A stretch of DNA of 64,000 nt from Antedon mediterranea (taxonomy: Eukaryota; Echinodermata; Crinoidea; Comatulida; Antedonidae), in NCBI RefSeq assembly GCF_964355755.1, contig NC_092678.1, positions 519,922-583,921 of the forward strand, read 5' to 3'. The translations under genes and the position numbers were made by a program. The notes under the pieces were generated by a model that was not told where the DNA came from, did no database searches, and saw only the letters and a program-made list of their open reading frames with translations. Shown in pieces: positions 1 through 64,000 of the stretch (the stretch's first letter is position 1; each line of letters opens with the position of its first letter).

Positions 1-334
1 GACTAAATGCGAAATAAATTGTTTACTTCAAACAAAATGAAACCCAATGCCAGTTGAGTATACAACTGAATAGTTTAAGCATGGGCTCGTTTCTCTGGTT
101 ACTACGCATTTGGGATTAATTCTGAATTTGAAACGTACGAGTTTGTTAGGCACACTGCCTTCTGGGAGTCATTATAAATATGGTTACATTACATATATTA
201 TTTCCGTCTAAAAAATATAATAATTTATACGTGTGTCTAGAAATGCATAATACATACACAAAGAAAAAAAGCATTTTTAAAACTTTTGAAATGGTACTTC
301 TTTAACAAAGTTATTGAAATACAAAGGGGACAGG

Positions 335-446
335 CTAGGCGAGAAGCGCGGGGAGGCGAGACGAGCAGGAGAGGAAGAGCACGGGAGAGGATACGCGCGG
401 CCGTGGGGGTGCAGCGACTATAAATCGGGGCGGCGGAGGAGGGACA
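335..446. other. GC-rich purine-biased island with TATA-like motif
   Basis: An abrupt run of G/A-rich, CpG-containing sequence stands in AT-rich surroundings. It contains actataaatcgg at about 417-428 followed by ggggcggcgg. It could be a promoter for a plus-strand transcript or a fragment of a mobile element. No adjacent open frame supports either choice. Confidence 0.3.
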
Positions 447-1622
447 GAAGTCACAAAATATAAGGAAACAAACAAAAGAAGATTTAGAAGAATTACTTTA
501 TTTGTCTATCATCTACTGATTACATAACACGACATGATATAATATATTTTAAAAACTTTGGTTAAACAATGTTATGAGCACATTAATAATAATAATAATA
601 ATAAATAACATTTATAAAGCGCAAGAGACAAAGGTTTCAAAGCGCTGTGTTTTCCAAGATCGTTAATTTTTTTAAAAATGTAAAATTCGTACGTCTCCTC
701 TACATTACAGTGATCACATTATGGTACGTGTGAGCAATTATAAGCAAAGATACTATAGCGCCACGAAGTGGCGCATACGATCTTTGATTATAAGTGCGTC
801 GCGATGAAACGCTCGCCCGGCAATGCGTCGCGCGCGATGTAAAACCTGCCGGCCTGATAAAAATGTGACAATGCAACATTTACAACAAATGTCATTTTTT
901 GTGATCAGAACTGGAACTTTTATGTCATATAACATTTTAAAAGATGAATTAAAAACATTTGTTTCTGTCTTGTAATCTGAAGAAAAAAAATGGAATGTTA
1001 ATATACTATTATACCATGAACTGCTCCATGGTATAAACAAAACAGTTGTATATTATGCTATGGGGATTTCAAAATGTGAAATAGGGTTGCTACATAGCAA
1101 AGGGTAGCGTTACAAAAATGCATATAGGCCTAAAAGCTGCTGTAACAACTGAGAAAGAATGAAATCATGTTTACAAGGTGAAATATAAATTCATATATAA
1201 ATACATAAACTATTGATAGAAGCTTTACAAAAAACAAATAAAACATTAAATAGGCCTACTTAGGGCGGCATGAAATGTATCTACTTAGCCCAACTAAACA
1301 TGCCCAAATAAAGCCTAATATTTATCTTTAATATAAAAATCACATTTGTTATACAGTATATACATCAGTCGTTTCTGAATATCATTACAACTATTACTGC
1401 AATTTAAAAGATAAACCTAAAACTAACGTTTTATCTCGGAGAACTACTTTTCCTTGGTGGTGTAATAACAGTGCATTGTGAAAATGCAGCAATATTTTCA
1501 AAAAGCAGAGGGCGCTATAACCATTTTTAGTAATATCATAGATACATTTCTCAACACTAATTATATATTTTTATAAAACCTCTTGTTGCCATTTTCAGTT
1601 ACATTTTACAAGTATCAGTTTT

Positions 1623-1926
1623 AAGGCCTGTTTACACTAGGACAATAACAAATGACACATTTAATGCCTGTTTACACTAGGACAATAACAAATGACACAT
1701 TTAATGCCTGTACACACTAGGACAATAAATTGAAAATAAATCATACTAGGCCTACATGTTATTATTGTCATTTGATTGGATTTGTGAAAATATTTTTTTC
1801 ATCAAAGATAGTGTAAATGCTTATCCTAGTTCTAATATATATGAATACCTTGGTTGTTTTCTCTCGGAAAATTTTATAAATACTTATTTATCGTCGTTTG
1901 TTAAAGTTCTAGTATAAACAGGCCTT
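1623..1926. mobile_element. MITE with about 30-bp TIRs and triplicated left end
   Basis: The left end aaggcctgtttacactagga and the right end, read as reverse complement (aaggcctgtttatactagaa), form terminal inverted repeats of about 30 bp. The left terminus is tandemly repeated about three times with a 49-bp period (about 1627-1725). No coding capacity. A non-autonomous DNA transposon is the simplest reading. Confidence 0.7.
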
Positions 1927-2090
1927 TAGAATTCGAAATCTCTATTTATAAGGTCAACTTAAAACTTTTCTTTTTAATTAATAATACTTGCATTGTTAGA
2001 CGCTCTGTTCTTTGTAGGGCGCCACATAAAAACATACACAGAATAGAAATAAAATACTTATGTGGTCCATAAACAATGAGGATGTTCTTT

Positions 2091-2189
2091 AAGGCCAACG
2101 CAGTCAGCGTCGTGCGACAAGGCCCGACGAAACATCTTGACCCACCGGTACGTCGGGCCTCGTCGCACGACACTCTCTGAGTTGACCTT
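2091..2189. repeat. 99-bp near-perfect hairpin / palindromic MITE
   Basis: Two arms of about 39 nt (left begins aaggccaacgcagtcagc; right ends ctgagttgacctt) are reverse complements with few mismatches, around a loop of about 21 nt. The core gtcgtgcgac is shared. A precursor-like RNA hairpin is possible, but a tiny palindromic transposon is likelier. Confidence 0.55.
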
Positions 2190-3249
2190 AATTGAATGTG
2201 AAACAAACTGGAAATATTAAATCAAAAGATATAAAACAGAAAAAGAACAGAAGTTAAGAAATGAAATTGATCTTAGGTTAACGAAACATTTACAAAACAC
2301 GTTGATTTAATTTCAAGGCACGTCATCAGAAAGTAAAGTAGGCCTGAAATGACTAAAACAAAACATACATTGTAACTATTAAAAGAGCTTCACTTATAAA
2401 ATGTACACAAAAGGCAGAATTACTTCGTTCTAGATCAGCACCAAATTTTATAAAACTTTATACAAGTTTAAAAATCAACAACTGTAACAATGTAACATTT
2501 GCGAGCTTTCATTTTGGGACTAAGGACCAAGTACGAACTTAAAATTGTCAAAATACCGTCGTCCTAATAATGAACTTGAATGCAATGGTATATACTAAGC
2601 ATTCGAAGTGCGCTCTACAAATCTTTATTATTATTTTTATGCACTGATTAATATTTTATATAAAATCTTCCTGTCCCGAAGCGAAAAGCTCGCAAACACC
2701 AAGAACTGTACAAAACTCTTTCAAATGCAGATAAGGGCATCAAGCATGATAAAGAAAAGATTTTGAAGATAGAAATTTATAAAATAGGACTTAAGAATTT
2801 TAAAATACATTGATCAGGACGTGATCTTTGGCTTAATATTATTAATAGTCTGTGACATATACCCACCATTAAAATGTTAAAATTTACCACAATTTTCTTG
2901 TAAGATATATTTTCTCCATTTTATATTTTGATATCTAAATATATGCTGCAATATTCTACAGTTACTTTCATTATTGTAATACAAATTTAGAATAGTGACG
3001 GTTGTCATAGTGACGGTTGTCATGGTGTGTGTGTATGTATATACTAACAACTTCTACAGGATCTGAATACAAAATGTGTAAACAATACTTGGTATATTAA
3101 GTACATTGGCTTAATCATTTGCAATCATTTGTTTGTGAATAAATCTTTAGTTTTAATTGCTTTCTCCTTTCTTAATACCCTTAATTCAAAGTCACTACAC
3201 TTCCTAATTCACCCCGTCCATCCTAAACTAAAAATAGACTACTACTCTG

Positions 3250-3345
3250 TTCTTAAGTCTGAACTTAAGTTTGTACATAAATCAATACTTAAGTTTGTAC
3301 TTAAGTCAATACTTAAGTTGTTATTTAAGTCTGTACTTAAGTGTG
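3250..3345. repeat. acttaag-rich imperfect tandem repeat
   Basis: Imperfect repeats of acttaagt with short spacers (gtacttaagtcaatacttaag) lie directly downstream of the testin stop codon, so they are probably in the 3' UTR. Confidence 0.7.
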
Positions 3346-3355
3346 TACTGAAACT

Positions 3356-3547
3356 TTATGGAAGCACCTTCCTCTTGCATGTAACTGAACAAAATATATA
3401 ACCAGACTTAGGTAAGAACTGTTTGCCGATTAGTGACTGCTGACAACCACTACATTTAAAGCACTCGTTGGTGGCGTGCCAGTGACCGTCTCCATGGCTT
3501 AAGCGTTGACCATCGGCTTGGATCTTCTTGCTACAAGAGCTACAGGT
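3356..3547 (-). CDS. TES: Testin last exon: LIM3 and stop
   Basis: Starts after tttttgtag. Encodes [29 protein letters not shown] and [14 protein letters not shown], then TAA at 3356-3358. The protein ends a few residues after the last LIM cysteine, as in testin; prickle proteins continue much further. Confidence 0.93.
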   Translation of the reverse strand, partial: TCSSCSKKIQADGQRLSHGDGHWHATNECFKCSGCQQSLIGKQFLPKSGYIFCSVTCKRKVLP

Positions 3548-6500
3548 CTACAAAAAGAAAAAGACATTAAACAAAATATAAAACTACCATATAGTCCCAG
3601 GGTGTCTGAATGGGGGAGTAAAAGGTGTGTAGGATTATACTCGTTGACAATGGCATTTACTAAGAGTTTTCTAGTTTGAATCTAGCCTAATTTTAGGGAT
3701 TGGAACTATACTTGAGACGTATAAGATACCTAGATACCTACTTTATTTTTATCTACTGGCCTTCGTTCATTCCACAAGAGAGTCTGGTGTACTCCTTGTC
3801 TCAAAGGATGTAAGTTTCAAGTTAACTTTATTGTCAAATTTACTACCAGTAACAGAAGCGGATCCAGCATTATAGAGGGGGTGCTAAATATTTCATATAT
3901 GAAAAAACAATCATTCTGGTTGCATTTTTGTCTTATTTAAAGACTTGACTGTTAAAATTTAGTGTGTGTGGGGGGGGGGGGGGGGGCTGAAGGGATAGTC
4001 TAAAGCCTATTTAGCCCTGCCTAAATTCGTGCATGAGTTCTACTGTGCTTTCCTTTGGTACGTATAATTAGGACAACTACTTTTTTAATACAAACCTTAG
4101 CAAAAGTATTTTGGTAACAATCAAGACAGTACGGATGAGCGTCCCTAGCAACGTAGCGTTTACCCCCAAGGGGCGTGTCACATTCCCAGCAACAGAAGTG
4201 CTTTAAATGCCAGTTTTGGTCCTCAGCTTGCGTGTACTCTTTTGCAAAAATTAACTGGAAAGAAAATTAAAACATTATTAAATGGATTGTGTTTTCAAGT
4301 TAATGAGCAACAAGCTTTTAACTTTAATTACGTCGTAATTATGTCAAAGTTGGCAATAAAACCTTCTAGAACAAAACAGGAAGCTTGACACATGCTTAAA
4401 TGGTTTTGAACAACCTCTCCAGCTTAAAACTCTGTCTACACTATCAAACTTTATGTGACAAAAAATGTGATGTGCCCATATGTGAACATGATGATGTCAT
4501 ATCATTACCATATTTGGGCACACCACACTTTATTTGTCAAACTAGTTTGATAGAGATTAACATTAGATATTTGAAAGTAGCATTTAGGGTAGTGACAACA
4601 GGGCATTTTAAAACATATTCTATGTTATTTGTAAAATGTTGTACATCTAAAATAACTTGTCTTTATAACACGTATTCTATCTATTTACAATATGTACTGT
4701 ATATATTGTCAAGGATAGCAATTGAGTTCATTAAAACAAACCCCCTACAAATGAGATGCTCTACACAACCCAAATCATGTGATTGTTTTGGCAGTTTCAT
4801 TTAGGTTTGTGCATTAGTTTCCATTGGTTTTTCTACAAGTGCATTAAGCGTTTTTATTTTTTAAGTCTTTGATAAAGGAGTTTGATAGATTAAGTAGAAA
4901 AACCAACCTCATCACAAGCAGCACATCTAGGCCTGATCTGATCAGCATAATGGCGCCCACAAAACACGTTATCATCCTTCCAGAAATAGATCAGATCCAC
5001 TAGGAGTTCATCACATGTATGACATCTGAAGCAAGCTGGATGCCAACACTTGTTAGTTCCTGCTCTCTCGGCGAACACTGCCACATCCCCACCCTTCATA
5101 CCTTCACCACACTTGGAACATGCCTAAAACAAATCACAATAAAATCTACAATCATTACTAAATAATAAACATTTCCACATGAGGGCATGGTTGTTGTGGA
5201 CTAGTCCAATATGGTCCAGGAGTATCCTAGGAACTTTAGCCTTTCGTATCTAAGCCCTCTCCCTGGAGAGCATGGGCTATTGTCGGTTTATCCAAGTAAC
5301 CTAGGCATGATGATGTTAATAATTGAATGCAAAAAAAAAACACAACTAAATGCAACCATTTTTTTAAACTAGGAAATAGTAAAAAAAATTGATATGGTAG
5401 TGGTACTGTAGATGACTTGAAATTATTTTAAGAATATTTTTTTTACCATACATCACGTCAAATGAATGTTACAAAATTAACCCAAATTAATCGTTCCATT
5501 CTATTAAGTATTACTTAAAACATAAAAACAAGCAATTACAAAATGTTGAAGAATGTTTACATTAACTTAGCAACAACCATAATTAAGCTCTCACATTTCA
5601 CGCTATTAACAAGTTTCTGAGATGGACCCTAACTACCAGTTAAAGAAGACCCCTTACTGTCATCAACACTGTTAGTCACTTTTTGTGTACTCTTGTTGGA
5701 CTGACACCAGAGTTCATTATAATTCACTGTTGCTTATTCGTATTCACCATCTTTAATATGTGTTTGTTCACAATGCGTCATCTTAATCAATTCATAATCT
5801 TTAATTATAATGTTCTTATTGTTTAATAAAATTAGGTATGTTAAGACCACGCCCTTTAATGGACAAAAGACTAGGAAAACATGAAGCTGGTATTATCTTT
5901 TATCTAGTAGTAAATATGAAGAGCAAAAAATAAGAATATAGAAGTGATGATTATGATGGTAAATATCATGATGACTATGATCTGATTTTGATAATGAAGT
6001 TACTAATGACAATGTTACTGATAATGACAATGGTGGTGGTGGTGATGACGGTGGTGGTGGTGGTGATGACAATGGTGGTGGTGGTGATGACAACGATGAT
6101 GATGATGATGTTAATATAAATGAAAATGTTACTGATAATGAAAATTATCAGTAACAAATATTCCAATGAAGAAAACAATCAACAATACAAAACTGAAAAT
6201 AAAATTAAACTTTATATTAGAATATTATTAACTTTTCCTGTTTAAAATTTGGTAAATATCTGATCATTATGCAATGCAGCTATAACATGCCACTTTATTC
6301 ATCTCTAGAAATGAAAATATTTCAAAAAGGTGTCGAGGAAATTCTTTAAATACAAATAGTTTTTTCTTGTTATTTGCGCCGTCTTTTACGACTTCCATTA
6401 ACAGCATGTGCATGTGCACTAATCATTTAAGCTGTGTCTAAGTCAGCACTGCTGCAAGTCTCTAACATTTCACAATCTTAGTTACAAAACAAAAATTGGT

Positions 6501-9500
6501 TTCCATTTCAGACTTAACTTATCCATAATTCATAACATTCTGATATTAATACAATTGGTTTTTAAAAACTAGATAAAAACATGGATACTATTAGTATTAG
6601 ACCCAATTTGAATAATCGGTGAGATTTTTAAAAGCTAGATTAAAATATGATATGAATATACCAAAAATCTAAATAACTGATCAGCCTTTTAAAAATAAAA
6701 GCTACAGTCAGCATACAAGAATTAAAACATGATACTATTAGACCCAATTTAAGTAACTGGTGAGAGTTTTTAAAAGCTAGATTAAAACATAATACGATTA
6801 GACCAAAAATCTAACTAAAATGAAAAACTGGACAGTGCTTAAGAATTAAAACATGACTAGATGGTACGCTCGCTTCGCTCGCGTACCATCTAGTTCGTGC
6901 CCACAGATGGTTCTCGAATACATAATAATTTCAGCGTTAAAAAAACTGGCGATTTCAAATGTACGTACCGCAGGACAATAATACATGTCGTTTACAGGAA
7001 TGAATAAATAGACACTGTGATTTATGTACTGTAAAATTAGTACCCTGGGAATTACTTCCGAAAGAGAAACTTGTCACAAAATGAGACCAATTGTTTAAGT
7101 CAAATTTAAACAAACTTAAATTGTGTTTTGTATGTAACATTTGGGTTGAGGGATGGGGAAGAGGATGGGTGCAAAGAGGAACAATTTTTAAATATATTCT
7201 TTACCCATTTATTAACGAAATATTAATTGTTTTCATGTTTTACAATTAATATACCACTAAACACAGTAAAATATTGCGATTTAATACTTTGTTGAAACTA
7301 TCACCGTCCTAGTCGATTGAAATAGTACAGTACATGTAACGATACATCACTACGACGTGTATGTTTATATAATGTAAAACAATTTGTGAAAACCACCTCT
7401 ATTCGGGGAAAATCATAAATTTGATTTAATCAAGCAAATTCATACTTAAGTTGGTTCCTACCCTATCCACCCCCTACCCACCAAAGTTGTTCTGCGTTTA
7501 GGGCATGTGATGTACCGTAGGCCTATCCTCTACTGGTTTTACAACGCTACTCATGCCAGTGAGGGAAGGGTGATGATATGTGTACATAATATACGGCGAG
7601 TGAAAACGCTAGCTCATTATCCGTTTAAAAAAAAAATTTATATCCAACCTCTGCAGCACAGATTGAAAAAAAAAATGGATCGAATTTCTATTATGAGTAT
7701 ACAGTACCTGTACTTGCCTTTACGACGCCTGAGGGAATAGACACTTGTGGAACAGAGATTGGAATGTTCCATTCATCGCAAATCAATACATTTGTATAAT
7801 CGTATATTAAATCAAAATAGTATTTTTTAAAGAAAATCGGCCTGTCTTCAACATTATGATGCTACTGTATACTCGAGCTGTTCAACCGGTTTTCAGCCAT
7901 TAAAAACAATTATCGTAGGAGGAGATAGGAAAATGCGAAGCATCCTCGTATTATTGTCTGCGGGTATTTTTCAAGACGGACATCCATTAGACAGTGTATA
8001 CCACGATCGAAAAACACCCCTATTTGGGGCAAATCGTTGAACCTAAATTCGTTTTAATTGTCAATAACTAATTATCTAACTCAATTTAATTAGTAAACAT
8101 GGTTACATCAGATGGTTAAAATCAGTACCGAAAGTACGAACCAACTTTATATACCATCGAGTAAACATTCTAGAAATAACGCGCGATTTACCGAATTTTG
8201 CCCTTACGTAAATTTATATATACAGTAGATACTATTAGACCCAATTTAAGTACGGTAACTGGTGAGAGTTTTTAAATGTAGATTAAAACATAACACAATT
8301 AGACCAAAAATCTAACTGGTCAGTGCTTGTTGCAAAAGCTAGTCAGCATAAGGGATTACTTAGACTCAATTTAAATAATTGACAGTATGCCTATGGGATA
8401 TGACCAAATAAAGGCTACCATCATCCAAATAAAACACAATTACAAACCTATAATCCTCTATTAATAATTTAACCTTGACAAGAAATTAGTTTAAAAAACA
8501 CAACTAAAATCAATGATCTAGTTGTCAGCAATCTATATTGGTGGGGCTTGATTAGTAATGTGTAGGTCACCGTGGAAACAACAGTTAATGGTGGTAAAAT
8601 GATGCTCTATAAATGACAGTTACCTCAGAACAGACATGCTGTTAAGATTACTCAAGTAGATAATATTACTGTATTAGTAAGTGGTGTTAGGAAGAGATGT
8701 CTACTACATCATGATTTTGCTAAATGTCAAAAACTGGTCAGAAAAAAAAATATTTTAATAATAATAAACTAATTTAACTAACTAATTTATTAAATATGAG
8801 ATTGTATTTAAGTTATATACTACTAAATCCTAAAATATTTTAAACTTATTTTAGGACTCATTTTAAACCTTAAAAACGTCATCTAGGACTCTATATTATT
8901 TTAAAACTATGATTAAGACCCGAGATTTCACTGTCAATTCTCTGAACTATATAACAACCCTTGAGAGAGGTGTTAGGAAGGGACGTCCTATAACTTACAA
9001 GTTACAACTCAGAATTAATCACTTCCAGTTATAAATTATTTACAGTATTTATTTAGTTAAATTAAACTCTGATCTTCAGAGGAAAAATATAATAAGTGTC
9101 TTAAAACTAGGCCAACTCAAACTTAGGAAAAGATAAACATTTTATTTTGACACAAGTCTGAATGTTGGAATCATATTCGGTTGTGGTAGTTACTGAATTT
9201 TAAAATTCATAGGAGAAAATATTACAATATTCAAATTTAATATTAATAATGGTAATTACGTATCTACTTAGTACTGCACCGCCTAGTAGTCCCAGCGGGA
9301 GGATGTTGCGCACTGAAGTGGAGACCAAACAAAATAGTGTTTTATCCTCAAATGAATAGCGTAATTAAAGGCAATAATTATGGGCTAGAAAATCAGTATT
9401 TTTTGCCTTGGGTTATACCATCTACGCCTTGGGTTGTACCATTTATGCACCATTAATTCTCAATCAATATCTGTATGACTTTACAATCGGAAATTAGAAA

Positions 9501-12500
9501 TTGTTGAATTCAAATTGCTCTATTAAAATTAGTATTCATGTATTGTACAATCATGAAGTTAAAACAACAAATGTTTTTTTCAGTTCTACATGATGGAAAA
9601 GTTTCATTACTTTATTCAGATTTTTCATATTTAGTTTGTTTTCATTTTTGCTTTCTAAATAATTTATGTTGGGTGTGAGACATGGTGTCATTGTTGGTGC
9701 CACAGTGTTAATATGATCAACAAACACAATAATTGGACTGTGAATGTTGACAAGAAATGCTATAAATCAAAGAATCTCAGTTACACAGTATCTATAGTAA
9801 ATTATCATTGTCTGCGATACAGAACAAATTTCACATGTGAAAAACATACAATACAGCAGCGTATGTGATATATATGTGACATTGTATTACAGAATTTGCT
9901 GCTGAACAAATAGTGCCATGTGGAGGCTTGTATCGTGCAAGTTGTTGTTATACAACAAATATACTACATTATAAACTACATCAAGATGTAGTGAAGTTGT
10001 AAGGGAACTGTGCTTGGTGGTTAACATGCTTAACTACCTTCCAATTCCAAGGTCCAGGGTTCAAGACTTAGTTTATAAGCATGATAAATTATGAATAATC
10101 ATAAAAATAGATTATCCATCCTACAATTAGTTACTCGATGCATATGAAATAGAAAAAAAAAAACGTGCCATATGCAAAGTGTACAGACATTAGACACTCA
10201 ACATTATGTAGGAATGAGACATTTTTTAAATGCTCTCTTTAAAATTCTTGGATTATGTATAAACACACGGTATAATTACCTACAGTAACAGACACTCAGA
10301 CTAGTATTGTGAAAAATATTCAGTGATACATTAACATGACATTTATGGAGATGATCGACCGGAATCAAGTAAAAATGTTGAATAAAATTTCATTTCTTGA
10401 AAGGTGAAATATCATTCTACTAAATTATTTAAAAAACTTATCAGTATCAAGCGACAGAGAATGTACAGAGATGACTGGTTTCACAAATATCATAAAAAAA
10501 ACAAGTTATGATATCTAATTTTACATCTTCTCCTTAATAGAAGTTGAATCATTGTTGAGACGTATGCAACATAGAAAACGATGATTGTATGTACAGTTAG
10601 GTTCTTAAGCTCTGTCTACACTATCAAAATAGTTTGACAAAAAAATGTGATGTGCTTAATACACGGTAGTGATATGACATCATTGTGTCCATATATATAT
10701 GGGCACATCACATTATTTTGTCACATAAAGTTTGATAGTGTAGACAGAGCTTTACCGCACTTTGCGTTGATATGTTGCATCTACGTCCTTGCGTCCTAGT
10801 GGGAACCAAGCTTAAAATAAAAAGCCAACTAACAACTAGACAAACTAGCCACCAAACTACTCATTTCTCTGACCATATAAACTACCTATTCCAGTACATT
10901 TGCAATCACATATGTTTGCTTATATAAATCTGAATACTATTCACAATGCGACTTTATTTAACAAGTCATCAGGGACTCTTAACAACTATGCTAAACCAAG
11001 ACACACATTCTTATCACTCTAAGTAAATATACTTCAATGTTATTCTACCAGGTGAACTACTAAAACTTACACACTACTGTGATAAAACAAACCAATGAAA
11101 AATAAACCCAGACTAAATCTACGAGCCCAAATCTTTATGTAAAACATCGAGTAATAAGCTAAAAACAAACTGCAGACCCAAATAATGTATTAATGTAAAG
11201 AAACTGTAAACCTAAATGTTTATTATGCAAAAATTAAGTCAGTAAAATAAACAAGAAACAAGTGTTATTTAAATCACAAAATGCAAACATTACAAAAAAT
11301 TCTATAAAAACCACATACAAAAGATTCAAAAGCATGAAAATGCATTGAGAAACCTTTAAAGAAACGCTAAGGTACAAACAGTACTAAGTAAATCAACAAA
11401 CTTATGAGAGAGTAAAATGAATACAGAAATATATTAAGCTCTGTCTACACTATCAAACTAGTTTGACAACAAAATATGGTAGTGATATGACCATATATGG
11501 GCACATTACATTTTGTTAGTGTAGACAGAGCTTAAGAGATCATTTGAGAACTAACTATCATTAAGTAAAAAGTCTAAAGAACAGCTTCTGATTTTGAAAA
11601 GAAAAAAGCAGAAAAAAATGATGTGGTAACGTAGTAGTAGAGAAACATAGTTAGTAAAGAATCCTACAGTGGAAACCAGCAGCTAAGAAGATGTTTATTT
11701 AAGAACAATAGGAAAGAACATTAACACGATGCACAAACTCAATTGAACGCAATAAGAACTGTGAACACATTTAGAATTGTGAACGCAGAAGAATTGTGAA
11801 TACAGTACAAATTTGAACACATTTAGCAGAAATGTGAACGCAGTCGAAAATTTGAATCACTTTAAAAATTGAACATCAAAATGCAAAAACCCATCAAAAT
11901 GCTTTTATCAAATCCCAAACTGACATAATAAACATTAATAAACATTAATTGCAATATGCTGGCTTTATTCTAACATTAAGTCACTTACATAACCCGTCTC
12001 TTCATAGTTTCCGGTCTGTAGGCAAAAACGAAAAACATTTTTGGCTTCATGCGTAATAAATATTTATCTCTGGTATTAATTAGGTATCTTTGAAAAATGT
12101 TTGCATCTGGTTTTTATATTAACTATCTGTTTATAATTCTTTACGTTAAACCATTCATGAATACATACATGTGGGGCAAATCGCAGACTAAGGTTAATAA
12201 TAGGGGGCGCAGGTCTACAACTAGCAAAGCTACAGCCCTAACTTTTAGTCATTGTCAGATGAAGATTTGTTGAAAACAAGTTGAAACATTGCACACAAAC
12301 ATATTCATGAATGGTTTAACGTAAAGAATTATATACAGATAGTCATTGGGTATACGGTAGTTTAATATCCCCAATATATTGTGTATGGCTAGAATTATAT
12401 ATTAAGTTTTATTCCTTGTAAGTTTGTGTTTATTTTATGAGAAGTTGTGTTAGGATCATTTAGTACATATTACATTAATTATGAGATGAATAAGTTGTGT

Positions 12501-15500
12501 TAGGATCATTTAGTACATATTATTACATTAATTCAATTTGTCTAAAACTGAACAAGTAAACTTTGTCATTGTCTGTAACTGCATTTTGTTAAAGAATCAA
12601 TCTTTTGTTGTCAGTTTAACAAGAAACATACAACGTTATGAATTCAAATAAATCATATTAGCAATTACACCATCGGACATGAAACCATTCAAGCGTGACT
12701 AATCTTGTCGCGATGCTCTCTTTACTTGTAATGACATCACTAACATCTTGTGGAAGTGTTATTGGCTTCACCGTCATCATAATTAATTACAGATATCTAA
12801 CTAATTAGCTTAATTCTCAACATACTGTATTGTTTGTTTGTTTGTAGTTCTACAGTCACATTATGGATACAAGAAATGTACACATTAATTATGTGCCACA
12901 TTCGATTAGTTTAGCGAGGTCTTAGTTCCTGACTTAGAATTTAATTTATTTAATAGAATATATACCATACTTGAATTTATTTGTGCATACTTTTCATATG
13001 TAGGAGAGTATGTCAGTGCTAGTCGGTTGTTAAGTAACAAATTAAATATACAAGTAATGTACACATTATGTGGTATGCTTTGCTATTAGTTTAGGAGGTC
13101 TTAAAAGCTTCTTAATTTAAATAGGCCTACTTAAAGTAAGACTGTACATCATGGTATAGTGCATACTTAAAGTAAGACTGTACATCATGGTATAGTGCAT
13201 ACTTAAAGTTACTAGCACATTCTGTACATGCATATTTTTAGAATATGTTTTAAATTTGTTAGGTAAAAATACTGTAGGTTACCAGAATGTATATTTATTC
13301 ACAGCCACAAAATATCTATAGTTACATTTCCTTTGAAGATAATCCAACAATGTATTTAAGCACCTTCTTAGTTCTTACAAGCTTGTTGTTTTAAGGATCA
13401 AGTTGCATATTTCACTAAATATTTGTGTTCAAATATGAAACCAATGCAGGAAACAGACCACACAACAGAATTGTTACTTGCGCAATTCAAAGCTTGTATT
13501 GGTTCCCACTCCAGGATGCAACACAAATAATTTGACCGATCTTTATCCCAACTGTCATTGGTCAACTCGCTTGCGTTGCGCTTACATCCTTGCGTCCTAG
13601 TGTGAACCAAGCTTAAGGAATGAGGAAATTTGGTATTTCTTTCTGTGTTACTGAATCACTTTTGTTTATGATATTCTGGTGTATTTTTTCCGTTAAATAT
13701 CAGTTTATGCTGACTTTCTCCTGTAAACCTCTTTCTGGATGCATCGCATTCAATTTGTAAACCATCTGTTGTTTTATATCAAAATTTAAATATTTACTTC
13801 GGTATTGGAATTTAATTTGAAAGTTGTTGATCCCAGAAGTAGTCATTTAATGAACCCCTTAATCACCTCCATTTAACCTACATTTTTATCCAATCACAAG
13901 GGAGTAAAACAAAGTATTAACTTTTATTGCAAAAACCATCAGATGGGGTTTAAAAGCATAATTTAATGGTTATATGTAAATCTGGTACAATGTCGTGTTT
14001 CGTAATCATCACACTAAATCTACATAATCACTTGAAACTCCCGCAAGCGAGCAACTGAGAAACACCGATTTCAAACGTTAAATCCATTTGATAAACCCGC
14101 GTAAACGCAGGATAATATTGGGCAATAAACAATTTACTTGGTTTGTGTGTTGTAAATTCAAACAATACTACCTCTGAAATAAACGTTAGAACTGCTAAAT
14201 TATCACAAGTAGTTTAAAACTAATGCGGTATTATTTGGGTGTAATAAGTAGTACACTTTGAAAGTGTGGGTAATAACGCTGCGTAAAATTTGTGGTACAA
14301 TATGCTCACTGTGTCAAGTTGCTATGTCCTTTTTGTAACAATGTCAAACCACACAATAATCACGTAACCACGTACGTACGAGATGTTTGCCTCATGATTG
14401 TTAGACTAGATACTTAAATGTCAAAGGTCATTGTAAAGTATGCACTTCTATGTAGTTTTCTATTGAGCAAGTGCTAACCTTTTAAGTATCCAACAAAATG
14501 CATTTGCGAATTTAAAGAAATGTCTTCGTTCTGAAAATGCCAACTCCTAATGCCAACTCCTAATGTTAATATTTCTAAATAGTGTTTGATACAAAATTAT
14601 CTACTGCATTATTGCATGACTCTGCAGGTATATTCCCTTTGCATAAACTGAAAACAATATTGTAATTTTATCTCCTACACAGTAGGCCTAATTGAAGACT
14701 ATACCGGTATATTTGACAATGTTAATTGTTAGGAGGTGGTATAGATTAAAAATCAACACAAGTTTGGTTGTACGTACCCACTTTGGCGCCGGCGATCCAA
14801 GCTCAATGGCATCAGACTCATTTTGATCGTTAACTGGAAGACTTGATGGTACCGGTGTGGACACACCACTGGTGCCATTATCAGTTATATGCAGCTTTGG
14901 TGCCGGAGGATTGACCTGGATTGACCCCTCTACTTTGTCTGGTGCTCCTGGATGTTCCGCAGACAACCCTTGTTCTTCTGTCGGCGGTTCTATCATCAGG
15001 TCCGTCATCTGGTCCGTAACCTGTTGTACCAATATCGGTGCCTCGTTTGGCCGTACCTCTTGAATTTGACCGACACCGAGGGCGTTGTCTTTGTACTCTT
15101 GGACAAAGTTCTTGAGTTTATCAGCCTCGATTTGTGAGAGGTTGTCGCAGAATTCTGGGGCTTGGTCGTGGGACGGTAACTGCTCATGAAGCTGTTTGTT
15201 ACGGATGTGAGCGCCATGGGTTCCGGAGATTGGTTGCGCTTCTTTGGGTATCATTTCCATGTATCTGGACACCTGCAAAAACATGAAGTATAAATCATTA
15301 ATGTCAACAGTTAAAACATGTAAAAAAGAAAATACCAACTACGCACACTTTCACCCTTTAATAACAACAAATTAAAAAGTCCCAAATAAATGAAATAAAT
15401 GTCAAAGCCAAACTGCACATTTGTTGATTAAATTACACAAACAGAATTGTTCCAAGTCCAAATATCGGTTAATTCCCAGATACAAATTGCCGCCAACTTC

Positions 15501-18500
15501 CATTAAAAAAATGTATCGAAATAATCCAGGTCTTAGAAGTTTAATAGACAAACTTATTTTCACTCCAAACAATTATTGAAGCTACCTTTCCCTCCAGACA
15601 CCACTTAAATATTGACAAGACATAGCAGTCAGGCTGTAGGCCTACTGTAAGGAGGACTGTATATTAAAGGGTCATTCATACCAATATGATATCTCTCATC
15701 ACACTTTATCATCTTTCTACCGCATTGCGTTATCTAAACCCTTAAAGACATTCCTTCAGCGTTTCAATCAAGGTATTAAGTTCATAGATTTGGTTCACTC
15801 ATACCATGTACATATTTACTTTTGATTGACACAACCATCTTAAGTTCTGTCTACACTATCAAACTAGTTTGACAAAATAAGTGATATACCCAAATATGGT
15901 AGTGATATGTCTAAATATGGTAGTGATATTACATCATCATGCCCATATAGGGCCAAAACTCGATAAGCGAAAGCTTTTTTTTTTGGTCTTTTGTCTTTAG
16001 TTTTGATTTTATGTATGTGAAAAAGTACAAACAAGAAAGAAAGACAATAAAGATTATTATATATGGGAACATCCCATAGTTTGATAGTGTACACAGGGGT
16101 TTAGAAATGTTCAACAGAATGTTTACTGATGTGTCAACATTTTTTTCTTTACTTTTTTTAAATGTCTAGTTATCAACCAACAGAGCATCAAAGATAAACA
16201 GTATTTGTAATTGAAATAAAATAGACAATTAGTAAAATATTCAACCCGAATTTCACATTTAGATGACTTTTTATATTGGTATGTTTACGATGATTCACAA
16301 TTCTTTAGATTTTTTATTGTATAGCAAGAAAGTTTGTCGTACTGTTCATATAGTGTACATCTTTAAATTCTTAAGCCTTTTGGCGACGACGATAACTCCC
16401 TCAGCTAAGTTCAACCTCCTGGCCTTAGAATGCTGAATGCTCAAGTAATGTTGTCTGTCATTTAATGTTGAGTATGATTTAATGTTGAATGTGATTTAAT
16501 GTTGTGCTGACATAGATTTACATCTTATTTCCTACATAAAACAATCTGATATTTCTAAATAACATTTTACAATTTATCATCTTATTCAACAATATAATCT
16601 TCTCTTTTAGTGAGTTATTATATTATATAAATATTTATATTATTATTTTAGTATCCTAAACAACTAGTGATATTTGGAAACTATCCAAATTCTGTATTTG
16701 CAAATAGTATAAAAAAAAGGTTTGTTTTTGATGCTACGTTTGTTGACAACTAGACATTTCAAAACTAAATAAAAAAAGACACATAAACATATACTGTACT
16801 TATTCAATAAAGTATTATTTTAAAATAATTTTCTCACAAAATCTAAAGTTAGAATTTAGTCATAGAAGCAACTCTGGTCTTCATTTTAAACAATAGACTG
16901 ATTTAGTGTCTTACAACGGTCTTTATTTATATGCACACAATGAGTGAACATTCTTCAAATTATATTTTAAGCGAGTACTTAAAGATGGAAATATGTTTTC
17001 ACCTCCAGGCACTTTATGAAATATTTCCCAGCAATATTTAGCATAATTACCAGTTTTGTTTATACCTTTACCTTTGCTCGGAGGTCAGCCAGAGGTTAAT
17101 GACATCTGTGAGGGCGCTTTGAGTATTGGATTAAAGTCTCATAAGGAGCTAGTGGTAATCACTTGATGCGTGTCAATGAACTGTGCGGATAGCCTCTATT
17201 TAAAGACCGCTTCTTGGAAACACGAGTTGGATAGTTTTTGCAACAATTATGTTTAATAAGATTATTAGTGTAATGTGTTGTTCATGTATATTAAGTCTGT
17301 GTTCCTTGTGTTTACTGGCTGAGAAAAATATTAAAGTAAATCATTTTTTTTAATGTGAGTTGTTTGTGTTCCCCTCCATTTTAAAATGAATTTTTGTGAA
17401 CTTCTAAGTAATAATTTCTGTTTTTGGGGTTATTTTTGGCTTTTAAAAATGTTAATTTATCAATCAAAAAATACAAAAACTAAGCAAATGCTTGGTATAT
17501 GATTTTATTCTGGAAATTAATTTAATAAAATCTGTAAACATTGTAATCAATCCAATTACATTGCAATATTTTTAATTAGTAATCAAACACGCATGAGATG
17601 AAAGCTATTGATAATTTTATTGACAAAAATTATCACAAAAGTTAATCATTAACAGCTCAGAAGTACTGTATGATCAGAATATAATTAGCATACAAACCAA
17701 ACCAAATATTTAAACAATTTATTTCTTTTCTAATAGTAAAATCTAAAATAAACGCCCGTGTTAATCTCGTACAAAATGATTGAAGTGGTTACAGTATTAC
17801 AATGAAATATTGTAAATAAGGACATTACAGTATTAAAGAAGCCAACAATAGAAAAACACTCACGTCGCCGCCGACGCATTACATAATCAGATTGCTGACT
17901 CAGCGCTCTAACTACAATGCAGATTACATTTCATAACCTAAGTGTCCAGATTGTAATAAATACTCCATTATTTTTCCTTTTATTTCTTTTGTGTTCTACA
18001 TCATTTTGTCTGGCTGTTACTTCTAATATTGCATCTAATAATTTTATTTATTTTTTGCTATAAAGATGCTAATAAATAACAAATAGTAATTATATCATTG
18101 CCTTTTGCAATTTGATGTATTTTTCTTTTTTTAATTGTCTTTGCAAAAATAAATTTCCATTTTAAAGTGGACCAATAAAATTTCTTGAATCTTGAATAAA
18201 ATTGTGTTTAATTTGAAAATTACTAATTTTTTGTGTGCATGTTTAAATCAATGTTTTAAAGCACGCTGCATCAGGCGAGGAAAGTATGGTTGCTATACAC
18301 CATGTGATTCTAAAAAACGAAACAATATAAGTTGAGAACATCTTAATGTTTTGGTTGCTATGCTACAAAGACATCTTCAGAAGTATCAATCAATCAACGT
18401 TTTACTCACATATTGTTTCTTTCTCTATAATGTTAATTATTACGGTGAGTCAACAATGGTTTTTTGTAGGGCTTCAACTAATGGTAACATTCACTTCTGA

Positions 18501-21500
18501 TAACATTAATGTAATCAATGTTATTGTATTGATAATGAAAACATCTGCTGTGTAAATGAAAGAGGCTCGCTGATCTTGATTAGTCTTAACGAATCTCAAA
18601 GCTTGTTGTTGTGAAACTCTTCAATACATCTGGTTTGATTCAAGATAATATTAATTAAGGACAAGATGCAATACGGTCAAATTTCAACAATAGAGAACAA
18701 CTCATCCTACAGACTGATATATTACAGTATTGCATTATTATTGTACAATATTATTACTGTTCTTATTTTATCCAGGATTGCTTAATTTTCCTCTAGCATT
18801 CTGCTTAATTTTCCTCTAGCATTCTTATTAATTTAATACCTGCAAAAAAAATAAGAAAAAAAATTAACAATTAAATTAATTAATTATGTAAATTATATTG
18901 CGATATGTTACAAATAATACAATTTTTATGTATTGTAAAACGAATAAAATATTAACATTTTAATAACAATTATGTAAAATTATATTGCGATACGTTACAA
19001 TAATACGTCTTTTTATCTGTGGTAAAGCATAAAATATTAAACCGTTTTGACAAATTGATTACAAATAGGGTACTTACTCAATGAACAACACAATCACAAT
19101 TTGAAAGTAGTAAACCAAATTTTAGTTCAATTACAATAACAAGTGATTGACAAGTTGGTGGTTTTGGGCGATGTGTGCCATTCATGTTATCAATTCCTTA
19201 CTTCCATGAAATATAATAAACAATAAAGAGAATAAGCTACTGTATGGAATACAGTGTTCACCATTATTTGTTATACTGTAGATGTATCTCAATACAATGT
19301 AATATACCAGCCTACCTGTATATGATTTACATGTGTTATACAGTGATATAAAGCTTGCTGTCCACACTATCACTAGTGCCCAAATATGGTAGTGACATGA
19401 CATCATCATGTCCATATTTGGGCACATCACACTTTTTGTGTCAAACTAGTTTGATAGTGTGAACAGAGCTTAATGATAATAATTGGAATAAAAATGTGTG
19501 TGTGTACAAAACACAAATTTTAGGTCTATTGTGAAATGATAACATTACATTTGAATTTTAAGCCAGTAATATAAACAATTGCACTATACTAAAATATAAT
19601 GTATGCTAACTAGTCACTAAATAGTCACTAACTAGTAACTAACCAGTCACTAACCAGTCACTAACCAGTCACCAGCTAGTCACTAACTAGTCACTAACCA
19701 GTCACTAACCAGCCACTAACTAGCCACTAACCAGCCACTAACCAGCCACTAACCAGTCACTAACCAGTCACTAACCAGTCACTAACTAGTCACTAACTAG
19801 TCACTAACTAGTCACTAACTAGTCACTAACTAGTCCCTAACTAGTCACTAACTAGTCACTAAATAGTAATGTATGAATAATTTACAATTTTAATACTTGA
19901 CTATAAATATAATTAAGCCTACATAAACCACTTTGTAACAGCAATAAAAGCCATTAAATTAATTTATTAAAATACACCTAGCCTACAGTTAACAGCTTAA
20001 TTGTCTAAATTTGAAAGATAGATAAAGAAACACTTACTCTTTAAGTTCATTATCACAAAGGTATTGAAATGTTAAACTGAAAAAAATAACTTGATTTTGG
20101 ATTGCGATAACCTAATCGTCGTCTAGATTCTCCGGTGAATAAAAACATAATTTGTGTAAAAGTAAGGACATCAACGTAGAAAAGCTGTAGATCCAAAGAA
20201 CCGACACTTGATTCCAATCTCATTGACTTCAACAAGTCTCCAATTTTTTTCTTAGCGACGTTTCATTTCTAGTTTTACACAGCGTCAGCAGTATATCCGA
20301 TATTAATTTTTAATTATAAATCCATTTAGAAAGTGAGTATTATTATTGGAAATCAATTGGTTTTGTACAAGAATTATTGAAAGTAAAATTTTACTAATGT
20401 AAGAATAATATTGATGAAAATGTAGACCTGTTGTTATTAAAATGTAAAGTGAATGTAAAACCCAATTTTATTTTTAGGTCCGAGTATAAAGACAGATAAC
20501 ATCAATGGCGTCATGGTTTGTTTTGAAATAAGACGCAGTCATCACATTCAAACTCATTCAACAACACTGTGTAAACATGTACATAATTGATTTGTATATT
20601 AAAAGTTGATAAGGCATTGTAAGAATAAACAATTAAGGCAGAACAGGTGAGCATTTCAGAGACTCTTATTTTCTATGTTGTTTTATGCGTGAATTTCATA
20701 TCAATATATTGAAAATCAGTCCTTATCTTCCATTAATGCTATTTAACATTTTTAAATTTCCTAGGACCTACGACTTGCAGCCTACTGGGCAAAATTGTGG
20801 ACGACACATTACCACTTTCTTCTCCCCATACTGTACAAGTGTCGTATAGCTGCCATCTTAGTTAGAATTTGGGCATGCTGATTATATTGTGAGTGAGATT
20901 TTGTCAACAATTGTTTCATTAGCCCCCTGAAGTATCCAATCAAACGATGACAAGATTGTCAGCTAAGCAAGATTGTATACTTACAATTGTTTCAGTAGCA
21001 CCCTGAGGTATCCAATCAAATGTTGTATTTGTTGTTTCTCCACCACCACCATTTTCTAGCGTTGTTGCGCTTGGATCCGTCACCGATGGTTGCGTAGCAA
21101 TTGTAACTTTCTTGCGGTTGTATCGTGCAGCTCGGTCATCGTCAAATAATCGTCCGATCTTTCGTATGGTTTCATGGTTCGTGGGGTCACTGATCTTGTG
21201 GTCAGCTGGTCCGCATTTACAATTTTTACATATTTTCCTAAAAATGATAGAAAACATAGAATGAGACAAATAGTGGAAAATAAACTAGTAATAAGAAGGT
21301 AAAGGCAAGTCCTATATTCATTTCTCATCGTAGGGGAATGAGCTGTTAGCAGCTCATTTTACTAAGCTTCAGTATCACTGTATGTGGTAGGGTGGCCAGT
21401 TCCTTTTCACACCGCCTTATCCTCCCTAGTATTTTCAACCAGGTACTCATTTACAGCTGAGTAGACTGGAAGTTGTCGTGAATTGACAGTCAAGTGTCCT

Positions 21501-24500
21501 AACCACGTGGCTACCGAACTAAGTAAAAGTTTTCTTTGAATATTTGACCAGAATGTGCAAAATAATTACCTCCAAAAGTGAAGATCAAATCCAGGACAAG
21601 CATCACCACACTTGACACAGGCCGCACCAGCTCCTATCTCATGGCCTAGCACAACCTGAACAACAAATCAAAATTAGTCAATTATAAACGGAACAAAAAG
21701 AAGTCTGTAGTTTATTCATTTAGTAGTACATGGTGGTATTAAGCTTTGTCTAAACTATCAAACTTTATTTAACAAAAAATGTGATGTGCGCATACAGTGT
21801 GGACATGATGTCATATCACTACCATATTTGAACATATCAATACCATATTTGAACATATCACTACCATATTTGGTAGTTTGATAGTGATTGTAGACAGAGC
21901 CTTATAATACAATCAAAACATTTCAAAATTCAAGAAAAAATAATACTTAATGTATACAGTAGCTCCATGAAGCTTCTACGTAAAAAATTGGTTAAAAAAT
22001 AATTACAAGGATTGTATTCTTATTGTTAAAACATAATAAAGTAAGTTGACACAGTGCAAGGCCATTATACTTTAGTTCTGTACTTAAAGTTTGTGCTTAA
22101 AAGGTATGACACCATGATAACCAAGTCACAATATGCAATATCAATTATTGATGAATTATCAATAATTAATCACATTCACCTGAGTGCTTTTTTATTTAAC
22201 AGAGAAAAAATAAGATAATATTGTACATCAATTTACTGCAGTACTGTAAATGGTAATGTTGATACACTATTAAACATCAAACGACACATCTTAAAACTGT
22301 GTGTGTCAAACCCTTTCCCTTTCGTTTAAATAAAATTCAGTATTTTTCTAGTATTTTCTAAGAGGTGGTACAATTTAAAAGGGAGGAGGTTAGCATTTAG
22401 CATTATCAATATATAATTATTCATGCTCCAAAAGTAAAAGTTTATCGATATTTTAATCTATGTAGTACACCCTCAACAAGTGTATTTAAAGTTTTGTTTC
22501 GTGCTTCAACTTTTTAAGTGTTATTGGGATGGCAAACAAACGAAAGTTGACCCCAAACTAAGGGTCAAGGGATCACTTTTGAAGTGGATTATTAAACATG
22601 ACCACAACAACTGATGTCTGTGACTGTGTCAATTTGTACAACACATACAAATGACATTGTCATGACAGGTCAGCTATAGTAAACATTGCAACAAATAAAA
22701 TATAAAACAAATTATTAATATTTTTTAAACCTATATACAAATTACAAAATATCAAAATTATACAATGATAGATAATAATTATAATGTTTAATCTATAATA
22801 GCCTGTACTAAAATGAATGTACTGTATATAAGAATTTAAATTGTTTTTAACAAGTAGATAGATCAGGCCCACAACACATGTATTGTCAGCAAATTTAACG
22901 TGATTGTGAAAAGAATATTTCTTGTCTAAAAAATATAAATAAATATAATTTGACACAAATAATTTCTAATAGTACAGTAATAATAAAGATTAAATGATTT
23001 CATTCAAATACAACAGACAGTTATTTAGTGAAGTGTGAAAATGTGCCATTATTAATAATGCGTCATTAAAACTCTACAGTACAGGGAATTAAACAACAAA
23101 CAGGTACTGTTCTTCTCTGCCAGTCTGTGCATTTTACATCACTCAGATATAGCCTACATAGTCATATATTTATAACTTGCCAGCTAAATTATGTTTTTTT
23201 TTCTTTTTTTTTGACGTTTTGTTTACTTACATCTCTTCGTGTTGTGTTTATAGCACGAATTGATTCATAAGCTTCCTCTTCTGTCCCTTGATAAACATCT
23301 TTATCAGTTTTTATGGTGACTTTAGCCATGTTTTTTCACTACAAAATCCCCAAAATTATAAAATATATCCCGAGCACAATTGAAGGCCAATCGACCACCA
23401 AAACACCACAGGCGACACACTAACCACTCGTGTGTGATACACAGGTAACACAAGGTAGGTAGGTAGGTGGTAGGTAGCTCTCCAGGGACCCTCCTACCCA
23501 CACAGTTTTTTTTTACCAGTCCTCAAATTCCTACTAAAACTCTAAAATCGTACAATGTTTTGGCAAGAAAAACGCCTATCTTTACTATTATGAATCCAAG
23601 TTTGATAACTTTACTTAATTTCTGGCAGACTCTGACTGACAGCGAAAAGCAGACTTCGCAGTGGGCGTAACGTGTTTACCACACACAAACTTCTTCAAAA
23701 AATGAAAAATGTTGTTGCTAAAATTTTATATAGAGGGCGCTAGGTATGATTGAATTAAAATCACAAATAATTATTTTTTTAATATATTAAAATTATTTTG
23801 TGTTGTTTGTTTAGAGATTAACAATCGTCGATTATAATAAATTGAAGTTCTGTTTTGTAAATACGAAACTCAGTATAAAAGGCCTGCTGCTACCTAATAT
23901 ATATAACCAGTATAAATATATCTATAAACATTGATGATAAAATAATATAACACATTCTAATTTGACCTATTGTAACTGAATTTTGTAGACCATAAACTTT
24001 ACAAAGTTACTTTACTAAAAGTTTACACTTCTAAACTTGTATTAAAGCTGTTTACTTTAAATAAGTAGGGCCCTGCACACCATACTTAAATTCTAAATTA
24101 CAAAACGAACTATAGAGGGCAGCATTGTACTTTTTATGTACATCAGAGAATATTTAACTTACTATCTGTACTAAAATGATGGTATATCAGAGTTTGAATC
24201 GGTTTTAACATGACAATGTAAATAGATCAGTTATCACATTAAAGACATCAATAATTTATATATTTAACATGACCGAATCTTACATTAACATTTAAAATAA
24301 TATATATGGTACTTCGTCAACACGGAAAACACAATTTCATTCGCAATTTTCATTTCCTTTTAATTGTAAAGGTGAGTCCCAAACTTGAGTGTGAACACGT
24401 TAATACTTTTACTATAGGACTACCCAATTATTCTACGACTTGCACTTCCAAGTTATGAACGGGTTAGTGTGTGCACTTCCAAGCCTATTAACGGGTTAGT

Positions 24501-27348
24501 GTGTCCATTTACTGTTCGTAAGCTAATCTATCAACTACTGTAAGCAACCCCTTACACAACACTTACGACGCAACAAATTAATAAATAGACACAATTCTTA
24601 AGAACGTTTGTAAACGATTACCTGTCGCTTTTCCTTGGCAATATCCGTCTCATCTGCCATAGTTTATTCTGTTATTACAACACTATACCTGTCTGCCCAC
24701 TAAACGCCCACAACAAATTGCAGCTAACAACGTAATAATAGGCCTGAGTGTAAATGGGTACACCACCACAGGTATAGTAGGTCGGACTTTGGTTTAATTA
24801 ACAACACTCAGCTAGCCTTGTACAGTGTTGTTTGAACGCCCTTGCCTTATCGCTTCATCTTATACAATGTTCTCAATTAATGATTGTTCGTTATGTGCCT
24901 CATTGAGTTTCGAAATATCGATTCAAACAATAGCACATTGTGCACGGATTATAATTACTCAAAGAGCATGGCGAGGGGAATAGGGCCTATTCGTGGATGA
25001 CTAATTCGACGCGTACAATTCAGCTAAAGTTAGTTCTAACATGGAGGTCCTCCATGGTTCTAACAAATTGAATTATTGAGTTGATCCATAATTTATCCTA
25101 TTGCTAATCCTTTGAGTACATTGCAGTTGGCTTAATAATCAATTACAACAACAGGATCGAACTCGTCCGATCCGATAAAGTTAAATTAATCCTTTTTTTT
25201 TCGTGACGAATGCACCACCGATTGTTTGTTTGGACATATATTTTTAAAATAGGCATATATTTATTGTATTACATTCTTCTTATTTTTGGCCATGCCATCA
25301 ATTCCCGACTAAGAAAATTAAATTTAACTAATGTGGTAACCATGACAACTAAAACACCAACTGTGATGTGATTGGTTAGTGGTCTAGACATTGCAAAATG
25401 AAAATAATTATTCTCCAACTAAAAACTTCCTCGTGTCCAGACAGATAAATTTGTTTCCGGTATGATCAACACAAACCGTAACCGGAAGTACTTACCTCCT
25501 ACCGTATGGGGAGCTTCCTTCCCGAATGACACAAACACATTTTATGGTTTCTCAGTTTTAGTTTTTATGATCAAAGTTCACATGGTTGTAAAACAACAAC
25601 TAAGTTAAAAATGTTAAATTCTTCGACGGCGCACAGAAACATTGGACTAAACAAAGTTGTGAGTGGGGGAGTGGGTTGTTGTGGCACAGGACATCGGATA
25701 AGCGATATACGTACACCGCACACCGATTAATAAATTACGCTAATAAAAACGTTTTAACAATAATAGTACGCTAACGTTACCGTATTACGCGTATAGGAAC
25801 CTCGGGCCCCACAAGGGGATCTGGTTTGTATTTTATGACCGTCTTGAGGTCGGGCTTGAGGTCCTCCACACGCTAGATGATGACGTCACGTTGCATTACC
25901 AATATACCGATCGATCAAAGCACACCGATTATCAATTAATATAAAAGACAATTCCCACGGGAGTAAGATGATATTGATTTTCTTGATTTCAATACTACAA
26001 ACGAATGATGGTTATTAATTACACATCGATTACGAAGGTCGCTTTCACACGGGTGTGAATATCATTATTCATGCGGAGTCGTTTTCTATAAACTGAATAG
26101 TAAGAATGTTGTTAGCAATGACTATCATTTCGAGAGTGAACATTATGCGACAGTAGTAAAACATAGTTTTCTCCGAACATTTCTGATGTGAACCACGGTC
26201 AGTTTGTTTCTAGAGATCCAGTTAACCAGTTTATCGATCCTGATAGAGACGACTTTGACATTTTAGTCTCTAATTTGATAGAAAAAAAGATGATTGAATC
26301 AGGGAGATGTCTCCCTCTGATTGAATGTAGTGCAACATATTGAGGTAATTGAATGGATGGAGATAGTTGCAATTTCTAATAGTACGGTTGTAAAATATCA
26401 ACTTTTCAACGCGCTCATTCCTGCCTCTCATCGGGGAGCAGGGCTTCGAATTTTAAACCGCCCCTCCTATCATTTTGCAGGCTATCTGTTTCAACAGCCA
26501 GGGATGTTAACTCGATTTGCTTCCGAATTTGGTAAAGACAGGATACGGGTACTTAATCAATTACTCACATTGATCAATCAACGCCGCCATTGCGGAAATA
26601 CACGATCCACGCTGTCATATTTTGTGCAAACATTAAAAAATATTATAAAAATTCGAGGAAAAATAAACGTGTGTCGTGCGCGACGACTTCGTTGCGTCGC
26701 GCGCGCTTTCGTTGCGTTGCGCACAAGTGGTAACGAAAAGTATAAAAGGTCCATGGCTCAAATAAACATTCAAAAACCCTTTAACGAAATAATTTTTTTT
26801 TGTTGATAGATAATAATTTAAATTACAGATGTATGTGGGTTTGGTGTGGTTTTCTATAACTTTGATATGTCCGGTCCAATCGCAATAACTTCCCAATGTT
26901 CTTAGTAAAAACCAGGAAGGTGTGAATGTACCTATAAAACAACCTACAAGGTGGTTGACACGGAAAACGGAATATGAGCCTAGAGAAGTGTGACGTATTC
27001 GTGTAAAATAGCCTACGTAATAAGACATACAAGACGAATACATATACATCGTATATATAATGTATATTGCTTGAACATTAAGAAACTTGTTTGATGAAAA
27101 CATACTATTTGTTTATTTTTTTGAAAAATGAAATACGGGTGATCGCCTCCTAAACTACTCTAATTAATAGATCTATACAACAAAATATGAAACTATATTA
27201 ATTACATGTTCATGAAACATATCATCTTAATGAAACCGGAAGTTCATGCTTACAAAATATAGCATTTTGCAATTGAATGTTTAGCATCTAAACATGATTA
27301 AAGCACCGTTAAGCTCACCTTTCTGTCTTCAGAGATGACACGGGCCAT
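3356..27348 (-). CDS. TES: Testin (PET + triple LIM domain protein), split gene
   Basis: Testin is an actin and focal-adhesion scaffold that in vertebrates partners zyxin and Ena/VASP proteins. Exons in transcription order: first exon 23231-23329 (or 24622-24660, or 27319-27348), 21570-21655, 20985-21237, 14778-15272, microexon 11989-12015, 4908-5123, 4096-4254, 3356-3547. All junctions are GT-AG and the phases match, giving 508 aa with the 23329 start (488 or 485 with the others). Domains (508-aa form): Cys-rich N-terminus about 34-80 ([21 protein letters not shown]), PET domain about 146-235 ([24 protein letters not shown]), linker to about 311, LIM1 about 322-383, LIM2 about 384-445, LIM3 446-508. 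[19 protein letters not shown] and [16 protein letters not shown] are typical of testin and the closely related prickle family. The N-terminal Cys-rich module favours testin. The protein is longer than human testin (about 421 aa), mostly in the PET-LIM linker. Confidence 0.93.
3970..3986 (+). repeat. Poly(G) tract of 17
   Basis: An uninterrupted G run follows a short (TG)n in a testin intron. On the coding strand it is C-rich. It is prone to length error in assemblies. Confidence 0.9.
4096..4254 (-). CDS. TES: Testin exon: LIM2
   Basis: 159 bp between ctttccag and AAG|GTTTGT, phase 0. Encodes [25 protein letters not shown] and YCLDCY. Together with CAAC from the preceding exon it completes the second LIM finger. 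Confidence 0.93.
4424..4560. mobile_element. MITE family 1 (diverged)
   Basis: Left end ttaaaactctgtctacacta and right end aactagtttgatagagatt are diverged from the consensus. The interior has gtgatgtgcccatatgtgaa. It underlies a spurious 134-codon open frame. Confidence 0.75.
4908..5123 (-). CDS. TES: Testin exon: LIM1
   Basis: 216 bp starting after TTTTAG. It encodes [20 protein letters not shown], then [20 protein letters not shown] and PRCAACDE, with zinc-binding CxxC pairs and the ERAG motif. The exon ends GATGAG|GTTGGT, phase 0; the last CxxC belongs to LIM2. Confidence 0.95.
6020..6110. repeat. GGT/GATGAC microsatellite
   Basis: Alternating ggtggtggtggtgatgac units. They create spurious Ser/Pro and Ile/Thr-rich open frames on the minus strand. 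Confidence 0.85.
6588..6830. repeat. Dispersed repeat (gatactattagacccaattt), first cluster
   Basis: Units carrying gatactattagacccaattt followed by ggtgagagtttttaaaagc and tagattaaaacata recur at about 6588 and 6730. They recur again at 8228-8400 with about 90% identity by eye. Family unknown. Confidence 0.7.
6856..6894. repeat. Perfect 14-bp-stem hairpin
   Basis: ACTAGATGGTACGC is followed after 11 nt by its exact reverse complement GCGTACCATCTAGT. The loop is tcgcttcgctc. It is GC-rich within an AT-rich intron. Confidence 0.85.
8228..8400. repeat. Dispersed repeat (gatactattagacccaattt), second cluster
   Basis: Same family as 6588-6830. It shares gatactattagacccaattt, ctggtgagagtttttaaat and gaccaaaaatctaact. 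Confidence 0.65.
10004..10075 (+). mobile_element. tRNA-derived SINE head (degraded)
   Basis: cttggtggttaacatgctta resembles a polymerase III A box and agggttcaagac a B box, about 35 nt apart. The acceptor stem does not pair, so this is a SINE remnant rather than a tRNA gene. Confidence 0.45.
10606..10753. mobile_element. TA-flanked MITE, family 1 (AGCTCTGTCTACACTATC)
   Basis: TIRs of over 20 bp: aagctctgtctacactatca at left and tagtgtagacagagctt at right. The interior has the family's atgtgatgtgc, a shortened gtagtgatatgacatcat and the palindrome ccatatatatatggg. It is the best-preserved simple copy in the window and directly abuts a family 2 MITE end (10757-10814). Confidence 0.85.
10757..10814. 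mobile_element. Family 2 MITE end (TIR ...agtgggaaccaagctta)
   Basis: Carries the right terminus tacgtccttgcgtcctag then tgggaaccaagctta, shared with the full copies at 38174-38583. Only one end is present. Confidence 0.7.
11434..11534. mobile_element. MITE family 1
   Basis: Flanked by TTAAGCTCTG and CAGAGCTTAA, with the right TIR shortened internally. Interior aaaatatggtagtgatatga. Confidence 0.85.
11989..12015 (-). CDS. TES: Testin 27-nt microexon (TGNYEETGY)
   Basis: A strong pyrimidine tract (tgtttttcgtttttgcctac) ends in AG at 12016. Nine in-frame codons, TGNYEETGY, follow, then the donor TAT|GTAAGTGA. The phase is 0 at both sides, so inclusion or skipping keeps the frame. ...EETGY|ACSKC resembles the TQYSC junction before LIM1 in vertebrate testin, so it is probably normally included. 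Confidence 0.75.
12121..12346. mobile_element. MITE with about 42-bp TIRs
   Basis: taactatctgtttataattc-tttacgttaaacc at left is inverted at right as ggtttaacgtaaagaat-tatatacagatagt. The 225-bp element has no open frame. It lies just upstream of the testin microexon in transcription order. Confidence 0.75.
12431..12540. repeat. Tandem duplication, about 55-bp unit x2
   Basis: aagttgtgttaggatcattt then agtacatattacattaatt occurs twice in direct order. Confidence 0.8.
13130..13208. repeat. Tandem duplication, about 38-bp unit x2
   Basis: cttaaagtaagactgtacat then catggtatagtgcata occurs twice, head to tail. Confidence 0.85.
13550..13616. mobile_element. MITE family 2, partial
   Basis: cattggtcaactcgcttgcg, cttacatccttgcgtcctag and tgtgaaccaagctta match the right half of the 38174-38354 element. 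Confidence 0.7.
14778..15272 (-). CDS. TES: Testin exon 4: PET domain core and linker
   Basis: 495 bp from TTTTTGCAG to TGG|GTACGT, phase 0 at both ends. The first third carries the PET core ([15 protein letters not shown], then [20 protein letters not shown]). The rest is a Pro/Glu/Ser-rich linker with no domain, longer than in vertebrate testin. Confidence 0.92.
15841..16102. mobile_element. MITE family 1 with internal insertion
   Basis: Left TIR taagttctgtctacactatc, right TIR gatagtgtacacaggggttta. About 120 bp of unrelated sequence (about 15950-16065) interrupts the usual interior. Confidence 0.75.
19350..19472. mobile_element. MITE family 1
   Basis: aaagcttgctgtccacactatc at left and tttgatagtgtgaacagagc at right, with gtagtgacatgacatcatca between. 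Confidence 0.8.
19607..19868. repeat. 10-bp tandem array (agtcactaac)
   Basis: About 26 units of agtcactaac with C/T variation (ctagtcacta versus ccagtcacta or ccagccacta). Variants cluster in blocks, which indicates expansion by slippage. Confidence 0.92.
20905..20950 (-). repeat. Partial duplicate of the testin exon 3 end
   Basis: About 76 bp downstream of the exon 3 end, the sequence for TTTGATTGGATACYTCAGGG...GAAACAATTGTT recurs, with a few substitutions, from about 20950 to 20905. In the exon frame it would read [14 protein letters not shown]. The spacer contains a possible acceptor (ttgcttag). It may be an unused duplicate or an alternative 3' extension of the exon. Confidence 0.5.
20985..21237 (-). 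CDS. TES: Testin exon 3
   Basis: Starts after TTTTTAG and completes the Arg codon of HFWR, then reads [15 protein letters not shown], a KIGRLFDDD stretch and a Gly/Thr-rich tail ending [12 protein letters not shown] before |[13 protein letters not shown] corresponds to the YEWAPP segment that opens the testin PET region. Confidence 0.9.
21340..21535 (-). mobile_element. tRNA-derived SINE, minus orientation
   Basis: On the minus strand the head reads gttcggtagccacgtggtta (A-box-like), then ccagtctactcagctgtaaa, tgagtacctggttgaaaata and ctagggaggataaggcgg. Its body matches the plus-strand copy at 61650-61920. The B box is degraded. Confidence 0.65.
21570..21655 (-). CDS. TES: Testin exon 2, Cys-rich N-terminal module
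   Basis: 86 bp from the acceptor ttgttcag to the donor TGGAG|GTAATT. It encodes [18 protein letters not shown] and then a segment ending HFW plus two bases of an Arg codon. The CxxC and C...HFWR pattern is the start of the testin cysteine-rich region. Confidence 0.9.
21740..21904. mobile_element. MITE family 1
   Basis: Left aagctttgtctaaactatca, right gtagacagagc with a short insertion in the TIR. The interior has three taccatatttgaacatatca-like units. Confidence 0.8.
23231..23329 (-). CDS. TES: Testin first coding exon A, 33 codons
   Basis: ATG at 23329 is preceded by AAAAAAC. The exon ends AGAGAT|GTAAGT, phase 0, and fits the next exon (GTT GTG CTA). The peptide begins [20 protein letters not shown] and is acidic, with no recognised domain. 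It lies nearest to exon 2 of the three candidate starts. Confidence 0.65.
23732..24618. other. Testin 5' region between alternative first exons A and B
   Basis: AT-rich, no coding signal. A short direct duplication (acgggttagtgtgt) lies at about 24457-24505. Any promoter for exon A would lie here. Confidence 0.4.
24622..24660 (-). CDS. TES: Testin alternative first coding exon B ([13 protein letters not shown])
   Basis: ATG at 24660 opens thirteen charged codons ending CGACAG|GTAATC, phase 0. Joined to the exon at 21655 it reads [19 protein letters not shown], similar in style and length to the short charged N-terminus before GLGHE in vertebrate testin. It is the best candidate for the ancestral start. 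Confidence 0.65.
24661..27318. other. Testin 5' region between first exons B and C
   Basis: Probably holds the promoter of exon B. Includes a CpG-richer patch at 25790-25900 with gatgatgacgtcacg, a CRE-like palindrome, and CpG-rich gcgcg runs near 26668-26712. The 161-codon plus-strand frame at 26321-26806 has no recognisable domain and is not called. Confidence 0.4.
27319..27348 (-). CDS. TES: Testin alternative first coding exon C ([10 protein letters not shown])
   Basis: ATG at 27348 opens ten codons, [10 protein letters not shown], followed exactly by the donor AAAG|GTGAGC. The phase is 0, so it would splice in frame to the exon at 21570-21655 to give [16 protein letters not shown]. No transcript evidence is available. 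It could be chance, but ATG, donor and phase all agree. Confidence 0.5.
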
Positions 27349-27689
27349 TCTAGCCTAGATGTGAAATAATAAGGCGTTTGGTGAGATATATCAGGACAAG
27401 ATAGAATCAATGAATGATGCCAACCACACACACCTCTCCAACAGCTGATGCTAATACGTTAAGCTTGTACTTAGTAAGCAGCAAGTAGACTATCTCTGCT
27501 TTATAATTTGCATTCAGTTCAATTCTTCCGGATAGTGAGCTCACGGAAGCGTAGAGTAACTTGATAAACCAAGCTCTCCGATTGGTTGAAACACTTTATG
27601 GATATAAATTGCTTATGATGTATTAAAAATGTGCTAACGGGAATTTAAAATCAAGATTTATAACAATTTAAAACAAATATTAATCAAAT

Positions 27690-27832
27690 TTGGTTCACAA
27701 ATATGCTTGGCAACGACGTGACGCAGCGCAGGCGAGTTGACCAATCAGAAGCGACGCTTCGATAATCCATCGCTTGTGATAGGTCAAATCACTCGTGTTG
27801 CGCTTACGTCGTTAATGGGAACCAATCATAAG
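27690..27832. mobile_element. MITE family 2 (diverged full copy)
   Basis: tttggttcacaaatatgctt at left and ttaatgggaaccaatcataag at right. The interior has ccatcgcttgtgataggtca as in the full copies at 38174-38583. Confidence 0.65.
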
Positions 27833-27914
27833 GACGTACGCGCGCGCGCCGCAATTAAGATGAGGTGATGGATATATGGACTAACTCGGCTCGGCGGGAC
27901 TTGCGTTTCGCCAT

Positions 27915-27957
27915 GTCGTTGATTTAATTTGTGTCCTAGTAGGAGGACCACGCTTAA
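27915..27957. mobile_element. MITE family 2 end fragment
   Basis: tttgtgtcctagtaggagga-ccacgcttaa matches the right terminus only. Confidence 0.55.
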
Positions 27958-28025
27958 CCCCTCCTTTGGAGAAACCCATCCAGGGGGGACAGCCTTATTA
28001 AGGGGACAATTTCCCTTCAAACGAT

Positions 28026-28131
28026 CAAATGGCAATATAGATGCCAGCACATATAATGGCAATATAGATGCCAGCACATATAATGGCAATATAGATGCCA
28101 GCACATATAATGGCAATATATATGCCAGCAC
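28026..28131. repeat. 27-bp minisatellite, left part (about 4 units)
   Basis: Units of cacatataatggcaatatag-atgccag. The same array continues at 30019 after the transposon insertion. Confidence 0.92.
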
Positions 28132-30018
28132 ATCAGGCCCGTAGCCAGGGGGGTTTTTTGGGGTTCGGGCGAACCCCCCCCTTTTGCGCGAACCCCCTTT
28201 TACCAGCGAACCCCCCTTGAAAAACAAAGCTCCCACTTCCAAAATCGTGCAATTAATTATCAATTATAGCAGATTTTTTGGTCATTTTACTTCTATTGAC
28301 TATGTTTAAATCGATCGAATATACAGATTGTCCGATGTCAAAGTCACTGCTGAGCGTGAGATCGAGAGATTGTTGAGAGATGATGGTTATAAATATGACA
28401 GAAAAATGGACTGACCAATCGCGTGCTTCGGCCGGGCTTCGGAACGCACAAGATCACGTTCAGTTCAGTTCAATCTTTTTGGGGATTTTTATTTTTTTCC
28501 TGGAAATATTTTTCATTAAACCAAAGAATTTCACTGTTTAAACTTGAATAAAAATGGTGCTGAGTTAAATTGGTACGTGTACGTAGGCCTACCGTATATT
28601 TCGGTGTATAAGACGCACTTTTGACACGCAAATTTGACCTCTAAATGTAACCCTAATTAATTTAATTACCTACTAATACTTAAATTAATTAAAAATAGTG
28701 TAGGCCTACTACTCTGCAATGTAGGCCTAGCTAGTTACTCACTCCTGTCTAACCACAGTGTGGTAACAAGTTTATTGAATTTTTAGTTAAGGTAAATTGT
28801 CATCCTCGACTGTATTAATTAATATTACAGTACGCATTAGATATTCTACCCAGGCCTAGCAATACTCTCTGAACTCGCGGGTGTGTATTCTAGCAGCATG
28901 CAGCATCATAACACAGCGCAACACATTTATGGAAGAGTCCATTAATTACGGTGGTGTCACATTTTATTTACACAATAACTATTCCCCTTGATCACGGTGG
29001 TTTATTTTTATTACATCTCTATGTCAACAATCACATAATTTTATAATCATGTAGTCAATAGTTCGTATGTCAAGCGATATCTAAAAGAGTGTGTTGTTAT
29101 TGTGTTAAGTAGCTTCCCCTAATCTTATAGTGTATATGGCCAACAGTGCTGGCCACCAGGCAAGGAGCACATGGTTAGTGCTCTCTCCTCATATTGCTGT
29201 AATGCATGCATGGAAATAGGAAAGATTTTCATATAGGCCTACCCAACATGATATTCCTGGTTCATTATCAGCCCAAAAAACTGAACATCATTTGGATTGA
29301 TTTTATAATGGTCATACACACAATAAGAAGGTATATATTTAAATAATATGAAATTAAAGTTACTTAAATAGACTTAGGCTAGCCCTACCCACACAGTGCA
29401 TCGTAACTGAAACAATATGGGGATTTCCCTTTTCATTGAACGTTCAGTTGAAGTAGAGACTGATTACGATGTAATAAAGGCAATCAAACAAAATTATATC
29501 ATTTGATTCTAATATGTCTCAAATATCGTTATTTTATTATTAAAATACCATTGTTTTGATTGTAAAATGTTTAAATTTCGGCCTAGAAATAAGTGCGTCT
29601 TATGCATCGACTACATAAAAAATACTAATATTTCAGTCTCCGTTATGGGTGCGTCTTATACACAGGTGCGACTTGTACACCGAAATATACGGTACTATTT
29701 GTTTTTTATGTTTATAGGATAAGAAATTACTTAAGGGCCTAATATAATATACTTTTTTGCAACAATAAAGCTGTATTTCATGATCAGTACTACTAACTTC
29801 CATACTGTAGGCCTACTATATAATTTCTCTGCATAACCCAGATTTTAGTAGGTAAAAAATGTCTCTGTAAGCTTATTAAAACAACCAAAATTGCTCTGAG
29901 AGCCAAAGCTTCCAGGGGGCTTCGCCCCCTGGACCCCAGCCTACAGTTGCTCGCTGCGCTCGCAAAATACTTGGTGTCAAGAAAACCCCCCTCTCATGCA
30001 TTCTGGCTACGGGCCTGC
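28132..30018. mobile_element. 1.9-kb non-autonomous TIR transposon inside the minisatellite
   Basis: Ends are CAGGCCCGTAGCCAG and CTGGCTACGGGCCTG, exact 15-bp inverted repeats. Subterminal runs ggggttttttggggttc and gaaaacccccc extend the symmetry. The array sequence cacat is duplicated on both sides, a 5-bp target site duplication. No transposase frame is visible. The short TSD could fit a hAT-like group, but the superfamily cannot be assigned by eye. Confidence 0.8.
28590..29694. mobile_element. Nested 1.1-kb TIR element
   Basis: taccgtatatttcggtgtat-aagacgcac at left and gtgcgtcttatacacagg...caccgaaatatacggta at right are inverted repeats, with TA at both borders. It lies wholly inside the 28132-30018 element, so it inserted later. 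No open frame of note. Confidence 0.75.
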
Positions 30019-30844
30019 ACATATAATGGCAATATAGATGCCAGCACATATAATGGCAATATAGATGCCAGCACATATAATGGCAATATAGATGCCAGCA
30101 CATATAATGGCAATATAGATGCCAGCACATATAATGGCAATATAGATGCCAGCACATATAATGGCAATATAGATGCCAGCACATATAATGGCAATATAGA
30201 TGCCAGCACATATAATGGCAATATAGATGCCAGCACATATAATGGCAATATAGATGCCAGCACATACAATGGCAATATAGATGCCAGCACATACAATGGC
30301 AATATAGATGCCAGCACATATAATGGCAATATAGATGCCAGCACATATAATGGCAATATAGATGCCAGCACATATAATGGCAATATAGATGCCAGCACAT
30401 ATAATGGCAATATAGATACCAGCACATATAATGGCAATATAGATGTCAGAGCACATATAATGGCAATATAGATGCCAGAGCACATATAATGGCAATATAG
30501 ATGCCAGCACATATAATGGCAATATAGATGCCAGCACATATAATGGCAATATAGATGCCAGCACATATAATGGCAATATAGATGCCAGCACATATAATGG
30601 CAATATAGATGCCAGCACATATAATGGCAATATAGATGCCAGCACATATAATGGCAATATAGATGCCAGCACATATAATGGCAATATAGATGCCAGCACA
30701 TATAATGGCAATATAGATGCCAGCACATATAATGGCAATATAGATGCCAGCACATATAATGGCAATATAGATGCCAGCACGTACATATAATGGCAATATA
30801 GATGCCAGCACATATAATGGCAATATAGATGCCAGCACATATAA
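30019..30844. repeat. 27-bp minisatellite, main array (about 30 units)
   Basis: Highly homogeneous 27-bp units (cacatataatggcaatatag-atgccag). There are two units with an ag insertion near 30450-30480 and one with cacgtacatataat at 30779. Because 27 is a multiple of 3, it generates long open frames in five of six frames; these are artefacts. Confidence 0.95.
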
Positions 30845-31077
30845 TTCAGGGACACTTTGATGTTGGGTCGCCCGAAGGTACTGCTGTTATCCAATTCCGC
30901 CAATTGCTAAACAAAACATCAGCGGTGACTGTGGTTCTTTACATTATTCGACCGACCTATTTGTGACAACATGTTTGTGATTTATTATAAGTGCTTTGTG
31001 AAATAAAAACATAAATTTTAGTAATATTTTATGTTCATTACAGTAAGACATTGTTTAATATCATATTAATTACTCCA

Positions 31078-31218
31078 AAACTCTGTCAACACTATCAAAC
31101 TTTATGTGACAAACAAATATGATGTGCCCATGGACATGATGATGTCATATCACTACCATATTTGGGCAGATTACACTTTTTTTTATCACATACAGTTTGA
31201 TAGTGTAGACAGAGCTTT
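31078..31218. mobile_element. MITE family 1
   Basis: Left aaaactctgtcaacactatc, right gtttgatagtgtagacagag. Interior ggacatgatgatgtcatatc. It lies about 330 bp beyond the stop of the first receptor. Confidence 0.85.
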
Positions 31219-31543
31219 AGTAATCGAGAGTAACAACACATGGTAATATGTGGTTCTTTAATACATAATACAACATGGATATGCACAGCAGTTCCTCATA
31301 TTATGACGCATTCTATGACGTCATTTGCACATTGCAATAGGCCAAGTATGTTACAATATTCTTACATTGCTAACAAAAATATATTTACACTAATTATGTA
31401 TATTACTAGTACATAACAGTAACGTAAAGATAAAGATCTTTGGTATTAGGAAAAAAAGTTTCCCGCGTCTCAACCGTTGATGGCGCTATATCGCTAAATC
31501 GTAATTTGACAGTTAAATATCTATTTAGTTTCTTCCTTAGTTT

Positions 31544-32419
31544 TTATATTTTCAAAATACGTTTGAATTCTCGTTTAAACTCTCGATTTCGCACAGAGTA
31601 AACAAGAGGGTTCATGAAAGAATTGGCGTACAACAAACCGACAAGAACCAAGTCCACAGTTGCAAAGATAATCGAATCGTTTTGATGGCGATAGTACGAA
31701 ATTGTTGAGTGTATATAGTAAACGGTTATAGGAGCAAAACATACGAAAAACATTGAAAATATTATGATGCTTGTTTTCGTAGCTCGCATTTCGTTCTTGT
31801 TTGCGCGTTCATTTTCACCAATAACACGAATTGAGAAAATGCGTCGTTCCTGGTTTTTGGCAAGTTTGTAGACGCTAAAATGTAAGGCACACAAAACAAA
31901 CAAGATGAAACAAATGTACATAGTTTGACTTAAATAAAATATTTTTCTTTCGACAAAGAAAAAAAAATATGAAGCCCATGCAGCGACGCATGTTCCGGAA
32001 CCCCAGGCAAAAACTATCAATTTATCAATACGCCTATTTGGAAGGTACTGCGCGTGACGTAACGGATACTTCACATTGACGTAACGTTCGATTGCGAGAA
32101 TCATTAAATGCTGTTCAGATATGAAAACCATCCACCACGAGCTGCCGCTAGTAATTACGTTTAAAACCGAATTCCCGTGAAACAAATTCAACGTCAAATA
32201 CCACTGAATACTGAGTATACCGCTAATAAAATCGACAACGCTGAGACTTAGTTGTATTCTCCACACTCCATTTTCATACATCCTTCGTTTGATGCAGACC
32301 CACATCACCAGTAAATTACCACAAATTATTAAAATTGACATGGACATCCAGAGTACAACAAGCGACGAATGAAATGTGTAAATTATAACAAAAGTAGTTT
32401 TATTTTGTACGTCAGTCAT
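31544..32419 (-). CDS. Rhodopsin-class GPCR 1 (intronless, 291 aa)
   Basis: Seven-transmembrane receptor of the plasma membrane; ligand unknown. N-glycosylation site NKT at 6. GN of TM1 at 34-35, D63 in LSLSVVDF of TM2, ERY at 111-113 in place of DRY, PLRHAQYLPNRRIDKL in loop 2, RATKTSIII into TM6 with CFAP, NPLVY at 270-274, and a short basic tail RNREFKREFKR. The class A cysteine at 3.25 is absent (Asn in its place), so no TM3-loop2 disulfide is expected. A 3'-half copy lies at 38829-39094. The start is ATG with no alternative nearby. The missing disulfide recalls the melanocortin/lipid/cannabinoid branch, but a ligand class is not claimed. Confidence 0.9.
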   Translation of the reverse strand: MTDVQNKTTFVIIYTFHSSLVVLWMSMSILIICGNLLVMWVCIKRRMYENGVWRIQLSLSVVDFISGILSIQWYLTLNLFHGNSVLNVITSGSSWWMVFISEQHLMILAIERYVNVKYPLRHAQYLPNRRIDKLIVFAWGSGTCVAAWASYFFFFVERKIFYLSQTMYICFILFVLCALHFSVYKLAKNQERRIFSIRVIGENERANKNEMRATKTSIIIFSMFFVCFAPITVYYIHSTISYYRHQNDSIIFATVDLVLVGLLYANSFMNPLVYSVRNREFKREFKRILKI

Positions 32420-32935
32420 TTTCGCCGTTGTTATCCTTCTTACGATGCCGCCTCAACGGTTACGCGCGCGTCAACGTAACATCTGACTAACGCAGGCGCG
32501 GCCTATATCGGTCGTCTTCTGTGCTGTGTTTTCCGAAACAGGTCTCCCACCAGGTTGTTTTCCTATATGAAATAGTTGATGCACCATTCGGAGTTTTCCT
32601 CATCACGATTATTCTGTTTTGTTCGCAACTATCTTGTCGCCTCAACGTTCAATATTGTACTGAAGAAAGATAATCGATTTCTGTCGTCAATATGTAGCAG
32701 CAATTATTAAACTTGTAATGTTTGTTCCAATAATATTAGAATTGCAATGCACACTATTCAAGTAGGGAAATATGAAGTACACGTCAATCATATTTTGTTG
32801 AAGTTGTCACTTTTTAGATCGAAATTAAGTATTGGCGTCAATCATCTCGAAAAGTTAATAAACTAATACGTTATACTACTTCAAAGCACTGTTTTATTCA
32901 ACCGTCACTTGTGATTGGTCAAATTACTAGCGCAG

Positions 32936-33237
32936 CTACATCTTGTGTTGTTGCGTGTGCATCTTGTGTTGTTGCGTGTACGTCTTGCGTTGTTGCGCGT
33001 TCGTCTTGTGTTGTTGCGCGTACGTCTTGTGTTGTTGCGTGTGAGTCTTGTGTTGTTGCGTGTGCGTCTTGTGTTGTTGCGTGTGCGTCTTGTGTTGTTG
33101 CGCGTACGTCTTGTGTTGTTGCGTGTGAGTCTTGTGTTGTTGCGTGTGCGTCTTGTGTTGTTGCGTGTGCGTCTTGTGTTGTTGCGTGTACGTCTTGCAT
33201 TGTTGCATGTGCGTCTTGTGTTGTTGCGTGCGTTGTT
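32936..33237. repeat. 21-bp minisatellite grown from a family 2 MITE
   Basis: About 14 units of gttgcgtgtgcgtcttgtgtt with variants at two positions. The array begins straight after cttgtgattggtcaaattac, the internal motif of the family 2 MITE, and the unit resembles its ttgcgttacgtccttgtgtt. 21 is a multiple of 3, so it yields artefactual open frames on both strands. Confidence 0.9.
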
Positions 33238-33514
33238 ACCAACAAACGTTAGGAAGCTTCGATTTTGAGACGCCTAGCACTTGCGATGTCGACATATATG
33301 AAGGTACTATATTCACAACGTTGTGTTTTGGTCGATTCCAGGTCACTGTGACTTTTCATGGATTATGTTATCACAGAAAACGGTATATAACTACGAATTT
33401 TAACCGGGTTATTGTGCAGTTCTCCGACGATCATCGCGCGAATCGAAATTTATTCAGAGATGGACGACGACATCAAAAGAATATTAGGTCGTCGCAAATG
33501 AATGCTTTAAAATT

Positions 33515-33752
33515 GTAGAGGGAATTTCGTGGAGGGGAGGGGGAGAACACGAGGGGAGAGGAGAGAACACGAGGGTGGGTACACGCAGTTATTATTATTT
33601 ATTTTAGAGGGCATTTCGAGGAGGGGAGGAAGAGGGGAGAACACGAGGGTGGGTACACGCAGTTATTATTATTTATTGTAGAGGGCATTTCGAGGAGGGG
33701 AGGGGGAGGGGAGAACACGAGGGTGGGTACACGCAGTTATTATTATTTATTT
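33515..33752. repeat. Purine-rich 3-copy repeat (about 73 bp) at the GPCR 2 stop
   Basis: Three units with gagggcatttcgaggagggg, gagaacacgagggtgggtac and acgcagttattattattta. The last unit runs into the stop codon of receptor 2 at 33747, so the array is its immediate 3' flank or UTR. Confidence 0.88.
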
Positions 33753-34601
33753 TTTAAAAACCACTTTCAACTGTCTTTTAAATTCTCGGTTTCTAATAGA
33801 ATAAACAAACGCATTCATTGCTGAATTAGCGAACACGAAAATGTCAAGAATTAGTTCCAAGATGGAAGGATTATGGAGACGTGCGTCACTTCTTATTACT
33901 ATACTTAAATTGTAGATGGTAATAGGTAGATAACAAACAAGAAACATTGTGAAAATGATAATGCTTGTTTTTGTCGCTCGGATCTCTTTTTTCTTGTTCG
34001 ACCGATGGTCCACGGAACATGCGAGTGACGAAATCTTGAGTTGTTGCTTTCTTGCGGCCGTATATACATTATAATGTAGTACGAACAAGATCACTAATAT
34101 TGTAACGTTAACAATTAAGCTACACACATAAAATGTGTGTACATCTATATAATAATACACGCTTGACATGAACATTCCAATACACATTCCCCATAACCAC
34201 GCAAACAAAATGAGTTTATCTATGCGTTCGTTCGGTAGGAGATGCGCATGACGTAATGCATACGTCACGGCTACGTAGCGCTCTATAGCCAGAACCATTA
34301 AATGTTGTTGAGATACGTAAATCATGGTGTAGGCGCTTCCAGTCATAACCAACCTTACAAATATAGAGGTACTTTTAATGTTAAACCCTAGCAACCATTG
34401 AATACCAAAAATGCCCGTTATTAAGTCTACAACGCTCAGACTTAGTTGTATACGCCATATACCATTCCTATATAATCTTGATTTCGTAGAAACGTAGATG
34501 ACAAGAAGGTTTCCAACAATTACGATGAACGATAACAAAAACCAACATGTAGAAAACAACGTGTGATCTGTCACGAGGTCCACAGACGTTATGTTGTACA
34601 T
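33747..34601 (-). CDS. Rhodopsin-class GPCR 2 (intronless, 284 aa, NAFVY)
   Basis: Same family as receptor 1 and near twin of receptor 3. N-terminal site NIT at 3. GN at 30-31, D59, ERY at 107-109, TYALRHAHLLPNERIDKL in loop 2, IRATKTSIII into TM6. The TM7 motif reads NSAMNAFVYSIRNREF: the conserved proline 7.50 is alanine. TM3 has no cysteine at 3.25 (Arg there). Otherwise intact from ATG to stop with no frameshift. The P7.50 loss could alter activation or G-protein coupling, and because it is shared with receptor 3 it is not a sequencing error. Confidence 0.9.
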   Translation of the reverse strand: MYNITSVDLVTDHTLFSTCWFLLSFIVIVGNLLVIYVSTKSRLYRNGIWRIQLSLSVVDLITGIFGIQWLLGFNIKSTSIFVRLVMTGSAYTMIYVSQQHLMVLAIERYVAVTYALRHAHLLPNERIDKLILFAWLWGMCIGMFMSSVYYYIDVHTFYVCSLIVNVTILVILFVLHYNVYTAARKQQLKISSLACSVDHRSNKKKEIRATKTSIIIFTMFLVCYLPITIYNLSIVIRSDARLHNPSILELILDIFVFANSAMNAFVYSIRNREFKRQLKVVFKK

Positions 34602-35035
34602 TTTAAACCAACAGATTAGAAGAGAGTGTTAAACTGCCAACGGACGAACAGACAAATTAATACTGTATCAGAAGAGATACATTAAACGGTTGTGTACGTG
34701 ATGGTGAGCACTGTGGATAGAGTTGGCGCGCAAATGTGTTCTACAATAGCTCCCTCAGCATATTGTTATCAGATGGTTGATGACCCTATCTTATCACCGT
34801 TCAATTTTCTGCTGAGGAAAAGAAATCGATTTTTGCCAATCTGTAGTAGACTGCAGTCATTACTAAAATTGTCCCTTGAAGTAAGGAAATATGAAGTAGG
34901 TCTACACGTCAATCATATTTTGTTGAAGTTGTAATTTATTAAATCGAACTTAAGTATTGCCGTCAATCATCTAAAAAATAATGTTTTGCTCAAGTTAAAC
35001 TAATTCATAAATTAACAGTGTGAATTAACATTCGC

Positions 35036-35090
35036 TTGTGATTGGTTAGATTCCTAGCGTTGCGTACGTGTACAGGGCGTCTTTGCGCGC
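35036..35090. mobile_element. MITE family 2 remnant
   Basis: cgcttgtgattggttagatt then tagcgttgcgtacgtg is the interior of family 2. It lies in the duplicated upstream segment shared with receptor 1 (about 32880-32940). Confidence 0.55.
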
Positions 35091-35384
35091 ACGCGTCGGG
35101 ATCGACCGGGACTCCCAATTTTGCGACGACCTACATAATACGCCGTCGTCATATTGCGGTACTATTCGCATACATACGTTGAGTTTGGTTTGTCAATTGT
35201 CAATTTGTTCATCAATTCCAAGTGATGGCTGGATGATGTTATTACCGTGACATTACCGCATGGACTACGTATTACCGTGACATTACCGTATGGACTACGT
35301 ATTTAACCGCTTTTGTTGTGTAGACCACCGTAATCACATATCGAAAATCGATCGACAACGACTCTAACATTTATTTATTATTAT

Positions 35385-36245
35385 CTATTTTTTTAAAAAC
35401 AATTTCAACTGTCTTTTAAATTCTCGGTTTCTAATAGAATAAACGAACGCATTCATTGCTGAATTAGCAAACATGAACATATTAAGAATTAGTTCCAAGA
35501 TGGAAGGATTCCGGCGACGTGCGTCACCCCTTATTACTATACTTATTACTAAATCGTAGATGGTAATAGGTAGATAACAAACAAAAAACATTGTGAAAAT
35601 GATAATGATTGTGTTAGTCGCTCGGATCTCTTTCTTTTTGTTCAACCGATCGTTCACGGAACATGCGAGTGACGAAATCTTGAGTTGTTGCTTTCTTGCG
35701 GCCGTATATACATTATAATGTAGTACGAACAAAATCACTAATATTGTAACGTTATAAATTGAGTTACAAACATAATATGTGTGTACATCTATATAATAAT
35801 ACACGCTTGTTATGAACATTCCAATACACATTCCTGATAACCACGCAAACAAAATGAGTTTATCTATGCGTTCGTTCGGTAAGAGATGCGCATGACGTAA
35901 TGCATACGTCACGGCTACGTAGCGCTCTATAGCCAGAACCATTAAATGTTGTTGAGATACGTAAATCATGGTGTAGGCGCTTCCAGTCATAACCGACCTT
36001 AAAAATATAGAGGTACTTTTAATGTTAAACCCTAGCAACCATTGAATACTCCAAATGCCAGTTATTAAGTCTACAACGCTCAGACTTAGTTGTATACGCC
36101 ATATACCATTCCTATATAATCTTGATTTCGTAGAAACGTAGATGACAAGAAGGTTTCCAACAATTACAATGAACGATAACAAAAACCAACATGTAGAAAA
36201 CAACGTGTGATCTGTCACGAGGTCCACAGGCGTTATGTTGTACAT
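35385..36245 (-). CDS. Rhodopsin-class GPCR 3 (intronless, 286 aa, NAFVY)
   Basis: Recent duplicate of receptor 2. The first 60 residues differ at only about one position (MYNITPVD versus MYNITSVD). Differences concentrate in loop 2 and TM5 (HTYYVCNSIYNV) and before TM7, with two extra residues (DLVISIVIRG). ERY is at 107-109 and TM7 reads MFANSAMNAFVYSIRNREF, again lacking the NPxxY proline. Intact reading frame. Ligand and coupling unknown. Confidence 0.9.
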   Translation of the reverse strand: MYNITPVDLVTDHTLFSTCWFLLSFIVIVGNLLVIYVSTKSRLYRNGIWRIQLSLSVVDLITGIWSIQWLLGFNIKSTSIFLRSVMTGSAYTMIYVSQQHLMVLAIERYVAVTYALRHAHLLPNERIDKLILFAWLSGMCIGMFITSVYYYIDVHTYYVCNSIYNVTILVILFVLHYNVYTAARKQQLKISSLACSVNDRLNKKKEIRATNTIIIIFTMFFVCYLPITIYDLVISIVIRGDARRRNPSILELILNMFMFANSAMNAFVYSIRNREFKRQLKLFLKK

Positions 36246-36507
36246 TTTAAAACAAAATGACTACAATCAGAAAACACAACTCAAATGTCACACGAGCGTG
36301 TCATAGTTCACGTGCCCGTGCGCGCACGCAAATTAGCAGCGCCAACTTAACGTATTCCCTAATCTCCTACTAACAAAACTGTTCGAACTTGATAAGATAA
36401 GCTGCTTACAATAGAAAATGTCAAACCCAACCGTGATCTTGATATCCACAAATCAATGCACTCAACGTTTTGATTACGTAAACAACACGTGAACAATTTT
36501 AACCAAT

Positions 36508-36580
36508 CATGACTGGCACACTGAAAACTGTTGTGCGCACGTCATTGTGTTGCGTCCTAGTGGGAGGAGTCAAGCTTAAT
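36508..36580. mobile_element. MITE family 2, partial
   Basis: ttgtgttgcgtcctagtggg then aggagtcaagctta is the right terminus. It ends 8 bp from the receptor 4 stop codon. Confidence 0.6.
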
Positions 36581-36587
36581 ATTCTGC

Positions 36588-37457
36588 TTAGTGTTTAAAT
36601 AATTGTTTCAAATGACTGTTAAATTCGCGATTACAAATGGAATAAACGAAAGGATTCGACATAGAATTGGAATATTCTAGACAGATAAGAACCGACTCTA
36701 AGAAGGACAGATGTAACGAATAGTTTGGCATTGACTCAGACGAAAATATGGATACGTAAATATGGTATATAATCAATGGTAAATATGCCAACAAAAACAT
36801 TAAGACTATGGTAATGGTAGTTTTCGTTGCCCGAATTTCTTTTCGGCGGTGTGTCCTTTCGGTGGTAATAATATTGTTTGAAAATATTTTATTTTGCTGT
36901 GTTCTAGCGATCTTATACACCGTAAAATGCAGCGTACTTAAAATGATCAACACTAACAAGTTATAAAAACCATGGCACATAAAAAACATGCTCTGATGAA
37001 TATAGTAGTAACTGGTAGCCGCAATTGTACCGATACACGCTCCTGATATCCAGGCGAAAAGTATCAGTTTATCGATTCGTTCAATCGGTAGTAAGGTCGC
37101 ATGACGTAACGGGTATGAAACTGCTATGTACCGTTCAACACCAAGAATAAGTAGATGTTGTTCGGAGATCAAAGCCAACCACCACACGCTACCTTCAACG
37201 AATGACAACACGGATACGTTGATATCTCTGCAACAATTATAAATTAACGGGATGTTAAAGGCAATTAAACCAGTCAACAAGTCAACAATGCTAAGGCTAA
37301 AATGTATTCGCCAACTCCCTCTTTTATACATTTTATGTTTTAGAGTAATAAAAATCACCATACTATTTCCGAAAACGACTAAAAATGAAGCAATTGTCCA
37401 ATAAGTGATAAACAATGGTTTGGTTAAAATACTTGTAGATGTTTCGTTGGAAACCAT
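36588..37457 (-). CDS. Rhodopsin-class GPCR 4 (intronless, 289 aa)
   Basis: Family member with NET glycosylation site at 4. GN at 30-31, D59 in FSLSIVDL, SEQHLLILGVERY into TM3 end (ERY 108-110), SYPLRHATLLPIERIDKL, EIRATKTTITI into TM6 with LAYLP, and NSMSNPFVYSICNREF in TM7. No cysteine at 3.25. More diverged than the 2/3 pair. A family 2 MITE end lies immediately downstream of the stop. Confidence 0.9.
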   Translation of the reverse strand: MVSNETSTSILTKPLFITYWTIASFLVVFGNSMVIFITLKHKMYKRGSWRIHFSLSIVDLLTGLIAFNIPLIYNCCRDINVSVLSFVEGSVWWLALISEQHLLILGVERYIAVSYPLRHATLLPIERIDKLILFAWISGACIGTIAATSYYYIHQSMFFMCHGFYNLLVLIILSTLHFTVYKIARTQQNKIFSNNIITTERTHRRKEIRATKTTITIVLMFLLAYLPLIIYHIYVSIFSSESMPNYSLHLSFLESVLICLEYSNSMSNPFVYSICNREFNSHLKQLFKH

Positions 37458-38173
37458 TGTAACAAGTTGAATGTTGAGCTGTTCTTAACTCTCAATCACT
37501 ATCAACAGGCACACCAATATCTACTATATCAGAACTCAGAAAAGTTCGATTCATTTCTTCATTTTCTGCTTAAGTATGTATGCTTAAGTGGTATATTGTG
37601 TTACTAACAAGATGACGAACTCAGTTATATTCTTATATCAGTCTGCCAATCACAATTAGCTAATATCAATATGGGTCTAGGATTGACATAAGTAATTTTA
37701 GTATAAGATGTAAAAATGAAAAATCAAGTAAATTTCAAAGTTAAACACAAATCTGAAGTTGCAATAACATGACGACATCTGTCAATCAAAAGCAATGGTA
37801 ATTAGCAATCTTTAATAATGTTGTACATCAGTCAAAATCAATCAATATCATTATTTAAATAACTACTTCACTAAACTTTCTCTGTTTAATATGAGGTATT
37901 TCAATAGAGTTATTATAATAGAGAGTGACAATGACAGCTCTACACCACTAAATCAACTATTTTACAAGACACAAATCTGACGCGCGCGCGCATGCTTAAC
38001 GCGAACGTCAAGATGATACCGTAATTAAAAATATCCAACAGTTCTTCTATAGAATGCGTTTTCACGTCACGATCTGTTAAGATTGTTAAAATACAAAATA
38101 TGATGTAATAATATTATCAATTCGTGTCACCGTTAATATACATTTACATTTATTTTTTCGCTCTTGGCGTTCC

Positions 38174-38354
38174 TTAAGCTTGGTTCCCACTAGAACGTAA
38201 CGCAAGGACGTAAACGCAACGCAAGCGTTTTAACCAATGACAAGCGAAGTTATAGACAGTTAGCAATCACAAGCGAATAAGCCATCGCTTGTGATTGGTC
38301 AATTCACTTGCGTTGCGTTACGTCCTTGTGTTGCGTCGCTAGTGGGAACCAAGC
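38174..38354. mobile_element. MITE family 2, full copy A
   Basis: TIRs ttaagcttggttcccactag and ctagtgggaaccaagc. Interior with inverted gcgttttaaccaatgacaag and cgcttgtgattggtcaattc. About 180 bp, non-coding. Confidence 0.88.
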
Positions 38355-38391
38355 ATTTCGCGTACGCTACGTAATCATCAAGTAAGCTTGG

Positions 38392-38583
38392 TTCCCACTA
38401 GAACGTAACGCGAGGACGTAAACGCAACGCAAGCGTTTTAACCAATGACAAGCGAAGTTATAGACAGTTAGCAATCACAAGCGAATAAGCCATCGCTTGT
38501 GATTGGTCAATTCACTTGCGTTGCGTTACGTCCTTGCGTTGCGTTACGTCCTTGTGTTGCGTCGTTAGTGGGAACCACGCTTT
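38392..38583. mobile_element. MITE family 2, full copy B (left border of captured GPCR piece)
   Basis: Nearly identical to copy A, with one extra cgttgcgttacgtccttg unit. Its right end abuts atgacgcattctatgacgtc, which is the downstream flank of receptor 1 duplicated here. Confidence 0.88.
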
Positions 38584-39094
38584 ATGACGCATTCTATGAC
38601 GTCATTTGTACATTGCAATAGGCCAAGTATGTTACTATATTCTTACATTGCTAACAAAAATATATTTACACTAATTATGTATATTACTAGTACATAACAT
38701 GACAGTACGTAAAGATAAAAATCTTTGGTATTATGAAAAAAAGTTTCCTGCGTCTCAACCGTTGATGGCGCTATATCGTTACATCGTAATCTGACAATTA
38801 AATATCTATTTAGTTTGTTCCTTTGCTTTTATATTTTCAAAATACGTTTGAATTCTCGTTTAAACTCTCGATTTCGCACCGAGTAAACAAGAGGGTTCAT
38901 GAAAGAATTGGCGTACAACAAACCGACAAGAATCAAGTCCACAGTTGCAAAGATAATCGAATCGTTTTGATGGCGATAGTACGAAATTGTTGAGTGTATA
39001 TAGTAAACGGTTATAGGAGCAAAACATACGAAAAACATTGAAAATATTATGATGCTTGTTTTCGTAGCTCGCATTTCGTTCTTGTTTGCGCGTT
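38584..39094 (-). pseudogene. Captured 3' half of GPCR 1 between MITE copies
   Basis: 511 bp matches 31302-31812 at about 95% by eye: about 245 bp of 3' flank plus the coding region for TM6, TM7 and tail. The frame from 39074 to 38829 reads MRATKTSIIIFSMFFVCFAP... to NPLVYSVRNREFKREFKR and differs from receptor 1 by about one residue. TM1-TM5 are missing; homology stops abruptly at a family 2 MITE sequence at 39095. It cannot make a functional receptor; it could be transcribed as a fragment. Confidence 0.88.
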
Positions 39095-39178
39095 CGAATA
39101 AGCCATCGCTTGTGATTGGTCAATTCACTTGCGTTGCGTTACGTCCTTGCGTTGCGTCGCTAGTGGGAACAACACTTT
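39095..39178. mobile_element. MITE family 2, right half (right border of captured piece)
   Basis: gaataagccatcgcttgtga then ttcacttgcgttgcgttacg and ctagtgggaacaacactt match the right half of copies A and B. It begins exactly where GPCR homology ends. Confidence 0.82.
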
Positions 39179-39218
39179 AACGTCAGACTTGCGTAACCCA
39201 GCTGCGCAAGTGCAGAAG

Positions 39219-40142
39219 TCAGATTCCGCCAGTTACTAAGGAAGATACCGAATCATCGATTTTTTTCCTTAAAAAGCTTGGTTTAAACATCTTCTTCAAA
39301 TGTTGATTAAACTTTCGATTTCTGATGGAATAAACTAACGGATTCATGGCGGAGTTAGCGTAGTGTAGACACATAATAAACGATTCCAACATGCTAGCCT
39401 GACGAGTGTATCTCGCTTCAATGGTTGTTGACGTGCACAGGTAAAACTGGTAAATGATTAATGGTACAAAACATACCAAAAACATCGAAAATATGATGAC
39501 TGTAGTTTTTGTAGCCTGCGCATCATCCTTTTTATTAGCATCATTCACCGGGGATATTTTCCGTTGCTGTGCCTTAGCAGTTTTGTAAACTATATAGTGT
39601 AGTAAGCTTAACACCACTATGACCAAAGCATCGTAACTGGTTTGGATTAAGTACGACAGGTTTGCGTCTAAGTGGTAGTAGACATACACAGAGACTGTTT
39701 TGACGGCCAGTCCGAATCCCCAACCAAAAAACAGTATGATTTTATCGACGCGCGCGTTCGGCATGTATTGCGCGTGGTGTAACGGATACGTAACGGCAAT
39801 GTAACGTTCAAACGCAATAATTAACAAATGCTGTAGAGATAACAACGTCAGGATACATGTACCACCTTCAAGAATGGAAATCGCTAATCTGGTCTTTTCA
39901 AAGAATATAAAAACGACTGAGCACATCAAACCAACAAAACCAGAAAGTAAATCAACAATACTAAGACTAATCTGGATCCGCCATGTTCCATTCTCGAACA
40001 TTCTCTTCTTGACGGCAACGTAAACCACGAGAGAATTTCCAGAGATGATGACCAGCGACAAACAAACCCAAAATGTGAAAAGCAATGGATGGTTTAAACG
40101 ACGAGCCATATGAACACTCGCTGTTTCGTTGCTGTATTCCAT
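39219..40142 (-). CDS. Rhodopsin-class GPCR 6 (intronless, 307 aa)
   Basis: NET site at 5. GN at 35-36, D64 in ISLSIVDL, SLQHLLIIAFERY (ERY 112-114), TYPLHHAQYMPNARVDKI, DAQATKTTVIIF into TM6 with CFVP, NSAMNPLVYSIRNRKF in TM7. The tail is longer than in its neighbours, with a lysine-rich stretch and SVSSLVTGGI at the end. No Cys 3.25; a cysteine sits at about 3.33 instead. Loop 2 HHAQYMPNARVDK is shared with receptors 7 and 8, linking the two subgroups. Confidence 0.9.
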   Translation of the reverse strand: MEYSNETASVHMARRLNHPLLFTFWVCLSLVIISGNSLVVYVAVKKRMFENGTWRIQISLSIVDLLSGFVGLMCSVVFIFFEKTRLAISILEGGTCILTLLSLQHLLIIAFERYIAVTYPLHHAQYMPNARVDKIILFFGWGFGLAVKTVSVYVYYHLDANLSYLIQTSYDALVIVVLSLLHYIVYKTAKAQQRKISPVNDANKKDDAQATKTTVIIFSMFLVCFVPLIIYQFYLCTSTTIEARYTRQASMLESFIMCLHYANSAMNPLVYSIRNRKFNQHLKKMFKPSFLRKKIDDSVSSLVTGGI

Positions 40143-40603
40143 TTCAAATAAATTGAGTACGGTACTTAAGTCGTTAGTGTACCACTAGCTCACGTTCTCT
40201 GCACGCAGAATTAAATGAACGAAAACTGAAACATGACGATCAATATATATAATATTAATATGCTATAGTGACTTTAGCTATACAAAGTTGATGTAACAAA
40301 TTAGTTAGGTCTATGTATTTAAGAAAAGTCAAAGGCTCCAATCAAATTCGTTAAAAACAAGTCCAACTAGAGAAACGTCAACTGCCACAAATCAGTCAAT
40401 CAGATATCAGTTCCACTCTTTGCTCCAACCACGCACACCAACGCGCACACGCACACCACCGCGCGCCATCCGATATACGACCGCTTAATCTTAAAATAGG
40501 TCTATATCAAATAATATTCATTTATTCGCAATCTCGAATTAGTTAATTAGGAATACAATTTGAATAAATGTTGTTCTCACATGCCACCAATAGTTAGCTT
40601 GTT

Positions 40604-41479
40604 TCATATTCTACAGATATCTTTCAACTGTCGGCGAAACTCTCGATTCCTCATACAATAAATAAACGGGTTAATAGCCGAATTAGCGTATAAGCAGAAA
40701 TTTAAAACATAACCAAATGTTTGAAAGGATTCATTTTGCATAGGCCTATTAAGCGCCGTCAATATAATAGATAATGAGTTGAATAGGATTGTTGGCAGCA
40801 AACATACTATAAACACAGCGCATATTATAACACTGGTTTTTGTTGCTCGTGTTTCATTTTTAGGTCTAATAACTTTTCTGTTTATTATTGGAACATTAAC
40901 TGTTATTTTCGTTTGCTGTGTTTTGGCCACTTTGAACACCTTGTAGTGCAACACGCACATAACAGTTACCATAGCAATGATGTACAAAAATTGTAAAGTG
41001 TATAAAATAAATTGGTCAACGTAAAATACGATGGTTAAACACGTACCAATAAATAACGCCGTCACCCAAGAAACAACTAACAGTTTATCAACGCGCGCGT
41101 TCGGCATGTACTGCGCGTGGTGTAACGGATACGTAACGGCGATATAACGTTCGGAAGCAAGTAGCAGCAATTGATGTAGAGACATAAAAGTCATTAACCA
41201 GACAACACATCCAGTTACTGTCATTGGTAACGAGTTAAAAGGACAAAATATTGCAACGATTGACCAATTTAGACCAATTACACCTGTTAAAATATCGACG
41301 AAGCTTAGGCTTAGTTGTATTCGCCAGGTAGGGTGTTCAAACAGCTTCTTTCGCGTACAAACATACACAACGAGTACATTCCCTAGGATGATGACAATCG
41401 ACAAACAAATATAAAATGCCAAGTATGTTTTAGGTGTACATAACACATCATTTGTTGTTTGGTTGTTTACTTTCTCCAT
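40604..41479 (-). CDS. Rhodopsin-class GPCR 7 (intronless, 291 aa)
   Basis: Starts MEKVNNQTTNDVLC with an NQT site. GN at 33-34, D62, SLHQLLLLASERYIAVTYPL (ERY 110-112), loop 3 with KTQQTKITVNVPIINRKV, ETRATKTSVIIC into TM6 with CLLP, NSAINPFIYCMRNREF in TM7. No Cys 3.25 (Met there; Cys at 3.30). Near twin of receptor 8. The 3' and 5' flanks are also duplicated. Confidence 0.9.
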   Translation of the reverse strand: MEKVNNQTTNDVLCTPKTYLAFYICLSIVIILGNVLVVYVCTRKKLFEHPTWRIQLSLSFVDILTGVIGLNWSIVAIFCPFNSLPMTVTGCVVWLMTFMSLHQLLLLASERYIAVTYPLHHAQYMPNARVDKLLVVSWVTALFIGTCLTIVFYVDQFILYTLQFLYIIAMVTVMCVLHYKVFKVAKTQQTKITVNVPIINRKVIRPKNETRATKTSVIICAVFIVCLLPTILFNSLSIILTALNRPMQNESFQTFGYVLNFCLYANSAINPFIYCMRNREFRRQLKDICRI

Positions 41480-41949
41480 AAGTAGTTTGCAGAAACAATT
41501 TTGTAATCAATAAACAATAATACCGTTGAATGTTAGTCTAGAATGGCGCTTTAAAAGTAATCGCACACAGCAGTTTCACAATGTCCGTTTGTAAGACTAT
41601 AACTCATAATACACATTCAAACACATCAAGTATATTTATCAGAGATGCCACGCAATATTACGGTAGTCATCGATATTGTTTTGTTTTGCTCTTCAAAATA
41701 TTCAACGAAATTAAATCCTGTTTGTCAAATTGACATGTGACAACGGGAATGTGTTTTCTATTTTGGCAAGTCGACGATTATGAACATGTATCGTTACAGC
41801 TGACTGTGTTTATGCTCAATAGAACATAGTATCTCTAGGCCTAGTTGTTGTTTTTTCCAATATTAAGCGTTCGTATCGTTCGTTTATGTCCAAAATAAAT
41901 TAAATAAAATTTGGATTTTTTTCATCTGGTTTTTTTTTGTTTTTTTAGA

Positions 41950-42105
41950 TTTTAATATTTTTCTTTAAATGTTTTCGAAATCGACTATTTCACACGTCAC
42001 CGACCATAAGCAGCCAAACACACCTGAACTTAAGTCAGTTGTGGCTAGGCTTAACTGAATTCGTTTGGTCATTTTGGTGTATAATTTCTTCCTATAAACA
42101 AACGC
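41950..42105 (-). pseudogene. Relic of a second copy of GPCR 9
   Basis: About 150 bp matches 44280-44420, covering TM2 and the adjoining loop of receptor 9 on the minus strand (plus-strand landmarks gttttcgaaatcgactattt and cttaactgaattcgtttggt). The rest of the gene is gone. It sits upstream of receptor 7 exactly where receptor 9 sits upstream of receptor 8, so it is a deleted partner from the segmental duplication. Confidence 0.8.
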
Positions 42106-42303
42106 TAACATCCCACCTTTTGCTCAACCACGCACACGCACACTACGGCGCGCACACGCCACCCGATATACGACCGCTTAATCTTAAATAGGTCTTAATA
42201 AGAAATAATATTCATTTATTCGTAATCTCGAATTAGTTAATGTACAGTAGGCATACAATCTGAATAAATGTTGTTCTCACATGCCACCAATAGTTAGCTT
42301 GTT

Positions 42304-43185
42304 TCACATTCTACAGATATCTTTCAACTGTCGGCGAAACTCTCGATTCCTCATACAATAAATAACCGGGTTAATAGCCGAATTAGCGTATAAGCAGAAA
42401 TTTAAAACATAACCAAAAGAGTTACTGGTTTCATTTTGCATAGGCCTATTAAGCGCCGTCAATATAATAGATAATGCGTTGAATAGGATTGTTGGCAGAA
42501 AACATATGATAAATACGGAGCAGATTATGACACTGGTTTTTGTTGCTCGTGTTTCATTTTTAGGTCTAATAACTTTTCTGTTTATTATTGGAACATTAAC
42601 TGTTATTTTCGTTTGCTGTGTTTTGGCCACTTTGAACACCTTGTAGTGCAACACGCACATTATAGTCACCATGGCAATGCTGTGCACAAATTGTAAAATG
42701 TATAAAATAAAATATTGGTGAACAACATAAAATACGATGGTAAAACATGTACAAATAAATAACGCTGTCACCCAAGCAACAACTAACAGCTTATCAACGC
42801 GCGGGTTCGGCATGTACTGCGCGTGGTGTAACGGATACGTAACGGCGATGTAACGTTCGGACGCAAGTAGCAGCAAATGATGTATAGACACAAAAGTCAT
42901 TAACCAGACAACACATCCAACTATTGTAATTGATAACGAATTAAAAGAACAAAATATTGCAACGATTGACCAATTTAGACCAATTACACCCGTTAAAATA
43001 TCAACGAAGCTTAAGCTTAGTTGTATTCGCCAGGTAGGGTGTTCAAACAGCTTCTTTCGCGTACAAACATACACAACGAGTACATTCCCTAGGATGATGA
43101 CAATCGACAAACCAATATAAAATGCCAAGTATGTTTTAGGTGTACATAACACATCATTTGTTGTTTGGTTGTTTACTTCCTCCAT
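42304..43185 (-). CDS. Rhodopsin-class GPCR 8 (intronless, 293 aa)
   Basis: The start is chosen at ATG 43185 (MEEVNNQTTNDVLC), aligned with receptor 7; the frame is open a little further upstream but without an ATG. ERY 110-112, HHAQYMPNPRVDKLL, KTQQTKITVNV in loop 3, CFLP in TM6, NSAINPVIYCMRNREF in TM7. Differences from receptor 7 cluster around TM4 to TM5 (CFTIVFYVVHQYFILYILQF), the expected ligand-facing region. No Cys 3.25. Confidence 0.9.
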   Translation of the reverse strand: MEEVNNQTTNDVLCTPKTYLAFYIGLSIVIILGNVLVVYVCTRKKLFEHPTWRIQLSLSFVDILTGVIGLNWSIVAIFCSFNSLSITIVGCVVWLMTFVSIHHLLLLASERYIAVTYPLHHAQYMPNPRVDKLLVVAWVTALFICTCFTIVFYVVHQYFILYILQFVHSIAMVTIMCVLHYKVFKVAKTQQTKITVNVPIINRKVIRPKNETRATKTSVIICSVFIICFLPTILFNALSIILTALNRPMQNETSNSFGYVLNFCLYANSAINPVIYCMRNREFRRQLKDICRM

Positions 43186-43706
43186 AGTTTGTAGAAACCG
43201 TTTTGTGTGCAATACACGTTCACTTAGTCTTTCTTGTTCTTTGTGAAGAATTACGCTTTAAAAGATCCTTAAGCAGTCACAGCAATTTCAAAATGTACGT
43301 TTATATGACTATAACTACATCACGTATGCTATCACATAACTCATCAAGTATATTTACACCAGAGATGCCACGCAATATTACGATAGTCATCGATATTGTT
43401 TTGCTCTTTAAAATACTGAACGAAATTAAATCCTGTTCGTCAATTTGACATGTGTGTTTTAAAACGCGAATGTGTTTTTTTTTGCAAGTCGACGATTATG
43501 AACATCACAGATAGAAGAACGCGATGTTTATAGCGCCCTCTTGAAATATTAAAAGTTTTTGAATTAACTAACTTATCGTTACAGCTGACTGGGTTTATGT
43601 TTCTCCATGATAGAACATGGTACCTCTAGTTGCTATATATAGCGTCCGTTCGGTTATTTCGTTTATGTTCAAACTAAATAAATTAAAAAAATTTTTTTCA
43701 TCTAGT

Positions 43707-44528
43707 TTAAGACAACAAAAACTGAATAAATTCTTTGTTTCTAAAGGAATAAACAATTGGGTTCATACCGGCGTTGGAATATGACCAAATAAGGAATATC
43801 TCTTGCGCGTCAGTTAATGCTTCTTCACTTTGCATATTGTCAGTAACATTGATATACAATGACGTTATCAAAAGCGGTAAGGATGATATTGCAAACGCAC
43901 CAAACATTATTAATGTTGTCTTTGTTGCTTTGTAGTCTTTTAAGCGTTTGGATTTTATCACGTGACTCTCAACGAATGCAATTTTCAGTTGTTGATTTCT
44001 CGCTTTTAAGTATATAATTAAATTGAAAAGAATGTGTAGCACCACAAGAGCAATTTGTAATGTTGATGAAATCATCATATACTGTGAGCGGCCGATGACA
44101 GGCGACAGGTAAATGTCCATTACTACAATAGCTAACGCTAAGATGACCGTCCACGCAAGACCAACGTCCACGACGCGACTGGACATAAGTCGGTGGTGTT
44201 TAAATGGGTGCACGACAGCTACATAACGCTCTGTCGTCAACAAGCCTAACTGAAATTGTGATGTTAACATCAAACACACTAATATTTTTCTTAAAATGTT
44301 TTCGAAATCGACTATATCACACGTCACAGACCATAAGCAGCCAAACACACCTGAACTTAAGTCAGTTGTGGCTAGGCTTAACTGAATTCGTTTGGTCATT
44401 TTGGTGTACAACTTCTTCTTAACAGAAACGATAACGACACATGCATTTCCGATGATTACCCAAAATGAGATGACGACCCAGATTGTCGTACTCGGAACAG
44501 AAGGACACCCTGTGCTAGTTTCATTCAT
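43707..44528 (-). CDS. Rhodopsin-class GPCR 9 (intronless, 273 aa)
   Basis: The start is chosen at ATG 44528 (MNETSTGCPS, NET site); the upstream extension lacks an ATG. Belongs to a second subgroup with receptors 10 and 11: TKRIQLSLATTDLSSG, SQFQLGLLTTERYVAVVHPF (ERY 100-102), KDYKATKTTLIMF, NAGMNPIVYSFRNKEF. Very short tail ending FIQFLLS. Glu replaces Cys 3.25. The start codon is in register with an 83-bp tandem array upstream. Confidence 0.88.
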   Translation of the reverse strand: MNETSTGCPSVPSTTIWVVISFWVIIGNACVVIVSVKKKLYTKMTKRIQLSLATTDLSSGVFGCLWSVTCDIVDFENILRKILVCLMLTSQFQLGLLTTERYVAVVHPFKHHRLMSSRVVDVGLAWTVILALAIVVMDIYLSPVIGRSQYMMISSTLQIALVVLHILFNLIIYLKARNQQLKIAFVESHVIKSKRLKDYKATKTTLIMFGAFAISSLPLLITSLYINVTDNMQSEEALTDAQEIFLIWSYSNAGMNPIVYSFRNKEFIQFLLS

Positions 44529-44885
44529 TATCTTTTCGTCGTTAAATAACAATCGGAGATAGACCAATGTAAACGGAACTTAACTGTGTTGGTATCCCAG
44601 TTTAATTCATGAACTTCTCGTCCATTAAATAACAATCGGAGATAGACCAATGTAAACGGAACTTAACTGTGTTGGTATCCCAGTTTAATTCATGAACTTC
44701 TCGTCCATTAAATAACAATCGGAGATAGACCAATGTAAACGGAACTTAACTGTGTTGGTATCCCAGTTTAAATTCATGAACTTCTCATCCATTAAATAAC
44801 AATCGGAGAAAGACCAATTTGAACGCAACTTAACTGTGTTGGTATCCCAGTTTCATTCATCCTCTTCTCGTCCGTTAAATGACAA
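44528..44885. repeat. 83-bp tandem array made of the GPCR 9 start region
   Basis: Four further units follow the receptor start. Minus-strand ATG AAT occurs at 44528 (the gene), 44610, 44693, 44777 and 44860, spaced 82-84 bp. In two copies it is followed at once by TAA. The outermost copy keeps ATGAATGAAACT as in the gene. If transcribed, these would be upstream start codons. Confidence 0.88.
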
Positions 44886-45677
44886 TCAGAAATACACCAT
44901 CGTGAACGAAACTTTCAAAACTAAGTTTTGGTGGTCATGTAAGTAAATACTTTATTATGTGATTCCTATTGTCTATACATAGACCATACGACAGTTGTAC
45001 AAAAATGCCAATATTAGCGTTTTCGGCAGTAGGCCTACACAGATGCATTTAGCAATAATTACAGAAAAAAATAATTAGTTGTAGGCCTATTACAAAATCG
45101 AATTAGATTATCTCATCAAACAAGCGAACAAAAAAAGTCCATGTTACAAGAAAAAAAAATCTAGTCACTGAAGCAAACATATGATTGACATATAATATAA
45201 TATGAATTGACTTGTTAATAATGGATGAACCCAAATCTGATTGGTCTTTTTCCGTCCATCACACACTTAAGATAACAACCGGTCAAGTTTCCAATCAAAT
45301 TCAAATTAAATCACAATTATAATTGCCATCTATACATTGTGGCATATCGCCTCAACAACCATGGAGTTATTATACCTACATACTCTAACCAACAACTAAC
45401 TACCTGACAAAGAACACTACCATTGGGATACCTCTATACAGGGGACATCATATTCATGGACCAAGCCCATCCCCTCCCCCCTCCCCCGCCCCAATTAGGA
45501 GGAACGGACATCAATGCGGATGTTTTAACATTACAGACAACCTCTGAAGGATGGACCACTCTTACTCAGCGGTGGTCAGTTTCTTTGGTCAGTTTCTTTG
45601 GTCTTGAACTTTATGTGCTATACTATACTACTGTAGAACACTAAACAACACAGCATTTGTCCAAAACACATCTTTAC

Positions 45678-45820
45678 TAAAGCTCTGTCTACATTATCAA
45701 ACTAGTGTGATGTGCCCAAATATGGTAGTGACTTGCCCAAATATGGTATTGAATTGACATCATCATGTCCATATATGGGCACATCACATTTTGTTATCAC
45801 ATAAAGTTTAGATAAGGCTT
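45678..45820. mobile_element. MITE family 1
   Basis: Left taaagctctgtctacattat, right acataaagtttagataagg (diverged). Interior with two tgcccaaatatggta units. It lies just downstream of receptor 10. Confidence 0.8.
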
Positions 45821-45853
45821 AAAGATGTAGAAAATCAATGGAGGAGACATTTT

Positions 45854-46729
45854 CTACCATTTTCTTGTCAAACTACGCAAATATTGAATAAATTCTTGAT
45901 TTCTAAACGAATAAACAATAGGGTTCATTCCACAATTTGAATACATAATAGTGAAGAGGATCATAAATACGTTACCAGCCATAATATTGTTAACACCATA
46001 AAGGACACCCAATACACCTTGATACAGTGAATACAGCATCAAGGGATATGTGCATACAGCATGCGCACACGATATAATTAGAATTGATTTAGTTGCTTTG
46101 AAGTCTCTTACGCGCTTGCACTTTCTCACTTGATTTTCAATGGCATCAATTTTCATCTTTTGATTTCTGGCATTTACATAAATAATGTAATTTAAAACAC
46201 AAAGCAGCAGAAAAGCTAAAACTTGTATAGAATTCATTACAAACATTGCGGTTGAAAACCCAACAAAATATACAAATATAAAAACAAACATCACGAAAGC
46301 TAGAGACAAAAAAACGGAACAGACAAGTCCGATATTGATGGCGCGAGATGTGATCAGTGCCTGATATCGAAAGGGGTACACAACAACTATATATCGTTCG
46401 ATCGTTAATAAAATTAATTGCAGTTGGGATATACTAACCATGATGTAAATTAAATTTAGCATTAATAATACTAAAATTGAATTTCTACCAAATATAAGTA
46501 CAAAGATACCACGCAACAGACCAGTCACTCCTGAACTTAAATCAACGATGCTTAAACTTAGTTGAACGCGTTTCGATAAGTCCGTGTACATTCTCTTCTT
46601 GACATAAACAAAGACAACCAACATATTCCCAAGTATTATCCACCAAGATAAAGCTATCCATATACATAGCTCTACGTAGTTATAGTTATGATCGTAATCA
46701 GTTATGTTTTTAACATCTGTCTTGTTCAT
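45854..46729 (-). CDS. Rhodopsin-class GPCR 10 (intronless, 291 aa)
   Basis: The start is chosen at ATG 46729 (MNKTDVKNITDYDHNY), with two glycosylation sites; upstream codons are open but have no ATG. Second subgroup: SKRVQLSLSIVDLSSG, SQLQLILLTIERYIVVVYPF, VRDFKATKSILII, NCGMNPIVYSFRNQEF. No Cys 3.25. TM6 reads CAHAVCTYP. Flanked upstream by the 62-bp array. Confidence 0.88.
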   Translation of the reverse strand: MNKTDVKNITDYDHNYNYVELCIWIALSWWIILGNMLVVFVYVKKRMYTDLSKRVQLSLSIVDLSSGVTGLLRGIFVLIFGRNSILVLLMLNLIYIMVSISQLQLILLTIERYIVVVYPFRYQALITSRAINIGLVCSVFLSLAFVMFVFIFVYFVGFSTAMFVMNSIQVLAFLLLCVLNYIIYVNARNQKMKIDAIENQVRKCKRVRDFKATKSILIISCAHAVCTYPLMLYSLYQGVLGVLYGVNNIMAGNVFMILFTIMYSNCGMNPIVYSFRNQEFIQYLRSLTRKW

Positions 46730-46739
46730 AGTGATATGA

Positions 46740-47580
46740 TAAGTCTGATACCAACTGTACAAAGGTAAATGATTAAGTGTGACTTAAGTCCAAAGTCCCT
46801 TGATAAGTCTGACACACTGTTAAGTGTGACTTAAGTCCAAGGTCCCTTGATAAGTCTGACACACTGTACAGAGGTAAATGATTAAGTGTGACTTAAGTCC
46901 AAAGTCCCTTGATAAGTCTGACACACTGTACAAAGGTAAATGATTAAGTGTGACTTAAGTCCAAAGTTCCTTGAAAAGTCTGACACCAACTGTACAAAGG
47001 TAAATAATTAAGTGTGACTTAAGTTCAAAGTTCCTTGATAAGTCTGACACACTGTACAAAGGTAAATGATTAAGTGTGACTTAAGTTCAAAGTCCCTTGA
47101 TAAGTCTGACACCAACTGTACAAAGGTAAATGATTAAGTGTGACTTAAGTCCTAAGTTCCTTGATAAGTCTGACACACTGTACAAAGGTAAATGATTAAG
47201 TGTGACTTAAGTTCAAAGTTCCTTGATAAGTCTGACACACTGTACAAAGGTAAATGATTAAGTGTGACTTAAGTCCAAAGTTCCTTGATAAGTCTGACAC
47301 ACTGTACAAAGGTAAATGATTAAGTGTGACTTAAGTCCAAAGTCCCTTGATAAGTCTGACACACTGTTAAGTGTGACTTAAGTTCAAAGTCCTTTGATAA
47401 GTCTGACACACTGTACAAAGGTAAATGATTAAGTGTGACTTAAGTCCAAAGTTCCTTGATAAGTCTGACACACTGTACAAAGGTAAATGATTAAGTGTGA
47501 CTTAAGTTCAAATTTCCTTGATAAGTCTGACACCAACTGTACAAAGGTAAATGATTAAGTGTGACTTAAGATCATAAGTC
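46740..47580. repeat. 62-bp minisatellite (about 13 units) upstream of GPCR 10
   Basis: Units tgataagtctgacacactgt, acaaaggtaaatgattaagt, gtgacttaagtccaaagt. Some units lack the acaaaggtaaatgatt block, giving 38-46-bp short forms at 46815-46860 and 47365-47400. It begins about 11 bp from the receptor start codon, so it lies in the 5' UTR or promoter. Confidence 0.93.
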
Positions 47581-48318
47581 CCTTTTATAAATCACTTATC
47601 ACTAGAGCATATTGATTTCACATCACCAACATTTCTACTTCCTCTTCGTTTCTTGTGAGCGCTGTCCAAGATAATAATGTTAAAATGTTCTAAATATAAC
47701 ATTACCACATTACAATGGAATTCTGATTTGATACTGTTAGCTAATGTTAGCTATATTTATAAATTAAAGTTACTTGATGGAGTGTTGATAGCTGTTAGTC
47801 TAGACTGGTAACAGTTATTCAGTTCTTATATTGTTGTTGTCGATTCAGAGAGAATGTTGTTGCTTTGTTGCCAGTCAATAACATTCATTAAGATTGTCTG
47901 TTAATTAGTACGACCCTTCCGTACATGATCTTGGTGTATGCCCGCTAAGAATTTCCAGATACATCAGTTTTCTTTGTCATCATCCTCGTGCAGTTAGTTG
48001 ACAAATTTAAATGAATTCTGTCATTTTTGAAGTGGAAAACAATACAAGACCTATCAGTTAAAATCGATCACTTCATCCATTATTAAAGTTTATTAAAGAA
48101 TCTTTAAATCTAATACAGTTATTTGATGAGCTGTCAATCAAATGTTAACGAACTTGAAGTGAAATGACACAATGGTTTTATATAATATAAATCAAATTGA
48201 CAGACACTAACATGTTAGTGTCACTTAATACAATGAAATACATCAAAACATTTAACAAGATACAAATTAATACCATAAATAATCAAACAGAATCTGTTTC
48301 CTCCAAAAAAGAAACAAA
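47581..48318. other. Intergenic, nothing recognised
   Basis: AT-rich sequence between the 62-bp and 44-bp arrays. No gene, repeat family or receptor relic was seen. Confidence 0.5.
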
Positions 48319-49775
48319 CTCAAGCACACATCCTCCTTGTTCTCTCCTGAATGTAATCCTATCTCAAGCACACCTCCTCCTTGTTCTCTCCTGAATGTAA
48401 TACTATCTCAAGCACACATCCTCCTTGTTCTCTCCTGAATGTAATCCTATCTCAAGCACACCTCCTCCTTGTTCTCTCCTGAATGTAATCCTATCTCAAG
48501 CACACATCCTCCTTGTTCTCTCCTGAATGTAATCCTATCTCAAGCACACCTCCTTCTTGTTCTCTCCTGAATGTAATCCTATCTCAAGCACACATCCTCC
48601 TTGTTCTCTCCTGAATGTAATCCTATCTCAAGCACACATCCTCCTTGTTCTCTCCTGAATGTAATCCTATCTCAAGCACACATCCTCCTTGTTCTCTCCT
48701 GAATGTAATCCTATCTCAAGCACACATCCTCCTTGTTCTCTCCTGAATGTAATCCTATCTCAAGCACACCTCCTTCTTGTTCTCTCCTGAATGTAATCCT
48801 ATCTCAAGCACACATCCTCCTTGTTCTCTCCTGAATGTAATCCTATCTCAAGCACACCTCCTCCTTGTTCTCTCCTGAATGTAATCCTATCTCAAGCACA
48901 CATCCTCCTTGTTCTCTCCTGAATGTAATCCTATCTCAAGCACACATCCTCCTTGTTCTCTCCTGAATGTAATCCTATCTCAAGCACACATCCTCCTTGT
49001 TCTCTCCTGAATGTAATCCTATCTCAAGCACACCTCCTCCTTGTTCTCTCCTGAATGTAATCCTATCTCAAGCACACCTCCTCCTTGTTCTCTCCTGAAT
49101 GTAATCCTATCTCAAGCACACCTCCTCCTTGTTCTCTCCTGAATGTAATCCTATCTCAAGCACACATCCTCCTTGTTCTCTCCTGAATGTAATCCTATCT
49201 CAAGCACACATCCTCCTTGTTCTCTCCTGAATGTAATCCTATCTCAAGCACACATCCTCCTTGTTCTCTCCTGAATGTAATCCTATCTCAAGCACACATC
49301 CTCCTTGTTCTCTCCTGAATGTAATCCTATCTCAAGCACACATCCTCCTTGTTCTCTCCTGAATGTAATCCTATCTCAAGCACACATCCTCCTTGTTCTC
49401 TCCTGAATGTAATCCTATCTCAAGCACACCTCCTTCTTGTTCTCTCCTGAATGTAATCCTATCTCAAGCACACATCCTCCTTGTTCTCTCCTGAATGTAA
49501 TCCTATCTCAAGCACACATCCTCCTTGTTCTCTCCTGAATGTAATCCTATCTCAAGCACACATCCTCCTTGTTCTCTCCTGAATGTAATCCTATCTCAAG
49601 CACACATCCTCCTTGTTCTCTCCTGAATGTAATCCTATCTCAAGCACACCTCCTTCTTGTTCTCTCCTGAATGTAATCCTATCTCAAGCACACATCCTCC
49701 TTGTTCTCTCCTGAATGTAATCCTATCTCAAGCACACCTCCTTCTTGTTCTCTCCTGAATGTAATCCTATCTCAA
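48319..49775. repeat. 44-bp minisatellite, 33 units, downstream of GPCR 11
   Basis: Unit caagcacacatcctccttgt, tctctcctgaatgtaatcct, atct. Three variants differ at two positions: A (cacatcctcc), B (cacctcctcc), C (cacctccttc). Order read: ABABACAAAACABAAABBBAAAAAACAAAACAC. The array ends 100 bp before the receptor 11 stop. Adjacent units have no unique spacers, so it is not a CRISPR. Confidence 0.95.
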
Positions 49776-49875
49776 TGACTAACTTTATCGTTTTGTGCAT
49801 TTATTTATACTACATGGTGACTTCATTTTCACATTGTGATTGCGTTGTCGCTGACCGTCTTTGAGTAACTGTTGA

Positions 49876-50913
49876 CTACATAGACCTAAAGATGGATCGC
49901 AAACCAGTCTTAAAAGACTTACTTCTAAAAGAGTAGATTAGCGGATTCATTCCGCAATTGAGTTGCAAGAAGAAAACAGAAATCATAACGTTTGAAATTG
50001 AAAATGAATATTGACAATAAAAAATGGCGTTCTTGATTGAAATCACGAAATAGGGAATGGTACAGATCAAGAAAGCGGCGAGAATGATGAGTGTGGTTTT
50101 GGTTGCTTTTAAATCGGCTTTCTTTTGTACGCAGCCAACCTTTCTTTGCTGTTGTGTGCCTTCCTCCTTGTGCAGACGCACATCTATCACGTGTACACGC
50201 ACGTCTGCTGCGTGTATACGTATTTCTTGCTTTCTCGCTTCCTTGTGAACTCTAAAATGCAGACCGCAGATAAGGATGATGGGAAAAAATTCTCCAATAC
50301 TGTGCGACACAATGTACACCATTTTGTCTCTACTGTAAAAAGTTTGTTGGAGTATGAGACCGATTACGACACCAGTCATCCAACAGAGTACGATAGCGAT
50401 GTTTGTTGATTTGGACGTTACAATGTTAATATGTCGGAATGGATAGAATATAGCAATGTATCGCTCCACAGCAATAGCAAATAGATGACACTGAGAAATA
50501 TAGAACGGCCACCATAAATATATCACAAATATCTCTTGCAGATCATCGTGAATTGCACAGATGATTCCTAAAACACCGGACATGAAATCGACGACACTTA
50601 GACTTAACTGGATGCGTTGCGTCATCTGCTCGTACATCCTGGTCTTTACCGACACGTAGATAACTAAAGTGTTACCAAGAAGGATCAACAGACAGACAGA
50701 CACCCAAGCGATATGGTAGTATACATCGCCACGAATCAACTCCATGCTGCTCTTGTAATTATACCCAGAATAGTAATCTTGCCAGCCACTGCCACCATCA
50801 CTTGTGTTATTTGCATATGTTTCATTGGGAAAACTTGCATTTGCAGTAATCCAGTTTTCAGTAGTAATGTACGGAGGTCTTGTATAAGATGGTCTAATAT
50901 AGGATGGCCTCAT
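49876..50913 (-). CDS. Rhodopsin-class GPCR 11 (intronless, 345 aa)
   Basis: The start is chosen at ATG 50913 (MRPSYIRPSYTRPPY); the frame is open upstream but without an ATG. The extracellular N-terminus is long (about 60 aa) with NAS, NET and NNTS sites. Then GNTLV, TQRIQLSLSVVDFMSG, SQCHLFAIAVERYIAIFYPF, RHINIVTSKSTNIAIV, a lengthened loop 3 with repeated IHAADVRVHVIDVRLH-type units, DLKATKTTLII, and NCGMNPLIYSFRSKSF. No Cys 3.25. Largest of the array and probably the most distant relative. Confidence 0.88.
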   Translation of the reverse strand: MRPSYIRPSYTRPPYITTENWITANASFPNETYANNTSDGGSGWQDYYSGYNYKSSMELIRGDVYYHIAWVSVCLLILLGNTLVIYVSVKTRMYEQMTQRIQLSLSVVDFMSGVLGIICAIHDDLQEIFVIYLWWPFYISQCHLFAIAVERYIAIFYPFRHINIVTSKSTNIAIVLCWMTGVVIGLILQQTFYSRDKMVYIVSHSIGEFFPIILICGLHFRVHKEARKQEIRIHAADVRVHVIDVRLHKEEGTQQQRKVGCVQKKADLKATKTTLIILAAFLICTIPYFVISIKNAIFYCQYSFSISNVMISVFFLQLNCGMNPLIYSFRSKSFKTGLRSIFRSM

Positions 50914-51872
50914 TTTGATAGCTTTCGGCAGATAAACGTGAAAACTCAATAAATTTTTGAATGAATTAATATACTGTAGACTACACAAACAAATGAAGAT
51001 GGATTTTCAAGTAATATGATAGCTTGCATGCTTGCAACTGTATATATGCTTTCTTTTCCCTATTAAAATATTCTGAGAACATAATTGGCCTTTTGGTAAA
51101 TGTAAGTTTGTTGAATAATCTATTGAAAAATCATCAAAAATTTGAAGTAATTATTTTGTTGCTAATAAAAATTTAACTGATGAAAACACCTGAAGAAGGT
51201 TAAATGATTTACGACTGACGTAATAAATTGCAAAATGTATTGTTGATTGAGGGATGTTTGCAATTTTGAAAGAGCAACATTCAACCGCAGAAGATGAAGT
51301 GCCTGAAGAGGTAGTTAGTTGGACAGACATGATGAAGGCCGACGATGATTACCATTAATAGCAACACAAAATTCATTAAAATACACGAGGATAGGAAATA
51401 AACAATTAATTATAAATCGCATTTGGTAATTATTGTTACAAATTGTTAGATTAAAATATTTTTTTTTATTGCAAAATAATCTAAATTTATAATCTTAACC
51501 TTTTCTAAGGTTTTTTTTAGTTAAAAATCTCAGTGACCTTGAGTAGCAATCACTGCATGTTTGACCTATAATGTCATTTTCTAGACACCTTTTGATAAAT
51601 GTACATAGTTTTTTATTTAAAAAGGTGCCATTAAAACTTGGCAATCACAGATTAGCTAAAACTGCAATAATCTTCATTTGAATGGGACAGGTGGACCACT
51701 TGATATTAGCATTAATATATATCAATATCAAAGATAAAAACACAAGCCTTCTCCGTCCTGATTTGGATTCATAAAACAAATGCATTGATAGTGCAGTGTG
51801 CAAAAATGTGCTGTGTGCAAAACATCTACAGTGTCCAAAACATGTGCAGTGTGCAAAACATGTGTATTTACT
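50914..51872. other. Intergenic between GPCR 11 and ANKRD16
   Basis: AT-rich. The only item of note is a short open frame at 51254-51358. A small repeated phrase (gtgcaaaacatgtgca-like) lies at 51797-51862. Confidence 0.5.
51254..51358 (+). pseudogene. Possible C-terminal relic of a DDE transposase
   Basis: ATG at 51254 opens 34 codons ending TAA, with protein-like composition: STAEDEVPEEVVSWTDMMKA followed by DDDYH. Acidic EEVVxW...DDD tails of this kind occur in Tigger/jerky-type transposases. No other part of such a gene is seen nearby. The call is weak; chance is possible. Confidence 0.25.
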
Positions 51873-55475
<3,603 letters not shown>

Positions 55476-55996
55476 TCAAAATCACTCAACCATGACTTCA
55501 TAGGTAAAGCACGCGCCGAAACAAAAACATAAACACAGTGTTGTGGTGGTTTAATTTTCAGTAGGGTAGGTATTTCCTGAATGTGAATCCCCATATCCTA
55601 GGTTGAATATTAATGATTTTAGTAGATGATTATATTTGCCTTTTCCATTTGTTTACTAGTGTCACTTGCTAGGCTAAGCTCTATCTAGGCTAGGCCAACC
55701 AAGGTGAACCAAACTTGTCAGCAGTCACTGTGTCAGGGCAGATTGAAACTGGGTTTTTCCCAGGAAGGGATGTGGTATGCTGTGCTATTGTAGCCTGGAT
55801 CTAGGCCTAACTACTAGGCTGGGATAAACACGGGGCCAGTGACAGATCTCTGCCAATTTTTTTTTTTCAATAGTGTATTATTATTATTACTTTATTTTAC
55901 AACAAAAGTTTTATGTAAAACGTTATGTTAAATACCTATATCATTATCAGGTGACATAAAATTTTTTTTTTTTAAGTTTGCACTGTCATTTCAATA
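55476..55996. promoter_or_regulatory. Bidirectional promoter region of ANKRD16 and FBH1
   Basis: 521 bp separate the divergent start codons. No TATA box is obvious. A CpG-containing stretch (gcacgcgccgaaac) lies near 55510. Pyrimidine tracts and AG sites close to the FBH1 ATG (ttttttttttaag at 55964-55976) allow an intron in the FBH1 5' UTR. Shared regulation is inferred from geometry. Confidence 0.55.
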
Positions 55997-58900
55997 ATGG
56001 CAGATCAGAAGAAGAAAAAAATCCAAATGAACCATCAACAATGTGCTGAACATTCCGAAACAGCTGAGGGCACTCAACCTTTAAGGAACCCGCAGCTTGT
56101 AAAAAAGACCAGCATGGATATCAACAGAGGGTTATACCCTCGACCAAAAAGAACTAATGAAGATTCAAATGACCAATCACTTCAAAAGGGTAATGCTAAT
56201 TTTAGTCCTAAAAGAAAATTTATGGACGATGTCCCGTCGATGGCGAAACTAAAGATGAGTAGTCCGTCAACTTCTTTATTGCGCAATGACCTTGTATATG
56301 TACAACGTAACCGTGGAATTAAAAACAATGGAAGCTTGATAGACAATAGCCAACCCTCAACCAGTACTACTGTCCAATTAGAGGAGAATGAACACGTTTT
56401 AAAATCATGCGTTCAAAGGAATTTGAATGATCAGTATGGCGAGACAACAGAAGGAACGGAGTTTGATACGGACTCGTTGGAAGATGATGTCATGATCCGA
56501 GCAAGTCAGGAATTGGAGAAGCAATGTGGCGCCAGTTCAGCATCGATGGACATCAACATGCAAGCATTTGAAGACGATTCATTTCTTGACAGTTTGAACT
56601 CTGACCTCCTTGACAACATGGAGATGAACAGTGACCAACCTAATACGTTTGGTCTATTAGGTAAATTACCAAAAAGATTCAATTGTACTGATTTAATAAC
56701 TTTTTGCCACAAATACTGTACCATATTTTTATATTTTTTGCTCTTTAAGTTCATATGTTGCACAACATAGCCAACTTTAATTTTTTGTATTTTTTTATTT
56801 TGGTTTACTTGTTCAAGTTGAAAGTAGATTTTAAATTGATTAAAGTTAAAAGCAGTACTAATGTCAACAGTCAATGTCTGACAACTATTTAGTACTTTAG
56901 AAAACAAAGTTCTACCAATTAAACAAAATAGTCCCAAATACACAATATATTCTTCCCTCGAAAGTGAAAATACCTAATTGGTTTATTCAGGTAAGCTAGT
57001 CACATAATAGACTACTGTGATTATAATCTAATTTTAAATATACTACAGCACACATTAAAATACTGAGAATTTGAATTACTCTTTTTAGGCGATAGTAGTT
57101 GTGGTGTTGGCGTAGATGAAGAAGGCAATGATTGTCATGGCGTGGAAGAAGAGGACGGTACTTTTGGATACTTGACATACCTTCCTGATGAGATCCTAGA
57201 ACGCATCTTCTCATACTTGTCAATCAACGCATGTTGTAATATTTCCACAGTGTGTAAAAGATGGAGACGGATCATTTTAAGCCATAAGGTAAATAAACGG
57301 GTGTGATGAGCTCAAATATGGTAGTGATATGACATCATTATGTCCAAATATGGTAGTGATATGACATCATTATGTCCATATTATGGGCATATTACATTTT
57401 TCTGTCACATAAAGTTTCTGATAAGGGGAGTGGAACTCAATCCAAGATAAACCCTTTGATCTCCAGAGCTCATCATCCTGTTGTTAGATTTCCTTGGTGT
57501 GACTACTGGCATACCATATATGGTAGAAATATGACATATATGGGCACATCACATCAAGTTTGATAGTGTAGAGAGAGCTTTGTGTGTGTCTCGCTTTCTG
57601 TCATCGTACTCTTGATTTATCTTTTAAGTTTCTGCCGTGGAAGAAATTATATCAACGTTACAAGATGTCAGAAGAGTGTGGTGTTTTAGAAGTTGATAAA
57701 ATCTACACAACTCACTCATTTAGTGATGCTAAATCTTGCCTACTATCACTTATAAGGCAAGTTGAACATGTATTTTAAGCTCTGTCTATACTATTAAATT
57801 TTATGTGACAAAAAATGTGATGTTCCTATGGACATGATGATGTCATATCACTTTTGGGCACATCATTTTTGATAGTGTAGACTGAATATGTTTATACAAA
57901 CTTATGCTACCTAAAAGGAATCTATAACTAGTTTGGAGAGTCCAAATAAATATAATTTATTTTGTCCTCAGATATATGGCGACGTTTAAATCTATTAACT
58001 CATCATCTGTTAGCTTTATGAAACACCATCCTATGTTTGAATTATCATGTGACCTGCTTGCAGAAAGATCACCTGATCTCATTGTACAAGGGGTAAGTAA
58101 AAGAAGGGTCACATGATCAAAATTGGAATTACATTCAATTTTCATCTGGAAATTACAGTAAATTGGAGTAAAATTGTTTTTATTAAAAAATAATGGTAGT
58201 TAAACAAAACAGAACTAAATTTAAAGAGGATAAATTGATAACAATTATGGTTTCATTTCAAGGTACCAAATATATGGTCGCTGCTAACAACATTAGTAAT
58301 CCTGTCGCGAAGCACACATGATATATCGCAAGCAATTAAATACAGCTTGAATTCCGAGTATAAACACGTCGCCCTCATCGAGTGTTTTTATTGCATAGCA
58401 ACCATCCTTCTAATGTTACAGAAAAAGCACCAAATTAATTGTGGGTAAGTTTGTGTTGGCATACAATCAGTTACAGTAACTTTTTGAATAGCACTATATA
58501 AAGCTCTGTCTATACTATCAAACTTTATGTGACAAAATCACATTTTATTTTCACATAAAGTTTTATAGTGTAGACATAGCTTTATCAATAAATAACACTT
58601 AACAGCTCTATGGTTTGGCCATAGTCTCACAACTATTATCAATAAATAACACTTAACAGCTCTATGGTTTGGCCATAGTCTCACAACTATTAATAACACT
58701 TAACAGCTCTATGGTTTGGCCATAGTCTCACAACTATTAACACTTAACAGCTCTATGGTTTGGCCATAGTCTCACAACTATTAATAACACTTAACAGCTC
58801 TATGGTTTGGCCATAGTCTCACAACTATTATAGTCAAGCAATTGCATATGATCAGAACTATTATTGATCTAAAACAAACAAGTTATCAATCATTTATAAA

Positions 58901-61900
58901 TTGTAATTTTTTTCAGTCTTCACTACAGATTATACTATGCTTTGTATCATTATGAGATGGGTTGTTCTTTATCTTACTCCAGTAGTAGAATGGTTATTAA
59001 GGTGTTATCAGACAACAGGTATGCTAAAGCACTTGTGACCTAATAGGTGGCTAAAGAAATGATAATAATAAGTGCCTAATGCTAAAAAAGTTTCTAAGTG
59101 CTAACATTATTACCATGTATAGACAGCTCCCTTAATTATGCATCTATTAATAAGGGCACATGTGGAGAGAAGCAAAAGAACACAAGCAATGCAACATGTA
59201 CACTGCGCTGTATGGTTTTATAGTTTTTGTACAACAGCTATTCTACAAATCCTGTGGTTTCTTTGTTTTATTTTAGCAGTGAGATGCCAGCTAGTAAACA
59301 TGTCATGACCCAGGAACAGGTTGCAATAGTCAGTTACAAACTCAGACCAAATGAAATTGTCAAAATTATCGCCTTTGCAGGTAAAAATAAGCAAGGTTTG
59401 GTGATGATGAGGAATTGGTGGTCCCAATTCCTCTAATTTCACAGAATTTGAGCAATAAGCAAACCTAATGAACCAACTCTGTATACTAAGTCTACTCTAC
59501 TTCTAAGTGTGTATTTTAGGAACCTACTCTGTGTACTAAGTCTTTTCTACTTCTAAGTGTGTATTTTAGGAACATACTCTGTGTACTAAGTCTCTTCTAC
59601 TTCTAAGTGTGTATTTTAGGAACCTACTCTGTGTACTAAGTCTCCTCTACTTCTAAGTGTGTATTTTAGGAACCTACTCTGTATACTAAGTCTCCTCTAC
59701 TTCTAAGTGTGTATTTTAGGAACCTACTCTGTGTACTAAGTCTACTCTACTTCTAAGTGTGTATTTTAGGAACCTACTCTGTGTACTAAGTCTACTCTAC
59801 TTCTAAGTGTGTATTTTAGGAACCTACTCTGTGTACTAAGTCTACTCTACTTCTAAGTGTGTATTTTAGGAACCTACTCTGTATACTAAGTCTACATTTT
59901 TATCATTTTAGGGACAGGCAAGACATCAACACTAGTCCATTACACATTGCGCAATCCATCAATGAGATTTCTATATGTTGCTTTTAACAGGTTAGTATCT
60001 GATAATCATTGATTGATTGAAATTTATATTTATACTGGGTAACCTCTTCAGTCAAAGACTGGTCTCCCAGAGGGCCCAGTTGGTGATCAGTGACTTTGAT
60101 GTACTAATACACCGGGTAACCCCCTACTCGTCTCGAAAGATGTACTAGGTTCTTTAAAGTGCACACGAGTTAGATGTGTACACTGGACCTATTGGTTAAC
60201 AGTTAAATTTATTACCTACATATCTCAGATGATTTTAAACCAAATTTGGTACTGTATGTGCACAGCCACAAGGGCACGGCCACAAGGATTAGGGTACAGA
60301 ACGCGGACAGAGTAGCCCAAGACAGGTGAGGGTGGAGGATAGAAATACTAGGCCTCATTCTCAAAGAAGAAAAAAGGCTTGTTGCCAGAACAAATTCAAT
60401 ATGATTTTAAAATCATTTTTTGTTTTTCTACAGAGCAATTAAAGAACATGCAGTGACCCTCTTTCCTTCTTCTAATGTTGAATGTAAAACAACTCATTCA
60501 CTAGCTTATAGGGATGTTGGTAGCAGGTATAGTACAGTATGTTAGTTATTATGGAGTTGTGCCTTTATTCTGGATGAACAACTACAGTACACTACAGTAC
60601 ACTATCAAACTAGTTTGACAAAAAAGTGTGATGTGCCCAAATAAGGTAGTGATATGCCCAAATATGGTAGTGATATGCCCAAATATGGTAGTGATGTGCC
60701 CAAATATGGTACTGATAATATGCTTAAATATGGTAGTGATATGACATATATGGGCACATCACATTTTTTTGTCACATAAAGTTTGATAGTGTAGACAGAG
60801 CTTAAGATGTATAAATCATGCAAATGTGTTACCGTGAAAAATTATTAATCACAATTTCTATTTAAAAATATTAATGAAAGGCTTTTTTGTTACAAATCTA
60901 GAATTTCCCAAAATCCTAATTTTGAAAATACTATAAAAAGTAATTTTTGTTTATGTTTTAAGGTATCGCGACAAGCTATCTCCAAGCTGGAACATAAACA
61001 ACGTTGTGTCTGTATTACAACCTGAATATAAGAGTTACAATCACGTCAATCACCCATTGTATGTACGTGCTCAGATAATTATTAAGACGATCAAAGCCTT
61101 TGTAGCCTCCGTTGACAACAAAATATTGTTGGATCACGTGCCGCATTTTGAAAAAGAAGAAGGCGGTGGCAGAGGTACGAGAAGGCAAATCAATCCAGAG
61201 AGAAGGAAGGTAATTAGGACGATTTTTGACAAAAAAGTTGGCGTTGTCTTTACTACAAATTTTTCAATTTTCGATTCAATCTTTTATTTCGGAATCTCTG
61301 TTTCTTTAGACGCTGTACGGAGAGGCAAGAGACCTTTGGAGAAGAATGTGCAACCCAAGAGACAAGGAGGCTAGAATCACACATGACGGTGTGTAACAAT
61401 ACTTTGTATCATAACTATTTTATAAAAATTAAACATGAAATACAGTAACTTTAGGCTATGTTGCATTCATGCAATGAAAGGTGTAGAATATTTACCCTTA
61501 ATAAACGGATACAATTATTCATGTTCACAGTTTACCTGAAACTGTACCAACTATCCAAGCCTAAGCTTTACTATGACTGTATCTTGATTGACGAGGCACA
61601 AGACCTCACGCCAGGTACTGTACAATTTAAACTATAAATAATTGGCATACAGGTAGCCAAGTGGTTAAGACACTGTCATATGGAGAGGTCCGGGTTCAAC
61701 TCCCAGTCTACTCAGGTGTAAATGAGTACCTGGTTGAAAATACTAGAGATGAAAAGGCGGCGTGGAAAGGAAGAAAGACAAATGAAAGCCCATCTCTTTT
61801 GCATACAGTAGCATAAGAAATGGTGTAATTTCTACCTAGTTTGAGTTTTGTGGTCGTAGCGCTTTAGAGAAATTTATTTTGGTTAGATGCTATACAAAAG

Positions 61901-64000
61901 GCAAATATTATTATGACAGTCAGTGTCTGTCATAAAATAATGCTATAAATATAATATAGTAGTGATATCCCCAAATATAGTAGTGATATGACATCATCAT
62001 GTCCATATATGGTCACATAAAGTTTGATAGTGTAGACAGAGCTTTAATGATAATAATGCCTCATAATATAAACATCATTTATTATTTTTAGCCCAACAGG
62101 ACATCCTACTTTCTCAAGATTGCTCCAAGATTCTCGTTGGCGATCCTCACCAACAGATCTACAGTTTTAGAGGAGCAACAAATGCATTGCAGAACATTCC
62201 TGCAACCAAAGTGTTTCATTTAACTCAGGTATTTACATTATGCATTCATATCGTTTATGTGTCATGAGAGACATACAAGAATCATAGGACAACATGCACA
62301 AATACCACCAACTTACAGAACTGCCTTAAGGCTGTGTTTCCACTAGACCACCAACTTACAGAACTGCTGTTTCCACTAGAGACAAATTTATTTGCGCGAA
62401 TCTAAAGTGTTCACTTAATGCACATGTGTATTAATATTTCATCTACTTTTGTGAAGTGAAGAAATGCAACCAATCATAACTGATAATGTTCGATTTGTGC
62501 GGCTTAACCATTTATCTTTTGTTTCAATGTTTAGTTTGAGTATTCGGTAATTATATTCTAAATATTTAAATTGTATCACTGTATAGTCTTTCAGGTTTGG
62601 ACCTGAAATAGCTTATGTAGCAGACTGTCTTCTTCTACAAAATTCAAAAAGCAAAAAGAAAAAGAATGTAATCGGAATAGAAGCATCGGGTAAGAAGTTT
62701 TTTTCAGAATCAGAATTGTGTTGTTTGTAGTGACCTCTGACCTCCTTCCTCTCGTCAGGGAAGCTTCCCTTCCTCCCGTCTAAATTAGGCACAAAATTTG
62801 ACAAAACAATTCTATTTGCATGCGATTCTCACTAGCAATTATACTGTACTTTATATTTATAGTTACTATAATGTTTGCTTATTGCAGCGTAAATGTTGTT
62901 CTCTTTTTTTTATGGGAGGGGTGGGGGTTGGGGGGGGGGTTTGCATCACACTCACACGTGTTGGAAAAATTCAAGGTTTTGTATATCACCTTATAGGGTC
63001 AGTACTTGGTCAAGTGGTGGGGCAGATTGCGGTCATTTGTCGGACTAATCTTTGTCTATTTAACGAGCTTTGTAAGCTAACGGAACAAAATCAGAATGTC
63101 AGAATTGCTTTGGTTGGAGTAAGTTAACGTTTTTTCAAATCAATTTGTATTTTCATAGATAGAACAGTAACTATTAAAATACATGGTATTGTTGGAACTG
63201 TTATTAGTATATTCCATCAATTAAACATTAAACATTATTTTTAAATTTTTTTATTTATGTAGGGTGTTAAAAATTACCGTTTTGAGCAAATTCTAGATAT
63301 CCATAAACTACTTCTTCCAAAATCAGACAGGACCAAACGTAAGATACAGTATATTACTTATTTTATTTTCAATTTCAAAATGTTGAATTTTACCAAGATT
63401 TTGTATAACTTTTTGTTTTTTTATTTTCAGCTGGAAATGAAATAAATGACAAATTTATTAGTAAATTTTGCAACTTATCTCAACTGGAAAGATATGCTGA
63501 TAGTGTTGATGACTTAGAGTTACTGAACAGAATAGCAATTGTTAAAACGCATCACGCCAAAATACCAGAACATATTAAACGAATCAAGTCAAGAGTACAA
63601 GATGACCTTTCACTTGCAGGTCAGATACTAGCAATTGTTTTAACTTCTTTATTTCATATCTATAGTTGTTTATATTAGTATAAATTGTAAAACCAATTAA
63701 GGGTTTTTACAATGCAAATACGATCCACTACAATAGGATTTATCTGATAATTTTTGGGTAACAGTTTAATTTATTAACTTAGAGGATTTGAACAAATTTT
63801 GATATGTGCACAGCCACAAGGCCACAAGTGCACGGCCATAAGTGCACAGACACAAAATAACCCGCTTTAATATCCTAGCCCCTGATCAGATGAAATTGAG
63901 TTGTGTTAATAATGATCTTAATTTTATTCTCTTATCAGAAGTGGTGTTTTCAACAGCCCACAAGTCAAAGGGACTGGAGTTTGATTCAGTTAAATTAACC
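55997..64000 (+). CDS. FBH1: F-box DNA helicase 1 (UvrD family), 18 exons, 3' end outside window
   Basis: Exons: 55997-56660, 57089-57288, 57629-57756, 57972-58092, 58263-58444, 58917-59018, 59277-59380, 59912-59990, 60434-60526, 60963-61209, 61310-61388, 61531-61614, 62092-62228, 62587-62689, 62997-63118, 63263-63338, 63431-63619, 63939 onward. Phases fit throughout, giving 924 codons so far (human about 1040 aa). FBH1 is a 3'-5' helicase and SCF subunit in the nucleus that removes RAD51 and remodels stalled forks. Residues: disordered N-terminus 1-245, F-box about 249-290 ([15 protein letters not shown]), Walker A AFAGTGKTST about 497-506, Walker B DEAQD 687-691, motif [16 protein letters not shown] from 711, SFRFG from 741, [11 protein letters not shown] from 911. 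One intron is GC-AG. The remaining C-terminus (helicase motif VI) lies beyond the window. Confidence 0.94.
57089..57288 (+). CDS. FBH1: FBH1 exon 2: F-box
   Basis: Starts after tttttag and completes a Gly codon. An acidic stretch ([12 protein letters not shown]) precedes [20 protein letters not shown], then CKRWRRII. The LPDE...IFSYL pattern is the SKP1-binding F-box. Ends CATAAG|GTAAAT, phase 0. Confidence 0.93.
57300..57580. mobile_element. MITE family 1, rearranged copy
   Basis: Tandem aaatatggtagtgatatgac-atcattatgtcc units, an unrelated insertion at about 57425-57510, then gtttgatagtgtagagagag at right. Only the right TIR is clear. In FBH1 intron 2. Confidence 0.7.
57629..57756 (+). CDS. 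FBH1: FBH1 exon 3, ends at a GC-AG splice donor
   Basis: [19 protein letters not shown] is followed by [16 protein letters not shown]. The only frame-compatible donor is ATAAG|GCAAGT, a consensus GC donor. Using the later CAA|GTTGAA would meet a stop in the next exon (GTTTAA). A MITE begins 20 bp downstream. Confidence 0.85.
57776..57885. mobile_element. MITE family 1 beside the GC donor
   Basis: ttaagctctgtctatactat at left, tttgatagtgtagactga at right (end diverged). In FBH1 intron 3. Confidence 0.8.
58499..58584. mobile_element. MITE family 1, shortest copy
   Basis: tataaagctctgtctatact and tatagtgtagacatagcttt, flanked by TA on both sides. Almost only the two TIRs remain, forming an 86-bp hairpin. 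Confidence 0.85.
58586..58830. repeat. About 50-bp tandem repeat x5 in FBH1 intron
   Basis: Units taacacttaacagctctatg, gtttggccatagtctcacaa, ctatta. Each holds the hairpin ctatgg-tttg-gccatag. It starts directly after a MITE. Confidence 0.92.
59277..59380 (+). CDS. FBH1: FBH1 exon 7, first half of Walker A
   Basis: Reads [35 protein letters not shown] and splits the Gly codon at GCAG|GTAAAA. MTQEQ is the Q-motif region of UvrD helicases. Confidence 0.93.
59462..59893. repeat. 50-bp tandem repeat, about 8.5 units, in FBH1 intron 7
   Basis: Units ggaacctactctgtgtacta, agtctcctctacttctaagt, gtgtatttta. It fills most of the intron that splits the Walker A motif. The units contain tttagg acceptor-like sites. 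Confidence 0.93.
59912..59990 (+). CDS. FBH1: FBH1 exon 8, Walker A GTGKTST
   Basis: Completes [17 protein letters not shown] and ends FLYVAFNR. The ATP-binding lysine is the K of GTGKT. Confidence 0.94.
60040..60370. repeat. Interspersed repeat (ctgggtaacc / cacagccacaag type)
   Basis: Begins atactgggtaacctcttcag and contains acaccgggtaaccccctact and gtgcacagccacaagggcac. The second half matches 63720-63880. Probably a SINE-like or other dispersed element; family not identified. Confidence 0.55.
60597..60805. mobile_element. MITE family 1 with five internal tandem units
   Basis: Left TIR truncated to acactatcaaactagtttga; right TIR tttgatagtgtagacagagc complete. Five tgcccaaatatggtagtgat-type units between; other copies have one to three. 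Confidence 0.85.
61650..61920 (+). mobile_element. tRNA-derived SINE
   Basis: ggtagccaagtggttaagac (A box) and gtccgggttcaactcc (B box) about 30 nt apart form a tRNA-like head. The body is cagtctactcaggtgtaaat then gagtacctggttgaaaatac; the tail is agcgctttagagaaattta then aaggcaaatattattatg. The body is shared with 21340-21535 in opposite orientation. In FBH1 intron 12. Confidence 0.78.
61950..62045. mobile_element. MITE family 1, right part only
   Basis: tagtagtgatatgacatcat, tccatatatggtcacataaa and gtttgatagtgtagacagag; no left TIR. Confidence 0.75.
62092..62228 (+). CDS. FBH1: FBH1 exon 13, helicase motif III
   Basis: Encodes [20 protein letters not shown] and ends VFHLTQ, phase 0. It joins [13 protein letters not shown] of the next exon (62587). 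Confidence 0.94.
63720..63880. repeat. Second copy of the cacagccacaag repeat
   Basis: gtaacagtttaatttattaa, then gtgcacagccacaaggccac, matches 60195-60360. In the last FBH1 intron of the window. Confidence 0.6.

Follow-up and report, generated by a model that had tools for sequence, protein, structure and literature searches.

Echinoderm OR-like receptors are organised as single-exon tandem arrays, and together with the sea urchin surreal-GPCRs they resemble the family described here in being rhodopsin-class (class A), mostly single-exon, arranged in tandem, expanded in a lineage-specific way and low in identity among paralogues (PMC7042368, PMC5442662). Compared by description only, a starfish cluster of 12 genes retains four cysteines at about 80%, those of TM3 and an extracellular loop among them, whereas the present family is without this pair. 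A second group of described receptors comprises MC4R, S1P1, LPA1, CB1, GPR20, GPR139, GPR142 and GPR146, which likewise have no bond between Cys3.25 and the second extracellular loop (ECL2). Pro5.50 is absent from MC4R, S1P1, the CB receptors and LPA1, as from nearly all members of the family, and ECL2 is very short in MC4R and GPR20, as it is here. Differences are Trp6.48 and Tyr5.58, kept by MC4R, CNR1, S1PR1 and LPAR1 and both missing from the family, and the ECL3 disulfide of MC4R, the family having no conserved extracellular Cys pair. The third group is formed by the adenosine A2A/A2B and amine receptors, the best sequence matches, with the same sodium site and ionic lock; unlike the family, they have the TM3-ECL2 disulfide, Pro5.50, Tyr5.58 and Trp6.48. 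This disulfide is often regarded as essential to class A folding and surface delivery. It is present in about 88% of class A members, being typical of the class and not defining (PMC7460885).

The locus lies in a window of 64,000 nucleotides from the crinoid Antedon mediterranea (NC_092678.1, positions 519,922 to 583,921) and is listed in Table 1, where genes are named by their first coordinate. The Hox cluster marks the genome as ambulacrarian and not bryozoan; a COX1 search of the assembly found no match, and the mitochondrion is apparently missing from it. The original prediction of ten intact, intronless receptors on one strand between 31544 and 50913 was confirmed by the open reading frames and their Pfam matches: each gene is a single ATG-to-stop frame of 273-345 aa, and 10/10 proteins pass the 7tm_1 cut-off (55-86 bits, E 1e-15 to 1e-24). 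Two pairs are recent duplicates, genes 33747 and 35385 (dN 0.047, dS 0.076) and genes 40604 and 42304 (89% identity, dN 0.055, dS 0.104). Genes 43707 and 45854 are close in the trees to a second array at C9:20.4 Mb, and gene 49876, with a long low-confidence N-terminus, is a deep branch within the family. No shared promoter element was identified, as shuffled sequence matched every 7-mer in the 400 upstream bases for the number of genes, out of the ten, that share it. Two gene fragments sit between the intact genes; the best-aligned portion of the first is 38832-39095. These fragments, like the related genes on other parts of the chromosome, were not mentioned originally.

Table 1. Features of the receptor array in the window; residue 3.25 is the one found by an ungapped count of 25 residues back from Arg3.50.
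Feature	Coordinates	Strand	Residue 3.25	Remarks
Class A GPCR, intronless, 291 aa	31544..32419	-	Asn	
Class A GPCR, intronless, 284 aa	33747..34601	-	Arg	
Class A GPCR, intronless, 286 aa	35385..36245	-	Arg	
Class A GPCR, intronless, 289 aa	36588..37457	-	Leu	
Pseudogene fragment, TM6-TM7-tail	38829..39119	-		Matches the end of gene 31544 over 88 aa at 98.9% identity
Class A GPCR, intronless, 307 aa	39219..40142	-	Ile	
Class A GPCR, intronless, 291 aa	40604..41479	-	Met	
Pseudogene fragment, 44 aa	41962..42093	-		Matches gene 43707 in the TM1-TM2 region at 93% identity
Class A GPCR, intronless, 293 aa	42304..43185	-	Ile	Modelled, pLDDT 78.7
Class A GPCR, intronless, 273 aa	43707..44528	-	Glu	
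Class A GPCR, intronless, 291 aa	45854..46729	-	Val	
Class A GPCR, intronless, 345 aa	49876..50913	-	Gln	Modelled, pLDDT 74.1

Genome-wide, single-protein searches located 28 intact members of this family, all on one chromosome (C9): the ten in the window, 17 in the second array and one singleton. The second array (C9:20.37-20.44 Mb) is 20 Mb from the window on the opposite strand and also holds several truncated or stop-broken copies. Most further receptor clusters, on C9, C8, C7 and C2, are known by coordinates only. The 28 members form one clade, with support of 95/89 in the full tree and 100/99 in the tree without long-branch rows. An array on C3 of the same genome (C3:4.81-4.89 Mb), also of tandem single-exon class A genes of similar size, is a separate clade (97/99); unlike the C9 family, it has Cys3.25 in 19/19 members with a corresponding Cys in ECL2, for the most part as FFCY, and 18/19 have Tyr5.58.

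The TM3 cysteine is absent from the whole C9 family. Position 3.25 was read by ungapped counting from Arg3.50 and not by alignment column, because in the mixed alignment this column is shifted in the Cys-bearing groups, where it shows Q or D. The count gave Cys in 0/10 array proteins, as had been claimed; Cys is also absent anywhere in 3.23-3.27 in all 28 members, which rules out an alignment slip of one or two residues as the cause. The identical count recovered Cys3.25 in every C3-array member and in 6/6 receptors of amine/adenosine type from this genome, and the counting method is thereby validated. The cysteine loss is double, the ECL2 partner being missing in 25 members and present in 3, and ECL2 itself measures 11-13 residues, against 23-25 in the amine, adenosine and C3-array receptor sampled. 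A substitute disulfide, which the original prediction had entertained, is not visible: no extracellular Cys column is conserved in the family alignment, and the columns with Cys in at least 50% of members are only in TM5 and at C6.47. The distinct, lineage-expanded class A clade proposed at the outset, uniformly without Cys3.25, is supported. Among the families compared, in which the echinoderm proteins were those of this genome, none proved to be a one-to-one orthologue.

In other respects these are class A receptors, with 7tm_1 above cut-off, D2.50, E/DRY, NPxxY and a seven-helix fold. The shared motifs noted earlier are present, but as a replacement for the missing bond they do not stand, being ordinary class A residues: S-x-x-[HQ]-L contains the switch residues S3.39 and L3.43, [RQK]ATK[TS] is the TM6 stretch 6.32-6.36, RIQLSLS..D runs into D2.50 and NPxxY is standard. 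What is truly odd in the family is the lost disulfide together with the absence of Trp6.48, the near absence of Pro5.50 (found in 1/28) and Asn or His in place of Tyr5.58. An N-terminal NxS/T sequon was identified in 28/28 members. The family is probably a genuine variation on a type of receptor array already described, and not a molecule of a new type.

The missing cysteine had suggested a link with the melanocortin, lipid and cannabinoid receptors, which is not supported. Human MC4R, CNR1, S1PR1 and LPAR1 form a clade of their own (100/97 in the full tree, 100/96 without long-branch rows), which groups with the adenosine/amine receptors (99/96, without those rows). With long-branch rows removed, a joint clade of these four with the C9 family is rejected (p-AU 0.010); in the full tree it is not rejected (p-AU 0.107). 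Sequence searches with the family profile and with gene 42304 are led by A2A/A2B, beta-adrenergic, H2 and TAAR1, and the first 60 matches include no melanocortin, lysophospholipid or cannabinoid receptor. It is thus quite unlikely that the family is an invertebrate offshoot of the melanocortin/cannabinoid/lysophospholipid receptors, with lipid or peptide ligands and with the short ECL2 and the lack of the disulfide and of Pro5.50 inherited from a shared ancestor, even though MC4R, S1P1 and the CB receptors show the same losses (PMC7460885) and the full tree leaves the joint clade standing. Absence of Cys3.25 and Pro5.50 is common to unrelated receptors too and so is not diagnostic. The models of genes 42304 and 49876 both have the class A fold (best structure matches at Z 27.5, 27.2, then 26.7, and at Z 25.0, 24.6, then 24.5), and CB2 and CB1 lead both rankings, tied with AT1R, amine, adenosine and MC receptors; because of these ties the structural ranking was dropped as evidence of kinship. 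Given the separate clades and a joint clade rejected in one of the two trees, the disulfide was most likely lost convergently in the two groups.

The C9 family evolves by birth and death, leaving fragments, and is under purifying selection. Across nine recent pairs dN/dS is 0.25-0.62, and pooled over seven pairs the nonsynonymous changes are below the neutral expectation (p 2e-12); the window's two recent pairs do not reject neutrality singly (p 0.17 and 0.06), the rejection coming from the pooled test and from some other pairs. Decaying or non-functional duplicates, with the lost disulfide as a mark of relaxed constraint, would agree with the presence in each array of fragments and of copies broken by stops, and with the youngest pairs, whose dN/dS is 0.5-0.6, but this explanation is highly improbable in view of the pooled selection, of core switches retained nearly throughout the 28 intact frames at paralogue identities down to 23%, and of a loss so uniform that it is most simply one ancestral event and not scattered decay. 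Outer TM halves vary more than inner ones, with a ratio of 1.7 in the window array and 2.4 in the second array. For the C3 array and for the amine/adenosine set this ratio is 1.4-1.5; outer-half variability is therefore also a trait of ordinary receptors, less strongly.

The best reading is that of a chemoreceptor family evolving by birth and death, of the same general sort as the echinoderm OR-like and surreal GPCRs. It is fairly probable that this lineage-expanded class A family of two tandem arrays and a singleton descends from an ancestor that lost the TM3-ECL2 disulfide along with most of ECL2, and serves chemosensation. The short, presumably glycosylated N-terminus and nearly absent ECL2 would leave an open extracellular pocket, whose walls, the outer helix halves diversified among paralogues, may accommodate different small ligands, probably environmental ones. 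Such binding would be relayed through the conserved cytoplasmic half (the sodium site D2.50/S3.39/N7.45/N7.49, E3.49-R3.50 with D/E6.30, and NPxxY) to G proteins, and expression would be expected in sensory tissue. Hormone and transmitter receptors, by comparison, are usually stable in copy number. The birth and death with fragments, the fast outer-half divergence and the many recent duplicates make it unlikely that these receptors serve internal signalling by peptides, amines or metabolites and were amplified by chance; in favour of that alternative are the retained core signalling residues and the transmitter and adenosine receptors as nearest solved sequences. A separate adenosine-receptor orthologue with Cys3.25 (L078) was identified in the genome. 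Tandem expansion by itself is no proof of chemosensation.

An amplified natural family under purifying selection without the disulfide, Trp6.48, Pro5.50 and Tyr5.58 provides dozens of natural experiments on class A folding and switching without these parts. If its members are chemoreceptors, then disulfide-free receptors, independently of those for melanocortins and lipids, were taken up for chemosensory use in ambulacrarians. A wider grouping can be proposed tentatively, and is rather doubtful: the C9 arrays, a cluster at C9:3.10 Mb and scattered receptors on C5, C6, C8 and C10 may be one old ambulacrarian class A branch that lost the disulfide once, changed Tyr5.58 to His/Asn, dropped Trp6.48 and would activate through a rewired switch set. 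All members read from this set are without Cys3.25 and have H/N5.58. A single origin for the Cys-less receptors of the genome, the human ones left out, is not rejected (AU test, p 0.067), and in the tree without long-branch rows the C9 family, the C9:3.10 Mb cluster and a C5 receptor form one side of a 97/81 branch.

The window array comprises ten ATG-to-stop frames of 273-345 aa, named here by their lower coordinates, all of them complete seven-helix proteins above the Pfam 7tm_1 cut-off. Identity to the first gene, 31544, is 23-46% among the window genes, and recent duplicate pairs are 33747/35385 and 40604/42304 (89% identical). Two near-copy fragments inside the array indicate a birth-and-death pattern. 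An 83-bp tandem repeat overlaps the start of gene 43707, whose start-codon region and upstream DNA are therefore locally multiplied. Neighbouring non-receptor coding sequence, all on the minus strand, includes a PET-domain exon (14688-15335) and a stretch of ankyrin repeats (55104-55472).

Features of the receptor arrays and other loci (window coordinates unless a contig, C2, C3 or C9, is named; L-numbers are receptor loci)
Feature	Position	Remarks
Window array	31544-50913	minus strand
Gene fragment	38829-39119	near-copy of part of gene 31544
Gene fragment	41962-42093	near-copy of part of gene 43707
83-bp tandem repeat	44517-44914	4.8 copies
Minisatellite, 27-bp unit	30013-30845	x31; beside the array
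Minisatellite, 44-bp unit	48319-49775	x33; within the array, in a stretch with strong GC skew (-0.23)
Second C9 array	C9:20368649-20439019	within L015-L064; strand opposite to window array
C3 array	C3:4813504-4893800	L066-L077
Adenosine-receptor orthologue	C3:38371200-38372800	L078
Hox cluster	C2:7827780-8206220	

The genome (354 Mb, 11 large contigs), in which the window is C9:519922-583921, was searched with genes 42304 and 49876 as queries. Among the best candidates scored, the closest relatives are all on C9: the window array, a singleton at 1.30 Mb and the array at 20.37-20.44 Mb, which contains at least 17 intact receptors without Cys3.25 and several truncated or stop-broken copies. These 28 intact receptors are referred to as the C9 family; genome-wide counts are lower bounds, since only the best candidates were scored. 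More distant clusters were identified at C9:3.10, at C3:4.81-4.89 and on C8, C7 and C2. The C3 cluster, with about 25 single-exon class A receptors in tandem, is an array apart from the C9 family and a natural control for it. L078 is a clear adenosine-receptor orthologue with Cys3.25 (best match A2A, E 2e-74).

The original prediction of an array devoid of the TM3 cysteine was borne out: the residue 25 positions before Arg3.50 is N, R, R, L, I, M, I, E, V and Q in the ten window genes, and an ungapped count from Arg3.50 found no Cys throughout 3.23-3.27. The count is sound, as it recovers Cys3.25 in 19/19 receptors read from the unrelated C3 array and in 6/6 amine-/adenosine-type receptors of the same genome. 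The shared motifs, offered as a replacement, proved to be switch residues normal for class A: S3.39 and L3.43 account for the Ser and Leu preceding ERY, positions 6.33-6.36 for the ATK[TS] block, D2.50 for the D in RIQLSLS..D and NPxxY for NP[LIVF][VI]Y. The real oddity of the C9 family is a set of losses. Cys3.25 is missing from all 28 members and the ECL2 Cys from 25, and ECL2 has 11-13 residues versus 23-25 in the receptors sampled for comparison (amine, adenosine and C3 array). Trp6.48 is found in no member and Pro5.50 in one, and Tyr5.58 is replaced by Asn (20/28) or His (8/28). Retained elements are the sodium site, P6.50, NPxxY, E3.49-R3.50 with D/E6.30 (27/28) and C6.47 (26/28). No conserved extracellular Cys pair that could form a substitute disulfide was identified among the 28 sequences; all carry an N-terminal N-x-S/T sequon. 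Other receptors without Cys3.25 (L062, L065, L079, L080, L084, and L029 and L032 at C9:3.10 Mb) also have His5.58 instead of Tyr, which may be a derived character common to a broader branch.

Across nine recent pairs dN/dS is 0.25-0.62. In seven pooled pairs nonsynonymous changes are fewer than the neutral expectation (p 2e-12); the two window pairs on their own do not depart significantly from neutrality. Shannon entropy of outer versus inner helix halves is 1.99 vs 1.17 bits in the window array and 1.46 vs 0.61 bits in the 20.4 Mb array, a higher ratio in both than in the C3 array (1.54) or the amine/adenosine set (1.41). This pattern fits a conserved signalling half with a diversifying pocket above.

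Kinship with the melanocortin/lipid/cannabinoid branch, originally named as the one best known for this loss, was examined by sequence, fold and phylogeny. The best match is adenosine A2A for the family profile and A2B, ahead of A2A, for protein 42304; lower down, one or other of the two lists has beta-adrenergic, histamine H2, TAAR1 and somatostatin receptors. Predicted structures of 42304 (pLDDT 78.7) and 49876 (pLDDT 74.1) are class A folds with CB2 and CB1 top-ranked (Z 27.5 and 27.2; 25.0 and 24.6), a ranking undecisive on kinship because many others tie with them. In the full tree (59 proteins) the C9 family forms one clade (95/89, two branch-support values), and human MC4R, CNR1, S1PR1 and LPAR1, whose rows match PDB chains letter for letter, form another (100/97); the A2A row was compared by eye only, against its aligned part. 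In a second tree, leaving out five long-branch rows, family support is 100/99 and the human disulfide-free receptors group with adenosine/amine receptors (99/96). A joint clade of the C9 family and the four human receptors was rejected in this second tree only (p-AU 0.010; full tree 0.107). A single origin of all Cys-less rows was rejected in the full tree (p 0.0185), and not quite when the human ones were excluded (p 0.067). With moderate confidence, these trees indicate that the C9 loss is most likely independent of the melanocortin/lipid/cannabinoid one.

Within the family (full tree), window genes 43707 and 45854 fall together with the 20.4 Mb array (100/98), another clade (100/100) unites seven of the window genes, and 49876 is a deep branch. 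The deepest diversity thus lies in the window array, and the 20.4 Mb array derives from it or from a common ancestor.

Like the echinoderm OR-like receptors or surreal-GPCRs (PMC7042368, PMC5442662), the C9 receptors are single-exon, tandem, lineage-expanded class A receptors. The described starfish cluster differs: its cysteines in TM3 and in the extracellular loops are kept at about 80% (PMC5442662). Cys3.25 is present in about 88% of class A receptors, the listed human exceptions being MC4R, S1P1, GPR82, GPR139, GPR142 and GPR146 (PMC7460885). GPR20 has a short ECL2 and no disulfide. An array where every member lacks Cys3.25 is unusual; no published description was found in literature mostly outside subscription journals, this being the one echinoderm-type genome searched. 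We propose that the C9 receptors are probably chemoreceptors whose ECL2-poor extracellular vestibule would stand open, with the outer helix halves setting ligand specificity and G-protein coupling presumably conventional. The data show the anatomy, the selection and the structure of the family; ligands, tissue and coupling are inferences.

In the same genome 12 Hox homeoboxes lie in order in one complete cluster, which, with the genes named by eye, runs Hox1 to Hox8, 9/10, 11/13a, then an inverted 11/13b, and 11/13c. This arrangement is of ambulacrarian type (crinoid or hemichordate), and a crinoid is the most likely source. The described feather star has 12 Hox genes in a hemichordate-like arrangement, in which 11/13b and 11/13c are inverted and lie away from the remaining ten, and other echinoderms have lineage-specific losses of Hox4 or Hox6 (PMC7351957). 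Chromosome counts in PMC11310086 are 20-23 for its sea star, its sea cucumber and its brittle star, against 11 large contigs here.
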